64,000 bases of DNA. Origin: Actinomyces viscosus (GTDB lineage Bacteria > Actinomycetota > Actinomycetes > Actinomycetales > Actinomycetaceae). The first letter of the stretch is position 1, and each line of letters opens with the position of its first letter. The stretch is taken from positions 2,046,001-2,110,000 of the forward strand of contig NZ_LR134477.1 in NCBI RefSeq assembly GCF_900637975.1, read 5' to 3'. Shown here piece after piece: positions 1 to 64,000 of this stretch. The notes beneath the pieces are model-generated. The model worked only from the letters and a program-made list of their open reading frames with translations. It made no database searches and was not told where the DNA came from. Made by a program: the position numbers and the translations under genes.

Positions 1-38
1 GACTGGCGGGGTCTATTTTTCTTTGTAGGAGGCTACTC

Positions 39-677
39 GTGGCCCTCACAATGGCGGTCATCGTTGACTACCAGAACGTCCATCTCACGGCGGCAGGCTT
101 GTACATGCCAGGGCGTCCTCCCGAGGAAGCCCTCATCGACCCCTACCGGTTTGCCAGCCAGCTTGCCTGCGCCCGTAACGCGAAGAACGACGATGCCTAC
201 CAGGTCAAGGTCTCTAGAGTTGAGGTCTTTCGGGGCCTACCGATCCCGGAGGATGACAGCGATGCATACCGGCGTAACCAAGCCCAGAAGGCACAGTGGA
301 CCCGAGGGCATCACGGAGTAGTCAACGTGACGCTGCGACCGCTGAAGTACTCATGGGAGTACATCGATGGAGTCAAGCAACCTATCCGCGCATCGAGACA
401 AGAAAAGGGCGTCGATGTCCTATGCGCCTTGACGCTCGTCGACTTGGCTCGCTGCGGCATGTACGACGTCGTGGTTCTCGCCTCCCGGGACACAGACCTC
501 GCTCCAGCCCTCGACAACGCTGCCCGAACTGGCAGCGCCAAAGTCGAAGCAGCTAAGTGGTACCACCCTGGAGTCTCTAGCACGCGAGGCCGCATCAAGA
601 CCGAACGCCGACTGTGGACCACTTCCATGACGGAGCAGCACTTTCACTCCAGCCTGGACCCGATCGACTACACCTGA
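39..677 (+). CDS. NYN (PIN-like) domain protein
   Basis: A 212-residue protein with the layout of the NYN/LabA branch of PIN-like nucleases. Acidic residues occur where the family binds metal: VDYQNV near the N-terminus, EKGVDV near residue 130 and SRDTDLAPAL near residue 150. Members are predicted or shown to cut RNA; activity here is inferred. I chose the GTG at 39 because AGGAGG sits at 28-33, five bases upstream. An in-frame ATG at 51 would give a start directly before the NYN strand. It lies left of the repeat that borders the defence genes, so it may be an outlying partner of that island or an unrelated neighbour. Base composition is a little less GC-rich than the helicase genes that follow. 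Confidence 0.8.
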   Translation: MALTMAVIVDYQNVHLTAAGLYMPGRPPEEALIDPYRFASQLACARNAKNDDAYQVKVSRVEVFRGLPIPEDDSDAYRRNQAQKAQWTRGHHGVVNVTLRPLKYSWEYIDGVKQPIRASRQEKGVDVLCALTLVDLARCGMYDVVVLASRDTDLAPALDNAARTGSAKVEAAKWYHPGVSSTRGRIKTERRLWTTSMTEQHFHSSLDPIDYT

Positions 678-818
678 TATCTCGCCCGCCGCTGAGGCGG
701 AGGGCGGCCCCTCGCAGGCATCGGCCCCCTCGCGGACAGCGGCCTCATCCCCGTCGCGGACGCACCATCAGGCCCAGCGACTCACCTCTGTGGGTCAGCC
801 CGCAAGCCCTATGGTGCG

Positions 819-1117
819 TCCGCGCGCTACGGGACTCCGCTCTGCCCGCCGACCGCCTTCATCACGTGCAAGCCGGTGCGTCCGCGCGCTCCGGGCGATC
901 CGTCGAGGACGTGCACCAGCGGGGCATCGGCGCAAAAGTGTCCGCCAGGGACGACTTTGACAGCGTCATCTTCGAAGGACTCTCGCATCTGCGCTGGTCA
1001 GAGCGTTTTGGGCCGGCGGCGCCGGCCCGCGGCGGCTTCAAAGTCGTCCCTGACGGACAAAACCGCCCCCACAACCCCCAGGAGCAACCGCCCCGCACAC
1101 CCCAGAGGCCACCCCCG
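819..1117. repeat. Left flanking direct repeat of the defence island
   Basis: Imperfect direct repeat of the segment at 22772-23055. The match starts with a 27-base identical block (819-845 and 22772-22798), is interrupted, resumes at about 931, and ends with a shared C-rich tail near 1117. It fills most of the 509-bp gap between the NYN and SNF2 genes. An open frame runs through it into the helicase, but it has no coding character and is shared with non-coding DNA at the other copy. I therefore treat 678-1186 as intergenic. Confidence 0.8.
939..1059. repeat. 121-bp inverted-repeat element, copy 1
   Basis: Arms of about 22 bases (939-960 and 1038-1059) are inverted repeats with one mismatch. 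Inside lies a strong hairpin, GGGCCGGC-GGC-GCCGGCCC, and the 17-mer tctgcgctggtcagagc at 988-1004. The same layout occurs at 22881-23001 and, diverged, at 31858-31991. It could be a MITE-like mobile unit or a structured RNA/terminator element; the sequence alone does not decide. Confidence 0.75.
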
Positions 1118-1186
1118 CAGGTCACAGATCGGTCACCGCCCCGAATTGGTCTCGACCACCTGCACCCGAGTCTTAAGATCGTCTCC

Positions 1187-4100
1187 GTGACAACGGCGCC
1201 CCCTACTCCCCCGGATACGGCAACAGATCCTGCCCCTTCCCTTGATGTCGCGCCGGGTTCCGTGGTCCGGGTGCGCGATGAGGACTGGCTCGTCACCCAG
1301 GTTTCTATGACGTCCGACGGCACGCTGGTGACCGTCCAGGGCCTGTCCGAGCTGGTCCGGGACACCACCGCGCAGTTCTCCGCCGGCATCGACCGCATCA
1401 TCCCGGTGGACCCCCGCCACACCCGCGTCATCGCAGACACCTCCACCCGCCACCGGCTCTCCCGACTGTGGCTGGAGGCGACGCTGCGCAAGACAGCGCT
1501 GCCGGCAACCTCCACGGACCTGGCCGTGGTGGGCGACGTCCTGGCGGACCCGCTGACCTACCAGCTGACGGCAGTGCGCCAGGCCCTGGACCCGGCGAAC
1601 CTGCGCCCGCGCATCCTCCTGGCTGACACCGTGGGCCTGGGCAAGACCCTGGAGATCGGCATGATTCTGGCCGAGCTCGTGCGCCGCGGCCGGGGCGACC
1701 GCATCCTCATCGTCACGCCCCGTCACGTGCTCGAGCAGATGCAGCACGAGATGTGGTCGCGCTTCGCCCTGCCCTTCGTGCGCCTGGACTCGGTGGGCAT
1801 CCAGCGGGTGCGCCGTTCGGTGCCGGCCTCACGCAACCCGTTCTCGGTGTTCCACCGCGCAATCATCTCCATCGACACGTTGAAGTCGGACCGCTATCTC
1901 AATCATCTGCGCAAGCAGCGCTGGGATGCGGTCGTCATCGACGAGTCGCACAACGTCACCAACAAGGGCACGCTCAACAACCGGCTCGCGGACATTCTGG
2001 CCCGTCAGACCGACGCCCTCATCCTGGCCTCAGCCACGCCCCACAACGGCAACCCGAAGTCCTTCGCCGAGCTCATCCGTCTGCTGGAGCCGACGGCGGT
2101 GCGAGCGAACGGAGAGCCTGACGAGGAGGCGGTGCGTCGCCTCGTCATCCGCCGTCACCGTCACTCCGACGAGGTACGCGACGTCGTGGGCGGACGCTGG
2201 AAGGAGCGCCTGACTCCGGTCAACAAGCTGGTGCAGCCCTCCCCTGCCGAGGACGCGGTGGCCGACGAGCTCTCACGCACCTGGCTGCACCGCTCCGACG
2301 GCGCCGCGTTGCCGGGCAGCGGGCGGTCGGGCTCACGCGGCGACGCCCTGTTCGCCTGGACGCTGGCCAAGTCCTTCCTGTCGTCTCCGGCGGCGCTCAT
2401 CCAGACGATCGACGAACGCCTGGCCCGACGCCGCCGGGCGACCGAGGCCGGCTCCCAGCCCTCGGAGCAGTCGCAGGCCCTGTCCCGCCTGCGCGAGCTG
2501 GCCATCGAGGCCAACACGACGTCGTCGGGCAAGTACCAGGCGCTGCTGGCCGAGCTGCGCCGGATCGGCATCTCGCGCTCCTCGACCAAGCGCGTCGTCG
2601 TCTTCGCCGAGCGCATCGCGACGCTCACCTGGCTGGCCGAGCACCTGCGAGAGGACCTGAACCTGCCGCCGGAGGCGGTGCGCGTCATGCACGGGAGCCT
2701 GTCGGACGTAGAGCAGCAGGAGATCGTGGAGCAGTTCCGCCAGTCGCACACGCCGGTGCGCGTCCTGGTGACCGGCGACGTGGCCTCGGAGGGCGTCAAC
2801 CTGCACGCCCAGTGCCATGAGCTCATCCACTACGACATCCCCTGGTCGCTCATCCGGATCGAGCAGCGCAACGGCCGCATCGACCGCTACGGCCAGAGCG
2901 TCTCGCCGCAGATCACGACCCTGCTGCTGGACCCGTCGGACCCGCGCTTCTCCGGCGACGTGCGGGTGCTCACGCGCCTGATGGAGAAGGAGGATCAGGC
3001 GCACCGGGCCCTGGGCGACGCCGCCTCCCTCATGGGCCTGTACTCGGGCGAGAAGGAGGAGGCGGCGATCCGTGAGGCGCTTGAGGCCGGCACGGATATT
3101 GACGAGGTCGTCCCCGACGCCGACGACGCCCTCGCCCTGGACCCCATGGCGGCACTGTTCGCGACCCTCACGGGCACGGCCGAGGCCAGGGCCGACGACG
3201 CCGCTGAGCCCACTGGTCCCGGTGGCTCGCCTGATCCGGCCGATCCGGCTCCCGCCGGTCCTGGCGGCTCCACCGGTCCCGGCAGCTTGCCCGAACTGGC
3301 CGACGCCTCCGGCTCCGCTGCCCCCGCAGGCCCGGCCGGCCCCGTCCAACCCGCGGCCCCACTGCCGACCTCGATCCTGTACGAGACGCAGCTGGACTAT
3401 CTGCGCCAGGCCCTGACCGAGCTCTATGAGCGCCCCGAGGAGGCCGAGCAGCGCCAGACCGGCGGCGGTGGCGTCTCCTGGCGCGAGCACGGCACGCAGC
3501 ACGTGGTGGAGATGGTGCCCCCGGCGGGTCTGCGTCACCGGCTGTCGGTCCTGCCGCAGTCCTACCTGCGTGAGCGCCGCGTCCAGGAGCACCTGCTGCT
3601 GGCGACGACGCAGAAGAAGGGCGCGCGTCTGCTCACTGAGGCGCTGCGCGACTCCTCGGACTCCTCATGGCCGGAGGCCCACTACCTGGGGCCGCTGCAC
3701 CCGGTGCTGGACTGGGCCGGCGACCGGGTCCTGGCCAAGCTCGGTCGCTCCTCGGTGTTCGCGGTGCGCGGCGAGGTGGACTCGCCGACCGTTCTGCTGC
3801 TGGGGACGCTGACGAATCAGGCGGGTCGGACGGTGTCGATGGTGTGCGTCAGAATCGCCTTCCCCGTTCTGGACGCGGCCAGGGCGCGGGCGGACCTGGC
3901 TGCGGGCCGGCCACTCGGGGCAGTACCGATCGGGCAGGTGCACCCCTCCCCCGCGGCCATGTTCGCGGAGGCCGGCATCTCCCGCGAACTGAGGAACTCC
4001 GGCCCGGTGCGGGACACCGGCCTGCTGGAGGCGCTTATCGCCCCGGCGGTGAAGACGGCCAAGCGCCAGATGGCGCTGACGGTGGAGGCGGCGAGGCGGC

Positions 4101-4312
4101 AGGCCCGCGAGCGCGTGGACGCCTGGGCGGAGCACGCCAACGCCTGGGATGACGAGGCGGGTCTCCTGGTCCAGAACCGGCACCTGCGCGCCCAGCGCTT
4201 CACAGTGGCCCAGGAGCGCGAGCTCATGAACCAGCACCTGCCGGCGCACACGCTGGTGCGCCCGCTGCTGGTTGTGGTGCCTCAGGACTTCGGGATGGAA
4301 GGAGAGCTCTAA
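1187..4312 (+). CDS. SNF2-family helicase, DrmD-like
   Basis: About 1041 residues with both SF2 helicase halves. Motif I is ADTVGLGKTLEI near residue 146, the DExH box is VIDESHNV near 250, motif III is SATPHNG, and the C-terminal lobe contains SEGVNLHAQ followed by IEQRNGRIDRYGQ near residues 530-570. A Pro/Gly/Ala-rich linker (about 670-725) separates a C-terminal domain. SNF2 translocases of this size paired with a large adenine methyltransferase define class 1 DISARM (DrmD plus DrmMI), which restricts incoming phage DNA. The assignment rests on architecture and neighbour. The frame is open upstream to 614, but that part is intergenic repeat. The GTG at 1187 is the first plausible start and has no clear Shine-Dalgarno, so the true start may be later. 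The stop overlaps the next start as TAATG, which implies translational coupling. Confidence 0.85.
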   Translation: MTTAPPTPPDTATDPAPSLDVAPGSVVRVRDEDWLVTQVSMTSDGTLVTVQGLSELVRDTTAQFSAGIDRIIPVDPRHTRVIADTSTRHRLSRLWLEATLRKTALPATSTDLAVVGDVLADPLTYQLTAVRQALDPANLRPRILLADTVGLGKTLEIGMILAELVRRGRGDRILIVTPRHVLEQMQHEMWSRFALPFVRLDSVGIQRVRRSVPASRNPFSVFHRAIISIDTLKSDRYLNHLRKQRWDAVVIDESHNVTNKGTLNNRLADILARQTDALILASATPHNGNPKSFAELIRLLEPTAVRANGEPDEEAVRRLVIRRHRHSDEVRDVVGGRWKERLTPVNKLVQPSPAEDAVADELSRTWLHRSDGAALPGSGRSGSRGDALFAWTLAKSFLSSPAALIQTIDERLARRRRATEAGSQPSEQSQALSRLRELAIEANTTSSGKYQALLAELRRIGISRSSTKRVVVFAERIATLTWLAEHLREDLNLPPEAVRVMHGSLSDVEQQEIVEQFRQSHTPVRVLVTGDVASEGVNLHAQCHELIHYDIPWSLIRIEQRNGRIDRYGQSVSPQITTLLLDPSDPRFSGDVRVLTRLMEKEDQAHRALGDAASLMGLYSGEKEEAAIREALEAGTDIDEVVPDADDALALDPMAALFATLTGTAEARADDAAEPTGPGGSPDPADPAPAGPGGSTGPGSLPELADASGSAAPAGPAGPVQPAAPLPTSILYETQLDYLRQALTELYERPEEAEQRQTGGGGVSWREHGTQHVVEMVPPAGLRHRLSVLPQSYLRERRVQEHLLLATTQKKGARLLTEALRDSSDSSWPEAHYLGPLHPVLDWAGDRVLAKLGRSSVFAVRGEVDSPTVLLLGTLTNQAGRTVSMVCVRIAFPVLDAARARADLAAGRPLGAVPIGQVHPSPAAMFAEAGISRELRNSGPVRDTGLLEALIAPAVKTAKRQMALTVEAARRQARERVDAWAEHANAWDDEAGLLVQNRHLRAQRFTVAQERELMNQHLPAHTLVRPLLVVVPQDFGMEGEL

Positions 4313-7300
4313 TGGCGGTGTCGGACGCGCTGGTCGTGGGTGAGGACTGGATCAGCGAGCACTACTTCACCACGGACGCCACCAAGGAGTCCTTCCTGGC
4401 GCGGGTGCTGGAGCGCCGCAAGGAGTGGGAGGCCCTGGAGAAGCCGGCCGCCCCGGGCGCGGAGCCGACGCCGCGTTCCCGGTTCCGCTCGGAGCGCTCC
4501 CGGCTGGCCGAGCTGCTGGCGGCCCTGCCCGCGGAGGGCTCCGAGTCCCTGACGGGCGCCGCCCTGGAGGCGGCTGGGGAGCTCGATGCACTCCTGCGCG
4601 AGATCCTGGGCTTCGCCTCGGCGGAGTACCGCCTGACCGAGCGGGGCCCGGTGACCCTGGTGCGGCCGGTGGGCGATGAGGGCCCGGCGCCGCTGGCGCT
4701 GCTGCGCGCCCGACCGGTGACGACGGTGGAGGACCTGCTCGTCAAGGACGCCCCCACCCTCGCCGAGGAGTGGGAGCCGGTGGACCTGGCCGATCCCGCC
4801 GCCCCGGTGTTGGAGGGGGCGGAGCCGGTCGAGTCGATCTCGCGGGCGCTGTCGACGCTCATGACTGATGAGCACGGTCCGGCCTTCGCCCTGGTGCTGG
4901 CGGGCCAGTGGGCGCTGGTGGCGGAGCGGGAGCGCTGGCCGGAGGGCCGCTGGCTGGCGGTCAACGTCCAGCTCGTCGTCGAACGCAACGAGACGAGGCG
5001 CGGCGGCGAGGTGGAGCGGGCCCTGACCTGCCTGGACGCCCGCTCCCTGGTGCCGACGGCGGAGGGCGAGACCTGGTGGGCGGCCACCCTGGAGGACTCG
5101 GCGGCCCACACGGTGGGAGTCTCGAAGGACCTGCGCGAGGGCGTGCGCTCCTCGATCGAGATCATCGCGAACGAGGTGGTGCGCCGTCGCGCCGCGCGGG
5201 GGCTGGAGCCGTTGCCCCAGGAGCGGGCGCAGGACCTGGCCCTGCAGTCGCTGCGCTACATCTACCGGATCATCTTCCTGCTCTACGCGGAGGCGAGCCC
5301 CGAGCTGGGGGTCCTGCCGGTGGGTGCCGCCGAGTATGACGCCGGCTACGGCCTGGATCGTCTGCGTGAGCTGGCCTTGAGGGAGTTGCATGAGGAGTCG
5401 GCCCAGGCGGGCACGCACATCTATGAGTCCTTGGACCGGCTGTTCCGCCTGGTCGATGAGGGGCGCAACGCGGAGGTGTCCGCCCAGGAGGAGGGCGGTT
5501 TCGACGGCCTGGTCTTCCGGCCGATGCGCGCCGACCTCTTCCGCCCGGTGGCGACCGCCCTCATTGACGAGGTGGGCCTGGGTAACGGGGCGTTGCTGCG
5601 GGTGCTGCGCCACCTGCTGCTGACCAGTGAGAACGGCAAGAGCGGGCGCGGCTTCATCTCCTATGTGGAGCTGGGCATCAACCAACTGGGTGCCGTCTAC
5701 GAGGGGCTCATGAGCTACTCGGGCTCCTTCGCCGCCGAGCCCCTGTGGGAGGTGGCGCCGGGTGGGGATGCCTCGAAGGGCTCGTGGGTGGTGCCCGAGG
5801 ACGTCATGAAGGGCCTGGAGGAGAAGGACTTCGTGACGGTGGAGGATGAGGCGACCGGCGAGCCCCGCAACGTCACTTATGAGAAGGGCCAGTTCGTTTA
5901 CCGGCTCTCGGGCCGGGACCGGCAGCGTTCGGCCTCTTTCTACACCCCGGAGGTGCTGACCCGTTTCACGGTGCAGCAGGCGCTGGCCGAGCTGCTGGAT
6001 CAGGATGGGCGGACGACGAGCGCGGAGGAGATCCTGCATCTGACGGTGTGCGAGCCGGCGCTGGGGTCGGGGGCCTTCGCGATCGAGGCGGTGCGCCAGC
6101 TGGCGGAGCAGTACCTGTCCCGTCGGGAGAGGGAGCTGGGTCGGCGGGTGGACCCGGAGGAGCGGCCGCGGGAGCTGGCGAGGGTCAAGGCGTACCTGGC
6201 CCTGCACCAGGTCTACGGGGTGGACCTCAATGCGACGGCGGTCGAGCTCGCCGAGGTGTCGCTGTGGCTGGACACGATGGTGGAGGGGCTGGCGGCCCCG
6301 TGGTTCGGGCTGCGGCTGCGCCGCGGCAACTCGCTCGTGGGGGCCAGGCGGGCGCTGTACGCGGTCTCGGACCTGAAGAAGCGGGCGTGGCTGACGGCGA
6401 CGCCGGTGGCCGAGCCGCTGAGCCAGGTGGCGGCCGTGCTCGACGACGACGCCCGGGCCTCCCGGCACCGTCTGGGCGGGGCGCTCGACGTCTCGGGCAG
6501 CATCCATCATTTCCTGCTGCCGGCCAAGGGCTGGGGCAGTGCGGTGGAGGTGCCCAAGCAGGTGCGCGACCTGGTGGAGGCCGAGCGGCTGAGGAAGTTG
6601 AAGGCCTGGCGCCGGGAGGTGACGAAGGCGCCGACGGCGGTCCAGACGAAGCGGCTGGCGGCCCTGGCCCGGCGCGTGGAGGTGCTGTGGGAGCTGACGC
6701 TGCGTCGTCTGCGGGTGGCGGAGGCGGAGGCCTCCCGGCGCATCGACCTGTGGGGGCGCAAGGCAGAGCCGGCCGCCGGTTCGACGGTGTCCCGCGAGGA
6801 GATCGAGGCCTACCTGGCGGCGCCGGGCTCGGCGTACCGGCGGCTGCGGCTGGTGATGGATGCGTGGTGCGCGCTGTGGTTCTGGCCGCTGACCACTCAC
6901 GTGGCGCCGCCGAGCCTGGATGAGTGGTTGGGCGCCCTGGAGGCGCTTCTGGGTAAGCAGGTGAAGGACGCCAAGGGCACCGACGGGACCCTGGTCGAGG
7001 GCTCCTCCTGGACTGAGCTGGACAGCATGGAGGAGGTGGAGCTCGGTCTTGCCGGCGCCCGCCGGGTGGAGTCGGTGATCGCCGAGCACGAGTGGCTGGA
7101 GGTTGTGCGGGAGGTGGCCGAGGCTCAGGGCTTCTTCCACTGGGAGCTGGACTTCGCCACCGTCTTCGCCCGCGGCGGCTTCGACCTCCAGGTGGGGAAC
7201 CCGCCGTGGGTGAGGCCCGACGTCGCAGTCGAGACGCTTCTCGCCGATGGCGACCCATGGTGGATGCTGGCGAAGAAACCGTCAGTGGCCGCAAGGAACG

Positions 7301-9027
7301 AGAGGATGCCACGCACTCTCGCACGCCCTGGTGTGCTCAACACGGTGCTGGACGGAGCTGCCGAGACGGAGGTTCTCGCCGAGTTCGTCAGCGATCAGAC
7401 CGTCTACCCCCTCATGGAAGGCCGGCCGGATCTCTACCGGGCCTTCATGTGCCAGGTGTGGGCACATCAAAGCGGTAACGGCATCGCCTCGCTCATCCAC
7501 ATGGAGACCCATTTCACCGACGCCAAGACGCCGGACCTGCGGGCTGCCGCCTACCGACACCTGCGCCGTCACTGGCAGTTCATTAACGAGCTCCAGCTTT
7601 TCGACATTCAGCATCAGAAGATCTACGGAATCCACGTTTACAGCACTGAACGGCCGCCTTCGTTCCTTCATGCCACCTCCCTCTATCATCCCGAGACGGT
7701 GCTGCGTTCCCTCATGCACGATGGCAGCGGGGAGGAACCTGGATTCAAGGACCCTCATACCGCAACTTGGGACCTGAGACCGCATGCAGCGCGGATTCAA
7801 CAGGTTGACGAGACAGTTCTTCGAACATGGCAGGCCGTAACTGAAGCAGACGACTGGCGTTCTACTCCGATGGTGTCCACCGTGAACTCGGCAGCCGCTC
7901 GCACGCTGGAGACACTGGCCCGCCAGCCTCGCATTGGAGGCCTCGCCCTAGAGTTCTCGTCCGGCTGGAACGAGACAACCGACTTCAACAACGGCCGCTT
8001 CGTCAAGGACTGGGGCCCATCATCCTGGGAGGACGCCATCCTTCAAGGGCCTCACCTTTACGTCTCAACACCACTGTACAAGCAGCCCAACGAGACTATG
8101 CGGAACTTTCTGGATTGGACCGCCACCGACTTCGAGGCTCTTCCTGCGGGCGCCCGGCCGGTCACCCAGTACAAGCCCGCGGGTGATCGCGACGCCTACG
8201 ACCGCCTCTACACCCACTGGGGCGGCTCCTCCGCCCGCGACCACTACCGCATCGCCTGGCGTAATATGGCTCCACTCACCGGAGAACGAACTCTGGCAGC
8301 AGTCTTAATACCACGAGGAGCCGCACACGTCCACACGGTCTCATCGGCAACGACGCTCAAGTCGCGGAAGCCTATCGTTGCGGTTCAAACCGTGGCATCA
8401 TCACTGCTCGCCGACTTCATGATTCGTTCATCTGGCCGCGGCCATGTCCACGCGAGCGATCTCGAACGTCTTTTCACGCTGCCGCCGGTACACCCACTGG
8501 CGTCACGAGTGCTGCTCCGCACCCTGCGCCTCAACTGTGTGACTGAGGCATACGCGGACCTCTGGGCTGAGTGTTGGAATGATAAGTTCCTCAACGATGC
8601 ACCGATTTTGGAACGCCATGATGAGCGTCCGATTGGCCCGGAGTGGACGGTGGACACACCATTGCGCCGGGCCGAGGATCGTCGGAACGCTCAGGCGGAG
8701 ATTGACGTCATGGTGGCGATGATGCTGGGTGTTCCGATCGATGATCTGTGCACGATCTACCGCACTCAGTTCGCGGTGCTGTACGACTATGACCATGGCC
8801 GGGGTCAGGGTGCTTATGTCTATGACGCGAATGGCCGCCAGGTGCCGACTCCGGTCCGCCAGGCCTGGGAGAAGCGCCCCACCTCCAACGAGGATATGCC
8901 ACTCTCGGAGCGGACTCACACCCACCCCGGTTCCGGCGTTTCCTACGAGTACATCCTCCCCTTCCGCATCCGCGACCGCGAGTCCGACTTCCGCCGCATC
9001 CACACCGCCCTCACATCACGCAGTTAA
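4312..9027 (+). CDS. Large class I N6-adenine DNA methyltransferase, DrmMI/Eco57I-like
   Basis: A 1571-residue protein. The SAM-binding segment begins with FYTPEVLTRF near residue 543 and contains CEPALGSGAF near 580-589. The catalytic NPPW motif (VGNPPWVRP) is near 960-968, so motif order is that of gamma-type N6-adenine methyltransferases. The long N-terminal region of about 540 residues and the variable C-terminal region resemble DISARM DrmMI, BREX PglX and Eco57I-like enzymes. No PD-(D/E)XK nuclease motif was evident by eye. The start ATG overlaps the helicase stop and has GGAAGGAGAG just upstream. After the NPPW motif (from about 7270) codon use becomes visibly less GC-biased, as if the target-recognition part was acquired separately. 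The expected role is host DNA modification so that the helicase partners spare self DNA. Confidence 0.87.
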   Translation: MAVSDALVVGEDWISEHYFTTDATKESFLARVLERRKEWEALEKPAAPGAEPTPRSRFRSERSRLAELLAALPAEGSESLTGAALEAAGELDALLREILGFASAEYRLTERGPVTLVRPVGDEGPAPLALLRARPVTTVEDLLVKDAPTLAEEWEPVDLADPAAPVLEGAEPVESISRALSTLMTDEHGPAFALVLAGQWALVAERERWPEGRWLAVNVQLVVERNETRRGGEVERALTCLDARSLVPTAEGETWWAATLEDSAAHTVGVSKDLREGVRSSIEIIANEVVRRRAARGLEPLPQERAQDLALQSLRYIYRIIFLLYAEASPELGVLPVGAAEYDAGYGLDRLRELALRELHEESAQAGTHIYESLDRLFRLVDEGRNAEVSAQEEGGFDGLVFRPMRADLFRPVATALIDEVGLGNGALLRVLRHLLLTSENGKSGRGFISYVELGINQLGAVYEGLMSYSGSFAAEPLWEVAPGGDASKGSWVVPEDVMKGLEEKDFVTVEDEATGEPRNVTYEKGQFVYRLSGRDRQRSASFYTPEVLTRFTVQQALAELLDQDGRTTSAEEILHLTVCEPALGSGAFAIEAVRQLAEQYLSRRERELGRRVDPEERPRELARVKAYLALHQVYGVDLNATAVELAEVSLWLDTMVEGLAAPWFGLRLRRGNSLVGARRALYAVSDLKKRAWLTATPVAEPLSQVAAVLDDDARASRHRLGGALDVSGSIHHFLLPAKGWGSAVEVPKQVRDLVEAERLRKLKAWRREVTKAPTAVQTKRLAALARRVEVLWELTLRRLRVAEAEASRRIDLWGRKAEPAAGSTVSREEIEAYLAAPGSAYRRLRLVMDAWCALWFWPLTTHVAPPSLDEWLGALEALLGKQVKDAKGTDGTLVEGSSWTELDSMEEVELGLAGARRVESVIAEHEWLEVVREVAEAQGFFHWELDFATVFARGGFDLQVGNPPWVRPDVAVETLLADGDPWWMLAKKPSVAARNERMPRTLARPGVLNTVLDGAAETEVLAEFVSDQTVYPLMEGRPDLYRAFMCQVWAHQSGNGIASLIHMETHFTDAKTPDLRAAAYRHLRRHWQFINELQLFDIQHQKIYGIHVYSTERPPSFLHATSLYHPETVLRSLMHDGSGEEPGFKDPHTATWDLRPHAARIQQVDETVLRTWQAVTEADDWRSTPMVSTVNSAAARTLETLARQPRIGGLALEFSSGWNETTDFNNGRFVKDWGPSSWEDAILQGPHLYVSTPLYKQPNETMRNFLDWTATDFEALPAGARPVTQYKPAGDRDAYDRLYTHWGGSSARDHYRIAWRNMAPLTGERTLAAVLIPRGAAHVHTVSSATTLKSRKPIVAVQTVASSLLADFMIRSSGRGHVHASDLERLFTLPPVHPLASRVLLRTLRLNCVTEAYADLWAECWNDKFLNDAPILERHDERPIGPEWTVDTPLRRAEDRRNAQAEIDVMVAMMLGVPIDDLCTIYRTQFAVLYDYDHGRGQGAYVYDANGRQVPTPVRQAWEKRPTSNEDMPLSERTHTHPGSGVSYEYILPFRIRDRESDFRRIHTALTSRS

Positions 9028-10059
9028 CTCAAATTTAAGTAGTCATCATGAGCAAGAATTCCCATAACACCGACAACGGCACCTTCGGACTTGACATTGT
9101 CTCAGCTACAAATCTTTTGAAGTCAGAACAATATGGAGCTTGGTATCGAGATCCTTGGAATTTCCCCGAACTCGACGCAAACTTCACCAAAACCCTCGAC
9201 GCATCGACGCTTGGGATCGGAAAAACATCTAGTGGCATTAATTTCACCAGTCCACCATCTTTCCTCCCCTTCGACTTCCCTAAGAGTTTCTTTGCAACAC
9301 GACCAGCTGTCACACAAGACCTTCAATCATCCCTAGCTTTCGCTGCAGCGGCATTACAAGTCGCTCCCAGTCTTCATGAATCCCTCGAAGATTGGGTCTA
9401 CGGCTGGCGTATGCGTAATGGAAAATTCGCGGGACAATCGTCGAACGAGTGGACTCAATATACCGGCACAAAGAAAGACATTTTACAATCAGAATACTCA
9501 GCCCAAACCGATATTACCTCATGTTTTGCCTCTATCGACCACAAAGAAGTTTCAGACTTCGTATATAAAACCGTGGGAAAAACGACCGCTGCCAACATTA
9601 TCAACAGCGTTCTAGAGCAGCATGCCACAACCCCGGGGCGTCGAGGGTTGCCGCAACGCAGTAACGCAGCCTCTATTCTCGCTCAACTCGCATTCTATTA
9701 TATCGATCTACGCATTTCCGAAAGGCTATTTACAGGGCGAATTACTAGCGCTCGACGATGGATGGATGACATTAGCTTCGAAGGTAGTTACGAAGAACTT
9801 CACGACCTTTTAACGGTAATTCAAAACGACGCCCGTCGGTTCGGTCTCGAAATCAATACTTCAAAAACAAGCATCATCACATCCACTCAGCTTGTACAAG
9901 AAATCGAAGAAGAAGAGAATAAACTTATTGAAGTGGAGCCGGTCATTGTCGATGCAGGATATGACGAGCCTCCACTCATATTTTACGACGATTCGTTTCT
10001 AGTCGACCTCGAATCGGAGATACTTGCCAACCCATCGAGATTCAGTCGCCCTACAATTG

Positions 10060-10934
10060 GAAGGTTATTCAGGGGCGTGTATGGGGGTTTAGGGGTTCGG
10101 TGTGTTGAATGGGTGACGGCTCGTTGGTCTGAGAGAATCAGATTGCTACATGAAACCTCTCAGGAACGAGCCGTCATGGGTAAGGGTATCACAGGCCTGG
10201 ACAGAACGCAGTTGAGCTGCCTGGTGGAAATGGTGCTGGGTGATACTGAGATCTCCTTGGCGCCAAGAATTCTTGGCCCACTGGCCGCGGTGCGGGCGAC
10301 GTTGATGTATTTGCGCACCAACACCTCCCAGGAGGCGATCGCCGAGATCATGGGGGTGTCACAGCCGACGATCTCGCGGGCGATCTCGGTGGTCACCCGG
10401 ATCATCGCCAGGGTCTTGGGGCCTGTGCTGGCGACCGTCGAGGAGGTCCCCCATGGGGGCGTGCACATCATCGACGGTACGCTCCTGCCGTGCTGGAGCT
10501 GGAAGGATCGGACGGACCTGTGGTCGGGCAAGCACAAGCGCACCGGCCTGAGCCTGCAAGTACTGGTCAGCCCCGCCGGGCGCCTGCGGTGGGCCTCAGA
10601 CCCGCTACCGGGGGCCACCCACGACACCAAGGCCATCACCACCTCCGGTCTCTTGGAGGAGATCGACCCCTCCTGCTGCATCGCCGATAAAGGCTACATC
10701 GGAACCGGGGTTCTCACCCCCTACAAGAAACCTCCCAACAGTGAGCTCACCAAGGCCCAGAAGCAGGCCAACAAATCCCTAAATGAAATCCGGTATGTCG
10801 TGGAGAGAACCATCGCGCACATCAAATCCTGGAAGATCCTGGCCCACGACTACAGGCGCCCCCTGCACACCTTCAAAGAAACTATCACAGCCACCCTAGC
10901 CCTCTACGCCTACACCAACCCCTGAATAACCTTC
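10060..10934 (+). mobile_element. IS5-like insertion sequence, copy 1 (875 bp)
   Basis: Bounded by perfect 16-base terminal inverted repeats, GAAGGTTATTCAGGGG and its complement. It is flanked by the 3-bp target duplication TTG (10057-10059 and 10935-10937). One DDE transposase is encoded on the plus strand. It differs from the copy at 62266-63140 by a single silent base that I can find, so one or both moved recently. It has split the reverse transcriptase gene. Confidence 0.95.
10077..10925 (+). CDS. IS5-family DDE transposase, copy 1
   Basis: 282 residues if started at the ATG at 10077, or 249 from the ATG at 10176. The second has a purine-rich CAGGAA upstream and begins at MGKGITGLDRTQL. 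An N-terminal helix-turn-helix (EAIAEIMGVSQPTISRAI) is followed by the catalytic domain, with Asp in HIIDGTLLPC, Asp in IADKGYIG and Glu in RYVVERTIAHIK. This is the DDE_Tnp_4 layout seen in IS5-like elements. The frame is open leftwards into the reverse transcriptase, so a 625-residue RT-transposase fusion frame exists at 9048-10925. Confidence 0.9.
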   Translation: MYGGLGVRCVEWVTARWSERIRLLHETSQERAVMGKGITGLDRTQLSCLVEMVLGDTEISLAPRILGPLAAVRATLMYLRTNTSQEAIAEIMGVSQPTISRAISVVTRIIARVLGPVLATVEEVPHGGVHIIDGTLLPCWSWKDRTDLWSGKHKRTGLSLQVLVSPAGRLRWASDPLPGATHDTKAITTSGLLEEIDPSCCIADKGYIGTGVLTPYKKPPNSELTKAQKQANKSLNEIRYVVERTIAHIKSWKILAHDYRRPLHTFKETITATLALYAYTNP

Positions 10935-11825
10935 TTGGTAGAGTTTTGAAGAGCCTAAAACATCATGGGTTTTATAATCGGATTGAAGATTGGGCATCAG
11001 AGGCCCCCCGCATGCCTCATGCCGCAGATCGACTTGGTCGATTCATTCTATCAGGCAGAGACCACCCATTCTTCCCTCTAGACCTTTCTGACTGGGCCGC
11101 AAAGTCTATTTCGGCTCCACTTACATCTCTCCCGTGGGTGCGCGCCCAGTACGCGATTTCGGTACCTTCAAATGAAATAAAAACTGATCTTAGAGATCTG
11201 CTTTGGTCATGGATTGACCAAGGAACATCAATACACTGCCTCGCTATCGCGGCGGACAGGTTATCACGACTAGAACCCAGAACATTTAAAGTTCGGGCAC
11301 ACTCGATAATCGATGAGAACCCTGGACCACAAAGAGATAGAATCTTGGCGCTCGCCCTCCTTAATGCCGGATCCCCTCATAGCCAAGTAGCCAGACTTCT
11401 CCGCAGAAGCCCGGCCAATAAAATTACATTAAAGTATCTAGAATGGTGTAACTGGAAGACGCCGAAGACAGCACCAGACTACGATCCAACATCCATCGAT
11501 GAGCACCCTTAACTCAAAGTGAATGCTCGACACGGCCCTATTTTGAATAGCGGCAACCTGGGTGAAGCCAGCACGCAGGGCAGCCTCGTCGGAGATGTCT
11601 CCCCCACCGTCGGGCTCTCCACCGAGTCTCCGTTTGCCGGTGGCGGCAAAAGTGTTAGGCGGATCGCAGCTGTGGCATGGGCGAGGTCAACGGCTGCGTA
11701 AGTCGCGCTTACGACTCCTAAGTAAATGTCTGGTTGTCACGGCACAGAATCGGCGTAGTGTTGGTTCCGCCCTGGCGGAGATTGTCTCTTGCCAGTCATC
11801 GACGTCGCGGTCGTACCTTAGGTCT

Positions 11826-11855
11826 CGCGTTCGAGGGGTAAAGGGTACGAACGCG
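11826..11855. repeat. GC hairpin repeat, copy A
   Basis: Stem CGCGTTCG (11826-11833) and CGAACGCG (11848-11855) around the loop AGGGGTAAAGGGTA. A related hairpin plus about 40 bp of similar downstream sequence lies at 32087-32120. The stem carries a compensatory T-A to G-C change between copies. This is the only structure I see in the 422-bp gap 11513-11934 between the RT remnant and the small toxin-antitoxin-like pair. Confidence 0.7.
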
Positions 11856-11934
11856 CGATATAAGGCACGAACACGTGGACACCTCATCGTGCTTTCGCAA
11901 TAGACCCCAGGACCACGTGGATATCCACGACTCC

Positions 11935-12186
11935 TCAGGCGGCGTGGAAGCGCTTGTTCGCACCCTGGCGAGTCATACCCAAGATGTCCCCTATTGCCTG
12001 CCACGATAGGCCAACATCACGGGCTTCCATCACAGCCTCATCGAGCGCACGCTCGGCGGCACGGAGCCGTATCTGCGCGACCGCAATTCTTGCGAGGGCA
12101 GGATCCTCGACCGTGGCCACAGGATCCGGACCATCCCCGTTGTTGGCGTTCTCGACCTCGTCAAGCATCTCTTCGGTGGGCTTCAT
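11935..12186 (-). CDS. Small HTH protein, possible antitoxin
   Basis: 83 residues. The C-terminal part, LSWQAIGDILGMTRQGANKRF, reads as a helix-turn-helix of a type common in small actinobacterial DNA-binding proteins. The N-terminal half is acidic and helical. It starts three bases after the stop of the upstream gene at 12190, with GAGGAGGAA inside that gene's last codons, so the two are translationally coupled. The order (putative toxin, then DNA-binding partner) and spacing fit a type II toxin-antitoxin operon. The pairing is inferred from arrangement, not from a recognised antitoxin family. Confidence 0.65.
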   Translation of the reverse strand: MKPTEEMLDEVENANNGDGPDPVATVEDPALARIAVAQIRLRAAERALDEAVMEARDVGLSWQAIGDILGMTRQGANKRFHAA

Positions 12187-12189
12187 ATT

Positions 12190-12402
12190 TCAATTCCTCC
12201 TCAAGAACTTCTCGCGCGCAGACATAGCATGAAAGACGAAGTCGTCATCATTGACACCGACCTCGATCAGGTGACCGGACCGAGAAGGACCGACGACGAT
12301 GACATATCCGTCGAAATAATGGACTGTCACGGGATTGTTCAGCGCATGGTCGATATCCTCTCGTGTGAAGCCGTGCTTCCACGCACTCTTCAAAAACCCC
12401 AT
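12190..12402 (-). CDS. Small BrnT-like putative toxin
   Basis: About 70 residues if started at the ATG at 12402; a GTG at 12423 would add seven residues. It carries KHGFTREDIDHAL near the N-terminus, then alternating strands, and ends with FHAMSAREKFLRR. KHG followed by a predicted helix and a final ARxKY/F-like segment resembles BrnT/RelE-fold toxins and DUF-type relatives. No catalytic residues can be assigned with confidence. The gene overlaps the ribosome-binding site of the HTH gene downstream. An RNase-type toxin would fit the defence island, but this is a weak inference. Confidence 0.55.
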   Translation of the reverse strand: MGFLKSAWKHGFTREDIDHALNNPVTVHYFDGYVIVVGPSRSGHLIEVGVNDDDFVFHAMSAREKFLRRN

Positions 12403-12606
12403 GATGGCAACTATATTTGCCACACAACACAGATGTCAACCTTTGTTACCAACGTACAAACTGCCGCGGCCTACAACCGCGGTAGGACCAAGCTCAGGAT
12501 GTCAGTGCAGGCTGCCATGATGAGACCTGCCTCCCTTCGGCACCTCCTCCCGGAACGTCCATGTGTCCTTGCCGGGGAAGGAGAGGTCAGGAAGGAGGTG
12601 AGGGCC

Positions 12607-12750
12607 GTGTCCAAGCCGAAAGGCCAACGCACACACGTCCGCAAGGGCAAGGTAACGGCCCGGAAGGTGAGCGACGTTCTCAACGCAATCGCTCGCCTTG
12701 TCCGGGCCGTCGGTGTCCTTGTGGATGCCCTCAGCAAGTGGTTCGGATAG
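12607..12750 (+). CDS. Small basic peptide, 47 residues
   Basis: GTG start at 12607 with AGGAAGGAGGTGA just upstream, one of the best Shine-Dalgarno matches in this gap. The peptide starts with a Lys/Arg-rich stretch (SKPKGQRTHVRKGKVTARK) and ends in an amphipathic or hydrophobic helix, VLNAIARLVRAVGVLVDAL. I do not recognise a family. The basic head with a hydrophobic tail could be a membrane-active peptide such as a small type I toxin, or simply a small hypothetical protein. Confidence 0.4.
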   Translation: MSKPKGQRTHVRKGKVTARKVSDVLNAIARLVRAVGVLVDALSKWFG

Positions 12751-13029
12751 ACCAGCCACTTGCCAGGGGAGTCAACCGGCGGCAACCGGGTGGCTCCCCA
12801 CTATTATGGCTGGCGCCGCTCCGCCATGTCCACCAACCGACGAGACTCATGAAGGATGCCCGCGAAGGAGGCTCGGTGCCTCATGTAGGACTGCCCGCGA
12901 AGTCCGTGGAGCACGGTGGATACGAGAAGCGGCGCGCCTGGCGTGGGCCGTTGCGGGAGATCTAACTCGGTACACGTCTTCGCGCTGGGTGACGGTCTCC
13001 GGAATCCCGCGAGGTCAGGTGGCACGGAT

Positions 13030-13113
13030 CCACCTGAGGTGGACACTCCGGTCGTCGACGGCTCTTGCGGCAGGTCGTGTTGCGCTGGGCTTGATCGGTG
13101 CCACCTCAGGTGG
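13030..13113. promoter_or_regulatory. Paired CCACCTNAGGTGG palindromes
   Basis: Two palindromes, CCACCTGAGGTGG at 13030-13042 and CCACCTCAGGTGG at 13101-13113, lie 71 bp apart, with a further CAGGTGG half-site at about 13017. They sit in the 440-bp gene-free stretch 12751-13190, where I see no convincing coding region. They could be operators for a nearby regulator such as the Phd-like protein, or internal repeats of a decayed element. Confidence 0.4.
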
Positions 13114-13190
13114 CCGGATGTAAGCGCAGGTCACACAGCCGACAACGGTATATCTGCACTCCGCCGCCGGGCTGAACTGGATCCGGTGAG

Positions 13191-13451
13191 TCATGCGGGC
13201 CCGAGGCTGGCCTTGACCTCGTCCCAGGGGATGGTGCCGTGCTCAGCGATCTCGGCACGGGCGTCGTCAGCGGCCTCAATGTCCGCCAGGTCCTCCGCCG
13301 CCTGGGTGAGGCGCTCCAAGTCGTCGGCGCCGATCACCGCAGCTACGCGGCGGCCCCGGCAAGTCAGGAAGACGGGCTCATGGCTGGCGCAGGCGTCGTT
13401 GACGACATCGTCGAGCCGGCTGCGCGCAGCGAAGACAGGCAGATCGGGCAT
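13191..13451 (-). CDS. Phd/YefM-like antitoxin without an adjacent toxin
   Basis: 86 residues. The pattern LPVFAARSRLDDVVNDA, then PVFLTCRGRRVAAVIGADDLERL, matches the N-terminal DNA-binding fold of the Phd/YefM family, and an acidic C-terminal tail ends at the stop. Start ATG at 13451. No toxin gene lies directly up- or downstream. The nearest candidate is the RelE-like N-terminal domain of the UvrD helicase at 20275, about 7 kb away and divergently oriented. The gene points away from the giant helicase, with 216 bp between them. It could act as a regulator of the helicase operon; that is inference. Confidence 0.75.
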   Translation of the reverse strand: MPDLPVFAARSRLDDVVNDACASHEPVFLTCRGRRVAAVIGADDLERLTQAAEDLADIEAADDARAEIAEHGTIPWDEVKASLGPA

Positions 13452-13667
13452 GGCACCCAGTATGGGCGAAGGGCGCAAATATGTACGCCTTGTCATCAAG
13501 AAGCGACTCGGGCTCCGCCTCTCCCGTCCCCTCACTGGGGTAGCCTCTGCCCTGCGGGATTCTCCTCCCGGAACAACAGCGATCCGCGCAAAGCCGCGCC
13601 GCCCCGGCAGGCTCGGCTCCCGCGCCTCATCCGCACCCCACCGCCCCATCACCAGCACACTCCACCA

Positions 13668-16600
13668 ATGACGCTCCTCCTCCCTAGCCTTCAGGCAGAA
13701 CGCATCCGGCGCTCCATCGTCGACTACCTGTCGACGACCTTCGCGCTCACGGACGCCGAGCCCAGGCGGGTGCTCGCCGACTTCCTGGAGGACGAGAAGC
13801 AGGGCGTCTTCGTCGGCCCCTTCGTGCGCCTGCGCCTGCCCTACCTGGCCGCGAGCGCGCCCGCCGCCGGCCCCGGTGCGACCTCCCCCGCCAACCAGAC
13901 CACCCCGGCCGACAGCCCCCTCAACTGGGACCCGGGCCTGGCCCCCTACCAGCACCAGGAGGACGCCTACCGGCGCCTGACCACCAAGGCCGGCCACCGC
14001 CCCGAGCCGACCATCGTCACCACCGGCACCGGCTCGGGCAAGACCGAGTCCTTCCTCCACCCCGTCCTCGACCACGTCCTGCGCGCCCGCGCCCAGGGGA
14101 TCACCGGCATCAAGGCCCTCATCCTCTACCCGATGAACGCCCTGGCCACCGACCAGGCCGGCCGCCTCGCCCGCCTCATCACCAACGACCCCGCCCTGGC
14201 GGCAGTGCGCGCCGCCCTCTACACGGGCGACTCCTCAGCCCAGCCGCGCAAGCACGTCACCGCCGACTCCCTCATCACCGACCGCTACGTCATCCGCGAC
14301 GACCCGCCGGACATCCTGCTCACCAACTACAAGATGCTCGACCAGCTCCTCCTGCGCCCCGAGGACCGTGAGCTGTGGCGGGCCTCGGCGGCCTCCCTCA
14401 CCTACCTCGTCCTCGATGAGTTCCACACCTACGACAGCGCCCAGGGCACCGACGTCGCCATGCTGCTGCGGCGCCTGGGCCTGACCCTGCGCGCCCACCT
14501 GCCCGCCGACGACCCCCGCCAGGAGGCCTTCGCCGCCTCCCCACTGGGGCCCGTGTGCCCCGTGGCCACCTCCGCCACCCTCGGCGACGGCGCAGATCCC
14601 TCCCGGATGCTCGCCTTCGCCCGTGACGTCTTCGGGCCGGACCTGCCCGCCGACGCCGTCGTCACCGAGACCCGCGCCGACCTCGACCAGTGGGCCGACG
14701 CCCACCGCCGCGCAGCCACCGCCAAGGGCCTGACCGGCCTCGCCCGAAGCTTGAGGTCCCTGCCCGGTGAGAACCTGCAGGCCCTGGCCCGGCTCGCCCA
14801 GGCCGCCTCCCCCGCCCCGGAGGAGCTGCTGCGCGGTGTCGTCGCCCACCTCTACGACCTGCCCGAGGACCTTGAGGACACCCTCGACGCCGCCGCCCTG
14901 GCCTCCGCGCTCCAGGCCCACCCGGACGTCCTGGACCTCGTGCGCGCCGCCGAGCGCTCCACGCGGCTGTCCGAACTCGCCCACGCCCTGCTGGGCCCCG
15001 CCCACGAGCCGGACCTGGCCCGCCGGGTCCTCTCGGCGATCCTGGCGGCCCTGTCGGTGGTGCGCGCCGGGCTGGACGGCCGCCCCGACCGGCGCGCGGT
15101 CAACGTGGAGGTCACCCTGTGGATCCGGGAGGTCACCCGCGTCGACCGGGCCCTGAGCTCCCTGCCCGCCTTCCGCTGGAGTGACGCGATCGCCGAGCAG
15201 CACCAGGTCGACGAGCCGGCGCGCCCGGCCCTGTACTGCCGCTCCTGCGGGCGCTCCGGCTGGGGAATCGTCCTGGCCCCCACCGGGCAGCAGGAGAAGG
15301 AGGACCAGTCCCACGTGCGCCGCGACCGGAAGATCGGCGACCCCCGCTTCCGGGCCCTGCTGCACGCCCCCGGCGAGGACGCCGACTACCGCGCCCGCCT
15401 GGAGGCCGGGGAGCCGGCCCCGCAGGCCCACCACCCCGGGCTGCGCTGGTACTCCGTCAACAGCCGCGAGCTCCTCACCCGCCGCCCGGCCGACGACGAC
15501 CCGGAGGCCAAGGAGGGCCTCATCCTGCCGGTCCTCACCCTGACCGGCGACGAGCGCAGCATCGCCGAGGACTCCACCCGCGACGTGTGCCCCTCCTGCG
15601 GGGACAAGGACTCGATCCGCTTCCTCGGCTCGGCCGTCGCCACGCTCCTGTCGGTGTCACTGACCACCCTGTTCGGCGACGACGCCCTGGACGACGCCGA
15701 CAAGCGCGCCCTCATCTTCACCGACTCCGTGCAGGACGCCGCCCACCGCGCCGGCTTCGTCAACCAGCGCTCCCACACCATGAGCCTGCGCTCGGCCTTG
15801 CGGGGGGCGCTCACCGCCGAGATGCCCATCGAGGAGTGGGCCGAGGCCGCCCTCGACGACGCCCAGGCCAGCGCCTTCGACCGCTACCGGCTCGTCCCGG
15901 CGGACCTGACCGAGCACAAGCGCTTCAAGCCCTACTGGGACCCGCAAGCCCCGGTCTCCGGGCGCAGCCGGGCCAAGCCCCACGTGCGCCGTCGGCTCCT
16001 GTTCGACATCGCCCTGGAGGTGGGCCTCCAGTCGACCTACGGGCGCACCCTGGAGGCCACCGGCTCGGTGAGCGTCCACGTCCGGGCCGGCGAGGCCGCC
16101 GCCCTCATCGACCTGGCCCGCCAGGCCCTCGGCGGTGGCCGGCAGGGCGCCCTCGACGGGTTCGAGGACCTCACCGACGCGCGCCTGCTCACCTGGGTGC
16201 GCGGCACCCTGGAGCACATGCGCCGCGACGGCGCCATCGACCACGAGTGGCTGGCGCGCTACAAGCGCGACGACGGCAAGCGCCTGTGGATCTGGTACAA
16301 GCGCAACCGCGACCAGGGCCAGCCCGCCTTCCCCACCGGGCGCGCCGCCCCCGCTTTCCCCCAGGTGGGTGGCGGCCTGGACACCCGCAAGTCGGCCTTC
16401 GTGCCGGCGGGCTCATCCAGGTCCTGGTACGCCACCTGGACCCGCAAGTGCCTGGACGTGGTGCCCACTCACGCCGCCCGCCTGGCCTGCGCCCTCCTGG
16501 CCCACCTGGCCGAAGCCGAGATCCTCACCGCCACCAGCACCGACAGCGGCGGCACCGTCTACGGGCTGCCGGCCGGACGCGTCGTCATCTCCCCGCTGGG

Positions 16601-19600
16601 CGAGACCGCCGGTGAGGCCCTGCTCCTGGTGTGCGGCACCTGCCGCACCCAGCTGCCCGCAGCCGCGGCCACCGTCGGCCAGCTCGACGGCGCCCCCTGC
16701 CCGGCCGCCGCGTGCCCCGGCCACCTGGAGGCCGGCCCCCACCCGGCGGAGAGCTTCTACCGGAGCATGTACGCCGGGGCCCACGTGCGCCGGGTCGACT
16801 CCCACGAGCACACCTCCCTGCTCGACGCCAACGAGCGCGCCAAGGTCGAGACCGGCTTCAAGCGCCCCGATCAGCTGCCGGGCGACCCCAACGTCCTCGT
16901 GGCCACCCCCACCCTGGAGATGGGTATCGACATCGGGGACCTGTCCACCGTTATGCTCGGCTCCCTGCCGGCGACGGTCGCCTCCTACGTGCAGCGGGTG
17001 GGCCGCGCGGGGCGCCGCAGCGGCTCGGCGCTCGCCCTGGCCTACGTGCCCGGCCGGCGCAACCAGCTCCCGGTGCTCGACGAGCCCACACGCCTCCTCA
17101 ACGGTTCGGTGGCGCCGCCGTCGACCTACCTGGGGGCCGAGGAGATCCTGCGCCGCCAGTTCCTCGCCTCCGTCATCGACACCCTCACCCGCGAGAACCA
17201 CCCGGCCGTCCCCTCCGGCGGCCACAGCCGCGCCACTGCCGAGACCGCTCTGGGCGCCACCGGGGACGGCTCCCTCATCGCCACCATGAGCGAGCGGATC
17301 GAGCGCGACGGCCCCCTGCTTGCACAGGCCTTCACCGCCGCCTTCACGACGCGCACGCCGGCGCTCGACCGGCTGACCGCCTGGGTGGTTCAGGACGGTG
17401 GCGCCGGACCCCGCCAGATGCTTGAGCAGGCCGCCGCCGAGCACCGCGCCGAGTCCGAGCGACTGCACCGCCAGGAGCGCCAGATCCGCGAGGCCCTGCC
17501 CGAGCTGACGGTGGTCGCCGACCGCCCCAACGCCACCGAGGAGGACGCCCGGGCCCTACGCGCCGCCGAGGGCGCCCAGAAGGCGGCCCAGACCCGGATC
17601 TTCGAGCTGAAGCAGGAGCACTGGGTCTCGGCCCTGGAGCGCCACGGCATCCTGCCCAACTACACCCTCATCGACGACTCGGTGCGCCTGTCCGCCCGCG
17701 TCTCCTGGCGCGACCCGGAGACCGACGAGTTCCGTACTGAGCCCTGCGACGTCGAGCGCGCCTCCGTCCACGCCCTCAAGGAGTTCGCCCCCGGCGCCAC
17801 CTTCTACACCCGCGGCCTGGAGATGGGCATCGAGGGCATCGACGCCTCTGACCTGCAGGACCAGGCGCAGTGGTGGCTGACCTGCGAGGCCTGCGGGTAC
17901 GTTGACGTCCACGGCCCCCAGGAGCACGCGCCGGCCGCGCCCCCTCAGTGCCCGAGGTGCGGTGACACCGCCATCGCCGACGTCGGGCGGGCCCGGCGGG
18001 TCATGCGCCTGACCCGGGTCTTCGCCGACGTCTCCAGGGACGACGCCCGGATCGGGGACTCCAGCGACGAACGGATCCGTACCCACTTCGAGGTCCTGCC
18101 CCTGGCCGACATCGACCCCACGCGCGCGGTGCGCCAGTGGAGCGTGGAGGCCTCCGGGTTCGGGCTGGCCCGCTACCGCGCCATGAGCCTGCGCTGGCTC
18201 AACACCGGGCGGGCCCTGGCCGGCCAGAGCGTCGACCGGGTCGCGGGCATCGCCGTGGCCTCGCGGGACTTCCGCCTGTGCGAGGCCTGCGGCAAGCTCG
18301 ACACGAGCACCGGCACCTCCTCCGCCCGCGAGCACCGGCCCTGGTGCCGGCACCGCAGCGACCCGGTGGAGCACGCCATCGGCGTCGACCTCATGCGTGA
18401 GCTGAGCACCGAGGCCCTCGCCTTCGTGCTGCCCCTGGGCTTCGCCACCGACCGGGTGGGGGTGGAGTCCCTGGCCTCCGCGATCCTCCTGGGCCTGGAG
18501 ATCACCACCGGTGGGTCCCCCGACCACCTGGGGATCGTCGGCGTCCCCCACCCCGTCGCGGGCGGTGCCCCCGGCGAGACCCGCCCCGCCCTCCTCCTGC
18601 ACGACACCGTCCCCGGAGGCACCGGTTACCTCACCGACCACGACGACCCCGCCCGGCTCTGGCGGCTGCTCGTGCGCACCGGGCAGCGCCTGGCGACCTG
18701 CCCGTGCCGGGCCGAGGGCAAGGACATGTGCCCCGACTGCCTCCAGCCCCACGCCGTCTCCGGCGACGTCACTCGCGCCGCCGCCTTCCACGCCATCGGC
18801 CAGCTCCTGGGGCTTGAGACCGCTGACACCGAGGGCCAGTTCGCCGGCCTCGACCCGGACATACCCCAGTGGACGGTCACCGACGAGGCCGTGCGCGCCG
18901 GCACCGGGGAGAGCCCCCTGGAGGTACGCTTCCGGGCCGCCCTCGCCGAGCTGATGAGCAAGGAGATGGCCGTGCGCACCATCTCCGACCCCTCGGGCGC
19001 ACCCGCCCTGGAGATCGACGGGGGCCGCTGGAGGATCCGCCCCCAGCTCGACGCGAGCGGCACCCGCCCCGACTTCACCTGCCTGCGCCCCGGGGGCCGC
19101 AGCCCCATCGCCATCTTCACCGACGGGCGCAGCTACCACGCCAGCCGCACGCACAACCGCCTGGCCGACGACGCCGACAAGCGCGCCCGGCTGCGCGCCG
19201 CCGGGTACCGGGTCGTCTCCGTCGGCGTCGAGGACCTGGACGGACCATGGGACCCGGCCTGGCTCGATGACAACGCCGTCGCCCGGCTCATGAACGGCTC
19301 CCTGGGGCCCGCCCGCGCAGGCAGCGTCACCGAGCAGGCCGTCGCCGCCTGGCGCGGCGGGCCGATGGCCCTGCTGGAGGCGATGCTCCTGGACGACTCG
19401 GGCTGCCCCGACACCGGCCCCGACCCCAGCCCGGAGGCGAGAGCCATGAGCGCCCTGGCCGACTCCGTCTGGGGGCCGCTCGTTGTCGGCGCCGCCCAGC
19501 GCCTGCCCCTGAGCGAGAACGCCTCCCTGCACTACTCCCCCACCCAGGAGGCTGGCGCGGACCCGCTGTGGGAGGCGCTGCGCGCCCTGCGGCCCGAGGA

Positions 19601-20273
19601 CGACCTGCCCGAACCCGGTGGCGCCACACCCGACGGCACCGAGCCCAGCGGCGCGGCCCCGGCGTCCGGAGGCGGCACCACCGGGGCCAGGACCTCAGGC
19701 TCGGTGTTCGCCATCCCCCACCTCGCCCTGGCGGTCCGGCTCACCGGGACCTCCACCACGGGGATGGCCCTCGTGCTCGACGACTCCGAGGAGGCCCTGG
19801 CCTCCCCCGACCACGCCGAGGCCTGGCTGACCTGGCTGCGGCTGAGTAACGTCCTCGCCCTGGCCCAGAGCCCCGTGGACATCACCACCACCAGCCGGGC
19901 CCTGGCCGAGCTGCGGGCCCGCGCCGACACCCGGACCACCGTCACCGACGTCGCGGGCAGCCCCGCCACCATGCACGATCTCGGCTGGGACGACGTCGAC
20001 CGGGACCTCACCCCCGCCGCCATCCTCACGCTCCTGCCCCACCTGGCGGCCGCAGGCGTCCCCCACGAGGGCGACGGCGTCGAGCTGGCCGGCGGCATCA
20101 TGACGGACCTGTCCTGGGCCGCGCCCAAGGTCGCCGTCCTGGCCGAGCCGCAGGAGGGCGACGTCGAAGCCCTGACGGCAGACGGTTGGAGAGTCGTCGT
20201 CACCGGGGACGATCCGGCCCGCACCACCGCCGACATCTGCGCGCTCATCCCCGAGCTCCTGGAAGGACACTGA
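13668..20273 (+). CDS. Giant DUF1998 helicase (DruE-like size and layout)
   Basis: 2201 residues from the ATG at 13668, which precedes the first conserved block (SLQAERIRRSIVDYL); the frame is open further left without coding signal. SF2 motifs: TTGTGSGKTES near residue 118, DEFHTYD near 250, then a long insertion with zinc-type cysteine pairs (CRSCG near 525, CPSCG near 640, CGTC near 985). The C-terminal lobe has ATPTLEMGIDIGDL and QRVGRAGRRSG near 1075-1115. Further cysteine pairs follow near 1405 and 1540. A DUF1998-type block, CPCRAEGKDMCPDCLQPH, lies near 1680. Residues about 1735-1870 look like a Vsr/DUF559-like nuclease fold (RPDF, then IFTDGRSYH, then a D-K-R-L-G-Y pattern), with the usual Glu replaced. 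DUF1998 giants occur in Druantia (DruE); DISARM splits similar parts between DrmA and DrmB. It is followed one base later by the UvrD gene. Confidence 0.85.
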   Translation: MTLLLPSLQAERIRRSIVDYLSTTFALTDAEPRRVLADFLEDEKQGVFVGPFVRLRLPYLAASAPAAGPGATSPANQTTPADSPLNWDPGLAPYQHQEDAYRRLTTKAGHRPEPTIVTTGTGSGKTESFLHPVLDHVLRARAQGITGIKALILYPMNALATDQAGRLARLITNDPALAAVRAALYTGDSSAQPRKHVTADSLITDRYVIRDDPPDILLTNYKMLDQLLLRPEDRELWRASAASLTYLVLDEFHTYDSAQGTDVAMLLRRLGLTLRAHLPADDPRQEAFAASPLGPVCPVATSATLGDGADPSRMLAFARDVFGPDLPADAVVTETRADLDQWADAHRRAATAKGLTGLARSLRSLPGENLQALARLAQAASPAPEELLRGVVAHLYDLPEDLEDTLDAAALASALQAHPDVLDLVRAAERSTRLSELAHALLGPAHEPDLARRVLSAILAALSVVRAGLDGRPDRRAVNVEVTLWIREVTRVDRALSSLPAFRWSDAIAEQHQVDEPARPALYCRSCGRSGWGIVLAPTGQQEKEDQSHVRRDRKIGDPRFRALLHAPGEDADYRARLEAGEPAPQAHHPGLRWYSVNSRELLTRRPADDDPEAKEGLILPVLTLTGDERSIAEDSTRDVCPSCGDKDSIRFLGSAVATLLSVSLTTLFGDDALDDADKRALIFTDSVQDAAHRAGFVNQRSHTMSLRSALRGALTAEMPIEEWAEAALDDAQASAFDRYRLVPADLTEHKRFKPYWDPQAPVSGRSRAKPHVRRRLLFDIALEVGLQSTYGRTLEATGSVSVHVRAGEAAALIDLARQALGGGRQGALDGFEDLTDARLLTWVRGTLEHMRRDGAIDHEWLARYKRDDGKRLWIWYKRNRDQGQPAFPTGRAAPAFPQVGGGLDTRKSAFVPAGSSRSWYATWTRKCLDVVPTHAARLACALLAHLAEAEILTATSTDSGGTVYGLPAGRVVISPLGETAGEALLLVCGTCRTQLPAAAATVGQLDGAPCPAAACPGHLEAGPHPAESFYRSMYAGAHVRRVDSHEHTSLLDANERAKVETGFKRPDQLPGDPNVLVATPTLEMGIDIGDLSTVMLGSLPATVASYVQRVGRAGRRSGSALALAYVPGRRNQLPVLDEPTRLLNGSVAPPSTYLGAEEILRRQFLASVIDTLTRENHPAVPSGGHSRATAETALGATGDGSLIATMSERIERDGPLLAQAFTAAFTTRTPALDRLTAWVVQDGGAGPRQMLEQAAAEHRAESERLHRQERQIREALPELTVVADRPNATEEDARALRAAEGAQKAAQTRIFELKQEHWVSALERHGILPNYTLIDDSVRLSARVSWRDPETDEFRTEPCDVERASVHALKEFAPGATFYTRGLEMGIEGIDASDLQDQAQWWLTCEACGYVDVHGPQEHAPAAPPQCPRCGDTAIADVGRARRVMRLTRVFADVSRDDARIGDSSDERIRTHFEVLPLADIDPTRAVRQWSVEASGFGLARYRAMSLRWLNTGRALAGQSVDRVAGIAVASRDFRLCEACGKLDTSTGTSSAREHRPWCRHRSDPVEHAIGVDLMRELSTEALAFVLPLGFATDRVGVESLASAILLGLEITTGGSPDHLGIVGVPHPVAGGAPGETRPALLLHDTVPGGTGYLTDHDDPARLWRLLVRTGQRLATCPCRAEGKDMCPDCLQPHAVSGDVTRAAAFHAIGQLLGLETADTEGQFAGLDPDIPQWTVTDEAVRAGTGESPLEVRFRAALAELMSKEMAVRTISDPSGAPALEIDGGRWRIRPQLDASGTRPDFTCLRPGGRSPIAIFTDGRSYHASRTHNRLADDADKRARLRAAGYRVVSVGVEDLDGPWDPAWLDDNAVARLMNGSLGPARAGSVTEQAVAAWRGGPMALLEAMLLDDSGCPDTGPDPSPEARAMSALADSVWGPLVVGAAQRLPLSENASLHYSPTQEAGADPLWEALRALRPEDDLPEPGGATPDGTEPSGAAPASGGGTTGARTSGSVFAIPHLALAVRLTGTSTTGMALVLDDSEEALASPDHAEAWLTWLRLSNVLALAQSPVDITTTSRALAELRARADTRTTVTDVAGSPATMHDLGWDDVDRDLTPAAILTLLPHLAAAGVPHEGDGVELAGGIMTDLSWAAPKVAVLAEPQEGDVEALTADGWRVVVTGDDPARTTADICALIPELLEGH

Positions 20274-20274
20274 C

Positions 20275-22755
20275 ATGCCCGCGATCCTGTGGCCCAGCAG
20301 CAAGACCAAGGACGCCACCACCAAGGACCCGTCCCTCAGGGCCAAGATCGGGCCGTTCATCACCAAGCTCGCCACCATGACCACGAGCTCGGGTCTGCAC
20401 CTGGAGCACATTCGCGGGGCGCAGGACCGGCGTGTGCGCACCGCGCGCGTCACCGACTCCTACCGGGCCGTCCTGTTCGAGCTGAGCGCCGAGGCCGGGC
20501 CCGTCTACGTCATCCACGGCATCTGGCAGCACGATGAGGCCAACAAGATCGCCGAGTCCGTCACCGTCGGCATCAACCCCTACAACGGGACCACCGAGGT
20601 CACCCACATCAGGGACCTCATCGCCCAGGACGCCGACGCTGTCGAGCAGGCCAGACGCGCCGCCCAGGCCGAGCTCGCCGCCGCCCAGCGCGAGACCGAC
20701 GAGATCGCCCGCGAGACCGCCCGGATCCAGGCGGCCAACGCCGAGGCCCGCCGCCGCAACGAGGAGGCGGCCAAGGCCCCGGCTGCCGGGCCTGCTGCCG
20801 CCCCGGACGCAGGACCTGCCTCGAAGACTGCGGCGGGCCACCGCGGTGAGGACCCCCGCAGTAGGGGCGGGGCTGTTCCTGTGGCCGGCGCCGTCGTCGT
20901 CCCCGGGCGCGACCAGGCACCGAGATGGCCCGAGGGCCTGAGCGTGGAGGTGCTGCGCGACGAGCTCGGTATCGATGTTCGGCTGGGCGCCGCGGCGCTC
21001 GCGGCCACCCGCGAGTCCCAGGTCCTCGACCTGGCCGCCACCGCCCGGGTCGCCTGGCAGGGTGAGGCCCTGCTCAACCTGGCCACCGGCTCGACGATCG
21101 CCGACGTCCGTGAGGACTTCGGGCTGCTGCCCGCCGACGAGGTGGCCTGCGACCCCACCGACGCCGACCTCATCGCCGGCCTGCGCACCCGTGCGGCGCG
21201 CACCACCTTCACCTGGCTGGAGAGCGACGAGGACCTGCGCCGCGCCATCGAGGGGCTCACCTTCGCCGAGTGGCAGCTCTTCCTGCACCCTCAGCAGCGC
21301 GCCCTCGTGGAGCGGCACGCACGTGGCCCCATGCGCATCTCAGGCGGCGCCGGAACCGGCAAGACGGTCGTGGCGGTGCACCGCGCCGTCGAGCTCACCG
21401 AGCGGGATGAGGCCGCGGGGCAGGAGCCTCGGATCCTGCTGACGACCTACACGCGCAACCTCGCCGACGACCTGCGCCGTCAGCTGGCCCAGCTCGCCCC
21501 GGAGCTCGCCTTCACCGAGAAGCTCGGCGAGCCCGGTGTCCTCGTCAGCGGCCTGGACCGGGTCGCGCGCATGATCCTCCAGCGCGCCGGGGACGCCATC
21601 GCCCAGACGGCGCAGCAGGTCATCGGCCAGCCTCGCCGGCAGGTGCTCACCTACCCCCGGGCCGATGTGTGGCAGGAGGTCCTCACCCTCATGGGCGACG
21701 AGCTGCCCGAGGGGCTGCGGTCCGCCGACTTCCTGGAGTCCGAGTACGAGATGATCGTGCTGCCCCAGCGAGTCACCACTCTCCAGCAGTACCTGCGCGT
21801 GCGGCGGCCCGGGCGGGGCGTGGCCCTCGACCGCTCCAAGCGCGCTGCCGTATGGAAGGCTGTTGAACGCTACCGGGACCGCAGCGCAGACCTGGGCGTC
21901 ACCTCTTTCTCCGAGCAGCTCGCCCTGGCTGCCGCCTGGCTGGACCAGCAGGCGGAGCGAGGGGTGCCCCGGCCCTTCCGGCACGTGCTCGTCGACGAGG
22001 CCCAGGACCTGACGCCCGCCCACCTCCAGCTGCTGCGGGCCCTGGTGGAGGCCGGGCCGGATGACCTGTTCCTGGCCGAGGACTCCCACCAGCGGATCTA
22101 CGGCAAGAAGATCACGCTGAGCCACTACGGGATCCAGGTGCGTGGGCGCTCGCGGCGGCTGACCCGCAACTACCGGACCACGCGCCAGAACCTCGACGCG
22201 GCCTTCGGGATCCTCGACCCCGGCGCCTACGAGGACATGGAAGGCCAGGCCGAGGAGCACCGTTACGTCTCGCCGCGCTCGGGGCCCGAGCCCCTGCTCC
22301 TCCATGCCGCCGACCGCGCCGAAGAGCTCAGCAAGGCCGCCGAGCTGCTGAGCCGGTGGCTGGAGCAGGACCGGGACAGTGGGGAGAGCGCTCCGGAGAC
22401 CATCGCCGTCCTCGTACGCGACCGCTACCAGCGCGACGCCGTTGTCAATGGCCTGGCGCAGCACGGGGTGGAGGTGCGCGCCGTGGATCGTGAGGCGGCC
22501 GGCCGTGGCCGACCGGTGGTGATGACGATGCACCGGGCCAAGGGGTTGGAGTTCCGCAAGGTCCTGCTCTTCGACGTCTCACGCAGCGCGATCCCCCGGT
22601 CGCTGCGGGACCAGGAGTACTCCGAGGCCGATGGCGCGGACGCCCTGCTGCGGGAGCGCTCGCTGCTGTACGTGGCCGCGACCCGTGCCAGGGACCAGCT
22701 CGCCATCTCCTGGGCCGGTGAGGCCAGCCCCCTCATCACCGCCCTCACGCAGTAG
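20275..22755 (+). CDS. UvrD/Rep-type helicase with N-terminal RelE-like domain
   Basis: 826 residues, starting one base after the stop of the DUF1998 gene with GGAAGGA upstream, so the two are co-translated. Residues 1 to about 105 resemble a RelE/ParE fold: LRAKIGPFITKL, RVRTARVTDSYRAVLFEL and HGIWQHDEANKIA. A coiled, Ala/Arg-rich segment and a linker follow. The SF1A helicase occupies about 340-826: GGAGTGKTVVAVHR, VLVDEAQDLTP, TRNYRTTRQN, TMHRAKGLEFRKVLLFD and LYVAATRARDQLAISW. Family members translocate 3'-5' on DNA. No RecB-like nuclease domain is apparent. The RelE-like part may be an RNase-type effector or a nucleic-acid-binding module; catalytic residues cannot be assigned from sequence alone. 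Confidence 0.87.
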   Translation: MPAILWPSSKTKDATTKDPSLRAKIGPFITKLATMTTSSGLHLEHIRGAQDRRVRTARVTDSYRAVLFELSAEAGPVYVIHGIWQHDEANKIAESVTVGINPYNGTTEVTHIRDLIAQDADAVEQARRAAQAELAAAQRETDEIARETARIQAANAEARRRNEEAAKAPAAGPAAAPDAGPASKTAAGHRGEDPRSRGGAVPVAGAVVVPGRDQAPRWPEGLSVEVLRDELGIDVRLGAAALAATRESQVLDLAATARVAWQGEALLNLATGSTIADVREDFGLLPADEVACDPTDADLIAGLRTRAARTTFTWLESDEDLRRAIEGLTFAEWQLFLHPQQRALVERHARGPMRISGGAGTGKTVVAVHRAVELTERDEAAGQEPRILLTTYTRNLADDLRRQLAQLAPELAFTEKLGEPGVLVSGLDRVARMILQRAGDAIAQTAQQVIGQPRRQVLTYPRADVWQEVLTLMGDELPEGLRSADFLESEYEMIVLPQRVTTLQQYLRVRRPGRGVALDRSKRAAVWKAVERYRDRSADLGVTSFSEQLALAAAWLDQQAERGVPRPFRHVLVDEAQDLTPAHLQLLRALVEAGPDDLFLAEDSHQRIYGKKITLSHYGIQVRGRSRRLTRNYRTTRQNLDAAFGILDPGAYEDMEGQAEEHRYVSPRSGPEPLLLHAADRAEELSKAAELLSRWLEQDRDSGESAPETIAVLVRDRYQRDAVVNGLAQHGVEVRAVDREAAGRGRPVVMTMHRAKGLEFRKVLLFDVSRSAIPRSLRDQEYSEADGADALLRERSLLYVAATRARDQLAISWAGEASPLITALTQ

Positions 22756-22771
22756 GCCCTGCCTCCTCGCC

Positions 22772-23055
22772 TCCGCGCGCTACGGGACTCCGCTCTGCGA
22801 TCCGTTGCGAGGACACCAAGCCACCCGTACGCCAAGCGATCCGCCGAGGCAGACGCGCCGGCGGGACATCAACGCAAAAGTGTCCGCCAGGGACGACTTT
22901 GACGGAGGCACCTTCAAGGGGCTCTCGCATCTGCGCTGGTCAGAGCGTTTTGGGCCAGCGGCGCCGGCCCGCGGCGGCTTCAAAGTCGTCCCTGACGGAC
23001 AAAACCGCCCCCACAACCCCCACGAACAGCCACCCCGCGCACCCCAGAGGCCACC
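22772..23055. repeat. Right flanking direct repeat of the defence island
   Basis: Direct repeat of 819-1117, beginning 17 bp after the UvrD stop. It contains the second 121-bp inverted-repeat element (22881-23001), with the 17-mer tctgcgctggtcagagc at 22930-22946. The inner hairpin has one mismatch here. The C-rich tail is duplicated again at about 23093-23118. The rest of the 776-bp gap to the DUF3073 gene (23056-23531) has no convincing gene. Confidence 0.8.
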
Positions 23056-23531
23056 GACTGAGACGCTGTGGACGTCGATCACGTTGCGAGCCGCCCCGCA
23101 CACCCCAGAGGCCACCGCCCCACTCACCACCGAGCACCGTCCCGCACCGCAGGAAGGCAGTTCATGGGCCTCGCCGTTATGTACGCCTCGGGCGAAGCGC
23201 GGCCGAGCACCCCCGGCGCTCGGCACCCCACCCCCTTACCCCTTCCCCAGGGACCATCCGGGGCAGCGGCACCGACGCCTCTGGAGGGGCTTCGGGCGAC
23301 TCTTGGGCAGCATCCGCGGGGTTGCTGTAGGTCTACCGAGGATGGACTGAGCACCCCCTGAGGGCTTCTTGGACTGCCTGTCCCATATGTGGGGTGTGCG
23401 TCACCACGATTCGCATCCGGTGTCCGAATGGTGTTCGTGCGCATTGACGTTGTACGGTTGGCCCACGACATATTTGACCAGGAAGAGCGCGCCCACGTGC
23501 GCGCCGTGACACGTTGGAGGGGGTCGAGCCT

Positions 23532-23735
23532 ATGGGGCGCGGCCGTCAGAAGGCCAAGGCAACCAAGGTTGCCCGTAAGCTCAAGTACTTCAGCCCGGAG
23601 ACCGACTACAAGGCTCTGGAGCGGGAGCTCGTCTCAGCATCCTCGGGATCTGAGCCTGATGACGAGATCGACTACGAGGAACTGGCCGCCAAGTATGCCG
23701 TCGACGATGATGACTGGGACGAGGGCGGCAAGTAG
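23532..23735 (+). CDS. DUF3073 protein
   Basis: 67 residues beginning MGRGRQKAKATKVARKLKY, with an acidic C-terminus (ELAAKYAVDDDDWDEGG). This is the conserved small actinobacterial DUF3073 family, typically found near purM and purF as here. Function is unknown. The ATG at 23532 has GGAGGGGG about eight bases upstream; an in-frame ATG at 23514 lacks such a site. The gene is convergent with purM. Confidence 0.9.
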   Translation: MGRGRQKAKATKVARKLKYFSPETDYKALERELVSASSGSEPDDEIDYEELAAKYAVDDDDWDEGGK

Positions 23736-23976
23736 CCCCACCCCCAGTCGAGGAGGGCCGGAGGGACGCACCTACCGGCCCTTCCGCGCGCCTACCAGCG
23801 CGTGAGTCGAGGCCGTCAGGCAGCCATCCGTGTCACTCTCGGCGACTCTTCACTCCTGACTCGATCAACCTGCGTCGCATCGACCCAGGTCAGGGTCGTG
23901 CTGTCCTCGCGCAGGGCACCAGGGCCGGCCTCAGCGGGATTGAATAGTCGCCAAGCGTGACACTTAACGGCGCAAA

Positions 23977-24006
23977 GGCCCCGTCGGACACGTGTCCGAC
24001 GGGGCC
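23977..24006 (-). terminator. Perfect 30-bp palindrome after purM
   Basis: The two 15-base arms, GGCCCCGTCGGACAC and GTGTCCGACGGGGCC, are exact complements with no loop bases between them. It lies 14 bp beyond the purM stop and is followed on the minus strand by only three T residues. It could also stop transcripts arriving from DUF3073. The other bases of the 285-bp gap 23736-24020 show nothing notable. Confidence 0.75.
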
Positions 24007-24020
24007 TCGCCGCAGCGGCC

Positions 24021-25166
24021 TCAGGCGGTCCGGTAGCCGCCGTGGATGTCGACGGCGCCGCCATCAACTCCCTTGGTGCCGGAGACGACGCGGTCCCGAG
24101 CCTCGTACGTGGCGGCCTCGTGCACGTCGCCGAGCACCCAGGCGGGAATATCGGACCCCTCGGCGACCCGCAGGACGGCGTCGACCGCGGCGGGGTCGAC
24201 CACGGCCACCATCCCCACCCCGAGATTGAGGGTGCCCTCCAGGTCCTCCCACGGCACCGAGCCCAGCTCGCGCACGGTGGAGAAGACCGGCGGCACCGTC
24301 CAGGAGGCCCGGTCGACGTCGGCGATGAGCCCGGCCGGCAGGACGCGGGCGACGTTGGCGGCCAGTCCCCCGCCGGTGATGTGGGACAGGGCGTGGACCG
24401 GCCCCGGGGCCGCCGGCGAGGACAGGGTCTCCAGCATGGCCAGGCACACGCGCGCGTACAGGCGCGTGGGCTCGAGCAGCTCCTCGCCCAGGGTGCGTCC
24501 GAACTCGGGGACCTCGCGCTCCAGCCCCCAGCCGGCGTGCTCGACGACGCGGCGCACCAGCGAGTAGCCGTTGGAGTGCAGTCCGGAGGCGCCCAGGGCG
24601 ACCAGGACGTCACCGGCTCGCACCTTCTCGGCGCCCAGCATGCGGTCAGCCTCAACAACGCCGGTGGCGGCGCCGGCGACGTCGTACTCATCGGGGGCCA
24701 TGAGTCCGGGGTGCTCGGCGGTCTCCCCTCCCAGCAGCGGCGTGCCGACGGCGGCGCAGGCCTGGGCGACGCCGCGCACGATGTCCGCGATCCGCTCGGG
24801 GACGACGTGCCCGCAGGCGATGTAGTCGGTCATGAGCAGGGGGCGGGCCCCGACCACGACGATGTCGTCGACGACCATGCCCACCAGGTCCTGGCCGATC
24901 GTGTCGTGGATGTCGAGGGCCTGGGCGATGGCGACCTTGGTACCCACGCCGTCGGTGGAGGTGGCCAGCAGGGGGCGGCGGTAGTCGCGCAGCTCGGAGA
25001 CGTCCACGAGCCCGGCGAAGCCCCCGACGCCGCCGACGACGGCCGGCGTCATGGTCGCGGCCACGGCGTCCTTCATGAGCGCGACGGCCCGGTCCCCGGC
25101 GGCGGTGTCGACGCCGGCGGCGGCGTAGGTGATTCCCGGGGCGGTCTGGTCGGGCTGCTGACTCAT
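24021..25166 (-). CDS. purM: Phosphoribosylformylglycinamidine cyclo-ligase
   Basis: AIR synthetase closes FGAM to aminoimidazole ribotide with ATP, the fifth step of purine synthesis. 381 residues, normal to slightly long for PurM. Recognisable blocks are YAAAGVDTAAGDRAVALMK, ATSTDGVGTKVAIAQALD, GMVVDDIVVVGARPLLMTDY and LLGGETAEHPG. The ATG at 25166 is preceded by AAGGAG at a good distance; an upstream in-frame start at 25196 is not supported. It lies 177 bp downstream of purF in the same direction, the usual actinobacterial order. Confidence 0.96.
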   Translation of the reverse strand: MSQQPDQTAPGITYAAAGVDTAAGDRAVALMKDAVAATMTPAVVGGVGGFAGLVDVSELRDYRRPLLATSTDGVGTKVAIAQALDIHDTIGQDLVGMVVDDIVVVGARPLLMTDYIACGHVVPERIADIVRGVAQACAAVGTPLLGGETAEHPGLMAPDEYDVAGAATGVVEADRMLGAEKVRAGDVLVALGASGLHSNGYSLVRRVVEHAGWGLEREVPEFGRTLGEELLEPTRLYARVCLAMLETLSSPAAPGPVHALSHITGGGLAANVARVLPAGLIADVDRASWTVPPVFSTVRELGSVPWEDLEGTLNLGVGMVAVVDPAAVDAVLRVAEGSDIPAWVLGDVHEAATYEARDRVVSGTKGVDGGAVDIHGGYRTA

Positions 25167-25343
25167 GTGGTGGCTCCTTGGGGGCTCGGGTCTCAAAGGC
25201 GGGTGGGTGACGGTTGGCAGGCGGTTGGCAGGCGGAGGCTGGCTGGTTCGCTGGCGAGGACGAAGACGGTCCGGCGGGCGACGACGGCTCGGCCGGCATG
25301 ACCGGGCACGGCCGGCCGGGGCTCGGCCGACGCCGGGCCCGGG

Positions 25344-27236
25344 CTACGACGTCGTCGAGCCCAGGGGGCTGCCGGAGGCCAGGTCCGGTCGGGTGATGCT
25401 GCCCAGCGGCACGGTGCGCTCGGCGTCGTCGGACTGCTCGCCGCGGCGCCGCCCCCGGTAGGCGGCCGGCACGCGGCGCACCGGGATGGCGGCGGACTTC
25501 AGGCTGCGCACGGGCGGCGGGATCGGGTAGTCGCCGGTGAAGCAGGCCAGGCACAGGTCGTCGGCCTGCTGACCGCTGGCGGCCACCATGCCCTCCACGG
25601 ACAGGAAGCCCAGGGAGTCGGCCCCGATGGACTCGCCGATCTCCTCCACGCTCATGCCGGTGGCGATGAGCTCGGCGCGGGTGGCGAAGTCGATGCCGTA
25701 GAAGCAGGGCCACATGACCGGCGGGGAGGAGATGCGCACGTGGACCTCGGCGGCGCCGGCCTCGCGCAGCATCCGCACCAGGGCCCGCTGGGTGTTGCCG
25801 CGCACGATGGAGTCGTCGACGACGACGAGGCGCTTGCCCTCGATGACCTCGCGCAGGGGGTTGAGCTTGAGGCGGATGCCGAGCTGGCGCAGGGTCTGGG
25901 TGGGCTGGATGAAGGTGCGCCCCACGTAGGCGTTCTTCACCAGGCCCTGCCCGTAGGGGATGCCGGAGGCCTGGGCGTAGCCGATGGCGGCCGGGGTGCC
26001 CGACTCGGGGGTGGCGATGACGAGGTCGGCCTCGACCGGGTGCTCGCGGGCCAGGGCGGCGCCCATCTCGTTGCGCGAGGCGATGACGCTGCGCCCGGCG
26101 ATGCGAGTGTCGGGGCGGGCCAGGTAGACGTACTCGAAGACGCAGCCGGCGCGGCGGGCAGTGGCGAAGCGCGAGGAGCGCACGCCGTCCTCGTCGATCT
26201 CGATGAGCTCGCCGGGCTCGACCTCGCGCACGAAGGTGGCGCCGACGATGTCCAGGGCGGCGGTCTCGGAGGCCACGGCCCAGCCGTTGCCCAGGCGCCC
26301 GAGCACCAGGGGGCGCACCCCGTGGGGGTCGCGGGCGGCGTAGAGGGTGCGCTCGTCCATGAAGACCAGGGAGAAGGCGCCGCGCAGCATGGGCAGGACA
26401 CGGCGGGCGGCCTGGGGCACGCTCAGGGGGGCCGGCGCGGAGTAGGCGGCGTCGAGCTCGGCGTCGTCGGTGATGCCGGAGGTGAGGATGTCGGCGGCCG
26501 AGTCCCAGCCCTCCAGGGCGCCGCGCTCGGAGATGAGGTTGAGCAGGGCGGCCAGGACCGCGGTGTCCGTGGAGGAGCCGCGGCCCAGCTCGCCACTGAG
26601 GTCCTCCCCGGAGGTGGCGTGCACGGCGTCCATGAGCTCACGGGTGTTGGTGAGGTTGCCGTTGTGCGCAAGGGCGAGGGTGGAGCCGGCGGCGGGACCG
26701 AGCATCGGCTGGGCGTTCTCCCAGGTGGTGGCGCCCTGGGTGGCGTAGCGGACGTGACCGACGGCCATGTGCCCGGTGAGGTTGGACAGGGCCTGGTCGT
26801 CGAAGACCTGGGAGACCAGGCCGAGGTCCTTGTAGACGAGGATCTGGGAGCCGTTGGAGGTGGCGATGCCGGCCGCCTCCTGGCCGCGGTGCTGGAGGGC
26901 GTACAGGCCGAAGTAGGTCAGGCGGGAGACCTCCTCGCCGGGGGCCCACACGCCGAAGACGCCGCACTCCTCGCGCGGCTCAGGCTCGAGCTCGTCGGAG
27001 TGGTCGTCGGGCAGGGCCGTCAGGCTGGGGGCGACCTCAGGTGACGCAGAGGGTGCAGAGGGCGTGGAGGCCGCAGGGGCCGCGGCCACAGGCGCCGAGG
27101 GGGCCATAGGGGCCGCGAGGTCGGCCGGGCCGGGCCGGCGGCTGGGCTCGAAGGAGCCCGCCCGGGGGGCGTGGCGGGCGTCGTCGGGGTGGTCAGAGGT
27201 GGTCTGCGTGGGATTCTCACCGGTGCGCACGGGCAC
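25344..27236 (-). CDS. purF: Amidophosphoribosyltransferase
   Basis: Catalyses the first committed step of purine synthesis, transferring glutamine amide nitrogen to PRPP. The Ntn-type glutaminase begins at EECGVFGVWAPG, where the Cys is the nucleophile exposed after processing in the family. LQHRGQEAAGI and the PRPP loop VVDDSIVRGNTQRALVRML follow. The predicted protein is 630 residues, over 100 more than usual. About 90 residues rich in Ala/Pro/Ser precede the catalytic Cys, and a short basic tail follows. The GTG at 27236 is the longest start and lacks a clear ribosome-binding site, so a later start may be used. Confidence 0.94.
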   Translation of the reverse strand: MPVRTGENPTQTTSDHPDDARHAPRAGSFEPSRRPGPADLAAPMAPSAPVAAAPAASTPSAPSASPEVAPSLTALPDDHSDELEPEPREECGVFGVWAPGEEVSRLTYFGLYALQHRGQEAAGIATSNGSQILVYKDLGLVSQVFDDQALSNLTGHMAVGHVRYATQGATTWENAQPMLGPAAGSTLALAHNGNLTNTRELMDAVHATSGEDLSGELGRGSSTDTAVLAALLNLISERGALEGWDSAADILTSGITDDAELDAAYSAPAPLSVPQAARRVLPMLRGAFSLVFMDERTLYAARDPHGVRPLVLGRLGNGWAVASETAALDIVGATFVREVEPGELIEIDEDGVRSSRFATARRAGCVFEYVYLARPDTRIAGRSVIASRNEMGAALAREHPVEADLVIATPESGTPAAIGYAQASGIPYGQGLVKNAYVGRTFIQPTQTLRQLGIRLKLNPLREVIEGKRLVVVDDSIVRGNTQRALVRMLREAGAAEVHVRISSPPVMWPCFYGIDFATRAELIATGMSVEEIGESIGADSLGFLSVEGMVAASGQQADDLCLACFTGDYPIPPPVRSLKSAAIPVRRVPAAYRGRRRGEQSDDAERTVPLGSITRPDLASGSPLGSTTS

Positions 27237-27434
27237 AGTCTTTCATGGCCCGCGGTCCTCTGCCCATCGGCGGGGGCCGGAGCCGGCCCGCTGACCCGCC
27301 GTCGAGGGGTGGGATGCTGCGGTTTTGGAGGTTGTCGAAGTCAGGACCCACCGAAGTCTGAAGGTTCCCGGAGGGACTTTCCCTCCCTCCCCGGCCGGAG
27401 CGAGACGGGGCGGGACACTGGTTAGGCTTCGGGC

Positions 27435-28604
27435 ATGACTTCCTCCGCGGCGAATGGCATGACGAATGGAACGACGACGGACAGCGCCGCAGGTGGAACA
27501 GCCTCGGCAGCCTCAGCAACTACGGCGGCCACAGCAGGCTCGGCGGCCTCGGCGGCCCCGACGGCTCACCGCATGCGGCTCATCTGCGTTGAGGAGCACG
27601 CGCTGAGCGCCCCTCTGGCCCGGGCGTCCGGGCCGGTGGCCGGGCGCAGCGCCCCGTACCTGGCCGGCTGGGGCAGCCGGGTCACCGACGGGCTGCACGC
27701 CGAGGGCGCCACGAGCCCACACGTCATTGCCAAGGACGTCTCGGCGCGCAAGCTCATGGACCTGGGTCAGGCGCGGTTGGCGGACATGGACGCCGCGGGG
27801 ATCGACATGCAGGTACTGTCCATCGGCGGCTTCCCGCAGCTCGCCCCGCCCCGGGAGCAGAACGACCTGACACGCCAGGCCAACGACCTGCTGGCCGGCG
27901 CGGTCGCCGAGCACCCCGACCGCTTCGCCGCCCTGGCCGCGCTGCCCTGGCACGATCCCGACGCCGCGGCCGCCGAGCTGCGACGCGCGGTGACCGACCT
28001 GGGGATGCACGGCACGCTGCTCAACGGCCGCCCCGGCGAGACCTTCCTCGATGACTCCCGCTACGACGTCGTCCTGGCGGCCCTGGCCGAGCTCGGGGTG
28101 CCGATCTACCTGCACCCGGGACTGCTGGCGCCGGGTGCGGCCGAGGCCTACTACAGCGGTTTCGATGAGGAGATCGACGCGCGGCTCGCGATGTTCGGCT
28201 GGGGCTGGCACCACGAGGCCGGGGTCGGCGTCGTGCGACTCATCCTGTCCGGGGCCTTCGAGCGGCACCCGGGTCTGCAGGTGATCAGCGGCCACTGGGG
28301 CGAGATGGTGCCCTTCTTCCTGCGGCGGCTCGACGACGCCCTGCCCCGGGAGGCGACGGGCCTGGAGCGCACGATCCTGGAGACCTACCGCAGCCACGTG
28401 AGCGTCACCCCCAGCGGGATGCTCAACCCCGAGCAGCTGGCCTTCTGCGTCGCGCTGCTGGGGGCCGAGCGGATCCTGTTCTCCACCGACTACCCCTACC
28501 AGAGCCTGGACGGGGTGCGGGCCTATCTGGAGTCCGCCGACCTCACCGAGGCCCAGCGGGCGGCGATCGCCCACGGCAACGCCGAGCGCCTCCTGGGGCT
28601 CTAG
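27435..28604 (+). CDS. Amidohydrolase-family protein (decarboxylase-like)
   Basis: 389 residues. After a low-complexity Ala/Thr head of about 45 residues the TIM-barrel amidohydrolase-2 pattern starts: ICVEEHAL, then YLHPGLL near residue 220, ISGHWGEM near 285 and STDYPYQSLD near 350. These are the metal and catalytic blocks of the PF04909 group, which includes gamma-resorcylate and related aryl decarboxylases. Substrate is unknown. An internal ATG directly before RLICVEEH may be the true start. It is convergent with the EamA gene. Confidence 0.82.
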   Translation: MTSSAANGMTNGTTTDSAAGGTASAASATTAATAGSAASAAPTAHRMRLICVEEHALSAPLARASGPVAGRSAPYLAGWGSRVTDGLHAEGATSPHVIAKDVSARKLMDLGQARLADMDAAGIDMQVLSIGGFPQLAPPREQNDLTRQANDLLAGAVAEHPDRFAALAALPWHDPDAAAAELRRAVTDLGMHGTLLNGRPGETFLDDSRYDVVLAALAELGVPIYLHPGLLAPGAAEAYYSGFDEEIDARLAMFGWGWHHEAGVGVVRLILSGAFERHPGLQVISGHWGEMVPFFLRRLDDALPREATGLERTILETYRSHVSVTPSGMLNPEQLAFCVALLGAERILFSTDYPYQSLDGVRAYLESADLTEAQRAAIAHGNAERLLGL

Positions 28605-28660
28605 GTGCCTGAGCTCGCGCCGCGTGGGTCTGTCGGCCCGCCCGCGTCCTTCCGGCAGCG

Positions 28661-29509
28661 CTAGCCGGCCCCCAGGAGGACGCCGACGACGATCATCGCC
28701 ACGCCCAGCACTGATCGCCTGGTGAACGGCTCGCGCAGGAGCCACACTCCTGCGATGACACCGAAGACCACGTTGAGGCACCGGGAGGTGGCGACGACGG
28801 ACGGGGGCCCGAGGCGCATGGCCAGAAGCACCAGCGCGTAGGTCGTCGGCACCAGGACCGCGATGGGGACGGCACGCGCCCAGCCTGCGGTCAGCGCGGC
28901 CGGCAGCTCGCGGCGACGTCGGACCAGCACGGCGGTGAGCAGCGCGAGCTGGGCCACGCTGGACAGCGCCATATAGGGGATGACCGAGACGTGCAGGTGC
29001 GCCACGGCGAAGGCGTCCCACAGGGTGTAGGCGGCAGTGCAGGAGGCGACGGCGCTGCCCGCCCAGAATCCCCGGGCGCGGGTCAGGTTGTGCCAGGTGG
29101 CGCCCGAGGCGAGGACGACGCCGACCATGACGGCGGGCAGCGCCACGACCTGCATCGCGCTCGGGGTCCCCGCCCACGGCGCCGCCGCCAGCGTCACGAG
29201 GACCGGCGCCAGCCCGCGTGAGACCGGGTAGACGACTGACATCTCCGCCGCCGAGTAGGCGCGCTGGAGCACCGCGGCGTAGGCGGTGTGCAGCGCCGTG
29301 CTGACGAGGGCCGCCCACCACGCGGAGCCGAGGCCAGTGGTCAGCGCCGCCACCCCCAGCACCCCCAGCCACAGCGGCGCGGCAATGGCGCTGTAGACCC
29401 ACACGAAGGTCACGTCGGAGGTGCCGGACCGTTTGACCAGCACGTTCCACAGGGCGTGCAGCGCGGAACCAACCGCAACCAGGGCGAGGGAGGACCCGAA
29501 AACCATCAT
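28661..29509 (-). CDS. EamA/DMT-superfamily transporter
   Basis: 282 residues with about ten hydrophobic segments and the two-fold EamA repeat, ending in REPFTRRSVLGVAMIVVGVLL. Drug/metabolite transporters of this class export or import small metabolites; substrate is unknown. The annotated ATG (29509) abuts the palindrome at 29510, leaving no room for a ribosome-binding site. The message is probably leaderless, or the true start is slightly internal. The divergent TetR gene 38 bp away is the likely regulator. Confidence 0.88.
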   Translation of the reverse strand: MMVFGSSLALVAVGSALHALWNVLVKRSGTSDVTFVWVYSAIAAPLWLGVLGVAALTTGLGSAWWAALVSTALHTAYAAVLQRAYSAAEMSVVYPVSRGLAPVLVTLAAAPWAGTPSAMQVVALPAVMVGVVLASGATWHNLTRARGFWAGSAVASCTAAYTLWDAFAVAHLHVSVIPYMALSSVAQLALLTAVLVRRRRELPAALTAGWARAVPIAVLVPTTYALVLLAMRLGPPSVVATSRCLNVVFGVIAGVWLLREPFTRRSVLGVAMIVVGVLLGAG

Positions 29510-29544
29510 GTAGACGATGTCTACCAGTTGTAGACGCCGTCTAC
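29510..29544. promoter_or_regulatory. Twin palindromic operators between EamA and TetR genes
   Basis: GTAGACGATGTCTAC (29510-29524) and GTAGACGCCGTCTAC (29530-29544) are two copies of GTAGAC-N3-GTCTAC with centres 20 bp apart. The second extends outward to TTGTAGAC/GTCTACAA. They fill the whole 38-bp divergent intergenic space, so a TetR dimer pair bound here would block both genes. This is a classic autoregulated TetR-transporter layout. Confidence 0.88.
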
Positions 29545-29547
29545 AAC

Positions 29548-30081
29548 ATGCAGGCTATGACCATGAGCGAGAAGACCGAGGACCGGCTGATCCGGGCAGG
29601 ACGGCAGCTGCTTGATGAAAGCGGTATCGGCGCGGTGACGGTACGGGAGGTGGCCCGGCGCTGCGGCATCTCCCACGGCGCACCGAGACGCCACTTCCCC
29701 ACCCTCGCGCTGCTTCTGGCCGCGATCGCCGAGGTCTGTCTCGGCGAGCTTCGCGAGCACGTCGCCGACGCCGGAGGGAGCCTCAAGGACACCGCGAGGG
29801 CTTACGTCTCCTACGCCGTCGAGCACCCGGACGCCTTCGACCTCATCACCCGCCACGACCTGCTGGCCGGCAGCGGCAGGAACCTGCGAGCCACGTCCCT
29901 GCCGCTCCTTGAGCAGTGGCGGGCCCGTTTCGCGCAAGACCACCCAGATGCGCCCGAGGCCGCCGCAACCGCCGCCTGGGCAGCCGTCCACGGCGTCGCC
30001 TCGCTCGCCTCGCGCGGCGCGCTGGACCTCGTCGAAGCCGAGCCCGAGGAGCTCCTGGATCAGCTCCTCCCACAGGACTGA
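29548..30081 (+). CDS. TetR-family regulator
   Basis: 177 residues. The N-terminal TetR helix-turn-helix is clear: AGRQLLDESGIGAVTVREVARRCGISHGAPRRHF-type spacing. The C-terminal region is helical and probably forms the ligand pocket (AYVSYAVEHPDAFDLI onward). It is divergent from the EamA transporter with two operators between them. The start could be the ATG at 29548, 29557 or 29563. No Shine-Dalgarno precedes the first, and a leaderless mRNA is likely. The inducer is unknown. Confidence 0.9.
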   Translation: MQAMTMSEKTEDRLIRAGRQLLDESGIGAVTVREVARRCGISHGAPRRHFPTLALLLAAIAEVCLGELREHVADAGGSLKDTARAYVSYAVEHPDAFDLITRHDLLAGSGRNLRATSLPLLEQWRARFAQDHPDAPEAAATAAWAAVHGVASLASRGALDLVEAEPEELLDQLLPQD

Positions 30082-30094
30082 CGCGCCGAGCGCC

Positions 30095-31783
30095 TCAGGA
30101 CTGGTCTCGCAGGAGCGTGAAGCGGATGCCGGTGGCGGGGTCGGCGGACAGCAGGCGGACCCGCACGGGCTCGCCGACCGGCAGGCGGCCGTCGTCGGAG
30201 GACCCCTTGCCGGCGCGGATCTCGGTGACGACGGCGGGCTCGGCCAGAACGAGCTCGCCGCGGCCGTCGCGCTCGGAGGTGATGACGCCGTCGAAGTCCT
30301 CACCCTCGTGGCCGCGCAGCACGAGGGCCTCCAGGGCGGTCAGGGCGCCTCGACCGATCGCCCGGGCGCGCTTGCCGGTCTGCTCCATGACGCTGGGCAG
30401 GTCGGGCAGGGCCTGGAGCACCCACTCGGGCACGGGCGCCCCGGCGCAGGCGGCGATGCAGACCTCCTCGCCGTAGCGGTCCACGAGGCGGCGCAGCGGC
30501 GCGGTGACGTGGGCGTAGCGGGCGGCGATCGCGGAGTGGACGGCCTCCTCGGTGTCGGAGGCCTCGTCGTCGGCCGGGACACCGACGCCGCCCGCACCGA
30601 AGGCGAGGTAGCCCGACCCGCGGAACAGGGACATGGCCTGGTCCATGAAGGCGGCGTGGGCGGGCACGGCATGATCCAGACCGCGCACGAGCTCGGGGTA
30701 GGGCCGGGCGGCCGGCCAGTCGATGCCGAGCGCCGCGGCGACGCGCCGCAGGCGGGCGTAGTCCTCGGGGCGCGCCGGCGGCAGGGTGCGCAGGATGCCG
30801 ACGCCGCACTCGACCATGATCCGGGCGGCGCACATGCCGGTGAGCAGGGAGATCTGGGCGTTGTACTGCTCGGCGGGCACGGGCACGCGGTAGGCGAGCC
30901 GGTAGCCGCCCGGGCTCGTAGCCCCGGCGGCCCCCTCGGGGCCGGCCGCTTCAGCCGCCCCGGAGGGGTCCGCCTCGGCCGGCTCCGGCGCTCCGGCTGA
31001 CTCCGGCGCTCCCGTCACCTCGATGACCTGCTCGGGCGTGGTCATGCTGATGCCGCCGCGCGCGGCCTCACGCTCCAGGCGCAGGCGGCCGATCTGGGCC
31101 AGGAGCTCGGGAAGGTCGGCGGGGGCGGCCGGTGGCAGGGAGCCCTCCCCGTCGATGGCCGCCTGGACCTGGTCGTAGGTCAGGCGGGCCCGCGAGCGCA
31201 CGAGGGCGCGCTCCACGCGGGCGGAGACGACCTCGCCGCGGGCATCGAGGTCGATGGTCCACAGGCAGGCCGGGCGGTCCACGTCCTCCAGGAGGGAGGC
31301 GGCGCCGTGGGAGAGGACCTCGGGGTGCAGGGGCGTGGCGGTATCGGGGGCGTAGATGGTCTCGCCGCGGCGGCGCAGCTCGGCGTCCAGGGCGCCACCT
31401 GGGGTGACGAAGGTGGCCAGCGAGGCGATGGCGTAGTGGACGCGGTAGGCGGGCGCCGGGTTGGACGAGGCAGATGCTTGGGCGGGCGTCGCCCCGGCCT
31501 TGTCGCCCTGCACCGGCAGGCGTTCCAGGAGTACCGCCTGGTCGAGGTCCATGGACCCGGGCGGGTCGATGGTGACCAGGTCGAGGTCGCGGGCGTCTCG
31601 GGCGCCTTCGGCCAGGAGCCGGGCAGGGCCGTCCTGGGCCCAGGCGGTGGCGGCGGCCTCGGCCTCAGCCAGGGCCTCGGGCGGGAAGGCGGTGGGCACC
31701 TCGTACTGCGCGCGCAGCTCGTCCAGGGCGCGGGTGACCTCGGCAGGCGGGGCGGTGTAGGTGCTCAGGCGCGTGCGACTCAT
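30095..31783 (-). CDS. RNB-domain ribonuclease (RNase II/R-like)
   Basis: 562 residues. The RNB catalytic pattern begins with VTIDPPGSMDLDQAV near residue 70, giving the Asp cluster that binds magnesium. It continues with VHYAIASLATFVTPGGALD, RRRGETIYAPDTATPLHP and SHGAASLLEDVDRPACLWTIDL. The enzyme family degrades RNA 3' to 5' processively. It is shorter than E. coli RNase II and lacks obvious cold-shock domains in front, a form common in Actinobacteria. It is convergent with the TetR gene, with stops 13 bp apart. Confidence 0.88.
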   Translation of the reverse strand: MSRTRLSTYTAPPAEVTRALDELRAQYEVPTAFPPEALAEAEAAATAWAQDGPARLLAEGARDARDLDLVTIDPPGSMDLDQAVLLERLPVQGDKAGATPAQASASSNPAPAYRVHYAIASLATFVTPGGALDAELRRRGETIYAPDTATPLHPEVLSHGAASLLEDVDRPACLWTIDLDARGEVVSARVERALVRSRARLTYDQVQAAIDGEGSLPPAAPADLPELLAQIGRLRLEREAARGGISMTTPEQVIEVTGAPESAGAPEPAEADPSGAAEAAGPEGAAGATSPGGYRLAYRVPVPAEQYNAQISLLTGMCAARIMVECGVGILRTLPPARPEDYARLRRVAAALGIDWPAARPYPELVRGLDHAVPAHAAFMDQAMSLFRGSGYLAFGAGGVGVPADDEASDTEEAVHSAIAARYAHVTAPLRRLVDRYGEEVCIAACAGAPVPEWVLQALPDLPSVMEQTGKRARAIGRGALTALEALVLRGHEGEDFDGVITSERDGRGELVLAEPAVVTEIRAGKGSSDDGRLPVGEPVRVRLLSADPATGIRFTLLRDQS

Positions 31784-31857
31784 GGGACGAACCTACCGGC
31801 GCCGGCCACTGGCACCGAGATCAACAGGCGGTTACGGGGTCGGACCGCCGCCCCAAT

Positions 31858-31991
31858 GTGTCACTGGTGGCGACTTTTCGGGCCGGACGTGCGCGGCGGG
31901 GCACCAACCGGAACGTGTCTGCGCTGGTCAGAGCCTCGTGACCTGAGGCGCCACGCACAATGCCGCACTGAAAAGTCTCCATGGGTGACAC
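31858..31991. repeat. Diverged inverted-repeat element, copy 3
   Basis: Arms 31858-31879 and 31970-31991 are imperfect inverted repeats. The exact 17-mer tctgcgctggtcagagc lies at 31918-31934, as in the two elements beside the defence island. It sits with the hairpin repeat at 32087-32120 in the 438-bp gene-free stretch 31784-32221. Its presence outside the island points to a dispersed repeat family. Confidence 0.6.
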
Positions 31992-32086
31992 TCTTGCCCC
32001 TTACGGAGCCCTAGACGTTGCGACTCAGGGGCGGCGGGGATCTGAGCCGGGCGAGGCACGTACCTCGTCGCGGTCGAGGGGTAAGT

Positions 32087-32120
32087 CGCGCGGTCGAGGG
32101 GTAGAGGGTACGACCGCGCG
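32087..32120. repeat. GC hairpin repeat, copy B
   Basis: Stem CGCGCGGTCG (32087-32096) and CGACCGCGCG (32111-32120) with loop AGGGGTAGAGGGTA. It is homologous to 11826-11855, including the following segment around acgaacacg-ggac-cctcat. A partial extra GGTCGAGGGGTAA copy lies just left, at about 32072. Function unknown; a structured RNA, protein-binding site or small mobile repeat are all possible. Confidence 0.7.
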
Positions 32121-32221
32121 ACCTACCCTACGAACACGCGGACGTCTCATAGGGCCGTCATGCGGCGGCAGGGTCTTGGCAGTGGCAGCGACGCCTACCG
32201 GCGCAGGCCGGCGCGAAGCTC

Positions 32222-32674
32222 TCAGAATCTGACCAGGGGCAGGTAGGCGGACAGGTCGCATCGCTCGCCGGATGCCTGCAGGGCACCACTGGCCAGGGCG
32301 TCCTGCCAGGTCAGTCGGCCGGTGGCCAGGGCCAGCCACGTGGAGGCGTCGGTCTCGACGACACTGGGCGGGGTCCCCCGGCGGTGGACAGTCCCGGCGA
32401 CGGCCTGGGTGACGCCGAAGGGTGGGACCCGCACCTCGACCGAGCGTCCGGGAGCGCAGGCGGCGAGCTCCTCAAGGGTGTAGCGCACAGCGGTGGCGGT
32501 GATGCGGCGCCGGGCGGCCCGGTCGGCGGGGCTCACGGAACCGGCGTCCCCGCCGGCACCGGCCGTGCTCGCGGCACCGTCACCCGGGGCCTCCTGGGTC
32601 TCGTCATGCTCCTGGGCCCACTGGCGCAGGGCCTGGGCGCCCACCGCGGGGTCGATGCGTCGTCTGGCAGCCAT
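32222..32674 (-). CDS. Sterol-carrier-family protein
   Basis: 150 residues starting MAARRRIDPAVGAQALRQW. The C-terminal half (RITATAVRYTLEELAACAPGRSVEVRVPPFGVTQ-type region, then DASTWLALATGRLTWQDAL) matches the actinobacterial sterol-carrier-like family often found near pur genes. It is presumed to bind a lipid-like ligand; the biological role is unknown. The start at 32674 is chosen because the alignment begins there. A low-complexity Ala/Gly stretch (about residues 30-50) separates the parts. Confidence 0.8.
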   Translation of the reverse strand: MAARRRIDPAVGAQALRQWAQEHDETQEAPGDGAASTAGAGGDAGSVSPADRAARRRITATAVRYTLEELAACAPGRSVEVRVPPFGVTQAVAGTVHRRGTPPSVVETDASTWLALATGRLTWQDALASGALQASGERCDLSAYLPLVRF

Positions 32675-32840
32675 GGCGCGAAGCCTACCCAGTCGCACCC
32701 AGAGGCCCACTCCACGAGGCTCGGGCCGTACTGGCCAGGGGCTGACCGCACTGCACGAACCCCCGAACCCCGTGGAGTACACCCACCTCCTGGCCAGTGG
32801 CACCCCAGGCCCGTGCAGTACCGACCTCCCCCTCGCAACG

Positions 32841-32880
32841 ACGAGGACGGCCCGGCCTCCAGGGGCCGGGCCGTCCTCGT
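32841..32880 (-). terminator. Terminator hairpin after fruA
   Basis: Two 17-base arms (32841-32857 and 32864-32880) are perfect complements around a 6-base loop. It lies 20 bp past the fruA stop on the minus strand. No long T-tract follows, as is common in high-GC Actinobacteria. Confidence 0.85.
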
Positions 32881-32900
32881 GACAGCGGTCGGGAACCGGA

Positions 32901-35054
32901 TCAGGCGGCAGCAGCAGGCTGCGCCTCGGCGCTGCCCGTACTGCCCTGACCCTCCTTGCTGCGCCCCAGCCCCTTGAGCAGGATGACCAGCGCGGTGCTC
33001 ACCACCGTCCCGGCCAGGATCGCCAGGAGGAACCCGCCGAAGTTGGTGATGGCGAAGGCGACGAACACACCGCCGTGGGGCGCGCGCGAGCCGACGTGCA
33101 TGGCCATGGTCATGGCCCCGGTGACCGCACCACCGGCCATGGTGGCCGGGATGACGCGCAGCGGGTCGGCGGCGGCGAAGGGGATGGCGCCCTCGGAGAT
33201 GAAGGACAGCCCCAGCAGCCAGGCGCTGCGCCCGTTCTCAATCTCAGCCTTGGTGAACAGCCGCGAGCGCAGGAAGGTGGCGGCCGACATTGCCAGCGGC
33301 GGCACCATACCGGCGGCCATGACGGTGGCCATGATCTCGTAGGGCGCAGTGTTCTGGGCACTGGCGGCGGACAGCCCCGCGGTACCAAAGAGGTAGGCGG
33401 CCTTGTTGACCGGCCCGCCCAGGTCGAAGCACATCATGAGGCCGAGGATGATGCCCAGGAACACCGCGGAGCCGCCTTCGGACATGGAGGTCAGCCCGTT
33501 CTGCAGCGCGGTCATGAGGGAGGCCAGCGGCAGCCCGAGAACCATGTACATGATGGCGCCGACCACCAGCGTGGTGCCCAGCGGGATGATGACCACGGGC
33601 ATGAGCCCGCGCAGCCAGGCCGGCACGTTGAGCCCGGCCAGCCAGGCGGCGAAGTAGCCGGCGAGGATACCGCCTACCAGACCGCCGATGAACCCGGCCC
33701 CGACCTCGACGGCGACAACGCCCATGACGAATCCGGGCGCGATGCCGGGCCGCCCGGCCAGGCCGAAGGAGATGTAGCCGGCAAGGGCCGGGACGAGGAA
33801 GGACATGGCCGCCTGCCCCAGCAGGAACAGCGTCCACCCGATGTACAGCAGCAGGCCGGACTGGGATACGGTGATCGTCTCGGTGCCGACGACGTCGCCC
33901 GCCGAGTTCGTGATCTGGTGGACGAACTCGTTGCCGGGAAGGTTCCACAGGGAGTAGTCGCTGATGGAGATCTTCTCGTAGAGGTTGGCGACGTCGTACC
34001 CGGCCAGCAGAAAGCCCAGGGCGATGAGCAGACCGCCGGCGGCCACGAAGGGGATCATGTAGGACACGCCGGTCATGACGGAGCGCTGGAGGCGCCGCGC
34101 CCAGTGCTCGTCGCCCTCCTCGCTGTCCTCGGCGGACTCGCTGCCGGCCGGCACGCGGGCCGCGCTCGGGTCGTCGGCCGCGGCCAGGGCCTTGTCTACC
34201 AGGGACCCGGCGTCGTTGACGGCGGCCTTGACGCCGACGTCGATGACGGGCTTCCCGGCGAAGCGCTCGCGTCCCTTGACGGGCAGGTCGTGGGCGAAGA
34301 TGACGGCGGTGGCACGCTCGATGAGGTCGGGGTCGAGGGCGTCGATCTTGCCCGAGCCCTGCCCCTCGATGGCCACGGTGATGCCGCGGTCCTTGCCGGC
34401 CTGCTCCAGGGCCTCGGCGGCCATGAAGGTGTGCGCGATGCCGGTGGGGCACGAGGAGACGCCCACGATGACGGTCTCGCCCGCCGCTGGGGCCGACGCC
34501 GCCGCAGCGGCCGCGGGCTCAGCGGTCTTGGAGCCCCCAGCGTCCTGCGCGGCCTCGCTCTCCTCGGCGTCTCCCGCGCCGTCGAGCAGCTCGGGCTGGA
34601 CCTGTCCGGTGACGATCCGGGCGACCTCCTCGGCGTCGGCGGCCTGGCGCAGCGCGTCGGTGAACTCGGACTGCATGAGGCCGCGGGCGAGCTTGGCCAG
34701 GAGCTGGAGGTGGAAGTCGTCGGCGCCGTCGGGGGCCGCGATCATGAAGACGAGGTCGGCGGCCTGCCCGTCGGCGGCCCCGAAGTCGACCGGCTCGGCC
34801 AGCCGGGCGAAGCCGAGGCTGGGGGCCAGGACGTGGGCGCTGCGGCAGTGCGGGATCGCGATGCCGCCGGGGATCCCGGTGGGGGCGGTCGACTCGCGCT
34901 TCTTGGCGTCGGCGGCCAGGCCGTCGGGGCTGGAGGCCCTGCCGGCGCCGGCCACGGTGGCGGCCAGGAACTCGATGACGTCTTCCTTGCCCGGGCCGGC
35001 GTCGGCGTCGAGCGCGACCAGCTCGGGGATGATCAGTGGGGTGTTCTCGGTCAT
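32901..35054 (-). CDS. fruA: Fructose-specific PTS enzyme IIABC
   Basis: 717 residues. It carries the IIA domain first, with the phosphorylated His in IAIPHCRSAHV (His69). The IIB domain follows with VSSCPTGIAHTFMAAEAL near residue 200, whose Cys accepts the phosphate. A IIC membrane domain from about 325 has many hydrophobic segments and GGPVNKAAYLFG and AAPHGG-like loops (RAPHGGVFV). It imports fructose and releases fructose-1-phosphate in the cytoplasm. It lies 207 bp downstream of fruK, with a long Ala-rich linker between IIA and IIB. No HPr gene is visible nearby. Confidence 0.95.
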   Translation of the reverse strand: MTENTPLIIPELVALDADAGPGKEDVIEFLAATVAGAGRASSPDGLAADAKKRESTAPTGIPGGIAIPHCRSAHVLAPSLGFARLAEPVDFGAADGQAADLVFMIAAPDGADDFHLQLLAKLARGLMQSEFTDALRQAADAEEVARIVTGQVQPELLDGAGDAEESEAAQDAGGSKTAEPAAAAAASAPAAGETVIVGVSSCPTGIAHTFMAAEALEQAGKDRGITVAIEGQGSGKIDALDPDLIERATAVIFAHDLPVKGRERFAGKPVIDVGVKAAVNDAGSLVDKALAAADDPSAARVPAGSESAEDSEEGDEHWARRLQRSVMTGVSYMIPFVAAGGLLIALGFLLAGYDVANLYEKISISDYSLWNLPGNEFVHQITNSAGDVVGTETITVSQSGLLLYIGWTLFLLGQAAMSFLVPALAGYISFGLAGRPGIAPGFVMGVVAVEVGAGFIGGLVGGILAGYFAAWLAGLNVPAWLRGLMPVVIIPLGTTLVVGAIMYMVLGLPLASLMTALQNGLTSMSEGGSAVFLGIILGLMMCFDLGGPVNKAAYLFGTAGLSAASAQNTAPYEIMATVMAAGMVPPLAMSAATFLRSRLFTKAEIENGRSAWLLGLSFISEGAIPFAAADPLRVIPATMAGGAVTGAMTMAMHVGSRAPHGGVFVAFAITNFGGFLLAILAGTVVSTALVILLKGLGRSKEGQGSTGSAEAQPAAAA

Positions 35055-35261
35055 GGTCTTCCTTGGTGTCCGAGGTGCTGCCGCCCGGCGGGCGGCGGGT
35101 GCGTGTCACAGGTGGTCGAGGCGGTCAGGTGCGGTTGGTGGTCGGTTGGCGATCAGAGGCGAACGGTGTAGCGGATGGTCGGGTTGGTCGGAGGTCCCGG
35201 CGGCGGCCGACGACGGCCGGCGGCGTCAGCCCTCCTGGGCCTGGGCGCCGCCGCGGCCGGC

Positions 35262-36272
35262 TCACTCCAGGCGGGTGACGACGGCCGGCTGCTCGGGCAG
35301 GTCGGCGGGCGTGGGCAGGGTGGTTCCGGGCAGGGAGGCGGCGGCCGAGCCGTAGGCCATGGCGGTGCTCAGGCGCTCGGCCTCGTCGCCTCCGTTGACG
35401 TCGGCCAGGATGTACCCGGCCACGGAGGAGTCCCCGGCGCCGACGGTGGAGACCACCGGGACCTCGGGGGCGGTGGCGTGCCAGGCGCCGTCGGCGGTCA
35501 CCAGGACGGCGCCGGCGGGCCCGAGCGTCACCATGACGGCGCCGATGCCCAGTCCCACCAGGAGGCGGGCGGCGTCGACGACGGGGCCGTAGCTCCCCTC
35601 CATCGCGCCCTCCTCAAGGGCCATGGCGCGCTCGGTGGGCAGTCCGGCGAGCTGGCCGAGCTCCTCTCCGTTGGGCTTGATGAGGTCGGGGGCGGAGTCG
35701 GGCAGCTCGGCGGCCAGGGCGGCCAGGGGCTCGTCGGAGGTGTCGACGGCGATGCGCAGCCCCGGGGCGGCCTCGCGCAGGAGCCGGACCAGGCGGGCGT
35801 ACCAGTTGGCCGGCACGCCCGGCGGCAGGGAGCCGGACAGGACCGCCCAGTGGTGGGGGGCGGCGCCGGCCGGCAGCGGCGTGGTCGCCAGGGTCTCCAG
35901 GAGGGCGTGCTCGACGGCGTCGATCTCCGGCTCGCTCAGGCCAGCCCCCAGCTCGTTGAGCTTGGTGGTGGTGCCGTCGGGCTCGGTGACCGCGGTGTTG
36001 ATGCGGGCGGCGCCGGCCACGGGCACCGGGTGGACGGTGAGCCCGGGCAGCTCGAGGGCCCCCAGGGCCGCGAGGATGGGGTCGTGCTCGGCGGCGGGCA
36101 GGACGGTGGTGGCGGCGCGCCCGGAGTTGGACAGGACGCGGGCGACGTTGACGCCCTTGCCGCCGGGCTCCATGACGACGCCGGTCAGGCGCTGGACGGC
36201 GCCGCGCTGGAGGGGGGCGGGCAGGGAGACGGTGCGGTCGAGGGACGGGTTGGGCGTGAGGGTCAGGATCAT
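35262..36272 (-). CDS. fruK: 1-Phosphofructokinase
   Basis: 336 residues of the PfkB family. It begins MILTLTPNPSLDRTVSL and shows the GGKGVNVARVLSNSGR block and the C-terminal signature VSTVGAGDSSVAGYIL, whose Asp is the catalytic base. It converts fructose-1-phosphate made by FruA into fructose-1,6-bisphosphate. The start overlaps the fruR stop as ATGA, so expression is coupled. An open frame continues upstream in this register, but only as the shadow of fruR. Confidence 0.95.
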   Translation of the reverse strand: MILTLTPNPSLDRTVSLPAPLQRGAVQRLTGVVMEPGGKGVNVARVLSNSGRAATTVLPAAEHDPILAALGALELPGLTVHPVPVAGAARINTAVTEPDGTTTKLNELGAGLSEPEIDAVEHALLETLATTPLPAGAAPHHWAVLSGSLPPGVPANWYARLVRLLREAAPGLRIAVDTSDEPLAALAAELPDSAPDLIKPNGEELGQLAGLPTERAMALEEGAMEGSYGPVVDAARLLVGLGIGAVMVTLGPAGAVLVTADGAWHATAPEVPVVSTVGAGDSSVAGYILADVNGGDEAERLSTAMAYGSAAASLPGTTLPTPADLPEQPAVVTRLE

Positions 36273-37033
36273 GCGACGAGGACCTCGGTTTCGGTGGTGG
36301 CGAGCTGTTCGGTCAGGGCAGGCGGGAGCTCGACGTCGGTGACCAGGAGGTCGACGTCGGTCAGGGAGGCGAAGGAGACCAGGTGCTCCTGGCCGATCTT
36401 GGTGGAGTCGACCAGGGCCACCACCTGGCGGGCGCTGCGCACCATGGCGCGTTTGACGGTGGCCTCGTCGGGGTCGGGCGTGGACAGCCCGTGGGCGGCG
36501 CTGACGCCGTTGGCGCCCAGGAGGGCGACGTCGACGCGCAGGGTGGACAGGGTCTCGACGGCCTCGGGGCCGACGGCGGCCTGGGTGAGTCCGCGCAGCT
36601 GGCCGCCCAGGATCCGCACCCGGGTGTGCCCGGCGGCGGCCAGGGAGGCGGCGGTCAGGACGGAGTCGGTGATGATGGTCAGCTCCCACTCGGCGGGCAG
36701 GAGGCGAGCCGCGGCCCCGGCGGTGGTGCCGGCGTCGACCAGGAGGGTGGTGCCGGGCTCCAGGTTCAGCCGCTCCAGGGCAGCCCGGGCGATGGCCTGC
36801 TTGGCGGAGGTGTTGACCTGCTCGCGCTGGGTCACCCCGGTCTCGGGCAGGGCGGGGGCGGGGATGGCGCCGCCGTGGACCTTGCGCAGGGCGCCGTTGC
36901 GGTCCAGGGCGGTCAGGTCGCGGCGGATCGTCTCGGGGGTGACGTCGAAGTGCTCGGCGAGCTCGGTGACCAGGACGCGCCCGGCGCCGCGCACCTGCTC
37001 CACGATCTGGCGGTGCCTGTCCTCGATGCGCAT
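36269..37033 (-). CDS. fruR: DeoR-family regulator of the fructose operon
   Basis: 254 residues from the ATG at 37033, which has AGGGG six bases upstream; a GTG two codons earlier is the alternative. The N-terminal winged helix, RHRQIVEQVRGAGRVLV then DVTPETIRRDLTALD and KVHGGAI, is typical of DeoR proteins. The C-terminal sugar-phosphate sensor has LLVDAGTTAGAAARLL and ILGGQLRG. By analogy it represses fruK and fruA and is relieved by a fructose phosphate. A large dyad lies just upstream. Confidence 0.9.
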   Translation of the reverse strand: MRIEDRHRQIVEQVRGAGRVLVTELAEHFDVTPETIRRDLTALDRNGALRKVHGGAIPAPALPETGVTQREQVNTSAKQAIARAALERLNLEPGTTLLVDAGTTAGAAARLLPAEWELTIITDSVLTAASLAAAGHTRVRILGGQLRGLTQAAVGPEAVETLSTLRVDVALLGANGVSAAHGLSTPDPDEATVKRAMVRSARQVVALVDSTKIGQEHLVSFASLTDVDLLVTDVELPPALTEQLATTETEVLVA

Positions 37034-37065
37034 GCTCACCCCTGACGTCGGTGTCGTTGACCGGA

Positions 37066-37143
37066 AACGCCTGTTCGGGCGTTATAACAGCCTTAGATGT
37101 CTGAACGGGCACGAGTGTATGTCCGTTCAGACAGTCACGTCTA
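37066..37143. promoter_or_regulatory. Candidate FruR operator dyads
   Basis: TGTCTGAACGG (37098-37108) and CCGTTCAGACA (37133-37143) form a perfect inverted repeat separated by 24 bp. A second small dyad, AACGCC-TGTTCG-GGCGTT, lies at 37066-37083, closer to the gene. Widely spaced half-sites suit the oligomeric binding of DeoR regulators. The stretch lies in the 354-bp space upstream of fruR, which otherwise holds only the terminator at 37193-37223. Confidence 0.6.
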
Positions 37144-37192
37144 CCCCTGAGTGACTCACAATACATTTGATTGGTTGTCCTGAAAACGGTTT

Positions 37193-37223
37193 GCCGCCCG
37201 ACCACGCACGGTGGTCGGGCGGC
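37193..37223 (-). terminator. Terminator downstream of nucleotidase 1
   Basis: GCCGCCCGACCAC and GTGGTCGGGCGGC are perfect 13-base arms around GCACG. It lies about 165 bp beyond the stop of the first nucleotidase and upstream of the fruR promoter, insulating the two units. Confidence 0.8.
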
Positions 37224-37387
37224 AGGGTCGTGTCCGCAACGGGCTGCCTTCGAGCCGTGACGGCCGGTCGCGCCGACCCGCAGCGCTCTGACCGGCACGG
37301 ACCCGACGGCCACGTCACGGCGGCTCCGTCACAGCGGTGCGCTCTGGAGGCTCTCGCACCGAGGGCGCCGTCCTGCGGCGAGCGCCA

Positions 37388-39802
37388 TCAGGCCCGACGA
37401 CGGCGCAGGATCAGGTAGGCGCCCGCAGCGAGCAGGGCGAGGGCGAGCGCCCCCGCGCCCAGCGAGGCACCGGTGCGGGCCAGGGGGCCGTCACTGGCCG
37501 GCCCGGCCGCCCGAGCGGGTTCCTGCGTCGCACGCGCCCCCGCCCCGGCGGGTGCGCCGGTGGGACCGGCAGGCACCGCCGGCGCGCTCGCTGCCGCGGA
37601 CGGCTCCACACCGCCGCCGGCCTGCGAGCCGGGCGTGACGCTGTCCGAGCCCCCGGTGTCGCCGGACTCGTCCACGGCGCCACCCGAGTCGTCCGCAGCA
37701 GTGTCGGAGCCGTCTCCGGCACCGCTTGAGCTCTTGGCCCTGACCTCGACTGAGAAGCTGTTGAGCACGTTGCCCTCGGAGTCGAGGGTCTCGACGGCGA
37801 CCCAGCGGCAGGTGGTGGCTTGCACCGTGCGGCAGGCGCGGGTGGGGGCGCCATCTGGGACCGTGAGGTAGAAGCTTGCCTTGCCGGTGGTCGGACCGGT
37901 GGGGTCGACGGTGAGGTCGAGGTCCTCGTTGAGAATCTCCGTGCCCCCGGAGCTCGCGCGCACGCGCCGGGCGCCGGCGGCCTGCTCGGAGGCGTTGGTG
38001 TAGGCCAGGGAGTCCATGGACACGTCGACCCAGTCGGGATGGGCATGGCCTCCTGAGCTGATGTACACGGGCTGCACCGTCATTCCGACCTGCCGCTTGG
38101 AGTAGCCGGCCTTGACGGGCTGGTCGCCGAAGGAGGCCAGGTAGGCGGAGGTGACGTCCCGGTCGAGGATGCCGGTATTGGTCGACGGCTTGTCCTTGAG
38201 GACCGTGTACCCGTCGCCGCCGGCCAGGAGGAAGGAGTTCGAGGCAACGACGACCGTGTCCTCATCGGCCAGCGGCACGCCGTCGACGAGGATCTCGCGG
38301 ATCGCGGGGGCGGAGCCGTCTCGACGACTGGCCTCGGTGAGGACGTCGACGTTGCTGGACAGCCCCAGGGTGAGGACGGGCCGGCTGGAGCCGGGCTGCC
38401 ACTGCTGGGACAGGAGGGCCTTCAGCTCCGCGCCGGTCAGGGTGGTGTAGGCCATCTCGTTGCCGAAGGGCTGGACGGTGTAGGCCTCCCCGGAGGTCAG
38501 GACGCCGTCACCCTCGGTGCCGGAGGCGGCGTAGAGGAGGTCGGCGCGCACGCCGCCGGCGTTCATGATGCCGATGTACCTGGTGGAGCCGGCGGGCTGG
38601 ATGTCGGTGGCGAGCCAGCTGCGGAAGGACTCGGCGATGAGGTCGGAGGCGGTGGACTCGGTGCCGCGGTTGGAGCCGGGGCCGGTGCCGTCCGAGCCGC
38701 GCAGGAAGTCCGATCCGATCCGGGCCAGCGGCTTGCCGCCCTCGGTGGCGGAGTCCTTCTCCGCCTGGGCGACGATCCCGGCGACGCCGTAGGCGTCAGT
38801 GGTGCAGCTGGAGGTGCGCAGGTCCTCGTTGTCGGCGCTGACCACCGTGGTCTTGCCGGTGGCCGGATCGTAGCTCAGGCGGATGCGTCCGAGCGCCCAG
38901 CCGTAGTGGTCGGCCTGGACGACGGCGATCTGGTTGCCCTCGGCCCCGGTGACGGTCTGGGCGAAGGGCACGTGGGTGTGCCCGGAGAAGACGGCGTCGA
39001 CGCTCCCGCCGAAGCTCGTGGCGGTGGTGGCGGCGTCCTCGTGACTGAGCACAACGACGACGTCGGCCTCGCCGTTGGCGGGGTCCCCGTCCTTGAGCTC
39101 GGCCGCCCGGGCGTTGGCGGCGGCGACGGCGGGGCTCAGGGTGAGGGTGGACAGGGCCGAGGGCGACACGAGGGTGGGCAGCTCGTCGGTGACGGCGCCG
39201 ACGAAGCCGACGCGTACGCCGCCGACCTCCTTGATGTAGGCGCCCCGCCCGTTGCCCTCGGCGGTCAGGGGCGCCGAGCCGGAGACGTTGGTGGCCAGGA
39301 TCGGGAAGTCGGAGGCGGGCAGGATGCGGTCCTCGAGGTCGCTCAGGCCCTGGTCGAGCTCGTGGTTGCCCAGGGCGGAGGCGTCCAGCTTCATGGCGTT
39401 GAGCGTCTCGATGGTGGGGCGGTCCCGGAGGATGGAGGAGACGTAGGCCGAGCCGCCCACGGAGTCGCCGGCGGAGACGAACAGGGTGTTGGGATTGGCG
39501 GCGCGGGCGGCGGAGACCTCGCAGGCCAGGGTGACGGCGCCGGGGTCCTCGACGGATGTCTGGCCGGTGTCGCGGTCGGTCTGGGTGGTTCGGGAGATGT
39601 GGCCGTGCAGGTCGGTGATGCCCAGCAGGTCGATGGTGGTGGCGCCGGCGGCGGGAGCCGCAGGGGCCACAGGGGCTACAGCCGGCGGGGCCGGTTCCTC
39701 GGCTCCGGCCGCCGGGGCGAGGGCGAGGGGGCCGAGGGCGGCCAGGGCGATCGCCACCAGGGCGGATCCGGCCCGCCTGGCGCGCGTGGAGAGCAGTCGC
39801 AT
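37388..39802 (-). CDS. LAxTG-anchored 5'-nucleotidase, catalytically complete
   Basis: 804 residues from the ATG at 39802, which has GAAGGAAC upstream. A signal peptide (MRLLSTRARRAG then a hydrophobic stretch ending near AAGAEE) is followed by the metallophosphatase domain. Its motifs are DLHGH, SAGDS, GNHELD, LSHED and SGHTH, all the metal ligands and the His-Asp dyad. The 5'-nucleotidase C-terminal domain has NAGGVRAD, the phosphate-binding motif. A Ser/Asp-rich stalk ends in LARTG, a membrane helix and RRRRA, a sortase signal of the LAxTG type used by class E sortases. It likely hydrolyses extracellular nucleotides to salvage nucleosides and phosphate. First of three paralogues in tandem. 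Confidence 0.93.
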   Translation of the reverse strand: MRLLSTRARRAGSALVAIALAALGPLALAPAAGAEEPAPPAVAPVAPAAPAAGATTIDLLGITDLHGHISRTTQTDRDTGQTSVEDPGAVTLACEVSAARAANPNTLFVSAGDSVGGSAYVSSILRDRPTIETLNAMKLDASALGNHELDQGLSDLEDRILPASDFPILATNVSGSAPLTAEGNGRGAYIKEVGGVRVGFVGAVTDELPTLVSPSALSTLTLSPAVAAANARAAELKDGDPANGEADVVVVLSHEDAATTATSFGGSVDAVFSGHTHVPFAQTVTGAEGNQIAVVQADHYGWALGRIRLSYDPATGKTTVVSADNEDLRTSSCTTDAYGVAGIVAQAEKDSATEGGKPLARIGSDFLRGSDGTGPGSNRGTESTASDLIAESFRSWLATDIQPAGSTRYIGIMNAGGVRADLLYAASGTEGDGVLTSGEAYTVQPFGNEMAYTTLTGAELKALLSQQWQPGSSRPVLTLGLSSNVDVLTEASRRDGSAPAIREILVDGVPLADEDTVVVASNSFLLAGGDGYTVLKDKPSTNTGILDRDVTSAYLASFGDQPVKAGYSKRQVGMTVQPVYISSGGHAHPDWVDVSMDSLAYTNASEQAAGARRVRASSGGTEILNEDLDLTVDPTGPTTGKASFYLTVPDGAPTRACRTVQATTCRWVAVETLDSEGNVLNSFSVEVRAKSSSGAGDGSDTAADDSGGAVDESGDTGGSDSVTPGSQAGGGVEPSAAASAPAVPAGPTGAPAGAGARATQEPARAAGPASDGPLARTGASLGAGALALALLAAGAYLILRRRRA

Positions 39803-39954
39803 GTCGTTCCTTCGTGGTTCTCTGTCAGGCGCGGGGATGGGGATCGGGGCGGTCATGCCGGGTCTGCGGTGGGGAGGGAAGGTGCGCAGTCGGATGAGCC
39901 CACCCATTTATACCCTGTTTTTCACGGATCCGGCTGGTTCCCCGGACGATGGCT

Positions 39955-39986
39955 GCGCCCGCCACCCCGAGCGGGGCGGCGGGCGC
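39955..39986 (-). terminator. Terminator downstream of nucleotidase paralogue 2
   Basis: GCGCCCGCC (39955-39963) pairs with GGCGGGCGC (39978-39986), and CCCCG/GGGG pairing continues inside. It lies 36 bp past the stop of the second paralogue. Confidence 0.75.
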
Positions 39987-40021
39987 GGTCATGGGCTTCT
40001 CTGACTTCTCCCGCCTGGGAG

Positions 40022-42610
40022 TCAGTCAGCCTGCCGTCTGCGTCGCAGGATGAGGTAGCCGCCGGCGACGAGGGTCAGGGCGATGACGCCGGCACTCAGT
40101 GACACCCCGGTGCTGGCCAGGGGCCAGCCGCCCGATCCGCCGACCGGCTTGCCATCGGCCCCGCCGCGGGCCTCGGGTGCGCCGGCACCTCCCCTGCTTG
40201 TGGCGGGAGGCAGGCCGCCGACGCCGACGGGCGCCGTGGGACTGGCAGCAGGCCCGCCTGCAGACTCGGTCGCCTGGTTCCCGCTCGGGGCCGCGCTGGA
40301 GCCGTTGCCGGGCGTCGGCGTCGGGGAGGCGGTCGCCTGGCCGTCCCCGGGGGCCTCACCCTCCGGTTGCCGGGAGGCGGTCCCGTCGGACGGGGTGGAG
40401 CTCGCCCCCGGTGCCGGACTGGCCGACGGCGTCGCGGACGGATCCGGCTGCGGGCCGGGCGTGGTCGACGGCGTCGCCTCGGGCTGCTCGGTGGACTGCG
40501 CAGTGGCCGGTACCTCGACGTAGAAGCTGTTGAGAACCGTGCCGACGCCGTCGACGGACTCCACGGTGACGGAGCGACAGCTCGGCGCCTCCACGCTGCG
40601 GCAGGCTCCGGTGGGTGCGTCGGCGGGGATGGCGAGGTCGAAGTCGGCCTTGCCCGTGGTGGGACCGGAGGAGTCCACGGTCAGGTCGATGCTCTGGCTG
40701 AAGAACTCCTTGTCCCCGGACACGGCGCGCACCCGGCGGGCGCCCCGGGCCTGCTCGGTGGGGTGGGTGTAGGCCAGGGAGTCCATGCTCACCGAGACCG
40801 TGTCCGTGCTTCCCACCTTGGGTGTCACGCTCATGCCCACCTGCCGCTTGACGTAGCTCGGTCTGAGCAGCTGGTGGTTGAAGGAGGCCAGGTAGCGGGT
40901 TGTGGCGTCGCGTCCGAGCGAGCCGACGTTCACGGTCCGGCTCTCGCTGGGAAGCGTGAAGCCCGCGCCGCCGGTGAGCAGCTCGGTGGTGGAGGCCACC
41001 ACGACCGTGTCCGTGTCGGCGAGCACCTGACCGTCGACACGGATCTCGCGGACCGTGGGGGCGGCACCGTCCTCGGTCTGGGAGACGGGGTTCATGATGA
41101 CGTCGACGTTGGCCGACAGTCCCAGCTGGACGACCGGCGGCTCGGCGCCGGGGCGCCACTGCTGGGCGATGAGGGCCTTGAGCTCGGCGCCGCTCATGGG
41201 GACGTAGCCCATCTCCTTATCGTCGGGGGAGACATTGCGGATCTCGTCGACCGTGAAGACGCCGTCGACCTCATCGGCAGGCACCTCTCCGTGATAGTTC
41301 CCGGTGCTCCTGTACCGGAAATCGGCTTTGAGGTCGTCGGCCCGAACGACCCCCACGTAGTGAGCGGAGGCCGCCGGCTCACCGGCGGGGGCGATATCCG
41401 CGACCCAGTACCGGTAGGACTCGGCCACCAGATCGGCGGCCGTGGACTCGGTGCCCGAATGAGCCCCCGGAGTCACGCCGTCCGAGCCGCGCAGGTAGTC
41501 GGCCCCGATCCACGCGACCTGCCGAGCGGCCCCCAGATCCATCATCTTGTTGTAGAGCTTGCCGGAGAAGATATCGACGGACTCAAAAGGGCTTTCATAG
41601 CAGTAGTTCTCCCGCAGGTCCCGGTTCTCCATACTGACGATGGAGACCTGTTGGGTATCCCGGTCGTAGTTGAGGTGAACCATGCCGAGCATCAGACCGT
41701 AGTGGTCGGGCTGGATGACGGCGATCCGGTTGCCGTCGACCCCCATCACGGTCTGTGCGTAGGGGACGTGGCTGCGCCCGGCGAAGACGGCGTCGACGTT
41801 CCTGGAGAAGCGTGTCGCGGTGGAGGCCGCGTCCTCGTGGCTGAGCACGACAACGACGTCAGCCTCACCATTGGCCGGATCCCCGTCCTTGAGCTCGGCC
41901 GCCCGGGCGTTGGCCGTGTCCACGGCCGGAGCGACGGTCAGCTGCTCGCGCGTGGAGGAGGAGACCAGAGCCGGCAGGTCATCGGTCACCACACCGATGA
42001 AGCCCACACGAACCCCGTCAACCTCCTTGATATAGACCCCACGCCCGCTCCCCTCGGCGTCCAGGGCATCCGAGCCCGAGACGTTCGCCGCCAGAACGGG
42101 GAAGTTCGCATATGGAAGGACACGTCCCTCCAGGTCACCGAGGCCATGATCGAGCTCATGGACGCCCATCGCCGAAGCGGTCAGAAGAGTCCTGTTGAGG
42201 ACAGTCAGTGTCCCCTCATCGTCGGTGACCGAGGAGCCGTAGTAGGACGCGCCGATATTGTCCCCCGAGGAGACGAACAGGGTGTTGGGATTGGCGGTGT
42301 GCACCTTGCCGACATTGCATGCCAGGGTCACCGCGCCGGGCAGGTCGAGATGAGGGTAATTCGACTCTCCGGTCTCCGGGTCCTTCTGAAAAACCGTCTC
42401 GATATACCCGTGCAGGTCGGAGATGCCGACGAGGTCGATGTCGACGCCTCCGTCCGGGGACTGTGTGGGAAGAGCGGCCGCGGAGATTCCGGCACCCGGG
42501 GTGCTAAGCATGCCGGCGGGGGCGGCGAGGGAGTAAGGGCTGAGTGCGGCGAGGGCCAGGGCACCGAATGCGGCGCAGACTCGTCCGCGCCGTCGCGATA
42601 TGAGTCTCAT
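40022..42610 (-). CDS. LAxTG-anchored 5'-nucleotidase paralogue 2, altered active site
   Basis: 862 residues with the same plan as its neighbour: signal peptide, metallophosphatase domain, C-terminal nucleotidase domain, Pro/Ser/Thr stalk, then LASTG, membrane helix and RRRRQAD. Key residues differ. GNHE has become GVHE, so the metal-bridging Asn is Val. GHTH has become GRSH, losing the first His. The NAGGVR substrate loop reads VRADDLKAD. DLHG, SGDN and LSHED remain. Catalysis is therefore probably weak or absent, while the fold and surface display are kept. About 107 central codons (41786-42105) are almost identical in DNA to the third paralogue. Confidence 0.9.
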   Translation of the reverse strand: MRLISRRRGRVCAAFGALALAALSPYSLAAPAGMLSTPGAGISAAALPTQSPDGGVDIDLVGISDLHGYIETVFQKDPETGESNYPHLDLPGAVTLACNVGKVHTANPNTLFVSSGDNIGASYYGSSVTDDEGTLTVLNRTLLTASAMGVHELDHGLGDLEGRVLPYANFPVLAANVSGSDALDAEGSGRGVYIKEVDGVRVGFIGVVTDDLPALVSSSTREQLTVAPAVDTANARAAELKDGDPANGEADVVVVLSHEDAASTATRFSRNVDAVFAGRSHVPYAQTVMGVDGNRIAVIQPDHYGLMLGMVHLNYDRDTQQVSIVSMENRDLRENYCYESPFESVDIFSGKLYNKMMDLGAARQVAWIGADYLRGSDGVTPGAHSGTESTAADLVAESYRYWVADIAPAGEPAASAHYVGVVRADDLKADFRYRSTGNYHGEVPADEVDGVFTVDEIRNVSPDDKEMGYVPMSGAELKALIAQQWRPGAEPPVVQLGLSANVDVIMNPVSQTEDGAAPTVREIRVDGQVLADTDTVVVASTTELLTGGAGFTLPSESRTVNVGSLGRDATTRYLASFNHQLLRPSYVKRQVGMSVTPKVGSTDTVSVSMDSLAYTHPTEQARGARRVRAVSGDKEFFSQSIDLTVDSSGPTTGKADFDLAIPADAPTGACRSVEAPSCRSVTVESVDGVGTVLNSFYVEVPATAQSTEQPEATPSTTPGPQPDPSATPSASPAPGASSTPSDGTASRQPEGEAPGDGQATASPTPTPGNGSSAAPSGNQATESAGGPAASPTAPVGVGGLPPATSRGGAGAPEARGGADGKPVGGSGGWPLASTGVSLSAGVIALTLVAGGYLILRRRRQAD
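41786..42105 (-). repeat. Gene-conversion tract, copy in nucleotidase 2
   Basis: A 320-bp block matching 44452-44771 with about four differences, whereas flanking sequence in the two genes is clearly diverged. It encodes the segment around NVSGSDALDAEGSGRGVY through LSHEDAASTATRFSRNVDAV. Confidence 0.85.
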
Positions 42611-42696
42611 GATGTTCCTTAGTCAGTACGAAAAGCGTGTGGGATGGCGTTCAGACAGTGGAGGTAATGGCGGCGGGCCACCGCCACCGGGGCCCT

Positions 42697-45306
42697 TCAT
42701 CCCTCTCGCCGTCTGCGGCGCAGGATGAGGTAGCCGCCGGCGGTCAGAGCCAGGGCGATGACGCCGGCGCTCAGCGAGGCACCGGTGCGGGCCAGGGGCC
42801 AGCCACCCGAGCCGCCGACCGGCTTGCCATCGGCCCCGCCACGGGCATCGGGAGCGCCGGCGCCTCCCCCGCTCGTCGTCGGGGGCAGACCGCCGACGCC
42901 GACAGGGGCCTCGGGATGTGCAGGAACGCCGCCTGCGGGTGCTGCGGACGCGGACTCACCCGCACCCCCGCCTCCGGAGCCGTCACCCGCCGGCTGCCGG
43001 GAGTCCCCTCCCCCGGGCGCCGGCGCGCTCGGAGCCGCGGACGACCCTGTCGACGCGGTGGCTCCGGCGGATGGGGACGCACTCGCCTGCGGCGCGGGGG
43101 CGCCCGTTGTGGAGGGGGCCGGCTGCGGGCTGGGGGTGGCCGACGGCGTCGCGGTGGGCTGTGCGGTCGACTGCGCAGTGGACTGCGCGATGGCCGGCAC
43201 CTCGACGTAGAAGCTGTTGAGGACCGTGCCGGAGGCGTCCACCGACTCCAGCGCCACCCAGCGGCAGCTCTCCTCGGCGATGGCCCGGCAGGTCGCCGTC
43301 GGCGCGTCGGTGGGGATGGTGAGGTCGAAGCTCGCCTTCCCCGTGGTGGGGCCGGTGCGGTCCACGGTCAGGTCGACGCCTTGGCTGAAGAACTCCTTGC
43401 CCCCGGACAGGGCGCGGACCCTCTGCGCACCGAGGCCCCGTTCGGAGGCGTTGGTGTAGGCCAGGGAGTCCATCGTGACCGTCACCGTGCCGGCCTGGTC
43501 GGGCTTCGGCGTCGCACTCATGCCCACCTGGCGCTTGGAGTATGCGGGCATCACCGGCTCATCCCCGAGGGAGCGCAGGTAGGAGATGAAGACGTGGTGC
43601 TGGAGCGAGCCGACGTCGACGATGACCTTCTCGTCGGGGACGGTGAAGTCGACGCCGTCGTAGAGCAGCTCGTGGGTCGAGGCCACGACTACCGTGTCCG
43701 AGTCGGCCAGGACCCGGCCGTCGACCCGGAGCTCACGGATCGCGGGAACGGTCCCGCTCTCGGCCGTCGCCCCGGGGTCCACGATGACGTCCACGTTGGA
43801 GGACAGTCCCAGGTTGAGGACGGACGGGCCCGCCTGGGGCCGCCACTGCTGGGCCACCAGCGCCTTGAGCTCGGCTCCGGTCAGGGTGGTGTAGGCCAGC
43901 TCCTTGTTGTCGGGCTGGACGGCGAGCGCCTCACCGTAGGAGACGAGGCCGTCCTGGTCCGGCCGTTTGAGGTCCTCGTAGCTGCCGGACTCGAGGTAGG
44001 TGAGGTCGTCCTTGATGTCATTGGCCTTGACCAGGCCGACGTAGTGGTCGGCACCGGGAGGTTTGATGTCGGCCACCCAGCTTCGGTAGGACTCGGCGAC
44101 CAGATCGGCGATCGGGGACTCCGCGCCCGCGTTCGTGTCCGGGACGCTTCCGTCCGAGCCCCGCAGGAAGTCGGCTCCGATATGCGCCAGCGGCTGCTTC
44201 GCGACGGCATCGATAGTGCCCCAGTTCCCCCCGGTGACGTCCCCCAGCCCCGGAGTTCCTTGGAGGCAGTCATAGCTGTCGATCGGTGTGGTACTCGCGT
44301 AGTAGGCCGATGTCTCCCCGGTCGCCCGATTGAACTCGAGAAGCATGTCGCCGAAGCTCCGACCGTAGCGTCCGGGCTGGACGACGGGAATGGTGTTTCC
44401 CTCGAACCCGGTGACGGGCTGCCCGTACTCCCGTCCACTGCGGCCACCGACGACGGCGTCGACGTTCCTGGAGAAGCGTGTCGCGGTGGAGGCCGCGTCC
44501 TCGTGGCTGAGCACGACAACGACGTCGGCCTCACCATTGGCCGGATCCCCGTCCTTGAGCTCGGCCGCCCGGGCGTTGGCCGTGTCCACGGCCGGGGCAA
44601 CGGTGAGCTGCTCGCGCGTGGAGGAGGAGACCAGAGCCGGCAGGTCATCGGTCACCACACCGATGAAGCCCACACGAACCCCGTCAACCTCCTTGATATA
44701 GACCCCACGCCCGCTCCCCTCGGCGTCCAGGGCATCCGAGCCCGAGACGTTCGCCGCCAGAACGGGGAAGTCGACGGTGGGAAGGATGCGTTCCTCGAGG
44801 TCCTTCAGCCCGCCTTCGAGGTCGTGGACCCCCAGGGCGGAGACGTCCAGCCCCATGACATTGAGCCCACGCATGACGGGAAGGTCCTGCACGAAGGAGG
44901 ACGTATAGGGCGAGGCCCCGATATTGCCCCCGGTGGAGACGAACAGCGTGTTGGGGAAGTTCTCGCGGATCCCGTTGACGGCGCAGTCGATTCGGTCCAG
45001 TCCGGGATCCCTGGGGCCGTCGTAGTCACCGGTGTCAGGGTTGTACCCGGTAGTCGCATAGTAGTGGCCGTGGAGGTCGGCGATACTCACCAGCTTGATA
45101 CGCACCGTATCGCCGGGATCCTCAGGCTCCTCTGCCTCCTCCGCCTCCTCGGGACTATCGGGAGGCTTCTCGACGGCGGCGGCCGGTGCCGCTAGGGACG
45201 TCGCCGGAACGGCAACCATGGGACCACCCATGGGACTCAGTGCAGTCACGACCAGGGCGCTCAACGCAGCGCAGACTCGCGCTCCCCGAGCTGGAAATAT
45301 TCTCAT
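42697..45306 (-). CDS. LAxTG-anchored 5'-nucleotidase paralogue 3, probable pseudoenzyme
   Basis: 869 residues with signal peptide, nucleotidase-type domains, Ser/Pro/Ala-rich stalk and LARTG plus helix plus RRRRREG. The active site is largely gone. SAGDS is STGGN (metal Asp lost), GNHELD is GVHDLE (Asn and dyad Asp lost), GHTH is GRSG (both His lost), and NAGGVR is VKANDIKD. Only DLHGH and LSHED persist. Length and reading frame are intact, so it is maintained as a surface protein, perhaps as an adhesin or ligand binder. It lies 86 bp upstream of paralogue 2 in the same direction. Confidence 0.9.
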   Translation of the reverse strand: MRIFPARGARVCAALSALVVTALSPMGGPMVAVPATSLAAPAAAVEKPPDSPEEAEEAEEPEDPGDTVRIKLVSIADLHGHYYATTGYNPDTGDYDGPRDPGLDRIDCAVNGIRENFPNTLFVSTGGNIGASPYTSSFVQDLPVMRGLNVMGLDVSALGVHDLEGGLKDLEERILPTVDFPVLAANVSGSDALDAEGSGRGVYIKEVDGVRVGFIGVVTDDLPALVSSSTREQLTVAPAVDTANARAAELKDGDPANGEADVVVVLSHEDAASTATRFSRNVDAVVGGRSGREYGQPVTGFEGNTIPVVQPGRYGRSFGDMLLEFNRATGETSAYYASTTPIDSYDCLQGTPGLGDVTGGNWGTIDAVAKQPLAHIGADFLRGSDGSVPDTNAGAESPIADLVAESYRSWVADIKPPGADHYVGLVKANDIKDDLTYLESGSYEDLKRPDQDGLVSYGEALAVQPDNKELAYTTLTGAELKALVAQQWRPQAGPSVLNLGLSSNVDVIVDPGATAESGTVPAIRELRVDGRVLADSDTVVVASTHELLYDGVDFTVPDEKVIVDVGSLQHHVFISYLRSLGDEPVMPAYSKRQVGMSATPKPDQAGTVTVTMDSLAYTNASERGLGAQRVRALSGGKEFFSQGVDLTVDRTGPTTGKASFDLTIPTDAPTATCRAIAEESCRWVALESVDASGTVLNSFYVEVPAIAQSTAQSTAQPTATPSATPSPQPAPSTTGAPAPQASASPSAGATASTGSSAAPSAPAPGGGDSRQPAGDGSGGGGAGESASAAPAGGVPAHPEAPVGVGGLPPTTSGGGAGAPDARGGADGKPVGGSGGWPLARTGASLSAGVIALALTAGGYLILRRRRREG
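44452..44771 (-). repeat. Gene-conversion tract, copy in nucleotidase 3
   Basis: Partner of 41786-42105, about 99% identical over 320 bp, with sharp loss of identity at both ends. Confidence 0.85.
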
Positions 45307-45459
45307 GTCAATCCTCGTGGGACGTAGGGATGGAGATCGGGATCACGTGAGGAAGGGAACATCTCCACGATACGCCCCTCCCAGATATTTTGCAGTGTTT
45401 TTTACGATCCCATCCAGTCAGTAGATTGTCCGGTTGTTACGCCACCCCATCACGCAACA

Positions 45460-45505
45460 GCGACGGCGTCCGCCACCTCCTCAGGGAGGCGACGGACGCC
45501 GTCGC
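45460..45505 (-). terminator. Terminator after gdhA
   Basis: GCGACGGCGTCCG (45460-45472) pairs exactly with CGGACGCCGTCGC (45493-45505), and CCTCC/GGAGG pairing lies inside. It lies 39 bp beyond the gdhA stop. Confidence 0.85.
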
Positions 45506-45544
45506 TGCGGGCGCAGGCCCGGATCAGCTGGTGTCAGCCGAGCA

Positions 45545-46897
<1,353 letters not shown>

Positions 46898-47079
46898 CTA
46901 GCGGAATAAGCTCAGCACCTGGCTGGTCGCCGCGGCGCCGCGAAAAGACTTCCACCGAGACGTTCACTGAGACGAAACATCTCGCGATCCGGCGGAAACA
47001 TAGCCGTCGCAAAGGCCGCATCAGGGCCGCATATCGGACCGTTAAGCAGCCGAGGTCACATTTCTCGGATGATCGGGGC

Positions 47080-48015
47080 ATGTGCAGTGAACAGTATCCG
47101 GACAGCTCAGACGGCTCTGATGGCTCGGTTGGCTCTGACAGGCCGGTCGGCTCGGTCGGCTCGGTCGGGTCAGACGGGCGGGTGGCGTCGGGCGCTTCCG
47201 GCGGGGACGCCCGCGACGCGGCCCGCTACACCCACGGCCACGGCGCGGCGGTCCTGAGCGCGCACTCGCGTCGCGGCGCCGCGGACTCGGCCGCCTACCT
47301 GCTCCCCCACCTGCGCGCCGGCATGGACCTGCTCGACGTCGGCTGCGGGCCGGCGACCATCACCGCGGACCTGGCCGAGCGCGTCGCTCCCGGCCGGGTC
47401 GTCGGCCTGGACGCCGCGCCGGGTGCGCTGGAGGCCGCCCGGGCGACGTTGGCCGAGCGGGGCCTGACCGGGCAGGTGGAGCTGACCGGCGGGGACGTCA
47501 CGGCCCTGCCCTTCGACGACGAGGCCTTCGACGTCGTCCACGCCCACCAGGTCCTCCAGCACCTCGGCGACCCGGTACGGGCCCTGGCCGAGATGCGGCG
47601 GGTGACCCGCCCCGGCGGGGTCGTGGCCGTGCGCGACGCCGTCTACTCCGCCATGACCTGGTTCCCGCATCCCGAGGGCATGGAGCTGTGGCGCTCGGTG
47701 TACATGGCCACTGCCCGGGCCAACGGGGGCGAGCCCGACGCCGGGAGCAGGCTGCTGGCCTGGGCCCGTCAGGCGGGCTTCACGGAGGTGAGAGCCTCGG
47801 CCTCCACCTGGTGCTACGCCACGCCGGCCGACCGCGCCTGGCAGTCGGAGACCTGGGCGCAGCGGAGCCTGACCTCCTTCGGGCCGCGCGCCGTCGAGCT
47901 GGGGCTGGCCAGCAGCAACGACCTGGAGACGATGGCCGGGGCCTGGCGCCAGTGGGGTCGGAGCGAGGACGCCTGGTTCGTCGTCGTGCACGGCGAGGTC
48001 ATCGCCCGCCCCTGA
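47080..48015 (+). CDS. SAM-dependent methyltransferase (UbiE-like)
   Basis: 311 residues from the ATG at 47080. Motif I is LLDVGCGPATITADLAE near residue 85, followed by VVGLDAAPGALEAAR, DVTALPFDDEAFDVVHAHQ and RPGGVVAVRDA, the class I methyltransferase order. The first 40 residues are a Ser/Asp/Gly/Val run encoded by imperfect ctcggt-type DNA repeats, unlike any methyltransferase core. An open frame reaches back to 46786 inside gdhA but is not coding. Substrate unknown. Divergent from gdhA with a 197-bp gap. Confidence 0.85.
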   Translation: MCSEQYPDSSDGSDGSVGSDRPVGSVGSVGSDGRVASGASGGDARDAARYTHGHGAAVLSAHSRRGAADSAAYLLPHLRAGMDLLDVGCGPATITADLAERVAPGRVVGLDAAPGALEAARATLAERGLTGQVELTGGDVTALPFDDEAFDVVHAHQVLQHLGDPVRALAEMRRVTRPGGVVAVRDAVYSAMTWFPHPEGMELWRSVYMATARANGGEPDAGSRLLAWARQAGFTEVRASASTWCYATPADRAWQSETWAQRSLTSFGPRAVELGLASSNDLETMAGAWRQWGRSEDAWFVVVHGEVIARP

Positions 48016-48144
48016 AGCAAGGGGCGGGAGGCGGGTCCTCGGTCCCGGTCGGTTGTGCACGTCCCCGCAGTCGCCGGTGAGGAGTGGACCGCATCAGGCC
48101 GCAGGATGCATACAACTCGGGCCCGCTCCTCTAGGCTCGCCTCA

Positions 48145-49143
48145 ATGCCCGAACACGCTCCCACCTCCCGTTCCTCCGTGATGGACCTGATGGCCCTGCG
48201 CTCCGTCACCGAGCTGCCCGTCGTCCGACGTCACGTCCTGGACCCCGAGGTTCTGCGGGCGGTGGCGGTCGTCGACCGGGTCGGGGACCTGACGCGCTTC
48301 AACGTCGCCGAGGTGCCCGAGCTCGCCCACGTCTCCGTCCCCGAGGAGCTCCTGGCCCCCGACGAGCACGGCTGGGCGCTGGGGCACGCGCTGTCGCTGG
48401 CCGTCGAGCACGGGCAGCGCCTGTGGCTGAGCGAGGTGAGCCCGACGCAGCTGGGGCGGCTGCGGGCGGTCCTGGGCGAGCACCTCGTCCACATCGCCTC
48501 CCTGGACGCACCCGAGGGCTCCGGGGCCCCTGAGGCCGGCGGCGCCACCGAGGACGATGCCGTCGTTGTCGCCGTGAGCCCGCGCCGGCTGCTGGATGAG
48601 TGGGCCACCGGGACGCCCGCGCAGATCAGCTACCTGCGCACGGTTCTGGAGGGCACCGACCCGCTGCGCGTCTCGCGGCACACCCTGGCCGCCCTGCGCG
48701 AGGCGGAGGTGGACCTGGTACCCCGCGCCGGCATCGTCCGGCTCCTGCACAACCCCCGGTTCCTGGCCTACGCGACGGTGTTCATCTACTCCTCGCTGCG
48801 GGCGCTGCCGGCCGTCTACGCCCCCGGCTTCCGCGGCAACCCCTGGGTGCTGTGGACCATCGACATCGTCACCGCGGTGCCCTACACGTGGGGCATCATC
48901 GCGATGGTCGCGGGCCGACGGCGCCGCGTCCGCTTCGCTGGGTTCCTCGTCACCCTCATCACCTTCGTGGCGCCCTACGTGTACTTCTTCCTGGCCGGCG
49001 ACCACGGCCACGGCCACGGCTACCCCGGTTGGGTCATCATGGTGGTTATCGGGCTGGTGCTGGCCACCTTCCTGCTCGAGGGCGGGCGCTGGCTGCGGGA
49101 CGTGGCCGTCGCCCGGGGCCTGCGCGCCCCACGCGCCGGCTGA
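48145..49143 (+). CDS. Membrane protein of unknown function
   Basis: 332 residues. The first ~210 residues are soluble with no domain I recognise (LPVVRRHVLDPEVLRAVAVVD, LAVEHGQRLWLSEV). The C-terminal third has about four hydrophobic helices: FLAYATVFIYSSLRALPAVY, WVLWTIDIVTAVPYTWGIIA, FAGFLVTLITFVAPYVYFFL and VIMVVIGLVLATFLLEG. A His/Gly loop (GDHGHGHGYPG) lies between the last two. The ATG at 48145 follows a short untranslated stretch; the longer frame from 48055 lacks support. It is convergent with the phosphatidyltransferase gene. Confidence 0.75.
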   Translation: MPEHAPTSRSSVMDLMALRSVTELPVVRRHVLDPEVLRAVAVVDRVGDLTRFNVAEVPELAHVSVPEELLAPDEHGWALGHALSLAVEHGQRLWLSEVSPTQLGRLRAVLGEHLVHIASLDAPEGSGAPEAGGATEDDAVVVAVSPRRLLDEWATGTPAQISYLRTVLEGTDPLRVSRHTLAALREAEVDLVPRAGIVRLLHNPRFLAYATVFIYSSLRALPAVYAPGFRGNPWVLWTIDIVTAVPYTWGIIAMVAGRRRRVRFAGFLVTLITFVAPYVYFFLAGDHGHGHGYPGWVIMVVIGLVLATFLLEGGRWLRDVAVARGLRAPRAG

Positions 49144-49169
49144 GCAGGACTCACCCGGCAGGACGACGA

Positions 49170-49200
49170 GACGGCCACCCCCTCATGGAGGGTGGCCGTC
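49170..49200. terminator. Bidirectional terminator between convergent genes
   Basis: GACGGCCACCC pairs with GGTGGCCGTC across a short CTC/GAG-paired loop, in the 90-bp space between the membrane protein and the phosphatidyltransferase. It can serve both strands. Confidence 0.75.
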
Positions 49201-49233
49201 GTGCTGAGTGGGTACGTGCCTGCAGCCGGCCCG

Positions 49234-49989
49234 TCAGGAGCTGGATCCGGTGAGCACCGTGTCCCGCTCCGCACCGCGGATCGAGCGCAGGACCCCAGCG
49301 AGCAGGAACCAGCCACCGGAGACGACGATGACGGCCACCAGGCTGAGGGGCCGCTGGGGATGGATCGCCACCAGCCAGCAGGTGGCCAGGAACCACACCG
49401 CCACCGCGGCGATGTTGAGGGTGCGGAAGCGCTTGACCCTGGCCGGGTGGGCGTAGTGGGTGGGCACGAGGGTGAGCACCACGAAGACCAGGGTGACAAT
49501 GATGTTGACGGTCGCCGAGGTCTGCAGCACGTAGAACATGAGGGCCACGATGTTCCAGGCCGCGGGGAAGCCCACGAAGTAGTAGTCGGTGGACTTCCAC
49601 TGCTTGTTGGCGTAGCAGAACATTGACGAGCTCAGGATGAGGGCCATGAGCAGGCCGGCCACCGGTCTGGGGCCCATCGGCAGCGCCACGTACATGAAGA
49701 CCGCCGGGATGAAGGTCCAGGTGAGGTAGTCGACGACGATGTCCACGATGCCGCCGTCGAACCAGGGGATGATCTCGGAGACCTTGGCGCGCCGGGCCAG
49801 GGTGCCGTCGACGCCGTCGACGACGAGGGCGACGAGGAGCCAGAACCACATCCAGGTGAACTCCCGGCGGGGGTGGATGGTGGCGAGCATGGCCAGGCTG
49901 GCCCACACCAGCCCCGACATGGTCAAGATGTGCACTGCCCAGGCGGCGACACGGGCCCGCGCCGGGTACTGCGCCGTCGACACAAACAT
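49234..49989 (-). CDS. CDP-alcohol phosphatidyltransferase, phosphatidylcholine-synthase-like
   Basis: 251 residues from the ATG at 49989, with GAGAGGGG directly before it; a longer frame starts at 50049. The CDP-alcohol motif D-G-x2-D-G-x2-A-R...G-x3-D-x3-D is seen as VDGVDGTLARRAKV then FDGGIVDIVVDYLTW. The second block is close to bacterial Pcs, which condenses CDP-diacylglycerol with choline. Hydrophobic helices fill the rest. Phosphatidylcholine synthesis in this host is an inference; other head groups are possible. Confidence 0.85.
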   Translation of the reverse strand: MFVSTAQYPARARVAAWAVHILTMSGLVWASLAMLATIHPRREFTWMWFWLLVALVVDGVDGTLARRAKVSEIIPWFDGGIVDIVVDYLTWTFIPAVFMYVALPMGPRPVAGLLMALILSSSMFCYANKQWKSTDYYFVGFPAAWNIVALMFYVLQTSATVNIIVTLVFVVLTLVPTHYAHPARVKRFRTLNIAAVAVWFLATCWLVAIHPQRPLSLVAVIVVSGGWFLLAGVLRSIRGAERDTVLTGSSS

Positions 49990-50119
49990 CCCCTCTCGGT
50001 GGGTGACACTGATGGTGGGAAGTCTATGCGGTTCACAGTCTCGGCACATATTCGCAGGCGGTACCGCCCTTGACCGCGCTCGCCCCTCGGCCGGCTCACC
50101 GATCCTGCCCGGGAACCGA

Positions 50120-50153
50120 GTGCGTCCCCGTCCCTGCTGGGACGAGGACGCAC
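50120..50153 (-). terminator. Terminator after the WD40 gene
   Basis: GTGCGTCC-C-CGTCCC pairs with GGGACG-A-GGACGCAC, a 15-bp stem with one mismatch and a TGCT loop, 41 bp beyond the stop. Confidence 0.75.
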
Positions 50154-50193
50154 TTGGCTGCGGTGCGCCCGGAAGGCGCTCACAGGAGATGAC

Positions 50194-53100
50194 TCACACG
50201 CTCACGTTGCGGAAGTCGAAGGGGTAGATCCCCATGGGGTTCCAGTGGGCGATGAGGCGCGCGCCGGTGTCCGCGTCGTGGGCCCACAGCTCGCTGGTGA
50301 TGACGACGCCGCCGCCCTCCAGCTCGCTCAGGCTCAGCCGGTGGAGGCCGTCCACGTAGTCGTCGGCCTGCTCCACCGGGTAGAGGGCCAGGTCGGCGGC
50401 GGGGGCGGACAGGCCGGCCAGCTGCTCGTCGAGACCGGCCAGGTCGTTGCCGGCGATCCCGTAGCGGCTCGCCAGCTCGTTGACGTCGCGGCGCGCGATG
50501 GCGGCGACGAACTCCTGGACCTCGGTGTAGATCCGACGACGCAGCTCCTCGTCCCCCCAGGGGGCCGGGGCGGGCTCGACGGGCTCCTCCGCAGCCGCCT
50601 CGGCCGCGCCCGCAGCCTCTGCCTCTGCGGCCTCTGTGGTCTCCGCGGGCCCGGCAGGCACCTCGGGGGTCTGAGAGCTCGCGACGTTCTCCGCGTTCTC
50701 CTCGATGTCGGACTGCTCGGCGGGAGCCTCCTGCGCCGCGCGGTCCTCGGGCTCGCCCTCGGGCGTCGAGGCGGTCGGCGCGGAGACGGCCTCGGAACCG
50801 GAGGCCGCCACGTGATCCCAGGCCTCACCGGAGACGGCCGTCGGCTGCTGCTCGGGGGTCTCCGCCTGGACGGGCTCGGACTGGCCCACGTGGGCGACGG
50901 TCTCACCGGTGGGCGCGGCCACGGGCTCACCGCCGACGTGCTCGACGGCGGGGACCGCCACCGGCTCGTAGGCCGACTCGGCCGTCCCGGAGGAGTGCGC
51001 CACCTGGGTCGGTGCGGCCGGGGCCTCCTCGACGACCGCTTCGGCGGCGCCCTCGTGACCCTGCTCAGTGACCGTTTCAGTGACCGTCTCGGTGACTGCT
51101 TCGGCGGGGGTCTGGGCGGTGGCGGCCGCGTGCCGGGCCCGGCGCGCGCTGGCGGCCGAGTCGGTCTGGGGCACCGGGGCGGCCGGTGTCTCGATGACGG
51201 CCTCGGCACCGACCTCGGTCACGCCCTGCTCCTCAGCGGGAGCGACGGGCGTCCCAGCCACCGACGGCGTCGTCACGGGCGGCGCCGTCACCTCGCCGTC
51301 CACGAGGCCCTGGTCGACGGGGAAGGGCTGGACGAGGAGGGTCTCACCCGTGGGCGCGGCCACCGGCTCGGTCTCGGCCGGCGCAGCCGGCTGCTCGGAG
51401 CTCACCGGGGCCTCAGCGACCTCGGCCGCCTCCACGACCTCAGCGGGCGTGTGAGCGGTCTCGGCCGCGTGCCGGGCCTGGCGGGCGGCGACCGAGTCCT
51501 CCGTCTCAGGGGCGGAGACCGGGGTGGCGATCTCGGCCTCGGCGGCTGCGGGCTCTTCGGCCTCCGCCGCGACGGACTCGGCGACGCCCTCGGCAGGGGG
51601 CTCAGCCACGGTCTCACCAGGAGCGTCGTCGGCGGTCTCGGGGGCGGGGGCCGGTGTCGCCTCGGCCTGGTCCGTCACGCTCTCGTCGACCACGGCACCG
51701 ACCTGGGCGGCAGCACCGGAGTCTGCCGGCGCGGCCTCGGCCTCAGCCGCAGAACCGGCCGACGCCGCAGACCCGTGCTCCGGCCGCTGCGCGGGCTCGA
51801 CGACCGCAGCAGCCTCAGGCGCCTCACTGACCTCGGCGGCCTCAGGCGCCCGGGGTGCCTCGGAGGGCTCCTCCGAGACCGGGCCCTGGTCCGTCTGGGC
51901 GGCCGGAGCGGGCTCCGCGGCGACGTCGGGCAGCGGGTCGGAACTGATGTACTGGCGCCGCTCCACGCCCACTCGGGTGAGCTGGCCGGCGAGGATCTCG
52001 GGGCGGCCGAGATAGTCCCAGACCTCACCGGGACCCGAGCGCAGGCTCAGGGAGGGGGCGTCGAGGATGGCGACCCCGCCGTCGGGCAGGAAGCACAGGA
52101 ACAGTCCGGTCATCTCACCGGTGGAGGCGTCCCACAGGCGCACCGTACCGTCCTCGGAGCCGGTGAGGATCAGGGTGCCGTCGGGGCTCCACTGGGCGTC
52201 GGTGACGCCGAAGCGGTGGCCGGCCAGGGACAGGACGACCTTGCCGGAGACCTCGTCCCAGACGCGCACGACACCGTCGTCGAAGCCGGCCAGCACCCGG
52301 GTGCCGTCGGGGCTCCACGCGTAGGAGCGGACCATGGCGCCCTCGTCGCGCAGCGTCACCAGCTCGCCGGAGGTGATGACGTCCCAGACGTGGGCGGCGC
52401 CGTCGGCGCTGCCGGTGACGACGCGGGGACCGCCCTGGGTCCACACGACGTCGCGCACCCAGTTGCCGGTGTAGGTGTGGATGACCTCGCCGGTGGTGGA
52501 GTCCCAGATGCGGGCGGTCCCGTCCTGGGATCCGGTCAGGACGCGCTGGCCGTTGGGGCTCCAGGCGACCGACGTGATCATGTCGCGATGCCCCTCAAGG
52601 GTGAGGACGCGCTCGCCGCGGGCGGCGTCCCAGATCGCGGCGCGGTCGTCTCCCAGGCCGGTGAGGATGCGCTCGCTGTCCGGGCTCCAGGCGACGTCGT
52701 TGACGTCGTCCTCGCCGGCGGTCAGGGCCTGGACGACGTCACCGGTGGAGGCGTCGAGGATGAGGACGCGCGGGGAGAGGTAGGAGGAGGTGGCCAGGCG
52801 GGTGCCGTCCGGGCTCCAGGCGACCTCGCTCAGCTCGCGGGCACCGTTGTCCACCGTCAGCCGCGGCTCGCCGGTGGTGGCGTCCCAGACGCGGTTGCCC
52901 CCGACCTTGGCGCCGATGGTGAGCTTCGAGCCGTCGGGGCTCCAGGAGACGGTCTCGACGGAGTTGCCGGCCCCCAGGACGAGCTGGGTCTGGCCGGTGG
53001 CGGCGTCCCAGACGCGCACGGTGTCGTCGTGCGAGCCGGTGGCCACGCGGCGGGAGTCCGGGCTCCAGGCCAGGGCGCAGGCCCACTGGGTGTGACCGCG

Positions 53101-53982
53101 CAGGCTGAGCAGCTCTTCGCCGGTGGCGGCGTCCCAGATGTGGGCGGTGGTGCCGGAGATGTCGTCGGTGACGATGCGGCTGCCGTCGGGGCTCCAGGAG
53201 ACCACGCTCACCCAACGGCGGTCGCGGCCGTGCAGGCTCAGGACCTCCTCGCCGGTGGCGGCGTCCCAGACCCGGGGCTCGGCCGAGTCGAAGGCGGTGA
53301 TGATGCGGCGCGAGTCCGGGCTCCATGACAGCCCGGTCATCGGCTCGATCGGGCCGACGTGGGCAGGCCTGCCGTCGGCGCCCACCGTGCCGCCGCGCCC
53401 CACGAAGGCCATGGGGCCCACGCGCAGCAGCTCGGTGCCGGTGGTGACGTCCCAGACCCGGGCGGTGCCGTCGTCGGAGGCGGTGGCCACCCGGGTCCCG
53501 TCGGGGCTCCACGACACGGCGGTGAGGTGGTCCGTGTGGCCGGACAGGGTGCGCACCACCTGGCCACTGGCGGCGTCCCAGATGCGGGCCGAGGCGTCGT
53601 CGAAGCTGGTGAGGATGCGGGTGGAGTCGGGGCTCCAGGCCACCGCCCCGCCGACGCCGGAGCCGCCGACACCCAGGGTCAGCAGGTCGGCGCCGGTGGT
53701 CGCGTCCCAGATGCGCACGCTGTGGTCCTCCGCCGCGGTGAGGAGGCGCGTGCCGTCGGGGCTCCAGGCCACGGCGCTGATGGACAGACTAGGGCCGGCC
53801 AGCGCGAACAGCTCGGTGCCGCGGCTGGCGTCCCAGACACGGGCGGTACCGTCGTGTGATCCGGACAGGAGCCGCGTGCCATCCGGGCTCCAGGCCACTC
53901 CCCACAGAGCGTCGAAGTGGCCGGCATACAGTGACACCTCGCGAGGGTCGATCGTCCCCGAGGTCTCTGAAGGCACAGTCAT
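50194..53982 (-). CDS. 14-blade WD40 protein with long disordered tail
   Basis: 1262 residues. I count fourteen WD40 repeats in residues ~15-610, each with the SWSPDGTR...VWDATTG pattern, enough for two seven-blade propellers. A long Ala/Glu/Pro/Val-rich region (~650-1130) follows. It holds duplicated segments such as RQARHAAETAHTPAEVVE and RRARHAAATAQTPAEAVTE, and GEPVAAPTGET-like repeats. A C-terminal domain of about 120 residues starts near WGDEELRRRIYTEVQEFV and ends at FDFRNVSV. No signal peptide or membrane helix is visible, so it is probably cytosolic and a scaffold. WD-repeat DNA is prone to recombination. Partner unknown. Confidence 0.87.
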   Translation of the reverse strand: MTVPSETSGTIDPREVSLYAGHFDALWGVAWSPDGTRLLSGSHDGTARVWDASRGTELFALAGPSLSISAVAWSPDGTRLLTAAEDHSVRIWDATTGADLLTLGVGGSGVGGAVAWSPDSTRILTSFDDASARIWDAASGQVVRTLSGHTDHLTAVSWSPDGTRVATASDDGTARVWDVTTGTELLRVGPMAFVGRGGTVGADGRPAHVGPIEPMTGLSWSPDSRRIITAFDSAEPRVWDAATGEEVLSLHGRDRRWVSVVSWSPDGSRIVTDDISGTTAHIWDAATGEELLSLRGHTQWACALAWSPDSRRVATGSHDDTVRVWDAATGQTQLVLGAGNSVETVSWSPDGSKLTIGAKVGGNRVWDATTGEPRLTVDNGARELSEVAWSPDGTRLATSSYLSPRVLILDASTGDVVQALTAGEDDVNDVAWSPDSERILTGLGDDRAAIWDAARGERVLTLEGHRDMITSVAWSPNGQRVLTGSQDGTARIWDSTTGEVIHTYTGNWVRDVVWTQGGPRVVTGSADGAAHVWDVITSGELVTLRDEGAMVRSYAWSPDGTRVLAGFDDGVVRVWDEVSGKVVLSLAGHRFGVTDAQWSPDGTLILTGSEDGTVRLWDASTGEMTGLFLCFLPDGGVAILDAPSLSLRSGPGEVWDYLGRPEILAGQLTRVGVERRQYISSDPLPDVAAEPAPAAQTDQGPVSEEPSEAPRAPEAAEVSEAPEAAAVVEPAQRPEHGSAASAGSAAEAEAAPADSGAAAQVGAVVDESVTDQAEATPAPAPETADDAPGETVAEPPAEGVAESVAAEAEEPAAAEAEIATPVSAPETEDSVAARQARHAAETAHTPAEVVEAAEVAEAPVSSEQPAAPAETEPVAAPTGETLLVQPFPVDQGLVDGEVTAPPVTTPSVAGTPVAPAEEQGVTEVGAEAVIETPAAPVPQTDSAASARRARHAAATAQTPAEAVTETVTETVTEQGHEGAAEAVVEEAPAAPTQVAHSSGTAESAYEPVAVPAVEHVGGEPVAAPTGETVAHVGQSEPVQAETPEQQPTAVSGEAWDHVAASGSEAVSAPTASTPEGEPEDRAAQEAPAEQSDIEENAENVASSQTPEVPAGPAETTEAAEAEAAGAAEAAAEEPVEPAPAPWGDEELRRRIYTEVQEFVAAIARRDVNELASRYGIAGNDLAGLDEQLAGLSAPAADLALYPVEQADDYVDGLHRLSLSELEGGGVVITSELWAHDADTGARLIAHWNPMGIYPFDFRNVSV

Positions 53983-54221
53983 GGTTGAAGTCTAGAGATC
54001 TCTGCGAGGTATCTGCGGCATCTTGAGCCGATTGCGAGCAGTTACCTGAGTGATATCTGGCAAATCCGCGGCTGAGAGGGCGCCACGCCGGGCGCGCGAC
54101 ACGCGGTGACGCCGTCTTCCGCGCCACCGCGCACCGCCGGGAAGGGCTCGCAGAGGCTCTGCTCGCCCGTCGACGAGTGAGTCGCCGACCATTTCGATAT
54201 CTTCCCGAGACACCCGGACAT

Positions 54222-54674
54222 TTACCGGCGGTCACCGCCGAGGGCGTCGTAGTGGGCGTCGTCGACGGGCTCGAGCCACTCGTTGGAGGGGCTGTCCCCG
54301 GGCACGCCCAGGGCGATGTGGGAGAACCAGGAGTCGGCCTTGGCCCCGTGCCAGTGCTTGACGCCGGCGCGGATGAAGACGACGTCACCCGGATCGAGGC
54401 TGACGGCGTCGCGCCCCTCCTCCTGGTACCAGCCCGAGCCGGCGGTGCAGATGAGGACCTGGCCGCCGCCGGAGGTTGCGTGGTGGATGTGCCAGTTGTT
54501 GCGGCAGCCGGGCTCGAAGGTGACGTTGTGGACGCTCACTGCGCACTCGGGGTCGGTCACGAGGGGCTTGAGGAAGCTCTCGCCGGAGAAGTACTGGGCG
54601 AAGGCGGTGTTCGCCTCGCCTCTGCCGAAGACGTTCTCGGCGGCGAAGACGGTCTCATCAGTGGTGGCGGTCAT
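54222..54674 (-). CDS. Cupin-domain protein
   Basis: 150 residues with a single cupin barrel. The metal-binding pattern is NNWHIHHATSGGGQVLI near residue 62 and later KHWHGA near 110, with GDVVFIRAG between. Such small cupins are found near carboxymuconolactone decarboxylases and quinone-related oxidoreductases; a specific reaction cannot be assigned. Start ATG at 54674. 239 bp separate it from the WD40 start, with nothing notable between them. Confidence 0.85.
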   Translation of the reverse strand: MTATTDETVFAAENVFGRGEANTAFAQYFSGESFLKPLVTDPECAVSVHNVTFEPGCRNNWHIHHATSGGGQVLICTAGSGWYQEEGRDAVSLDPGDVVFIRAGVKHWHGAKADSWFSHIALGVPGDSPSNEWLEPVDDAHYDALGGDRR

Positions 54675-55313
54675 GGCGGGTCCTTCCTGGAGCCGGATAG
54701 AGGACTGGCGCGGGTCTGGTGCGGATCCGGTGCCGAGAACCCGGGGCCGGCGGGCGCGGCGGACACAGACGGACAGCGGTCGGCGTCGCCCAACGGTGTC
54801 TAAGGCCTCGATGGATCTCGATGGGGCGGGGCCGCGACACCGGGCAGCTCCCGTTGCCGGTCGATGGTCAACGCCGGTCGGCAGCGCCAGCTGATCTCGA
54901 CGGTAGTGCGGCGAGCCCGGAACATCCAGGCCCTGCCGGACCTCCCCGGAGCCCTGTCACGCGTCCCTCACGTGTTCCCCTCCCCCGCATACCCCTCACG
55001 TGTCCTGGCACACCCCTCACGTGCGGGGACATCTCACGCCAACGGGTGCAGGTTTTCTGTCCCCGTACGCGCAGAAGGTCCCCGCAGACGGCCGCGCAGG
55101 GCGAAATCACCCTACGCGCCCGCGTGCTCATCGGATTCACCCCCGTCCACGGCCGCGCGGGACGGAAGGGACCGACCGACACCGCCGACAACCGGTACCG
55201 CCCCGGCCTGGAGCGCCGCAGCCGGGACCACCTCCCGCCGACCGCCCCAACCGCCTCTCGCCTCCAACCTGAGTAGGAAGCTCGCCGGCACTCACCCTCC
55301 TTCGGATGGATAT
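54675..55313. other. Gene-free stretch
   Basis: Open frames here on both strands are proline/arginine-rich shadows of GC-rich DNA, with no start signal or family resemblance. Short imperfect repeats of a cccctcacgtg-type motif occur near 54960-55035. I see no gene. Confidence 0.5.
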
Positions 55314-55341
55314 GGGCTGGTGGGGGATCACCCACCAGCCC
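55314..55341. terminator. Perfect 11-bp hairpin upstream of a small gene
   Basis: GGGCTGGTGGG (55314-55324) and CCCACCAGCCC (55331-55341) flank the loop GGATCA. No T-run follows on either strand. It may be a terminator/attenuator or an operator for the gene starting at 55378. Confidence 0.55.
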
Positions 55342-55377
55342 GATGTGCCGCGGGCCACGATCACGCAGTCTGGAGTC

Positions 55378-55575
55378 ATGACTGCGATGACAACCTCCCG
55401 CCCCACGAGCCAGGGTCTTACCCGCGCCGGCGAGCACTCCGGGCGCCGCTGGCTCAAGACCGTCCTGACCGCGCTCCTGACCGGGGTCCTCTGCCTGTGC
55501 CTGGTGCTCATCGGCGTCACACGCGCCGCGTCCGCACTCATCACCGGTGGAAGCACCGACGCCGGAAGTAGATGA
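55378..55575 (+). CDS. Small single-pass membrane protein
   Basis: 65 residues. A polar N-terminus (MTAMTTSRPTSQGLTRAG) is followed by RRWLKTVLTALLTG and a hydrophobic helix (VLCLCLVLIGV), then a short polar tail. The start at 55378 has a weak GGAG just upstream. No family recognised. The hairpin 36 bp before it could control it. Confidence 0.45.
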   Translation: MTAMTTSRPTSQGLTRAGEHSGRRWLKTVLTALLTGVLCLCLVLIGVTRAASALITGGSTDAGSR

Positions 55576-55723
55576 CCTCCAAGCGCACCGCCTCCCCCGG
55601 CCCCGCTACCCGCCTGGGACCGGCCGGGGAGACTCTGCGTCGACGGGGACCTTTCCTCATGTCCCCGTCGACGACGGCCGTGACGAAGGCAGGAGCGGTG
55701 GGACTGAGGCGCGCGAGCCGGTC

Positions 55724-56116
55724 TCAGTCGCCGGTGCCGTGGAAGACGGCCTCGAGGTTGTTGCCGTCGGGATCCAGGACGAAGGCACCGTAGTAACCGG
55801 GGTGGTAGTGCGGGCGCTCGCCGGGCCCGCCGTTGTCGGTGCCGCCCGCCGCCAGGGCCGCCTCGTGAAAGGCGTCCACCTGCGCCGTCGACGACGCCGT
55901 CACAGCGACATGGCACGGCGTCGGCTTCTCAGCCGGGGCCAGCCACAGGTCCGCGCGCACCGAATCATCCTCCGGCGCACCGGGCGCCGGGGCACCCAAC
56001 CCAACGAAGGGCGCGAACTCCATGACGACGCGGTAGCCCAGCGGCGCGAGCGCCGCCTCATAGAAGGCCTTCGAGGCCACCGGATCACTGACACTCACCG
56101 AGATGTGATCAATCAT
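55724..56116 (-). CDS. VOC-family (glyoxalase-like) protein
   Basis: 130 residues. The paired beta-alpha-beta pattern of the vicinal-oxygen-chelate fold is seen in MIDHISVSVSDPVASKAFYE at the start and in HPGYYGAFVLDPDGNNLEAV at the end. Metal ligands expected are His4, a central His and the C-terminal Glu. Family members include dioxygenases, isomerases and antibiotic-resistance binders; substrate unknown. The start lies only 15 bp from the IS481 element, so its promoter may have been replaced. Confidence 0.88.
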   Translation of the reverse strand: MIDHISVSVSDPVASKAFYEAALAPLGYRVVMEFAPFVGLGAPAPGAPEDDSVRADLWLAPAEKPTPCHVAVTASSTAQVDAFHEAALAAGGTDNGGPGERPHYHPGYYGAFVLDPDGNNLEAVFHGTGD

Positions 56117-56125
56117 GCCTCCAGG

Positions 56126-57132
56126 CTAGCTGTATGAGGTCATGACGTTGGTGACGTGTGCTGGGACGCGGGTGGCGGGTGGCTGGTTGTGGCAGGCGGT
56201 GTGGGGCCGATGGTAGTTGTAGTGGTGGTTCCACACGGCGATGGCGTCGCGGCGCTGCTGCTCTGAGGAGTAGCTGCGGGCGTAGAGGCACTCCTCGGCC
56301 AGGATGCGGTTGTAGCGCTCGACCTTGCCGTTGTGGCGCGGGGTGTAGGGGCGGATTCTCTGGTGGCGTGAGGCCAGGGAGGTAATGGTTGTGGTGAAGG
56401 CCCGGGCCCGGTAGCTCGCTCCGTTGTCAGTGACGACCCGCACGAGCCTGGTCACGCCGTGGTCGGCGAAGAAGGCCCGGGCCCGGCAGAAGAAGCCGAT
56501 CGTGGTCGAGGCCCTCTCGTCATCCAGGGCCTCGGTGTAGGCCAGGCGGGAGAAACCGTCGATAGCGGTGTGCAGGTAGGTGTAGCCGATCCTGGCTGCC
56601 TTGCCCCGCTTGGAGGCCTTCGCCTCAGGGGTACCGCGCCCGTGGGCCCTCCAGCCGCCCTGCGGGTGGGATGCGTCCGACCTTCTTGACGTCCAGGTGG
56701 ATCATGTGGCCCGGGAAACGGGCCACGATAGGTTTGCTGACCCGGTTGGACTGCCCGGTGGGGCCTGGTGTCGCGGCGTCGGTTCAGGCCGGCTCTGTCC
56801 AGCCAGCGGGTCACGGTACGTACCGACACCACTGTCCCGCGCGCGGCGAGCTCATGACTGATGCGGCGGGCAGACCACTTGTGGGTGCGGCGCCAGTGCT
56901 CGATGAGGTCCACCGTCTCGGCACTGGTCTGGGTGGGACGGTGGACTGGGGCGCTGGAGCGGTCCTCAAGCGCCTCGGTTCCGCCCTGGCGGTAACGGGC
57001 GACCCACTTCGACAGCGTGGCGCGGGCGATGCCGGCCTCGGCGGCTACATGGGCGATAGGACGACCGGACTGGACACGCATCACGAGCCGGTAGCGGCCC
57101 TGAGGCGTCAGCGGAGCGTTACGGTGGGTCAT
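56126..57132 (-). pseudogene. IS481-family transposase with two frameshifts
   Basis: Starts MTHRNAPLTPQGRYRL at 57132 with a helix-turn-helix (HVAAEAGIARATLSKWVARY). Frame is lost near 56743 and again near 56660. Reading the shifted frames restores PGHMIHLDVKKVGRIP and GYTYLHTAIDGFSRLAYTEA, and then the last frame gives VVTDNGASYRARAF and PRHNGKVERYNRILAE. The D-D-E residues are all still present. The final TAG stop is supplied by the GCTAGC target duplication rather than by the element. Inactive unless frameshifted or trans-complemented. Confidence 0.85.
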
Positions 57133-57232
57133 GGCAGCAGGGCTTTCTATGTCAGAAGGATGATTCAGCACCACCCATCCTGACAGCCCAAGCCCCGCTG
57201 CCCCCACGACTACAACCTCATGACCCACAACA
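56131..57232 (-). mobile_element. IS481-like insertion sequence (1102 bp)
   Basis: Ends TGTATGAGGTCATGA and TCATGACCCACAACA are imperfect inverted repeats in TGT...ACA form. The flanks carry the 6-bp target duplication GCTAGC (56125-56130 and 57233-57238). The single transposase gene is read leftwards and is frameshifted. Confidence 0.85.
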
Positions 57233-57525
57233 GCTAGCGAAGACCTTTAGGTCCAGGGGAGCATTGACAGGAATTAACAGGACCGGCTCATGATGCCCTT
57301 CAACTTCCGCGTCCTCCCGAGAGCCGGCCAGCGCTGTTCCAGCCACTCCTTCCAGTAAGGCCCCCCTGGTCGTGCTCCTCGCCGCCACGTCAGCCCTCCA
57401 TCACGAGGCGCGCAGTCGTCAATGAGACGACCGGGCAAGCAGCCAGGCGCATCACGGGGCTTGACCCTGTTGTTTGGACACGCTGATTCCGGCCTTTGGG
57501 CTGGGGAGAGCGAGATGATCTGAGC

Positions 57526-58450
57526 ATGGCTAGGAAGAGCTACTCTGAGGAGCTTGCGGCGTCAGGCGGTGGACCTGTACGAGACGACACCGGGGGCGAC
57601 GGTGCGTGGGATCGCCCAGGACCTGGGCGTCGAGCGCGGCACGCTGCGCCAGTGGCTGGCCCGGTACGCTACCGGGCGTAAGACCGGCGCCGATGGCAGT
57701 CCAGCTGTCAGCCGGCTGCGTCCACGCAGGCCCGACGACTCCCGGACTGGCGGGCACGCAGGAGACTGCCTCAGAGCCGATCGCGCGCCTGGAGGCTGCC
57801 AACGCTGAGCCTCACACTCAGGCCGTCAAGCCCGGCCCGGGGAGCCGGTGGGATCCCTTCAGCAGGCGGGCGTGTGAACCGTAAACGGGTTGCTCGGCTG
57901 ATGCACGCCGCGGGTACCCGCCGGCTACCGCAGGCGGCGCCGGGTGCGCACCACCGTGCCGGACCGGGCCGGAGCCAGGTGCCCCGACCTGCTCAAGCGT
58001 GAATTCACAGCCCCGGCCCCCAACCACAGGTACGTCGGTGACATTCCCCCACTGCGTGGGAGGTGCCCCCTCCTACCTACCCCTGGCCGACGGGACGAAC
58101 CTGTACCTGGCTACCGTCATCGACTGCGCACGGCCGGCGCCTGGTCGCCTGGGCGCTGCGCGGCCACATGCGCACCTCCCTGGTCATCGAGGCCCTCCAG
58201 CAGGCCGCGGCCACTCGAGGGAGCCTGAAGGGCGCCGTGTTCCACTTGCGACCGCGGATCGGTCTATACCTCCAAGGACTTCGCCGCCGAGGGCAAGAGG
58301 CTCGGGGTGACCCAGTCCATGGGAGCAGTCGGCTCCAGCGCGACAGGCGCGCTGGCCGAGTCATTTAATGCCACGTTGAAGCGTGAGGTCCTCATGGACC
58401 AGCGCTCCTGGGCCGATGAGCTCACCTGCCGGCGCCAGACCTTCAGGTAG
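57526..58450 (+). pseudogene. Decayed IS3-family transposase remnant
   Basis: Fragments in several frames: KSYSEE and RRQAVDLYETTPGATVRGIA with ERGTLRQWLARY (orfA helix-turn-helix) near 57530-57700. Next is DLLKREFTAPAPNHRYVGDI, then VIDCARR-like and VAWALRGHMRTSLVIEAL in another frame near 58110-58210, and ALAESFNATLKREVL near 58350-58400 with the last Glu of the DDE triad. The middle catalytic block is corrupted and many frameshifts exist. I could not define the ends. The remaining bases to 58671 are empty. Confidence 0.75.
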
Positions 58451-58671
58451 CCCACCCGCGCACGACACCGTACGCCGCCACTCCTACTGCGGCCACCTAC
58501 CCCCAACCACCTACGAGCAACAGACCTCAACCACTACGCTGGCAACCGCCGCGTAAACCAACCCCCACGTCCAACAACAAGGGACAAGGCCCCGAGTTCT
58601 AGAAGCGCAGCGTTGGACAAAGGCATCCCCAGATGAGGCGAGTTCAGTGAAGACCAGCCGTCTTCACGGGC

Positions 58672-59211
58672 TCAGCAGGGGTTCCAGGGTTTACACCAGT
58701 GCAGGTCTGGGTTGAGGTTGATGTTGACCTTGATAGTCCAGCCGCCAGACTTCTGGTCTGAGAGAAGGGGCGGTGGGTTGACGGCGAGGAGGGTGATGGT
58801 GCCCAGGCCGTCGATGTGGACGCTCTCACCCAGGTGCATCTCGTACGTGGTCGGCTTCCCTCCCATGGGGGTCCAGCGCACCGAGGCGATCCACTGATGG
58901 CGCTCGGAGCGTAGGCTGTCATACCCCAGCGCTCCCGTTCTGGTCTGTGGGGGAGGAAGTGAATCAGCGAGGGGGACTGTCTCACCCCTGTCTACCTCAG
59001 CCGGCAAGGAAACACTCGTGGTGCTCGGGTGGGTCCACCACAGCCAGCCGCCCGCCCCCACCGCAATCGCAACAACAATGACGATGGCTGCTTGCAGCAT
59101 TGTTTTCTTGCTTCCCACCCTTCTCGTATATCCGTCATACTCGCGCAATGTCGCATCGTTTCTCACGTCGCCAATTGTTGCCTTACTGCGATCATGCTGC
59201 ATATCTGTCAT
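58672..59211 (-). CDS. Putative immunity protein for the calpain-like toxin
   Basis: 179 residues: a polar head, a single membrane helix (AAIVIVVAIAVGAGGWLWW) near residues 42-60, then an extracytoplasmic domain ending NLNPDLHWCKPWNPC. It lies 26 bp downstream of the toxin gene on the same strand. Its helix-and-stem segment (WLWWTHPSTTSVSLP, then RGE) recurs in the gene starting at 61644 (WLYWTHPTTTSVPLP, then EGE), which suggests an immunity family with variable outer domains. Position, size and repetition suggest immunity; no known family is recognised. Confidence 0.6.
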   Translation of the reverse strand: MTDMQHDRSKATIGDVRNDATLREYDGYTRRVGSKKTMLQAAIVIVVAIAVGAGGWLWWTHPSTTSVSLPAEVDRGETVPLADSLPPPQTRTGALGYDSLRSERHQWIASVRWTPMGGKPTTYEMHLGESVHIDGLGTITLLAVNPPPLLSDQKSGGWTIKVNINLNPDLHWCKPWNPC

Positions 59212-59237
59212 AGGTACTCTTTTGGACGTCTGCCGCA

Positions 59238-60620
59238 TCAGGGTACTGGGCTGATGCCTGTGCGAGCAAAGTACTTTTCGTAGTCCTCTCGGGTGATTCG
59301 GATGAGACCCCCGGGCTCTGCAACATTGTCGGGATGCTTGTTGTTCCCCCATGGGTTGCGTAGGGTAACGTAGTTGTCGTCGATGCCTTCAACGGTATAT
59401 GAGTGGTGGTCGCTAATTGTGAGTTCTTGTTCTTTGTCCGACTGTGCGTCGTTCCCGCCCGCGCTGGTGGCGTCAATTTTACCATCACGGTTGGTGTCGG
59501 TTACCGCCGTGACTTTGTTTCCATTGTTGAAATCCCCTCCTGTGGTTGTCCCGACAACGACTTGCCCGGAGTCAACGGCGCTCTTAATGGTGTCCCATTC
59601 ACCTTGGTCGTACTTGTGGTCCTCTATTGGAAAGGTCCAGCCGAACCAGCCAGGTTCCGAGCCCCACGTGTCGACGTGGTAGGCATCTGTGCCCGTGCTG
59701 ACCTCCATAGCATCTTCTTCAGCCACACCGCCGTCGTCAAGGTCTTGAAAGCCGAAGTGCTTGCCGTAAGCACGTTCGTAGAGGCTCATGAGAGTGGGTC
59801 GCCCCTGGTCATCTTTGGTGCCCTCGGAGTAGTAGTCATCCACGTCGACGTAGACGGGTTTGCCGTTGTCGTAGAGGGTGACGACGAAGCAGTTCTTGCC
59901 CTTATCCCACCTGACCTGGTCGCGCAGGAACTGCTGACCGTCCTCGGTCTGGGAGTAGCCCTGGAGGGTGGCGAGCAGGTAGCAGTCACCAATGACTGTT
60001 TGGTGGGCGTCGGGGTCCCAGTCGCCGTTGCCGTCAGCCTGCTCCCGCAACCGCCTCTTGTCCTCCCTTGAAAGCTGCGGTGTGCTTCCCTTGTTTTCTG
60101 ACGGCTCACTGTTCTTCCCGCTTCGTGGACCGGTGCTTGCTGCGGTAGCCAGTGAGGCGGCTGCGGTGGTCGCTGCCAGGTCGACGGTGGACAACAGGGC
60201 GTTGAAGGTGGTGGTGATGACGGTGGCCGCCACCTGACAGGCAGGAGCCGTCGCGGGACTGGTGATCGAGGTCACCAGCAGGCGAGCAGCCTGAGCCTGC
60301 AGCTCAGCGGCCATACCATGAGCCCGCTCCAGGACACCCGCATAAGCATCCATCACACCAGCCCCACGCCCCAGCTCCCCAGCCCTGCCGGAGAGCTCAT
60401 CACTCAGTGACGAGGCCGCAGCCGAGAAAGCCTGCGCACTAGCCCCTTGCCACGACGGCGCCGACGACCCCGCCGAGGACATCAACGACGCCCCCTCACC
60501 AATCCTGTCCCCAGACCTGCGCCAGGACGCAGCCAGAGCCCTGACCCCACCAGGAGAACCAGGAACCCGCGTAGCGATCACAGCAGCCAACCCTGACAGT
60601 CCGACTGGTACCGCACTCAT
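59238..60620 (-). CDS. WXG100-like/calpain-type cysteine protease toxin
   Basis: 460 residues. An N-terminal helical domain (about 1-160) carries SWQG at 56-59, like WXG100/LXG ESX substrates. The C-terminal domain is a C2 calpain: GDCYLLATLQ with Cys213, HHSYTV with His406 and RNPWG with Asn422, the full catalytic triad. A DTNRDGKID loop (375-383) resembles a calcium-binding EF-hand. This matches polymorphic toxins exported by type VII secretion. Proteolysis of target-cell proteins is inferred. The start overlaps the stop of the upstream small gene (ATGA), and a membrane protein follows. Confidence 0.88.
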   Translation of the reverse strand: MSAVPVGLSGLAAVIATRVPGSPGGVRALAASWRRSGDRIGEGASLMSSAGSSAPSWQGASAQAFSAAASSLSDELSGRAGELGRGAGVMDAYAGVLERAHGMAAELQAQAARLLVTSITSPATAPACQVAATVITTTFNALLSTVDLAATTAAASLATAASTGPRSGKNSEPSENKGSTPQLSREDKRRLREQADGNGDWDPDAHQTVIGDCYLLATLQGYSQTEDGQQFLRDQVRWDKGKNCFVVTLYDNGKPVYVDVDDYYSEGTKDDQGRPTLMSLYERAYGKHFGFQDLDDGGVAEEDAMEVSTGTDAYHVDTWGSEPGWFGWTFPIEDHKYDQGEWDTIKSAVDSGQVVVGTTTGGDFNNGNKVTAVTDTNRDGKIDATSAGGNDAQSDKEQELTISDHHSYTVEGIDDNYVTLRNPWGNNKHPDNVAEPGGLIRITREDYEKYFARTGISPVP

Positions 60621-60955
60621 CGACCCACCCCCAGGCCGCCACGCCCCCCACCGGCACGGGCACCCGCGCCCGCAGCCATCAGCCCCTGGGCGCCGCTGGC
60701 TGAGGACTCGTCGGCCTCGGCCAGGCTGGTCATGGCGTGCTTGACGCCGTCAGCGATCTGGTCGGCCCCGGCCGCGCCGTCGCGGGCGCCGCAGGTCTGG
60801 GTGGTGGCGTAGGCCGCCGCGGCCGCTACCAGCACCGCCGGCCCCAGGTCGCCGCTGCTGCCGGGCTCAACGCTGACCGGCCCCAGCACGGCTGAGCACT
60901 CATCAGCCAGCGACACCGCCCGCGCCAGCTCGTCAGGCACCACCTGCAACACCAC
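60617..60955 (-). CDS. Small ESX-like helical partner protein
   Basis: About 112 residues from the GTG at 60955, preceded by GGAG at good spacing; a TTG at 60970 is the longest alternative. Helical, with Ala-rich central segments (AAAAAYATTQTCGARDGAAG) and a Gly-rich tail. Size, helix content and position directly before a WXG-type toxin fit the small helper or chaperone genes that accompany LXG/WXG toxins. No exact family is recognised. Confidence 0.6.
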   Translation of the reverse strand: MVLQVVPDELARAVSLADECSAVLGPVSVEPGSSGDLGPAVLVAAAAAYATTQTCGARDGAAGADQIADGVKHAMTSLAEADESSASGAQGLMAAGAGARAGGGRGGLGVGR

Positions 60956-61643
60956 CAGGGACCACTCCAATCACACACCACCCCAAGGGGCACCAGTCAC
61001 CCGTGCCGTGTCCTGGAGCGGTTTTGTAGGAATCAGGGAACGATGAGAAAACTAATCGTGCATCCAGAAAAAAGTAAGGGACCATCGGCCCGGCACCCCG
61101 GGGAGAACTCCCCATCAACACCCACCCCACCAGGCGCGCAACCCACCCCTGCGGCACAACCCCGCACAACCCCGACCCGGCACAACCCGGCACGACTCAG
61201 AAAGACCCGGGGAGCCTCAGGGTGGCCCCGGACGACTCACGACGCCTCAGGGCGCCTGCTCCCCGCCGCGGCGCACAGCCTCCAACATGAGCGTGGCCAC
61301 GTCGGTGACCCGCACGTCAGCGCCCTCGGAGGCGACACCATCGGAGAGCATCGTGGACCAGGCGGGGCCCGGCTGAGCTGGTGAGCTCATCGGAGATGGT
61401 GGCTAGCTCTATGGCGGTCGGCCCCACAGTCACTATCAGCCTTAACGCGGGCCAGTCTGCAGCCGTCGATCTCTTCTCCCCTGCGGCTCAGGAAGTCCTC
61501 ACCACGTTGAATGCCTCCGCAGGAAGCTAAACACAAAGCAGCTCAGGTCAGGTTGCGATCACTTCTCCCTCCAGCCATCCGCTCGCTCGAATAAATTGAG
61601 TGTATCCTTTATCCATTACCCACTTTGAGGAGGAGGGCAGCCC
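60956..61643. other. Gene-poor stretch before the orphan immunity gene
   Basis: No convincing gene. Repeated cccggcacaac-type C-rich words occur near 61090-61200. A short frame from the ATG at 61396 (MVASSMAVGPTVTISLNAG...) to 61530 could encode 44 residues but lacks a good ribosome-binding site. It may be the remnant of a toxin or helper gene. Confidence 0.4.
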
Positions 61644-62265
61644 GTGGCCGACCACCAGGACGACGGAACCAACGGAGACACCGAGCCACTCACTGCCCAA
61701 GCAGACGATCGGCCCAGGCGAGGCAAAACGGTGCGACGCCTCATTCTGGGAATCATCATAGCCACCCTCACCACCGTGCTCTGCACCGCCGGATGGCTGT
61801 ACTGGACCCACCCCACCACCACCAGCGTCCCCCTGCCCGACGGAGTCCAGGAGGGCGAGGCCGGATACCTCATGGCGGTCTTTAATCAAGCTTTTCTTGG
61901 GTTGGTGTGATGGGTAGGTGCTCGAAGTCGTAGTCGAAGGTGCGGCTGGTGATGTAGCTGGTGAATGCGGTGTAGGTTTCCTCGGGGTTGTCTCGTTGTA
62001 TGTTTGAGATGTTCTTCTTGGCGGTGTTCCAGACGTGCTCTATTGGGTTGTGGTCGGGCGCGTAAGGAGGTAGGTAGATCGGCCTGACGCGCTCCAGGGC
62101 CTGGCCGGGCTCATACAGGTCAGTGACCGCCTTGGCGTGGTGGAAGCCGGCGTTGTCAAGAACAACAGCGATCTTGTCGTTTGCCGTCTCGCGTACCAGA
62201 CGGGCCAGGGCCAGGGTGACCTGCTCGGCGTTCTGGTTGCCCTCGATGGGGTAGACGCGCACCTG

Positions 62266-63140
62266 GAAGGTTATTCAGGGGCGTGTATGGGGGTTTAGGG
62301 GTTCGGTGTGTTGAATGGGTGACGGCTCGTTGGTCTGAGAGAATCAGATTGCTACATGAAACCTCTCAGGAACGAGCCGTCATGGGTAAGGGTATCACAG
62401 GCCTGGACAGAACGCAGTTGAGCTGCCTGGTGGAAATGGTGCTGGGTGATACTGAGATCTCCTTGGCGCCAAGAATTCTTGGCCCACTGGCCGCGGTGCG
62501 GGCGACGTTGATGTATTTGCGCACCAACACCTCCCAGGAGGCGATCGCCGAGATCATGGGGGTGTCACAGCCGACGATCTCGCGGGCGATCTCGGTGGTC
62601 ACCCGGATCATCGCCAGGGTCTTGGGGCCTGTGCTGGCGACCGTCGAGGAGGTCCCCCATGGGGGCGTGCACATCATCGACGGTACGCTCCTGCCGTGCT
62701 GGAGCTGGAAGGATCGGACGGACCTGTGGTCGGGCAAGCACAAGCGCACCGGCCTGAGCCTGCAAGTGCTGGTCAGCCCCGCCGGGCGCCTGCGGTGGGC
62801 CTCAGACCCGCTACCGGGGGCCACCCACGACACCAAGGCCATCACCACCTCCGGTCTCTTGGAGGAGATCGACCCCTCCTGCTGCATCGCCGATAAAGGC
62901 TACATCGGAACCGGGGTTCTCACCCCCTACAAGAAACCTCCCAACAGTGAGCTCACCAAGGCCCAGAAGCAGGCCAACAAATCCCTAAATGAAATCCGGT
63001 ATGTCGTGGAGAGAACCATCGCGCACATCAAATCCTGGAAGATCCTGGCCCACGACTACAGGCGCCCCCTGCACACCTTCAAAGAAACTATCACAGCCAC
63101 CCTAGCCCTCTACGCCTACACCAACCCCTGAATAACCTTC
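62266..63140 (+). mobile_element. IS5-like insertion sequence, copy 2 (875 bp)
   Basis: Same 16-bp terminal repeats and length as copy 1. Target duplication CTG at 62263-62265 and 63141-63143. Inserted inside the IS630 transposase. It differs from copy 1 by one silent base in the transposase (gtg versus gta in the LQVLVSP segment). Confidence 0.95.
62283..63131 (+). CDS. IS5-family DDE transposase, copy 2
   Basis: 282 residues from 62283, or 249 from the ATG at 62382 that follows CAGGAACGAGCCGTC. Protein sequence is identical to copy 1, with the same helix-turn-helix and DDE residues. Unlike copy 1 it is not fused to an upstream host frame. Apparently intact and able to move. Confidence 0.93.
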   Translation: MYGGLGVRCVEWVTARWSERIRLLHETSQERAVMGKGITGLDRTQLSCLVEMVLGDTEISLAPRILGPLAAVRATLMYLRTNTSQEAIAEIMGVSQPTISRAISVVTRIIARVLGPVLATVEEVPHGGVHIIDGTLLPCWSWKDRTDLWSGKHKRTGLSLQVLVSPAGRLRWASDPLPGATHDTKAITTSGLLEEIDPSCCIADKGYIGTGVLTPYKKPPNSELTKAQKQANKSLNEIRYVVERTIAHIKSWKILAHDYRRPLHTFKETITATLALYAYTNP

Positions 63141-64000
63141 CTGCTTGCTGGTCAGGCTCAGGGCGCCGAAGAAAGACTGGGCCGAGCGTTCTCGGTCGAC
63201 ATAGATCTTGGTCCGACGGCCGGTGGGCAGCCACATACGCCGGGTGACGGCCTCGTGCTCGACGCGCACCTCGTCGACGGTGTAGACCTCCCAGCCCCGG
63301 GCCAGCAGGTCGGCGACCTCCTGACGGACCTGGTCCATTCGCTCGGTGACGGCGGCCTCGTCGCGGCGCTTGTCGAAGGGGTCGGGCAGCTTGAAGCTCA
63401 TCCCCACGAAGCGCAGGAGCAGCTGGTAGGAGGAGTCTGAGGCGTACTCCACGCCGAACTTGATCCGCACCACGTCACGCAGGGCCGGTACGTCCCAGAA
63501 GTCCGCCCTGATCCCGCTCTGGGCCGGTGGCCTACTCAGGATCCGCTTGAGCTGCTCCTTGTGGGCGCGGGTGAGCTTGGCGGCGTTCTCGTTGCCGGCG
63601 TGCCCAGTGACAACCGAGTGCAACCTGGAGCACCGCCAGCGGCGCAGCCAGTTGCTCACCGTCCTGCGGCTGCGGCCGACCATCTCAGCGATAACACCCG
63701 TGCCGACACCACGAGAGGCATACAAAATGGCCTCAGCCTTTAAACGCACCAGGACGAACGAGTCACCGCGTTTCTTCCACGCCAGAAGAACATCCCGCTC
63801 CTCCGCAGTCACATCAACAACCACACACACATTCTATATCGATACCCCCAAAACCACCCGACAACACAACCCCAGAAGGAAACTTTGTTTAATGCCGGCC
63901 ATCAGCTCTGCACTTCCCTCTCCACAGACGATACACGGAAGCCTGTTCCCAGGGCCGCTGTATTCCAGGAACCACGAATGGGTTGGCACGGTGACATGGA

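Follow-up and report, generated by a model that had tools for sequence, protein, structure and literature searches.

The window analysed here is a stretch of 64,000 nucleotides corresponding to positions 2046001-2110000 of the 3.49-Mb single-contig genome of Actinomyces viscosus. Between positions 1187 and 22755 it carries four large plus-strand genes, here called armA to armD, which stand in two tight pairs separated by a reverse transcriptase (RT) gene and a run of small minus-strand genes (11935-13469). The presence and order of these genes (SNF2 helicase, methyltransferase, RT, small genes, 2201-residue helicase, UvrD helicase), and the tight spacing between several of them, had been reported in an initial annotation of this DNA and were confirmed.

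The first gene, armA (1187..4312, plus strand), lies in an ORF that is open already from 614 and encodes a BrxHII/DrmD-like SNF2 helicase of 1041 residues. The protein matches the PADLOC DrmD profile at 315 bits and also the PADLOC DrmA profile at 211 bits; against the NCBIfam DrmD model it scores 345.8 bits, below the cut-off of 610. The start of armB (4312..9027, plus strand) overlaps the armA stop (CTAATGG). It encodes a PglX/YeeA-like adenine methyltransferase of 1571 residues whose best PADLOC profile, REase_MTase_IIG PDLC03611, is matched over its full length at 1408 bits. The PADLOC DrmMI profile is matched at 189 bits and Pfam recognises Eco57I; no NCBIfam BREX cut-off is reached and no Pfam family is found in residues 1-529.

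On the far side of the intervening genes, armC (13668..20273, plus strand) encodes a YprA/DruE-like helicase of 2201 residues (PADLOC DruE3, 280 bits) with DEAD, Helicase_C and MZB matches above the Pfam cut-offs and a weak MTES_1575 match below cut-off. The DUF1998/MZB cysteines are present and are kept in all four aligned sequences. A Vsr-like nuclease is placed at about residues 1750-1855, and the motifs R-x-D, DG-x-x-[YF]H and D-x-x-KR, read by eye, occur in the C-terminus of all four aligned sequences; an AlphaFold model of this C-terminus made from the single sequence had a pLDDT of 36. The last gene, armD (20275..22755, plus strand), follows after 1 bp and encodes a protein of 826 residues in which a RelE-like domain (20275 to about 20640) precedes a GajB-like UvrD helicase (Pfam UvrD-helicase and UvrD_C). 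Pfam finds no RelE in the ArmD N-terminus, and a profile made from an alignment of ArmD N-termini gave no RelE among PDB sequences and one irrelevant match (E 0.32). When the N-terminus was modelled with AlphaFold (mean pLDDT 69), the first 33 PDB fold matches were toxins of the RelE/YoeB/YafQ/ParE/HigB type, the best at E 1.8e-3 and none at or below 0.001. The N-terminus is predicted on this basis to fold as a RelE/YoeB-type domain, and the fold matches support the RelE-like N-terminus that had been proposed from the sequence.

A defence system named ARMADA was described in a preprint of September 2025 (PMC12458937). According to the text of that preprint, Type II comprises ArmA, a BrxHII/SNF2 helicase; ArmB, a PglX-like methyltransferase; ArmC, a YprA-like helicase closest to that of Druantia and carrying a Vsr-type nuclease; and ArmD, a RelE-like domain fused to a GajB-like UvrD helicase. 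Gene order is described there as strict, contiguity not being stated, and for the system of E. coli NCTC 12900 it is reported that protection requires all four genes as well as several helicase and methylase residues and occurs without cell death (PMC12458937). The window shares with this system, so far as the preprint describes it, the four genes, their domains and their order (SNF2 BrxHII-like, PglX-like methyltransferase, YprA-like helicase, RelE/GajB-like UvrD): ArmC appears from its sequence to combine the DUF1998 cysteines with a C-terminal Vsr-type nuclease, and ArmD is predicted to carry the N-terminal RelE-like fusion. ArmA-D show 28.7-32.9% identity to the copy on an E. coli plasmid, which served as the residue reference in place of NCTC 12900 itself and whose numbering agrees with the preprint text. 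All eight of the residues reported there as mutated are conserved in the window. ArmA K136 and D236 align with K153 (Walker A) and D252 (Walker B), ArmB G605 and N971 with G585 and N963 (in NPPW), ArmC K110 and D234 with K125 and D250, and ArmD K266 and D454 with K363 and D574; mutation of ArmD D454 or ArmB G605 is reported to give partial loss only (PMC12458937). The operon is not contiguous in the window, and this sets it apart from the E. coli system as described: gene order is kept and a gap of 4640 bp, a 4.6-kb cargo slot, separates armB from armC. Judged by sequence, the SNF2 helicase, the methyltransferase, the 2201-residue DUF1998 helicase and the RelE-UvrD protein are ArmA to ArmD of ARMADA Type II.

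The set of four large genes is found again across Actinomycetota, with ArmC identity as low as about 32%. ArmB was found in 5 of 296 genomes of the phylum, 41 of 394 of the class and 22 of 49 of the genus (own genome included each time), and the giant helicase in 22 of 151 genomes of the family, again with its own, of which three have only weak DruE-like matches. Wherever both were seen, armA and armB stand together in the same order (52 loci), as do armC and armD (61 loci). Of the 61 loci with armC, 56 have armB in the same piece of sequence, and the remaining five (G149, G045, G029, G099 and L006) sit on contigs that end before armB could appear; a giant/UvrD pair without the SNF2/methylase pair was thus not seen in this neighbourhood survey. 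The suggestion that the DISARM-class-1-like genes, the DruE-like giant and the RelE-UvrD fusion belong together is borne out by this linkage. Chance does not explain their association, since other genomes have the same four large genes side by side, and two unrelated neighbours were rejected as an explanation, the two pairs being linked in the loci with enough contig. Weak DruE-like matches in G014, G082, G140 and at a second place in G045 were set aside as not being ARMADA II. In the family survey the contig with armC shows no armB in G029, G045 and G099, and in G149 armB is located on other contigs; the class survey excludes G474, G572, G680, G704, G760 and G772 (contig ends or not chosen); G841 and G149 were not countable in the genus survey; L006 (A. 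sp. ZJ308) starts too close to armC; and the Streptomyces, Tsukamurella and E. coli plasmid copies were left out of the counts. All seven loci whose giant helicase is most similar to that of the window come from Actinomyces.

The interruption between armB and armC is also not peculiar to the window. Among 65 loci in which a single contig carries sequence of both armB and armC (56 + 9 from two sets), the gap is at most 0.4 kb in 38 and above 1 kb in 27, the extra DNA measuring 1.4-19.7 kb; in contiguous relatives armB often shares 1 or 4 bp with armC or ends just short of it. No insertion above about 0.4 kb was seen between armA and armB (52 loci) or between armC and armD (61 loci), after correction of these gaps for gene ends left unaligned by BLAST. 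Close-type Actinomyces loci have the slot in 18/18 testable cases, distant-type Actinomyces loci in 1/2, the sister genus g29 in 1/1 and other Actinomycetaceae genera in 0/7. Elsewhere it is found in 6/8 loci of genus g43, which is probably Streptomyces, in 1/7 of family f90 and in 0/22 of all others; the Streptomyces plasmid copy has the contiguous arrangement. The close-type count includes G816, in which only the first armC codons (69 aligned), possibly a relic, lie on the stretch and the slot measures 1.4 kb or more; leaving G816 out gives 17/17. In L011 a gap of 1511 bp runs to an armC relic and the full armC lies about 2.5 kb after armB. In Actinomyces the slots probably go back to one old event plus turnover, and the 18/18 should therefore not be taken as 18 independent insertions. 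Since relatives have the contiguous arrangement, the tight armA-armB and armC-armD blocks would represent one ancestral operon split by the cargo slot. The tight spacing from which two co-transcribed blocks had been proposed is real.

In the window the slot opens with the RT, which starts 20 bp past the armB stop. An N-terminal piece (9048..10059, plus strand) matches the PADLOC RT_UG33 profile at 400 bits over profile positions 3-311 and has the catalytic MDD at residues 239-241 (WMDDI), and a C-terminal piece (10946..11512, plus strand) matches it at 165 bits over positions 315-489. As these two parts of the profile fall in separate ORFs, the gene is interrupted. The interruption is an IS element of 875 bp (10060..10934, plus strand) with 16-bp perfect inverted ends, a TTG target duplication on either side (10057-10059 and 10935-10937) and a DDE_Tnp_4 transposase (Pfam, 97 bits); a 625-residue ORF (9048-10925) consists of the truncated RT fused in frame to this transposase. 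The genome holds eight full-length copies of the element, this one included, with the same ends and a rounded 100% identity, and the insertion is for this reason probably recent. The position of the RT directly behind the methylase had been correctly noted, the break in the gene having been overlooked. In comparison with UG33 RTs as modelled in PADLOC, where they are filed under DRT, the window protein covers nearly the whole profile, in two pieces, and differs in being broken by the IS; a literature search on UG33 gave no relevant paper.

Intact relatives of the RT have 528-529 residues and 84-85% identity, one of them carrying the name Actinomyces oris, and relatives occur also in other actinobacterial genera. 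Searches at E 1e-30 detected no copy of the RT in 48 other Actinomyces genomes or in 393 other genomes of the class (one per species in both sets). The other genomes of the 151-genome family set gave no match except a weak one of 59 bits in G065, and neither plasmids (E 1e-15) nor viral contigs gave any. At the DNA level the RT part of the slot (slot positions 1-2890) has no counterpart in 19 other slots, apart from an IS match in G838. The RT was accordingly rejected as a core ARMADA gene, being missing from the other family, genus and class genomes and from the 19 other slots; the system member of the initial annotation is one of several alternative cargoes at the slot, and in the window an IS has disrupted it.

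The right-hand part of the slot (11919..13667), which comprises the small minus-strand genes and the region upstream of armC, is in contrast common to most slots. Slot positions of about 2892-4641 have a DNA counterpart with 76-94% identity in 15 of the 19 other slot sequences, the four without one being G062, G003, G819 and G816. Since the RT part is without counterpart and the right-hand part matches in 15/19, the armB side of the slot has been replaced and the armC side mostly kept. An HTH-like gene of 83 codons (11935..12186, minus strand), which may encode an antitoxin, has relatives in other slots and no Pfam match above cut-off (HTH_23, E 0.03). It adjoins a gene of 77 codons (12190..12423, minus strand), a possible toxin gene with relatives in several slots and no family match in Pfam or NCBIfam. 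Further along lies a Phd/YefM antitoxin-like gene (13191..13469, minus strand; Pfam PhdYeFM, 43.7 bits) beside which no ParE gene was seen in the window; the slot of L008 has both ParE_toxin and PhdYeFM. No Rfam family was found at 8900-13700.

What has been placed on the armB side differs widely between genomes. Candidate genes in the slots were taken from a home-made ORF picker, by which small genes may be missed or wrongly called, and 19 Actinomycetaceae slots examined in this way have 12 different first cargoes. In 16 of the 19 the first sizeable cargo belongs to a known or candidate defence family or has a TIR, SLATT or caspase domain. Besides the UG33 RT of the window these are a PDC-S28 helicase (L008, L010, G838), PDC-S59 (L009, G816), TIR-SLATT (G083 by profile, G131 by similarity to a tested cargo), SLATT (L011), a GajA/GajB-like pair (G062 by profile, G817 by similarity to a tested cargo), an AriA/OLD-like ATPase (G003), a Ppl-like protein (G058), an NsnA/PD-T4-2-like protein (G831), PD-Lambda-5 A and B (G819) and a caspase-like protein (G835); the G062 slot holds a Shedu-like SduA_C gene in addition. 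No family was assigned to the 1264-residue protein of L007 and L012 (the L007 copy being the one examined) or to the 495-residue protein of G825. The first cargo is on the armB strand in 14/19 slots, usually starting within about 100 bp of armB, and on the opposite strand in 5/19 (L007, L012, G058, G825 and G835). Among the g43 slots, relatives of NsnA and/or NsnB are present in G396, G681, G783 and G798, HEC-01 genes in G553, G681 and G791 and a type IIG enzyme in G553. The g43 slots also carry ordinary-looking HTH and ATP-binding genes that, from sequences read by eye, seem unrelated to defence, and the single protein examined from the f90 slot (G711) gave no match. IS-type transposase matches occur in some slots and several cargoes look broken. 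A comparable situation has been described, in the text of PMC12839542, for BREX and BREX-related loci, in which accessory OLD-ABC, GmrSD, Shedu and PIN-type modules lie inside or beside the core operon. Several cargo types are common to these modules and the ARMADA slots; the core system of BREX is a different one, and the ARMADA extras are confined to one junction, behind the methylase gene.

Evidence on how cargo may be exchanged comes from three loci (L008, L011 and G816) in which a relic of the armC 5' end follows the first cargo after 9-36 bp, each relic scoring above all 60 shuffles. In the other 10 of the 13 loci examined (14 rows, G062 appearing twice), the window included, no such relic was found, and the relics of L011 and G816 end differently on the right. 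This suggests that armC at one time came straight after the cargo and that other material entered later, at the armC start. In view of these three loci the simplest route of exchange, and a likely one, would be recombination within the conserved arm genes on either side. Taken together, we consider it highly probable (roughly 0.88) that the locus is an ARMADA Type II operon, of armA-armB and armC-armD, whose middle junction is a slot for exchangeable accessory genes, mostly of defence.

Other readings of the locus draw on some of the same observations. The initial annotation proposed an undescribed hybrid, or a variant of DISARM, to which the RT was an added component, and the profile matches lend this some support: the SNF2 gene is closest to DrmD and also matches DrmA, the methylase matches DrmMI and the giant is closest to DruE. 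A DrmD-like helicase followed by a DrmMI-like methylase is indeed shared with DISARM class 1, and a DruE-like YprA giant with Druantia Type III. The window has, however, one giant with a Vsr-like nuclease and a RelE-UvrD protein where DISARM class 1 has its other genes; among the best 25 PADLOC families per protein neither DrmB nor the PLD protein DrmC was found for the interval genes, and the DrmA models matched only the SNF2 gene and the giant. Membership of DISARM class 1 was rejected on these grounds, DrmD being below the NCBIfam cut-off, the methylase below every BREX cut-off and a separate DrmA, DrmB and DrmC lacking. Druantia Type III was rejected since its DruH partner was not found among the interval genes (again in the best 25 families per protein); the giant has methylase, SNF2 and UvrD partners instead, and no unassigned large ORF lies beside armC. 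Profile searches thus returned DrmD, DrmMI, DruE3 and UG33 matches and placed the locus in neither DISARM nor Druantia. The four arm genes form a gene set already defined, according to the preprint text, as ARMADA Type II (PMC12458937), contrary to the suggestion that the combination may be undescribed, and the RT is almost wholly missing from the family, genus and class sets; a new hybrid is highly improbable. A stand-alone role for ArmB, as a Type IIG restriction-modification enzyme with no connection to the helicases, is also highly improbable. The best profile of ArmB is of that kind and is matched in full, but PDLC03611 was itself likely built from ArmB-type proteins, the N-terminal 529 residues have no Pfam family, and armA overlaps or abuts armB in all loci that showed the two genes, with armC-armD following.

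The RT could alternatively be a genuine fifth component that, when intact, worked with ArmA-D in this lineage, as its strand, its distance of 20 bp from armB and the existence of intact close relatives might indicate. Against this, other cargoes occupy its place, the other slots and the 48 genus genomes are without it, and its relatives extend to other actinobacterial genera, which makes such a role very unlikely. More serious is the possibility that the slot is a neutral landing site where defence-island passengers came to rest and position was never under selection. The ordinary-looking genes of the g43 slots, the transposase matches and broken cargoes, and the opposite-strand first cargoes are all consistent with this, and the slot may be a site at which insertions are tolerated, with no functional coupling. 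The use of a single junction out of three in several lineages, the 16/19 first cargoes that are defence-like, the 14/19 that share the direction of armB, and the L008 cargo whose stop overlaps the relic of the armC start argue the other way, and we regard strict neutrality as possible, if doubtful.

If the ARMADA Type II reading is followed, the working of the core can be sketched by analogy with the E. coli system. Methylation by ArmB would label host DNA as self. Phage DNA would be blocked, with the cell surviving, by the three helicases (ArmA, ArmC and ArmD) together with ArmC's Vsr-like nuclease and ArmD's RelE-like domain. In this presumed division of labour among ArmA-D the helicase-nuclease parts may act on phage DNA that is unmarked or damaged. 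The ArmC relative of Druantia III, DruE, is described in the text of PMC13192584 as loading preferentially on 3' single-stranded DNA and as having a helicase-nuclease role. A first cargo on the same strand would be co-transcribed with armAB, which is probable given the direction and proximity to armB of most first cargoes, although the five on the opposite strand do not fit it. In most slots the shared right-hand stretch with its toxin-antitoxin-like genes separates the cargo from armC. The cargo may add a second layer of defence, as has been proposed, in the text of PMC12839542, for the auxiliary nucleases embedded in BREX loci as a second layer or backup, and the UG33 RT was probably such a second-layer effector, recently inactivated by the IS. 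We put forward tentatively, and as rather unlikely in its full form, the idea that actinomycete ARMADA II is a docking chassis, with a dedicated slot fed by recombination that takes alternative second-layer effectors, co-transcribed with the methylase and triggered when the core is blocked or overrun.

The core system has already been published and no new name is needed for the locus, which is a known system with an apparently new nested, apparently exchangeable cargo slot. Neither the slot nor any genes between armB and armC are mentioned in the passages of PMC12458937 consulted, and a literature search judged by titles and the beginnings of abstracts found no paper on an ARMADA slot. As a fixed address the slot makes defence genes searchable by position. 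Given that the first cargo is a recognised or candidate defence gene in 16/19 Actinomycetaceae slots, the genes of the 1264-residue protein (A. oris CCUG 34288 and A. johnsonii) and of the 495-residue protein of G825 are promising candidates for new genes of defence. A route of cassette exchange that can be tested is suggested by the armC 5' relics, and the slot carries over to ARMADA the notion of backup effectors embedded in a core operon, as reported for BREX. If the docking chassis is real, a lineage could exchange its effector of last resort (RT, GajAB, TIR-SLATT, PD-Lambda-5, caspase and others) while its restriction core stayed unchanged.

The slot between armB and armC carries traces of armC itself in three related loci, with relics of the armC 5' end lying immediately 3' of the first cargo gene in A. 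dentalis (L011:10001-10153), in the G816 locus (L191, oriented coordinates 6674-6877) and in L008 (about 8155-8218). In the A. dentalis locus, armA-like fragments also occur 3' of armD (L011:22128-22934), forming a second set that is broken. In the A. oris CCUG 34288/A. johnsonii pair, a low-GC gene encoding 1264 aa adjoins the 3' end of armB on the opposite strand to armB (L007:4130-7924 and L012:4907-8701). The L007 copy of this protein gave no matches when searched against Pfam, PADLOC and NCBIfam, and the gene is a candidate new defence gene. A 495-aa protein encoded in the G825 slot (L192:16532-18019) likewise had no match in these three collections.

More distant DruE-like giants, with matches spanning about 320 aa, were found in three further loci (L058, L059 and L060). 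SNF2-like genes lie within about 7 kb of each giant, as does an MTase-like gene in L059, and these loci may belong to a different YprA-type system, for example ARMADA Type I. A distant type of ARMADA II is present in two Actinomyces genomes (L194 and L195), with ArmC identity of about 35% and a small gene 3' of armB. On a Tsukamurella plasmid, a UvrD gene, a helicase gene and a DUF1998 gene (L179:711-7416) lie immediately upstream of an ARMADA II-like set.

In the window, an NYN-domain gene (39-677) immediately precedes armA, and a purF-like glutamine amidotransferase/phosphoribosyltransferase gene (25344-27236) lies downstream of the operon; a search of genome contigs showed the latter to be a neighbour in five of the seven related loci compared as well. 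A further full-length copy of the IS that interrupts the reverse transcriptase gene is found at 62266-63140 (converted from genome coordinates). In PADLOC the window ArmB (4312-9027) scores 1408 bits against PDLC03611 and is thereby named a type IIG restriction enzyme; for this reason, ARMADA operons may be wrongly annotated as RM systems.
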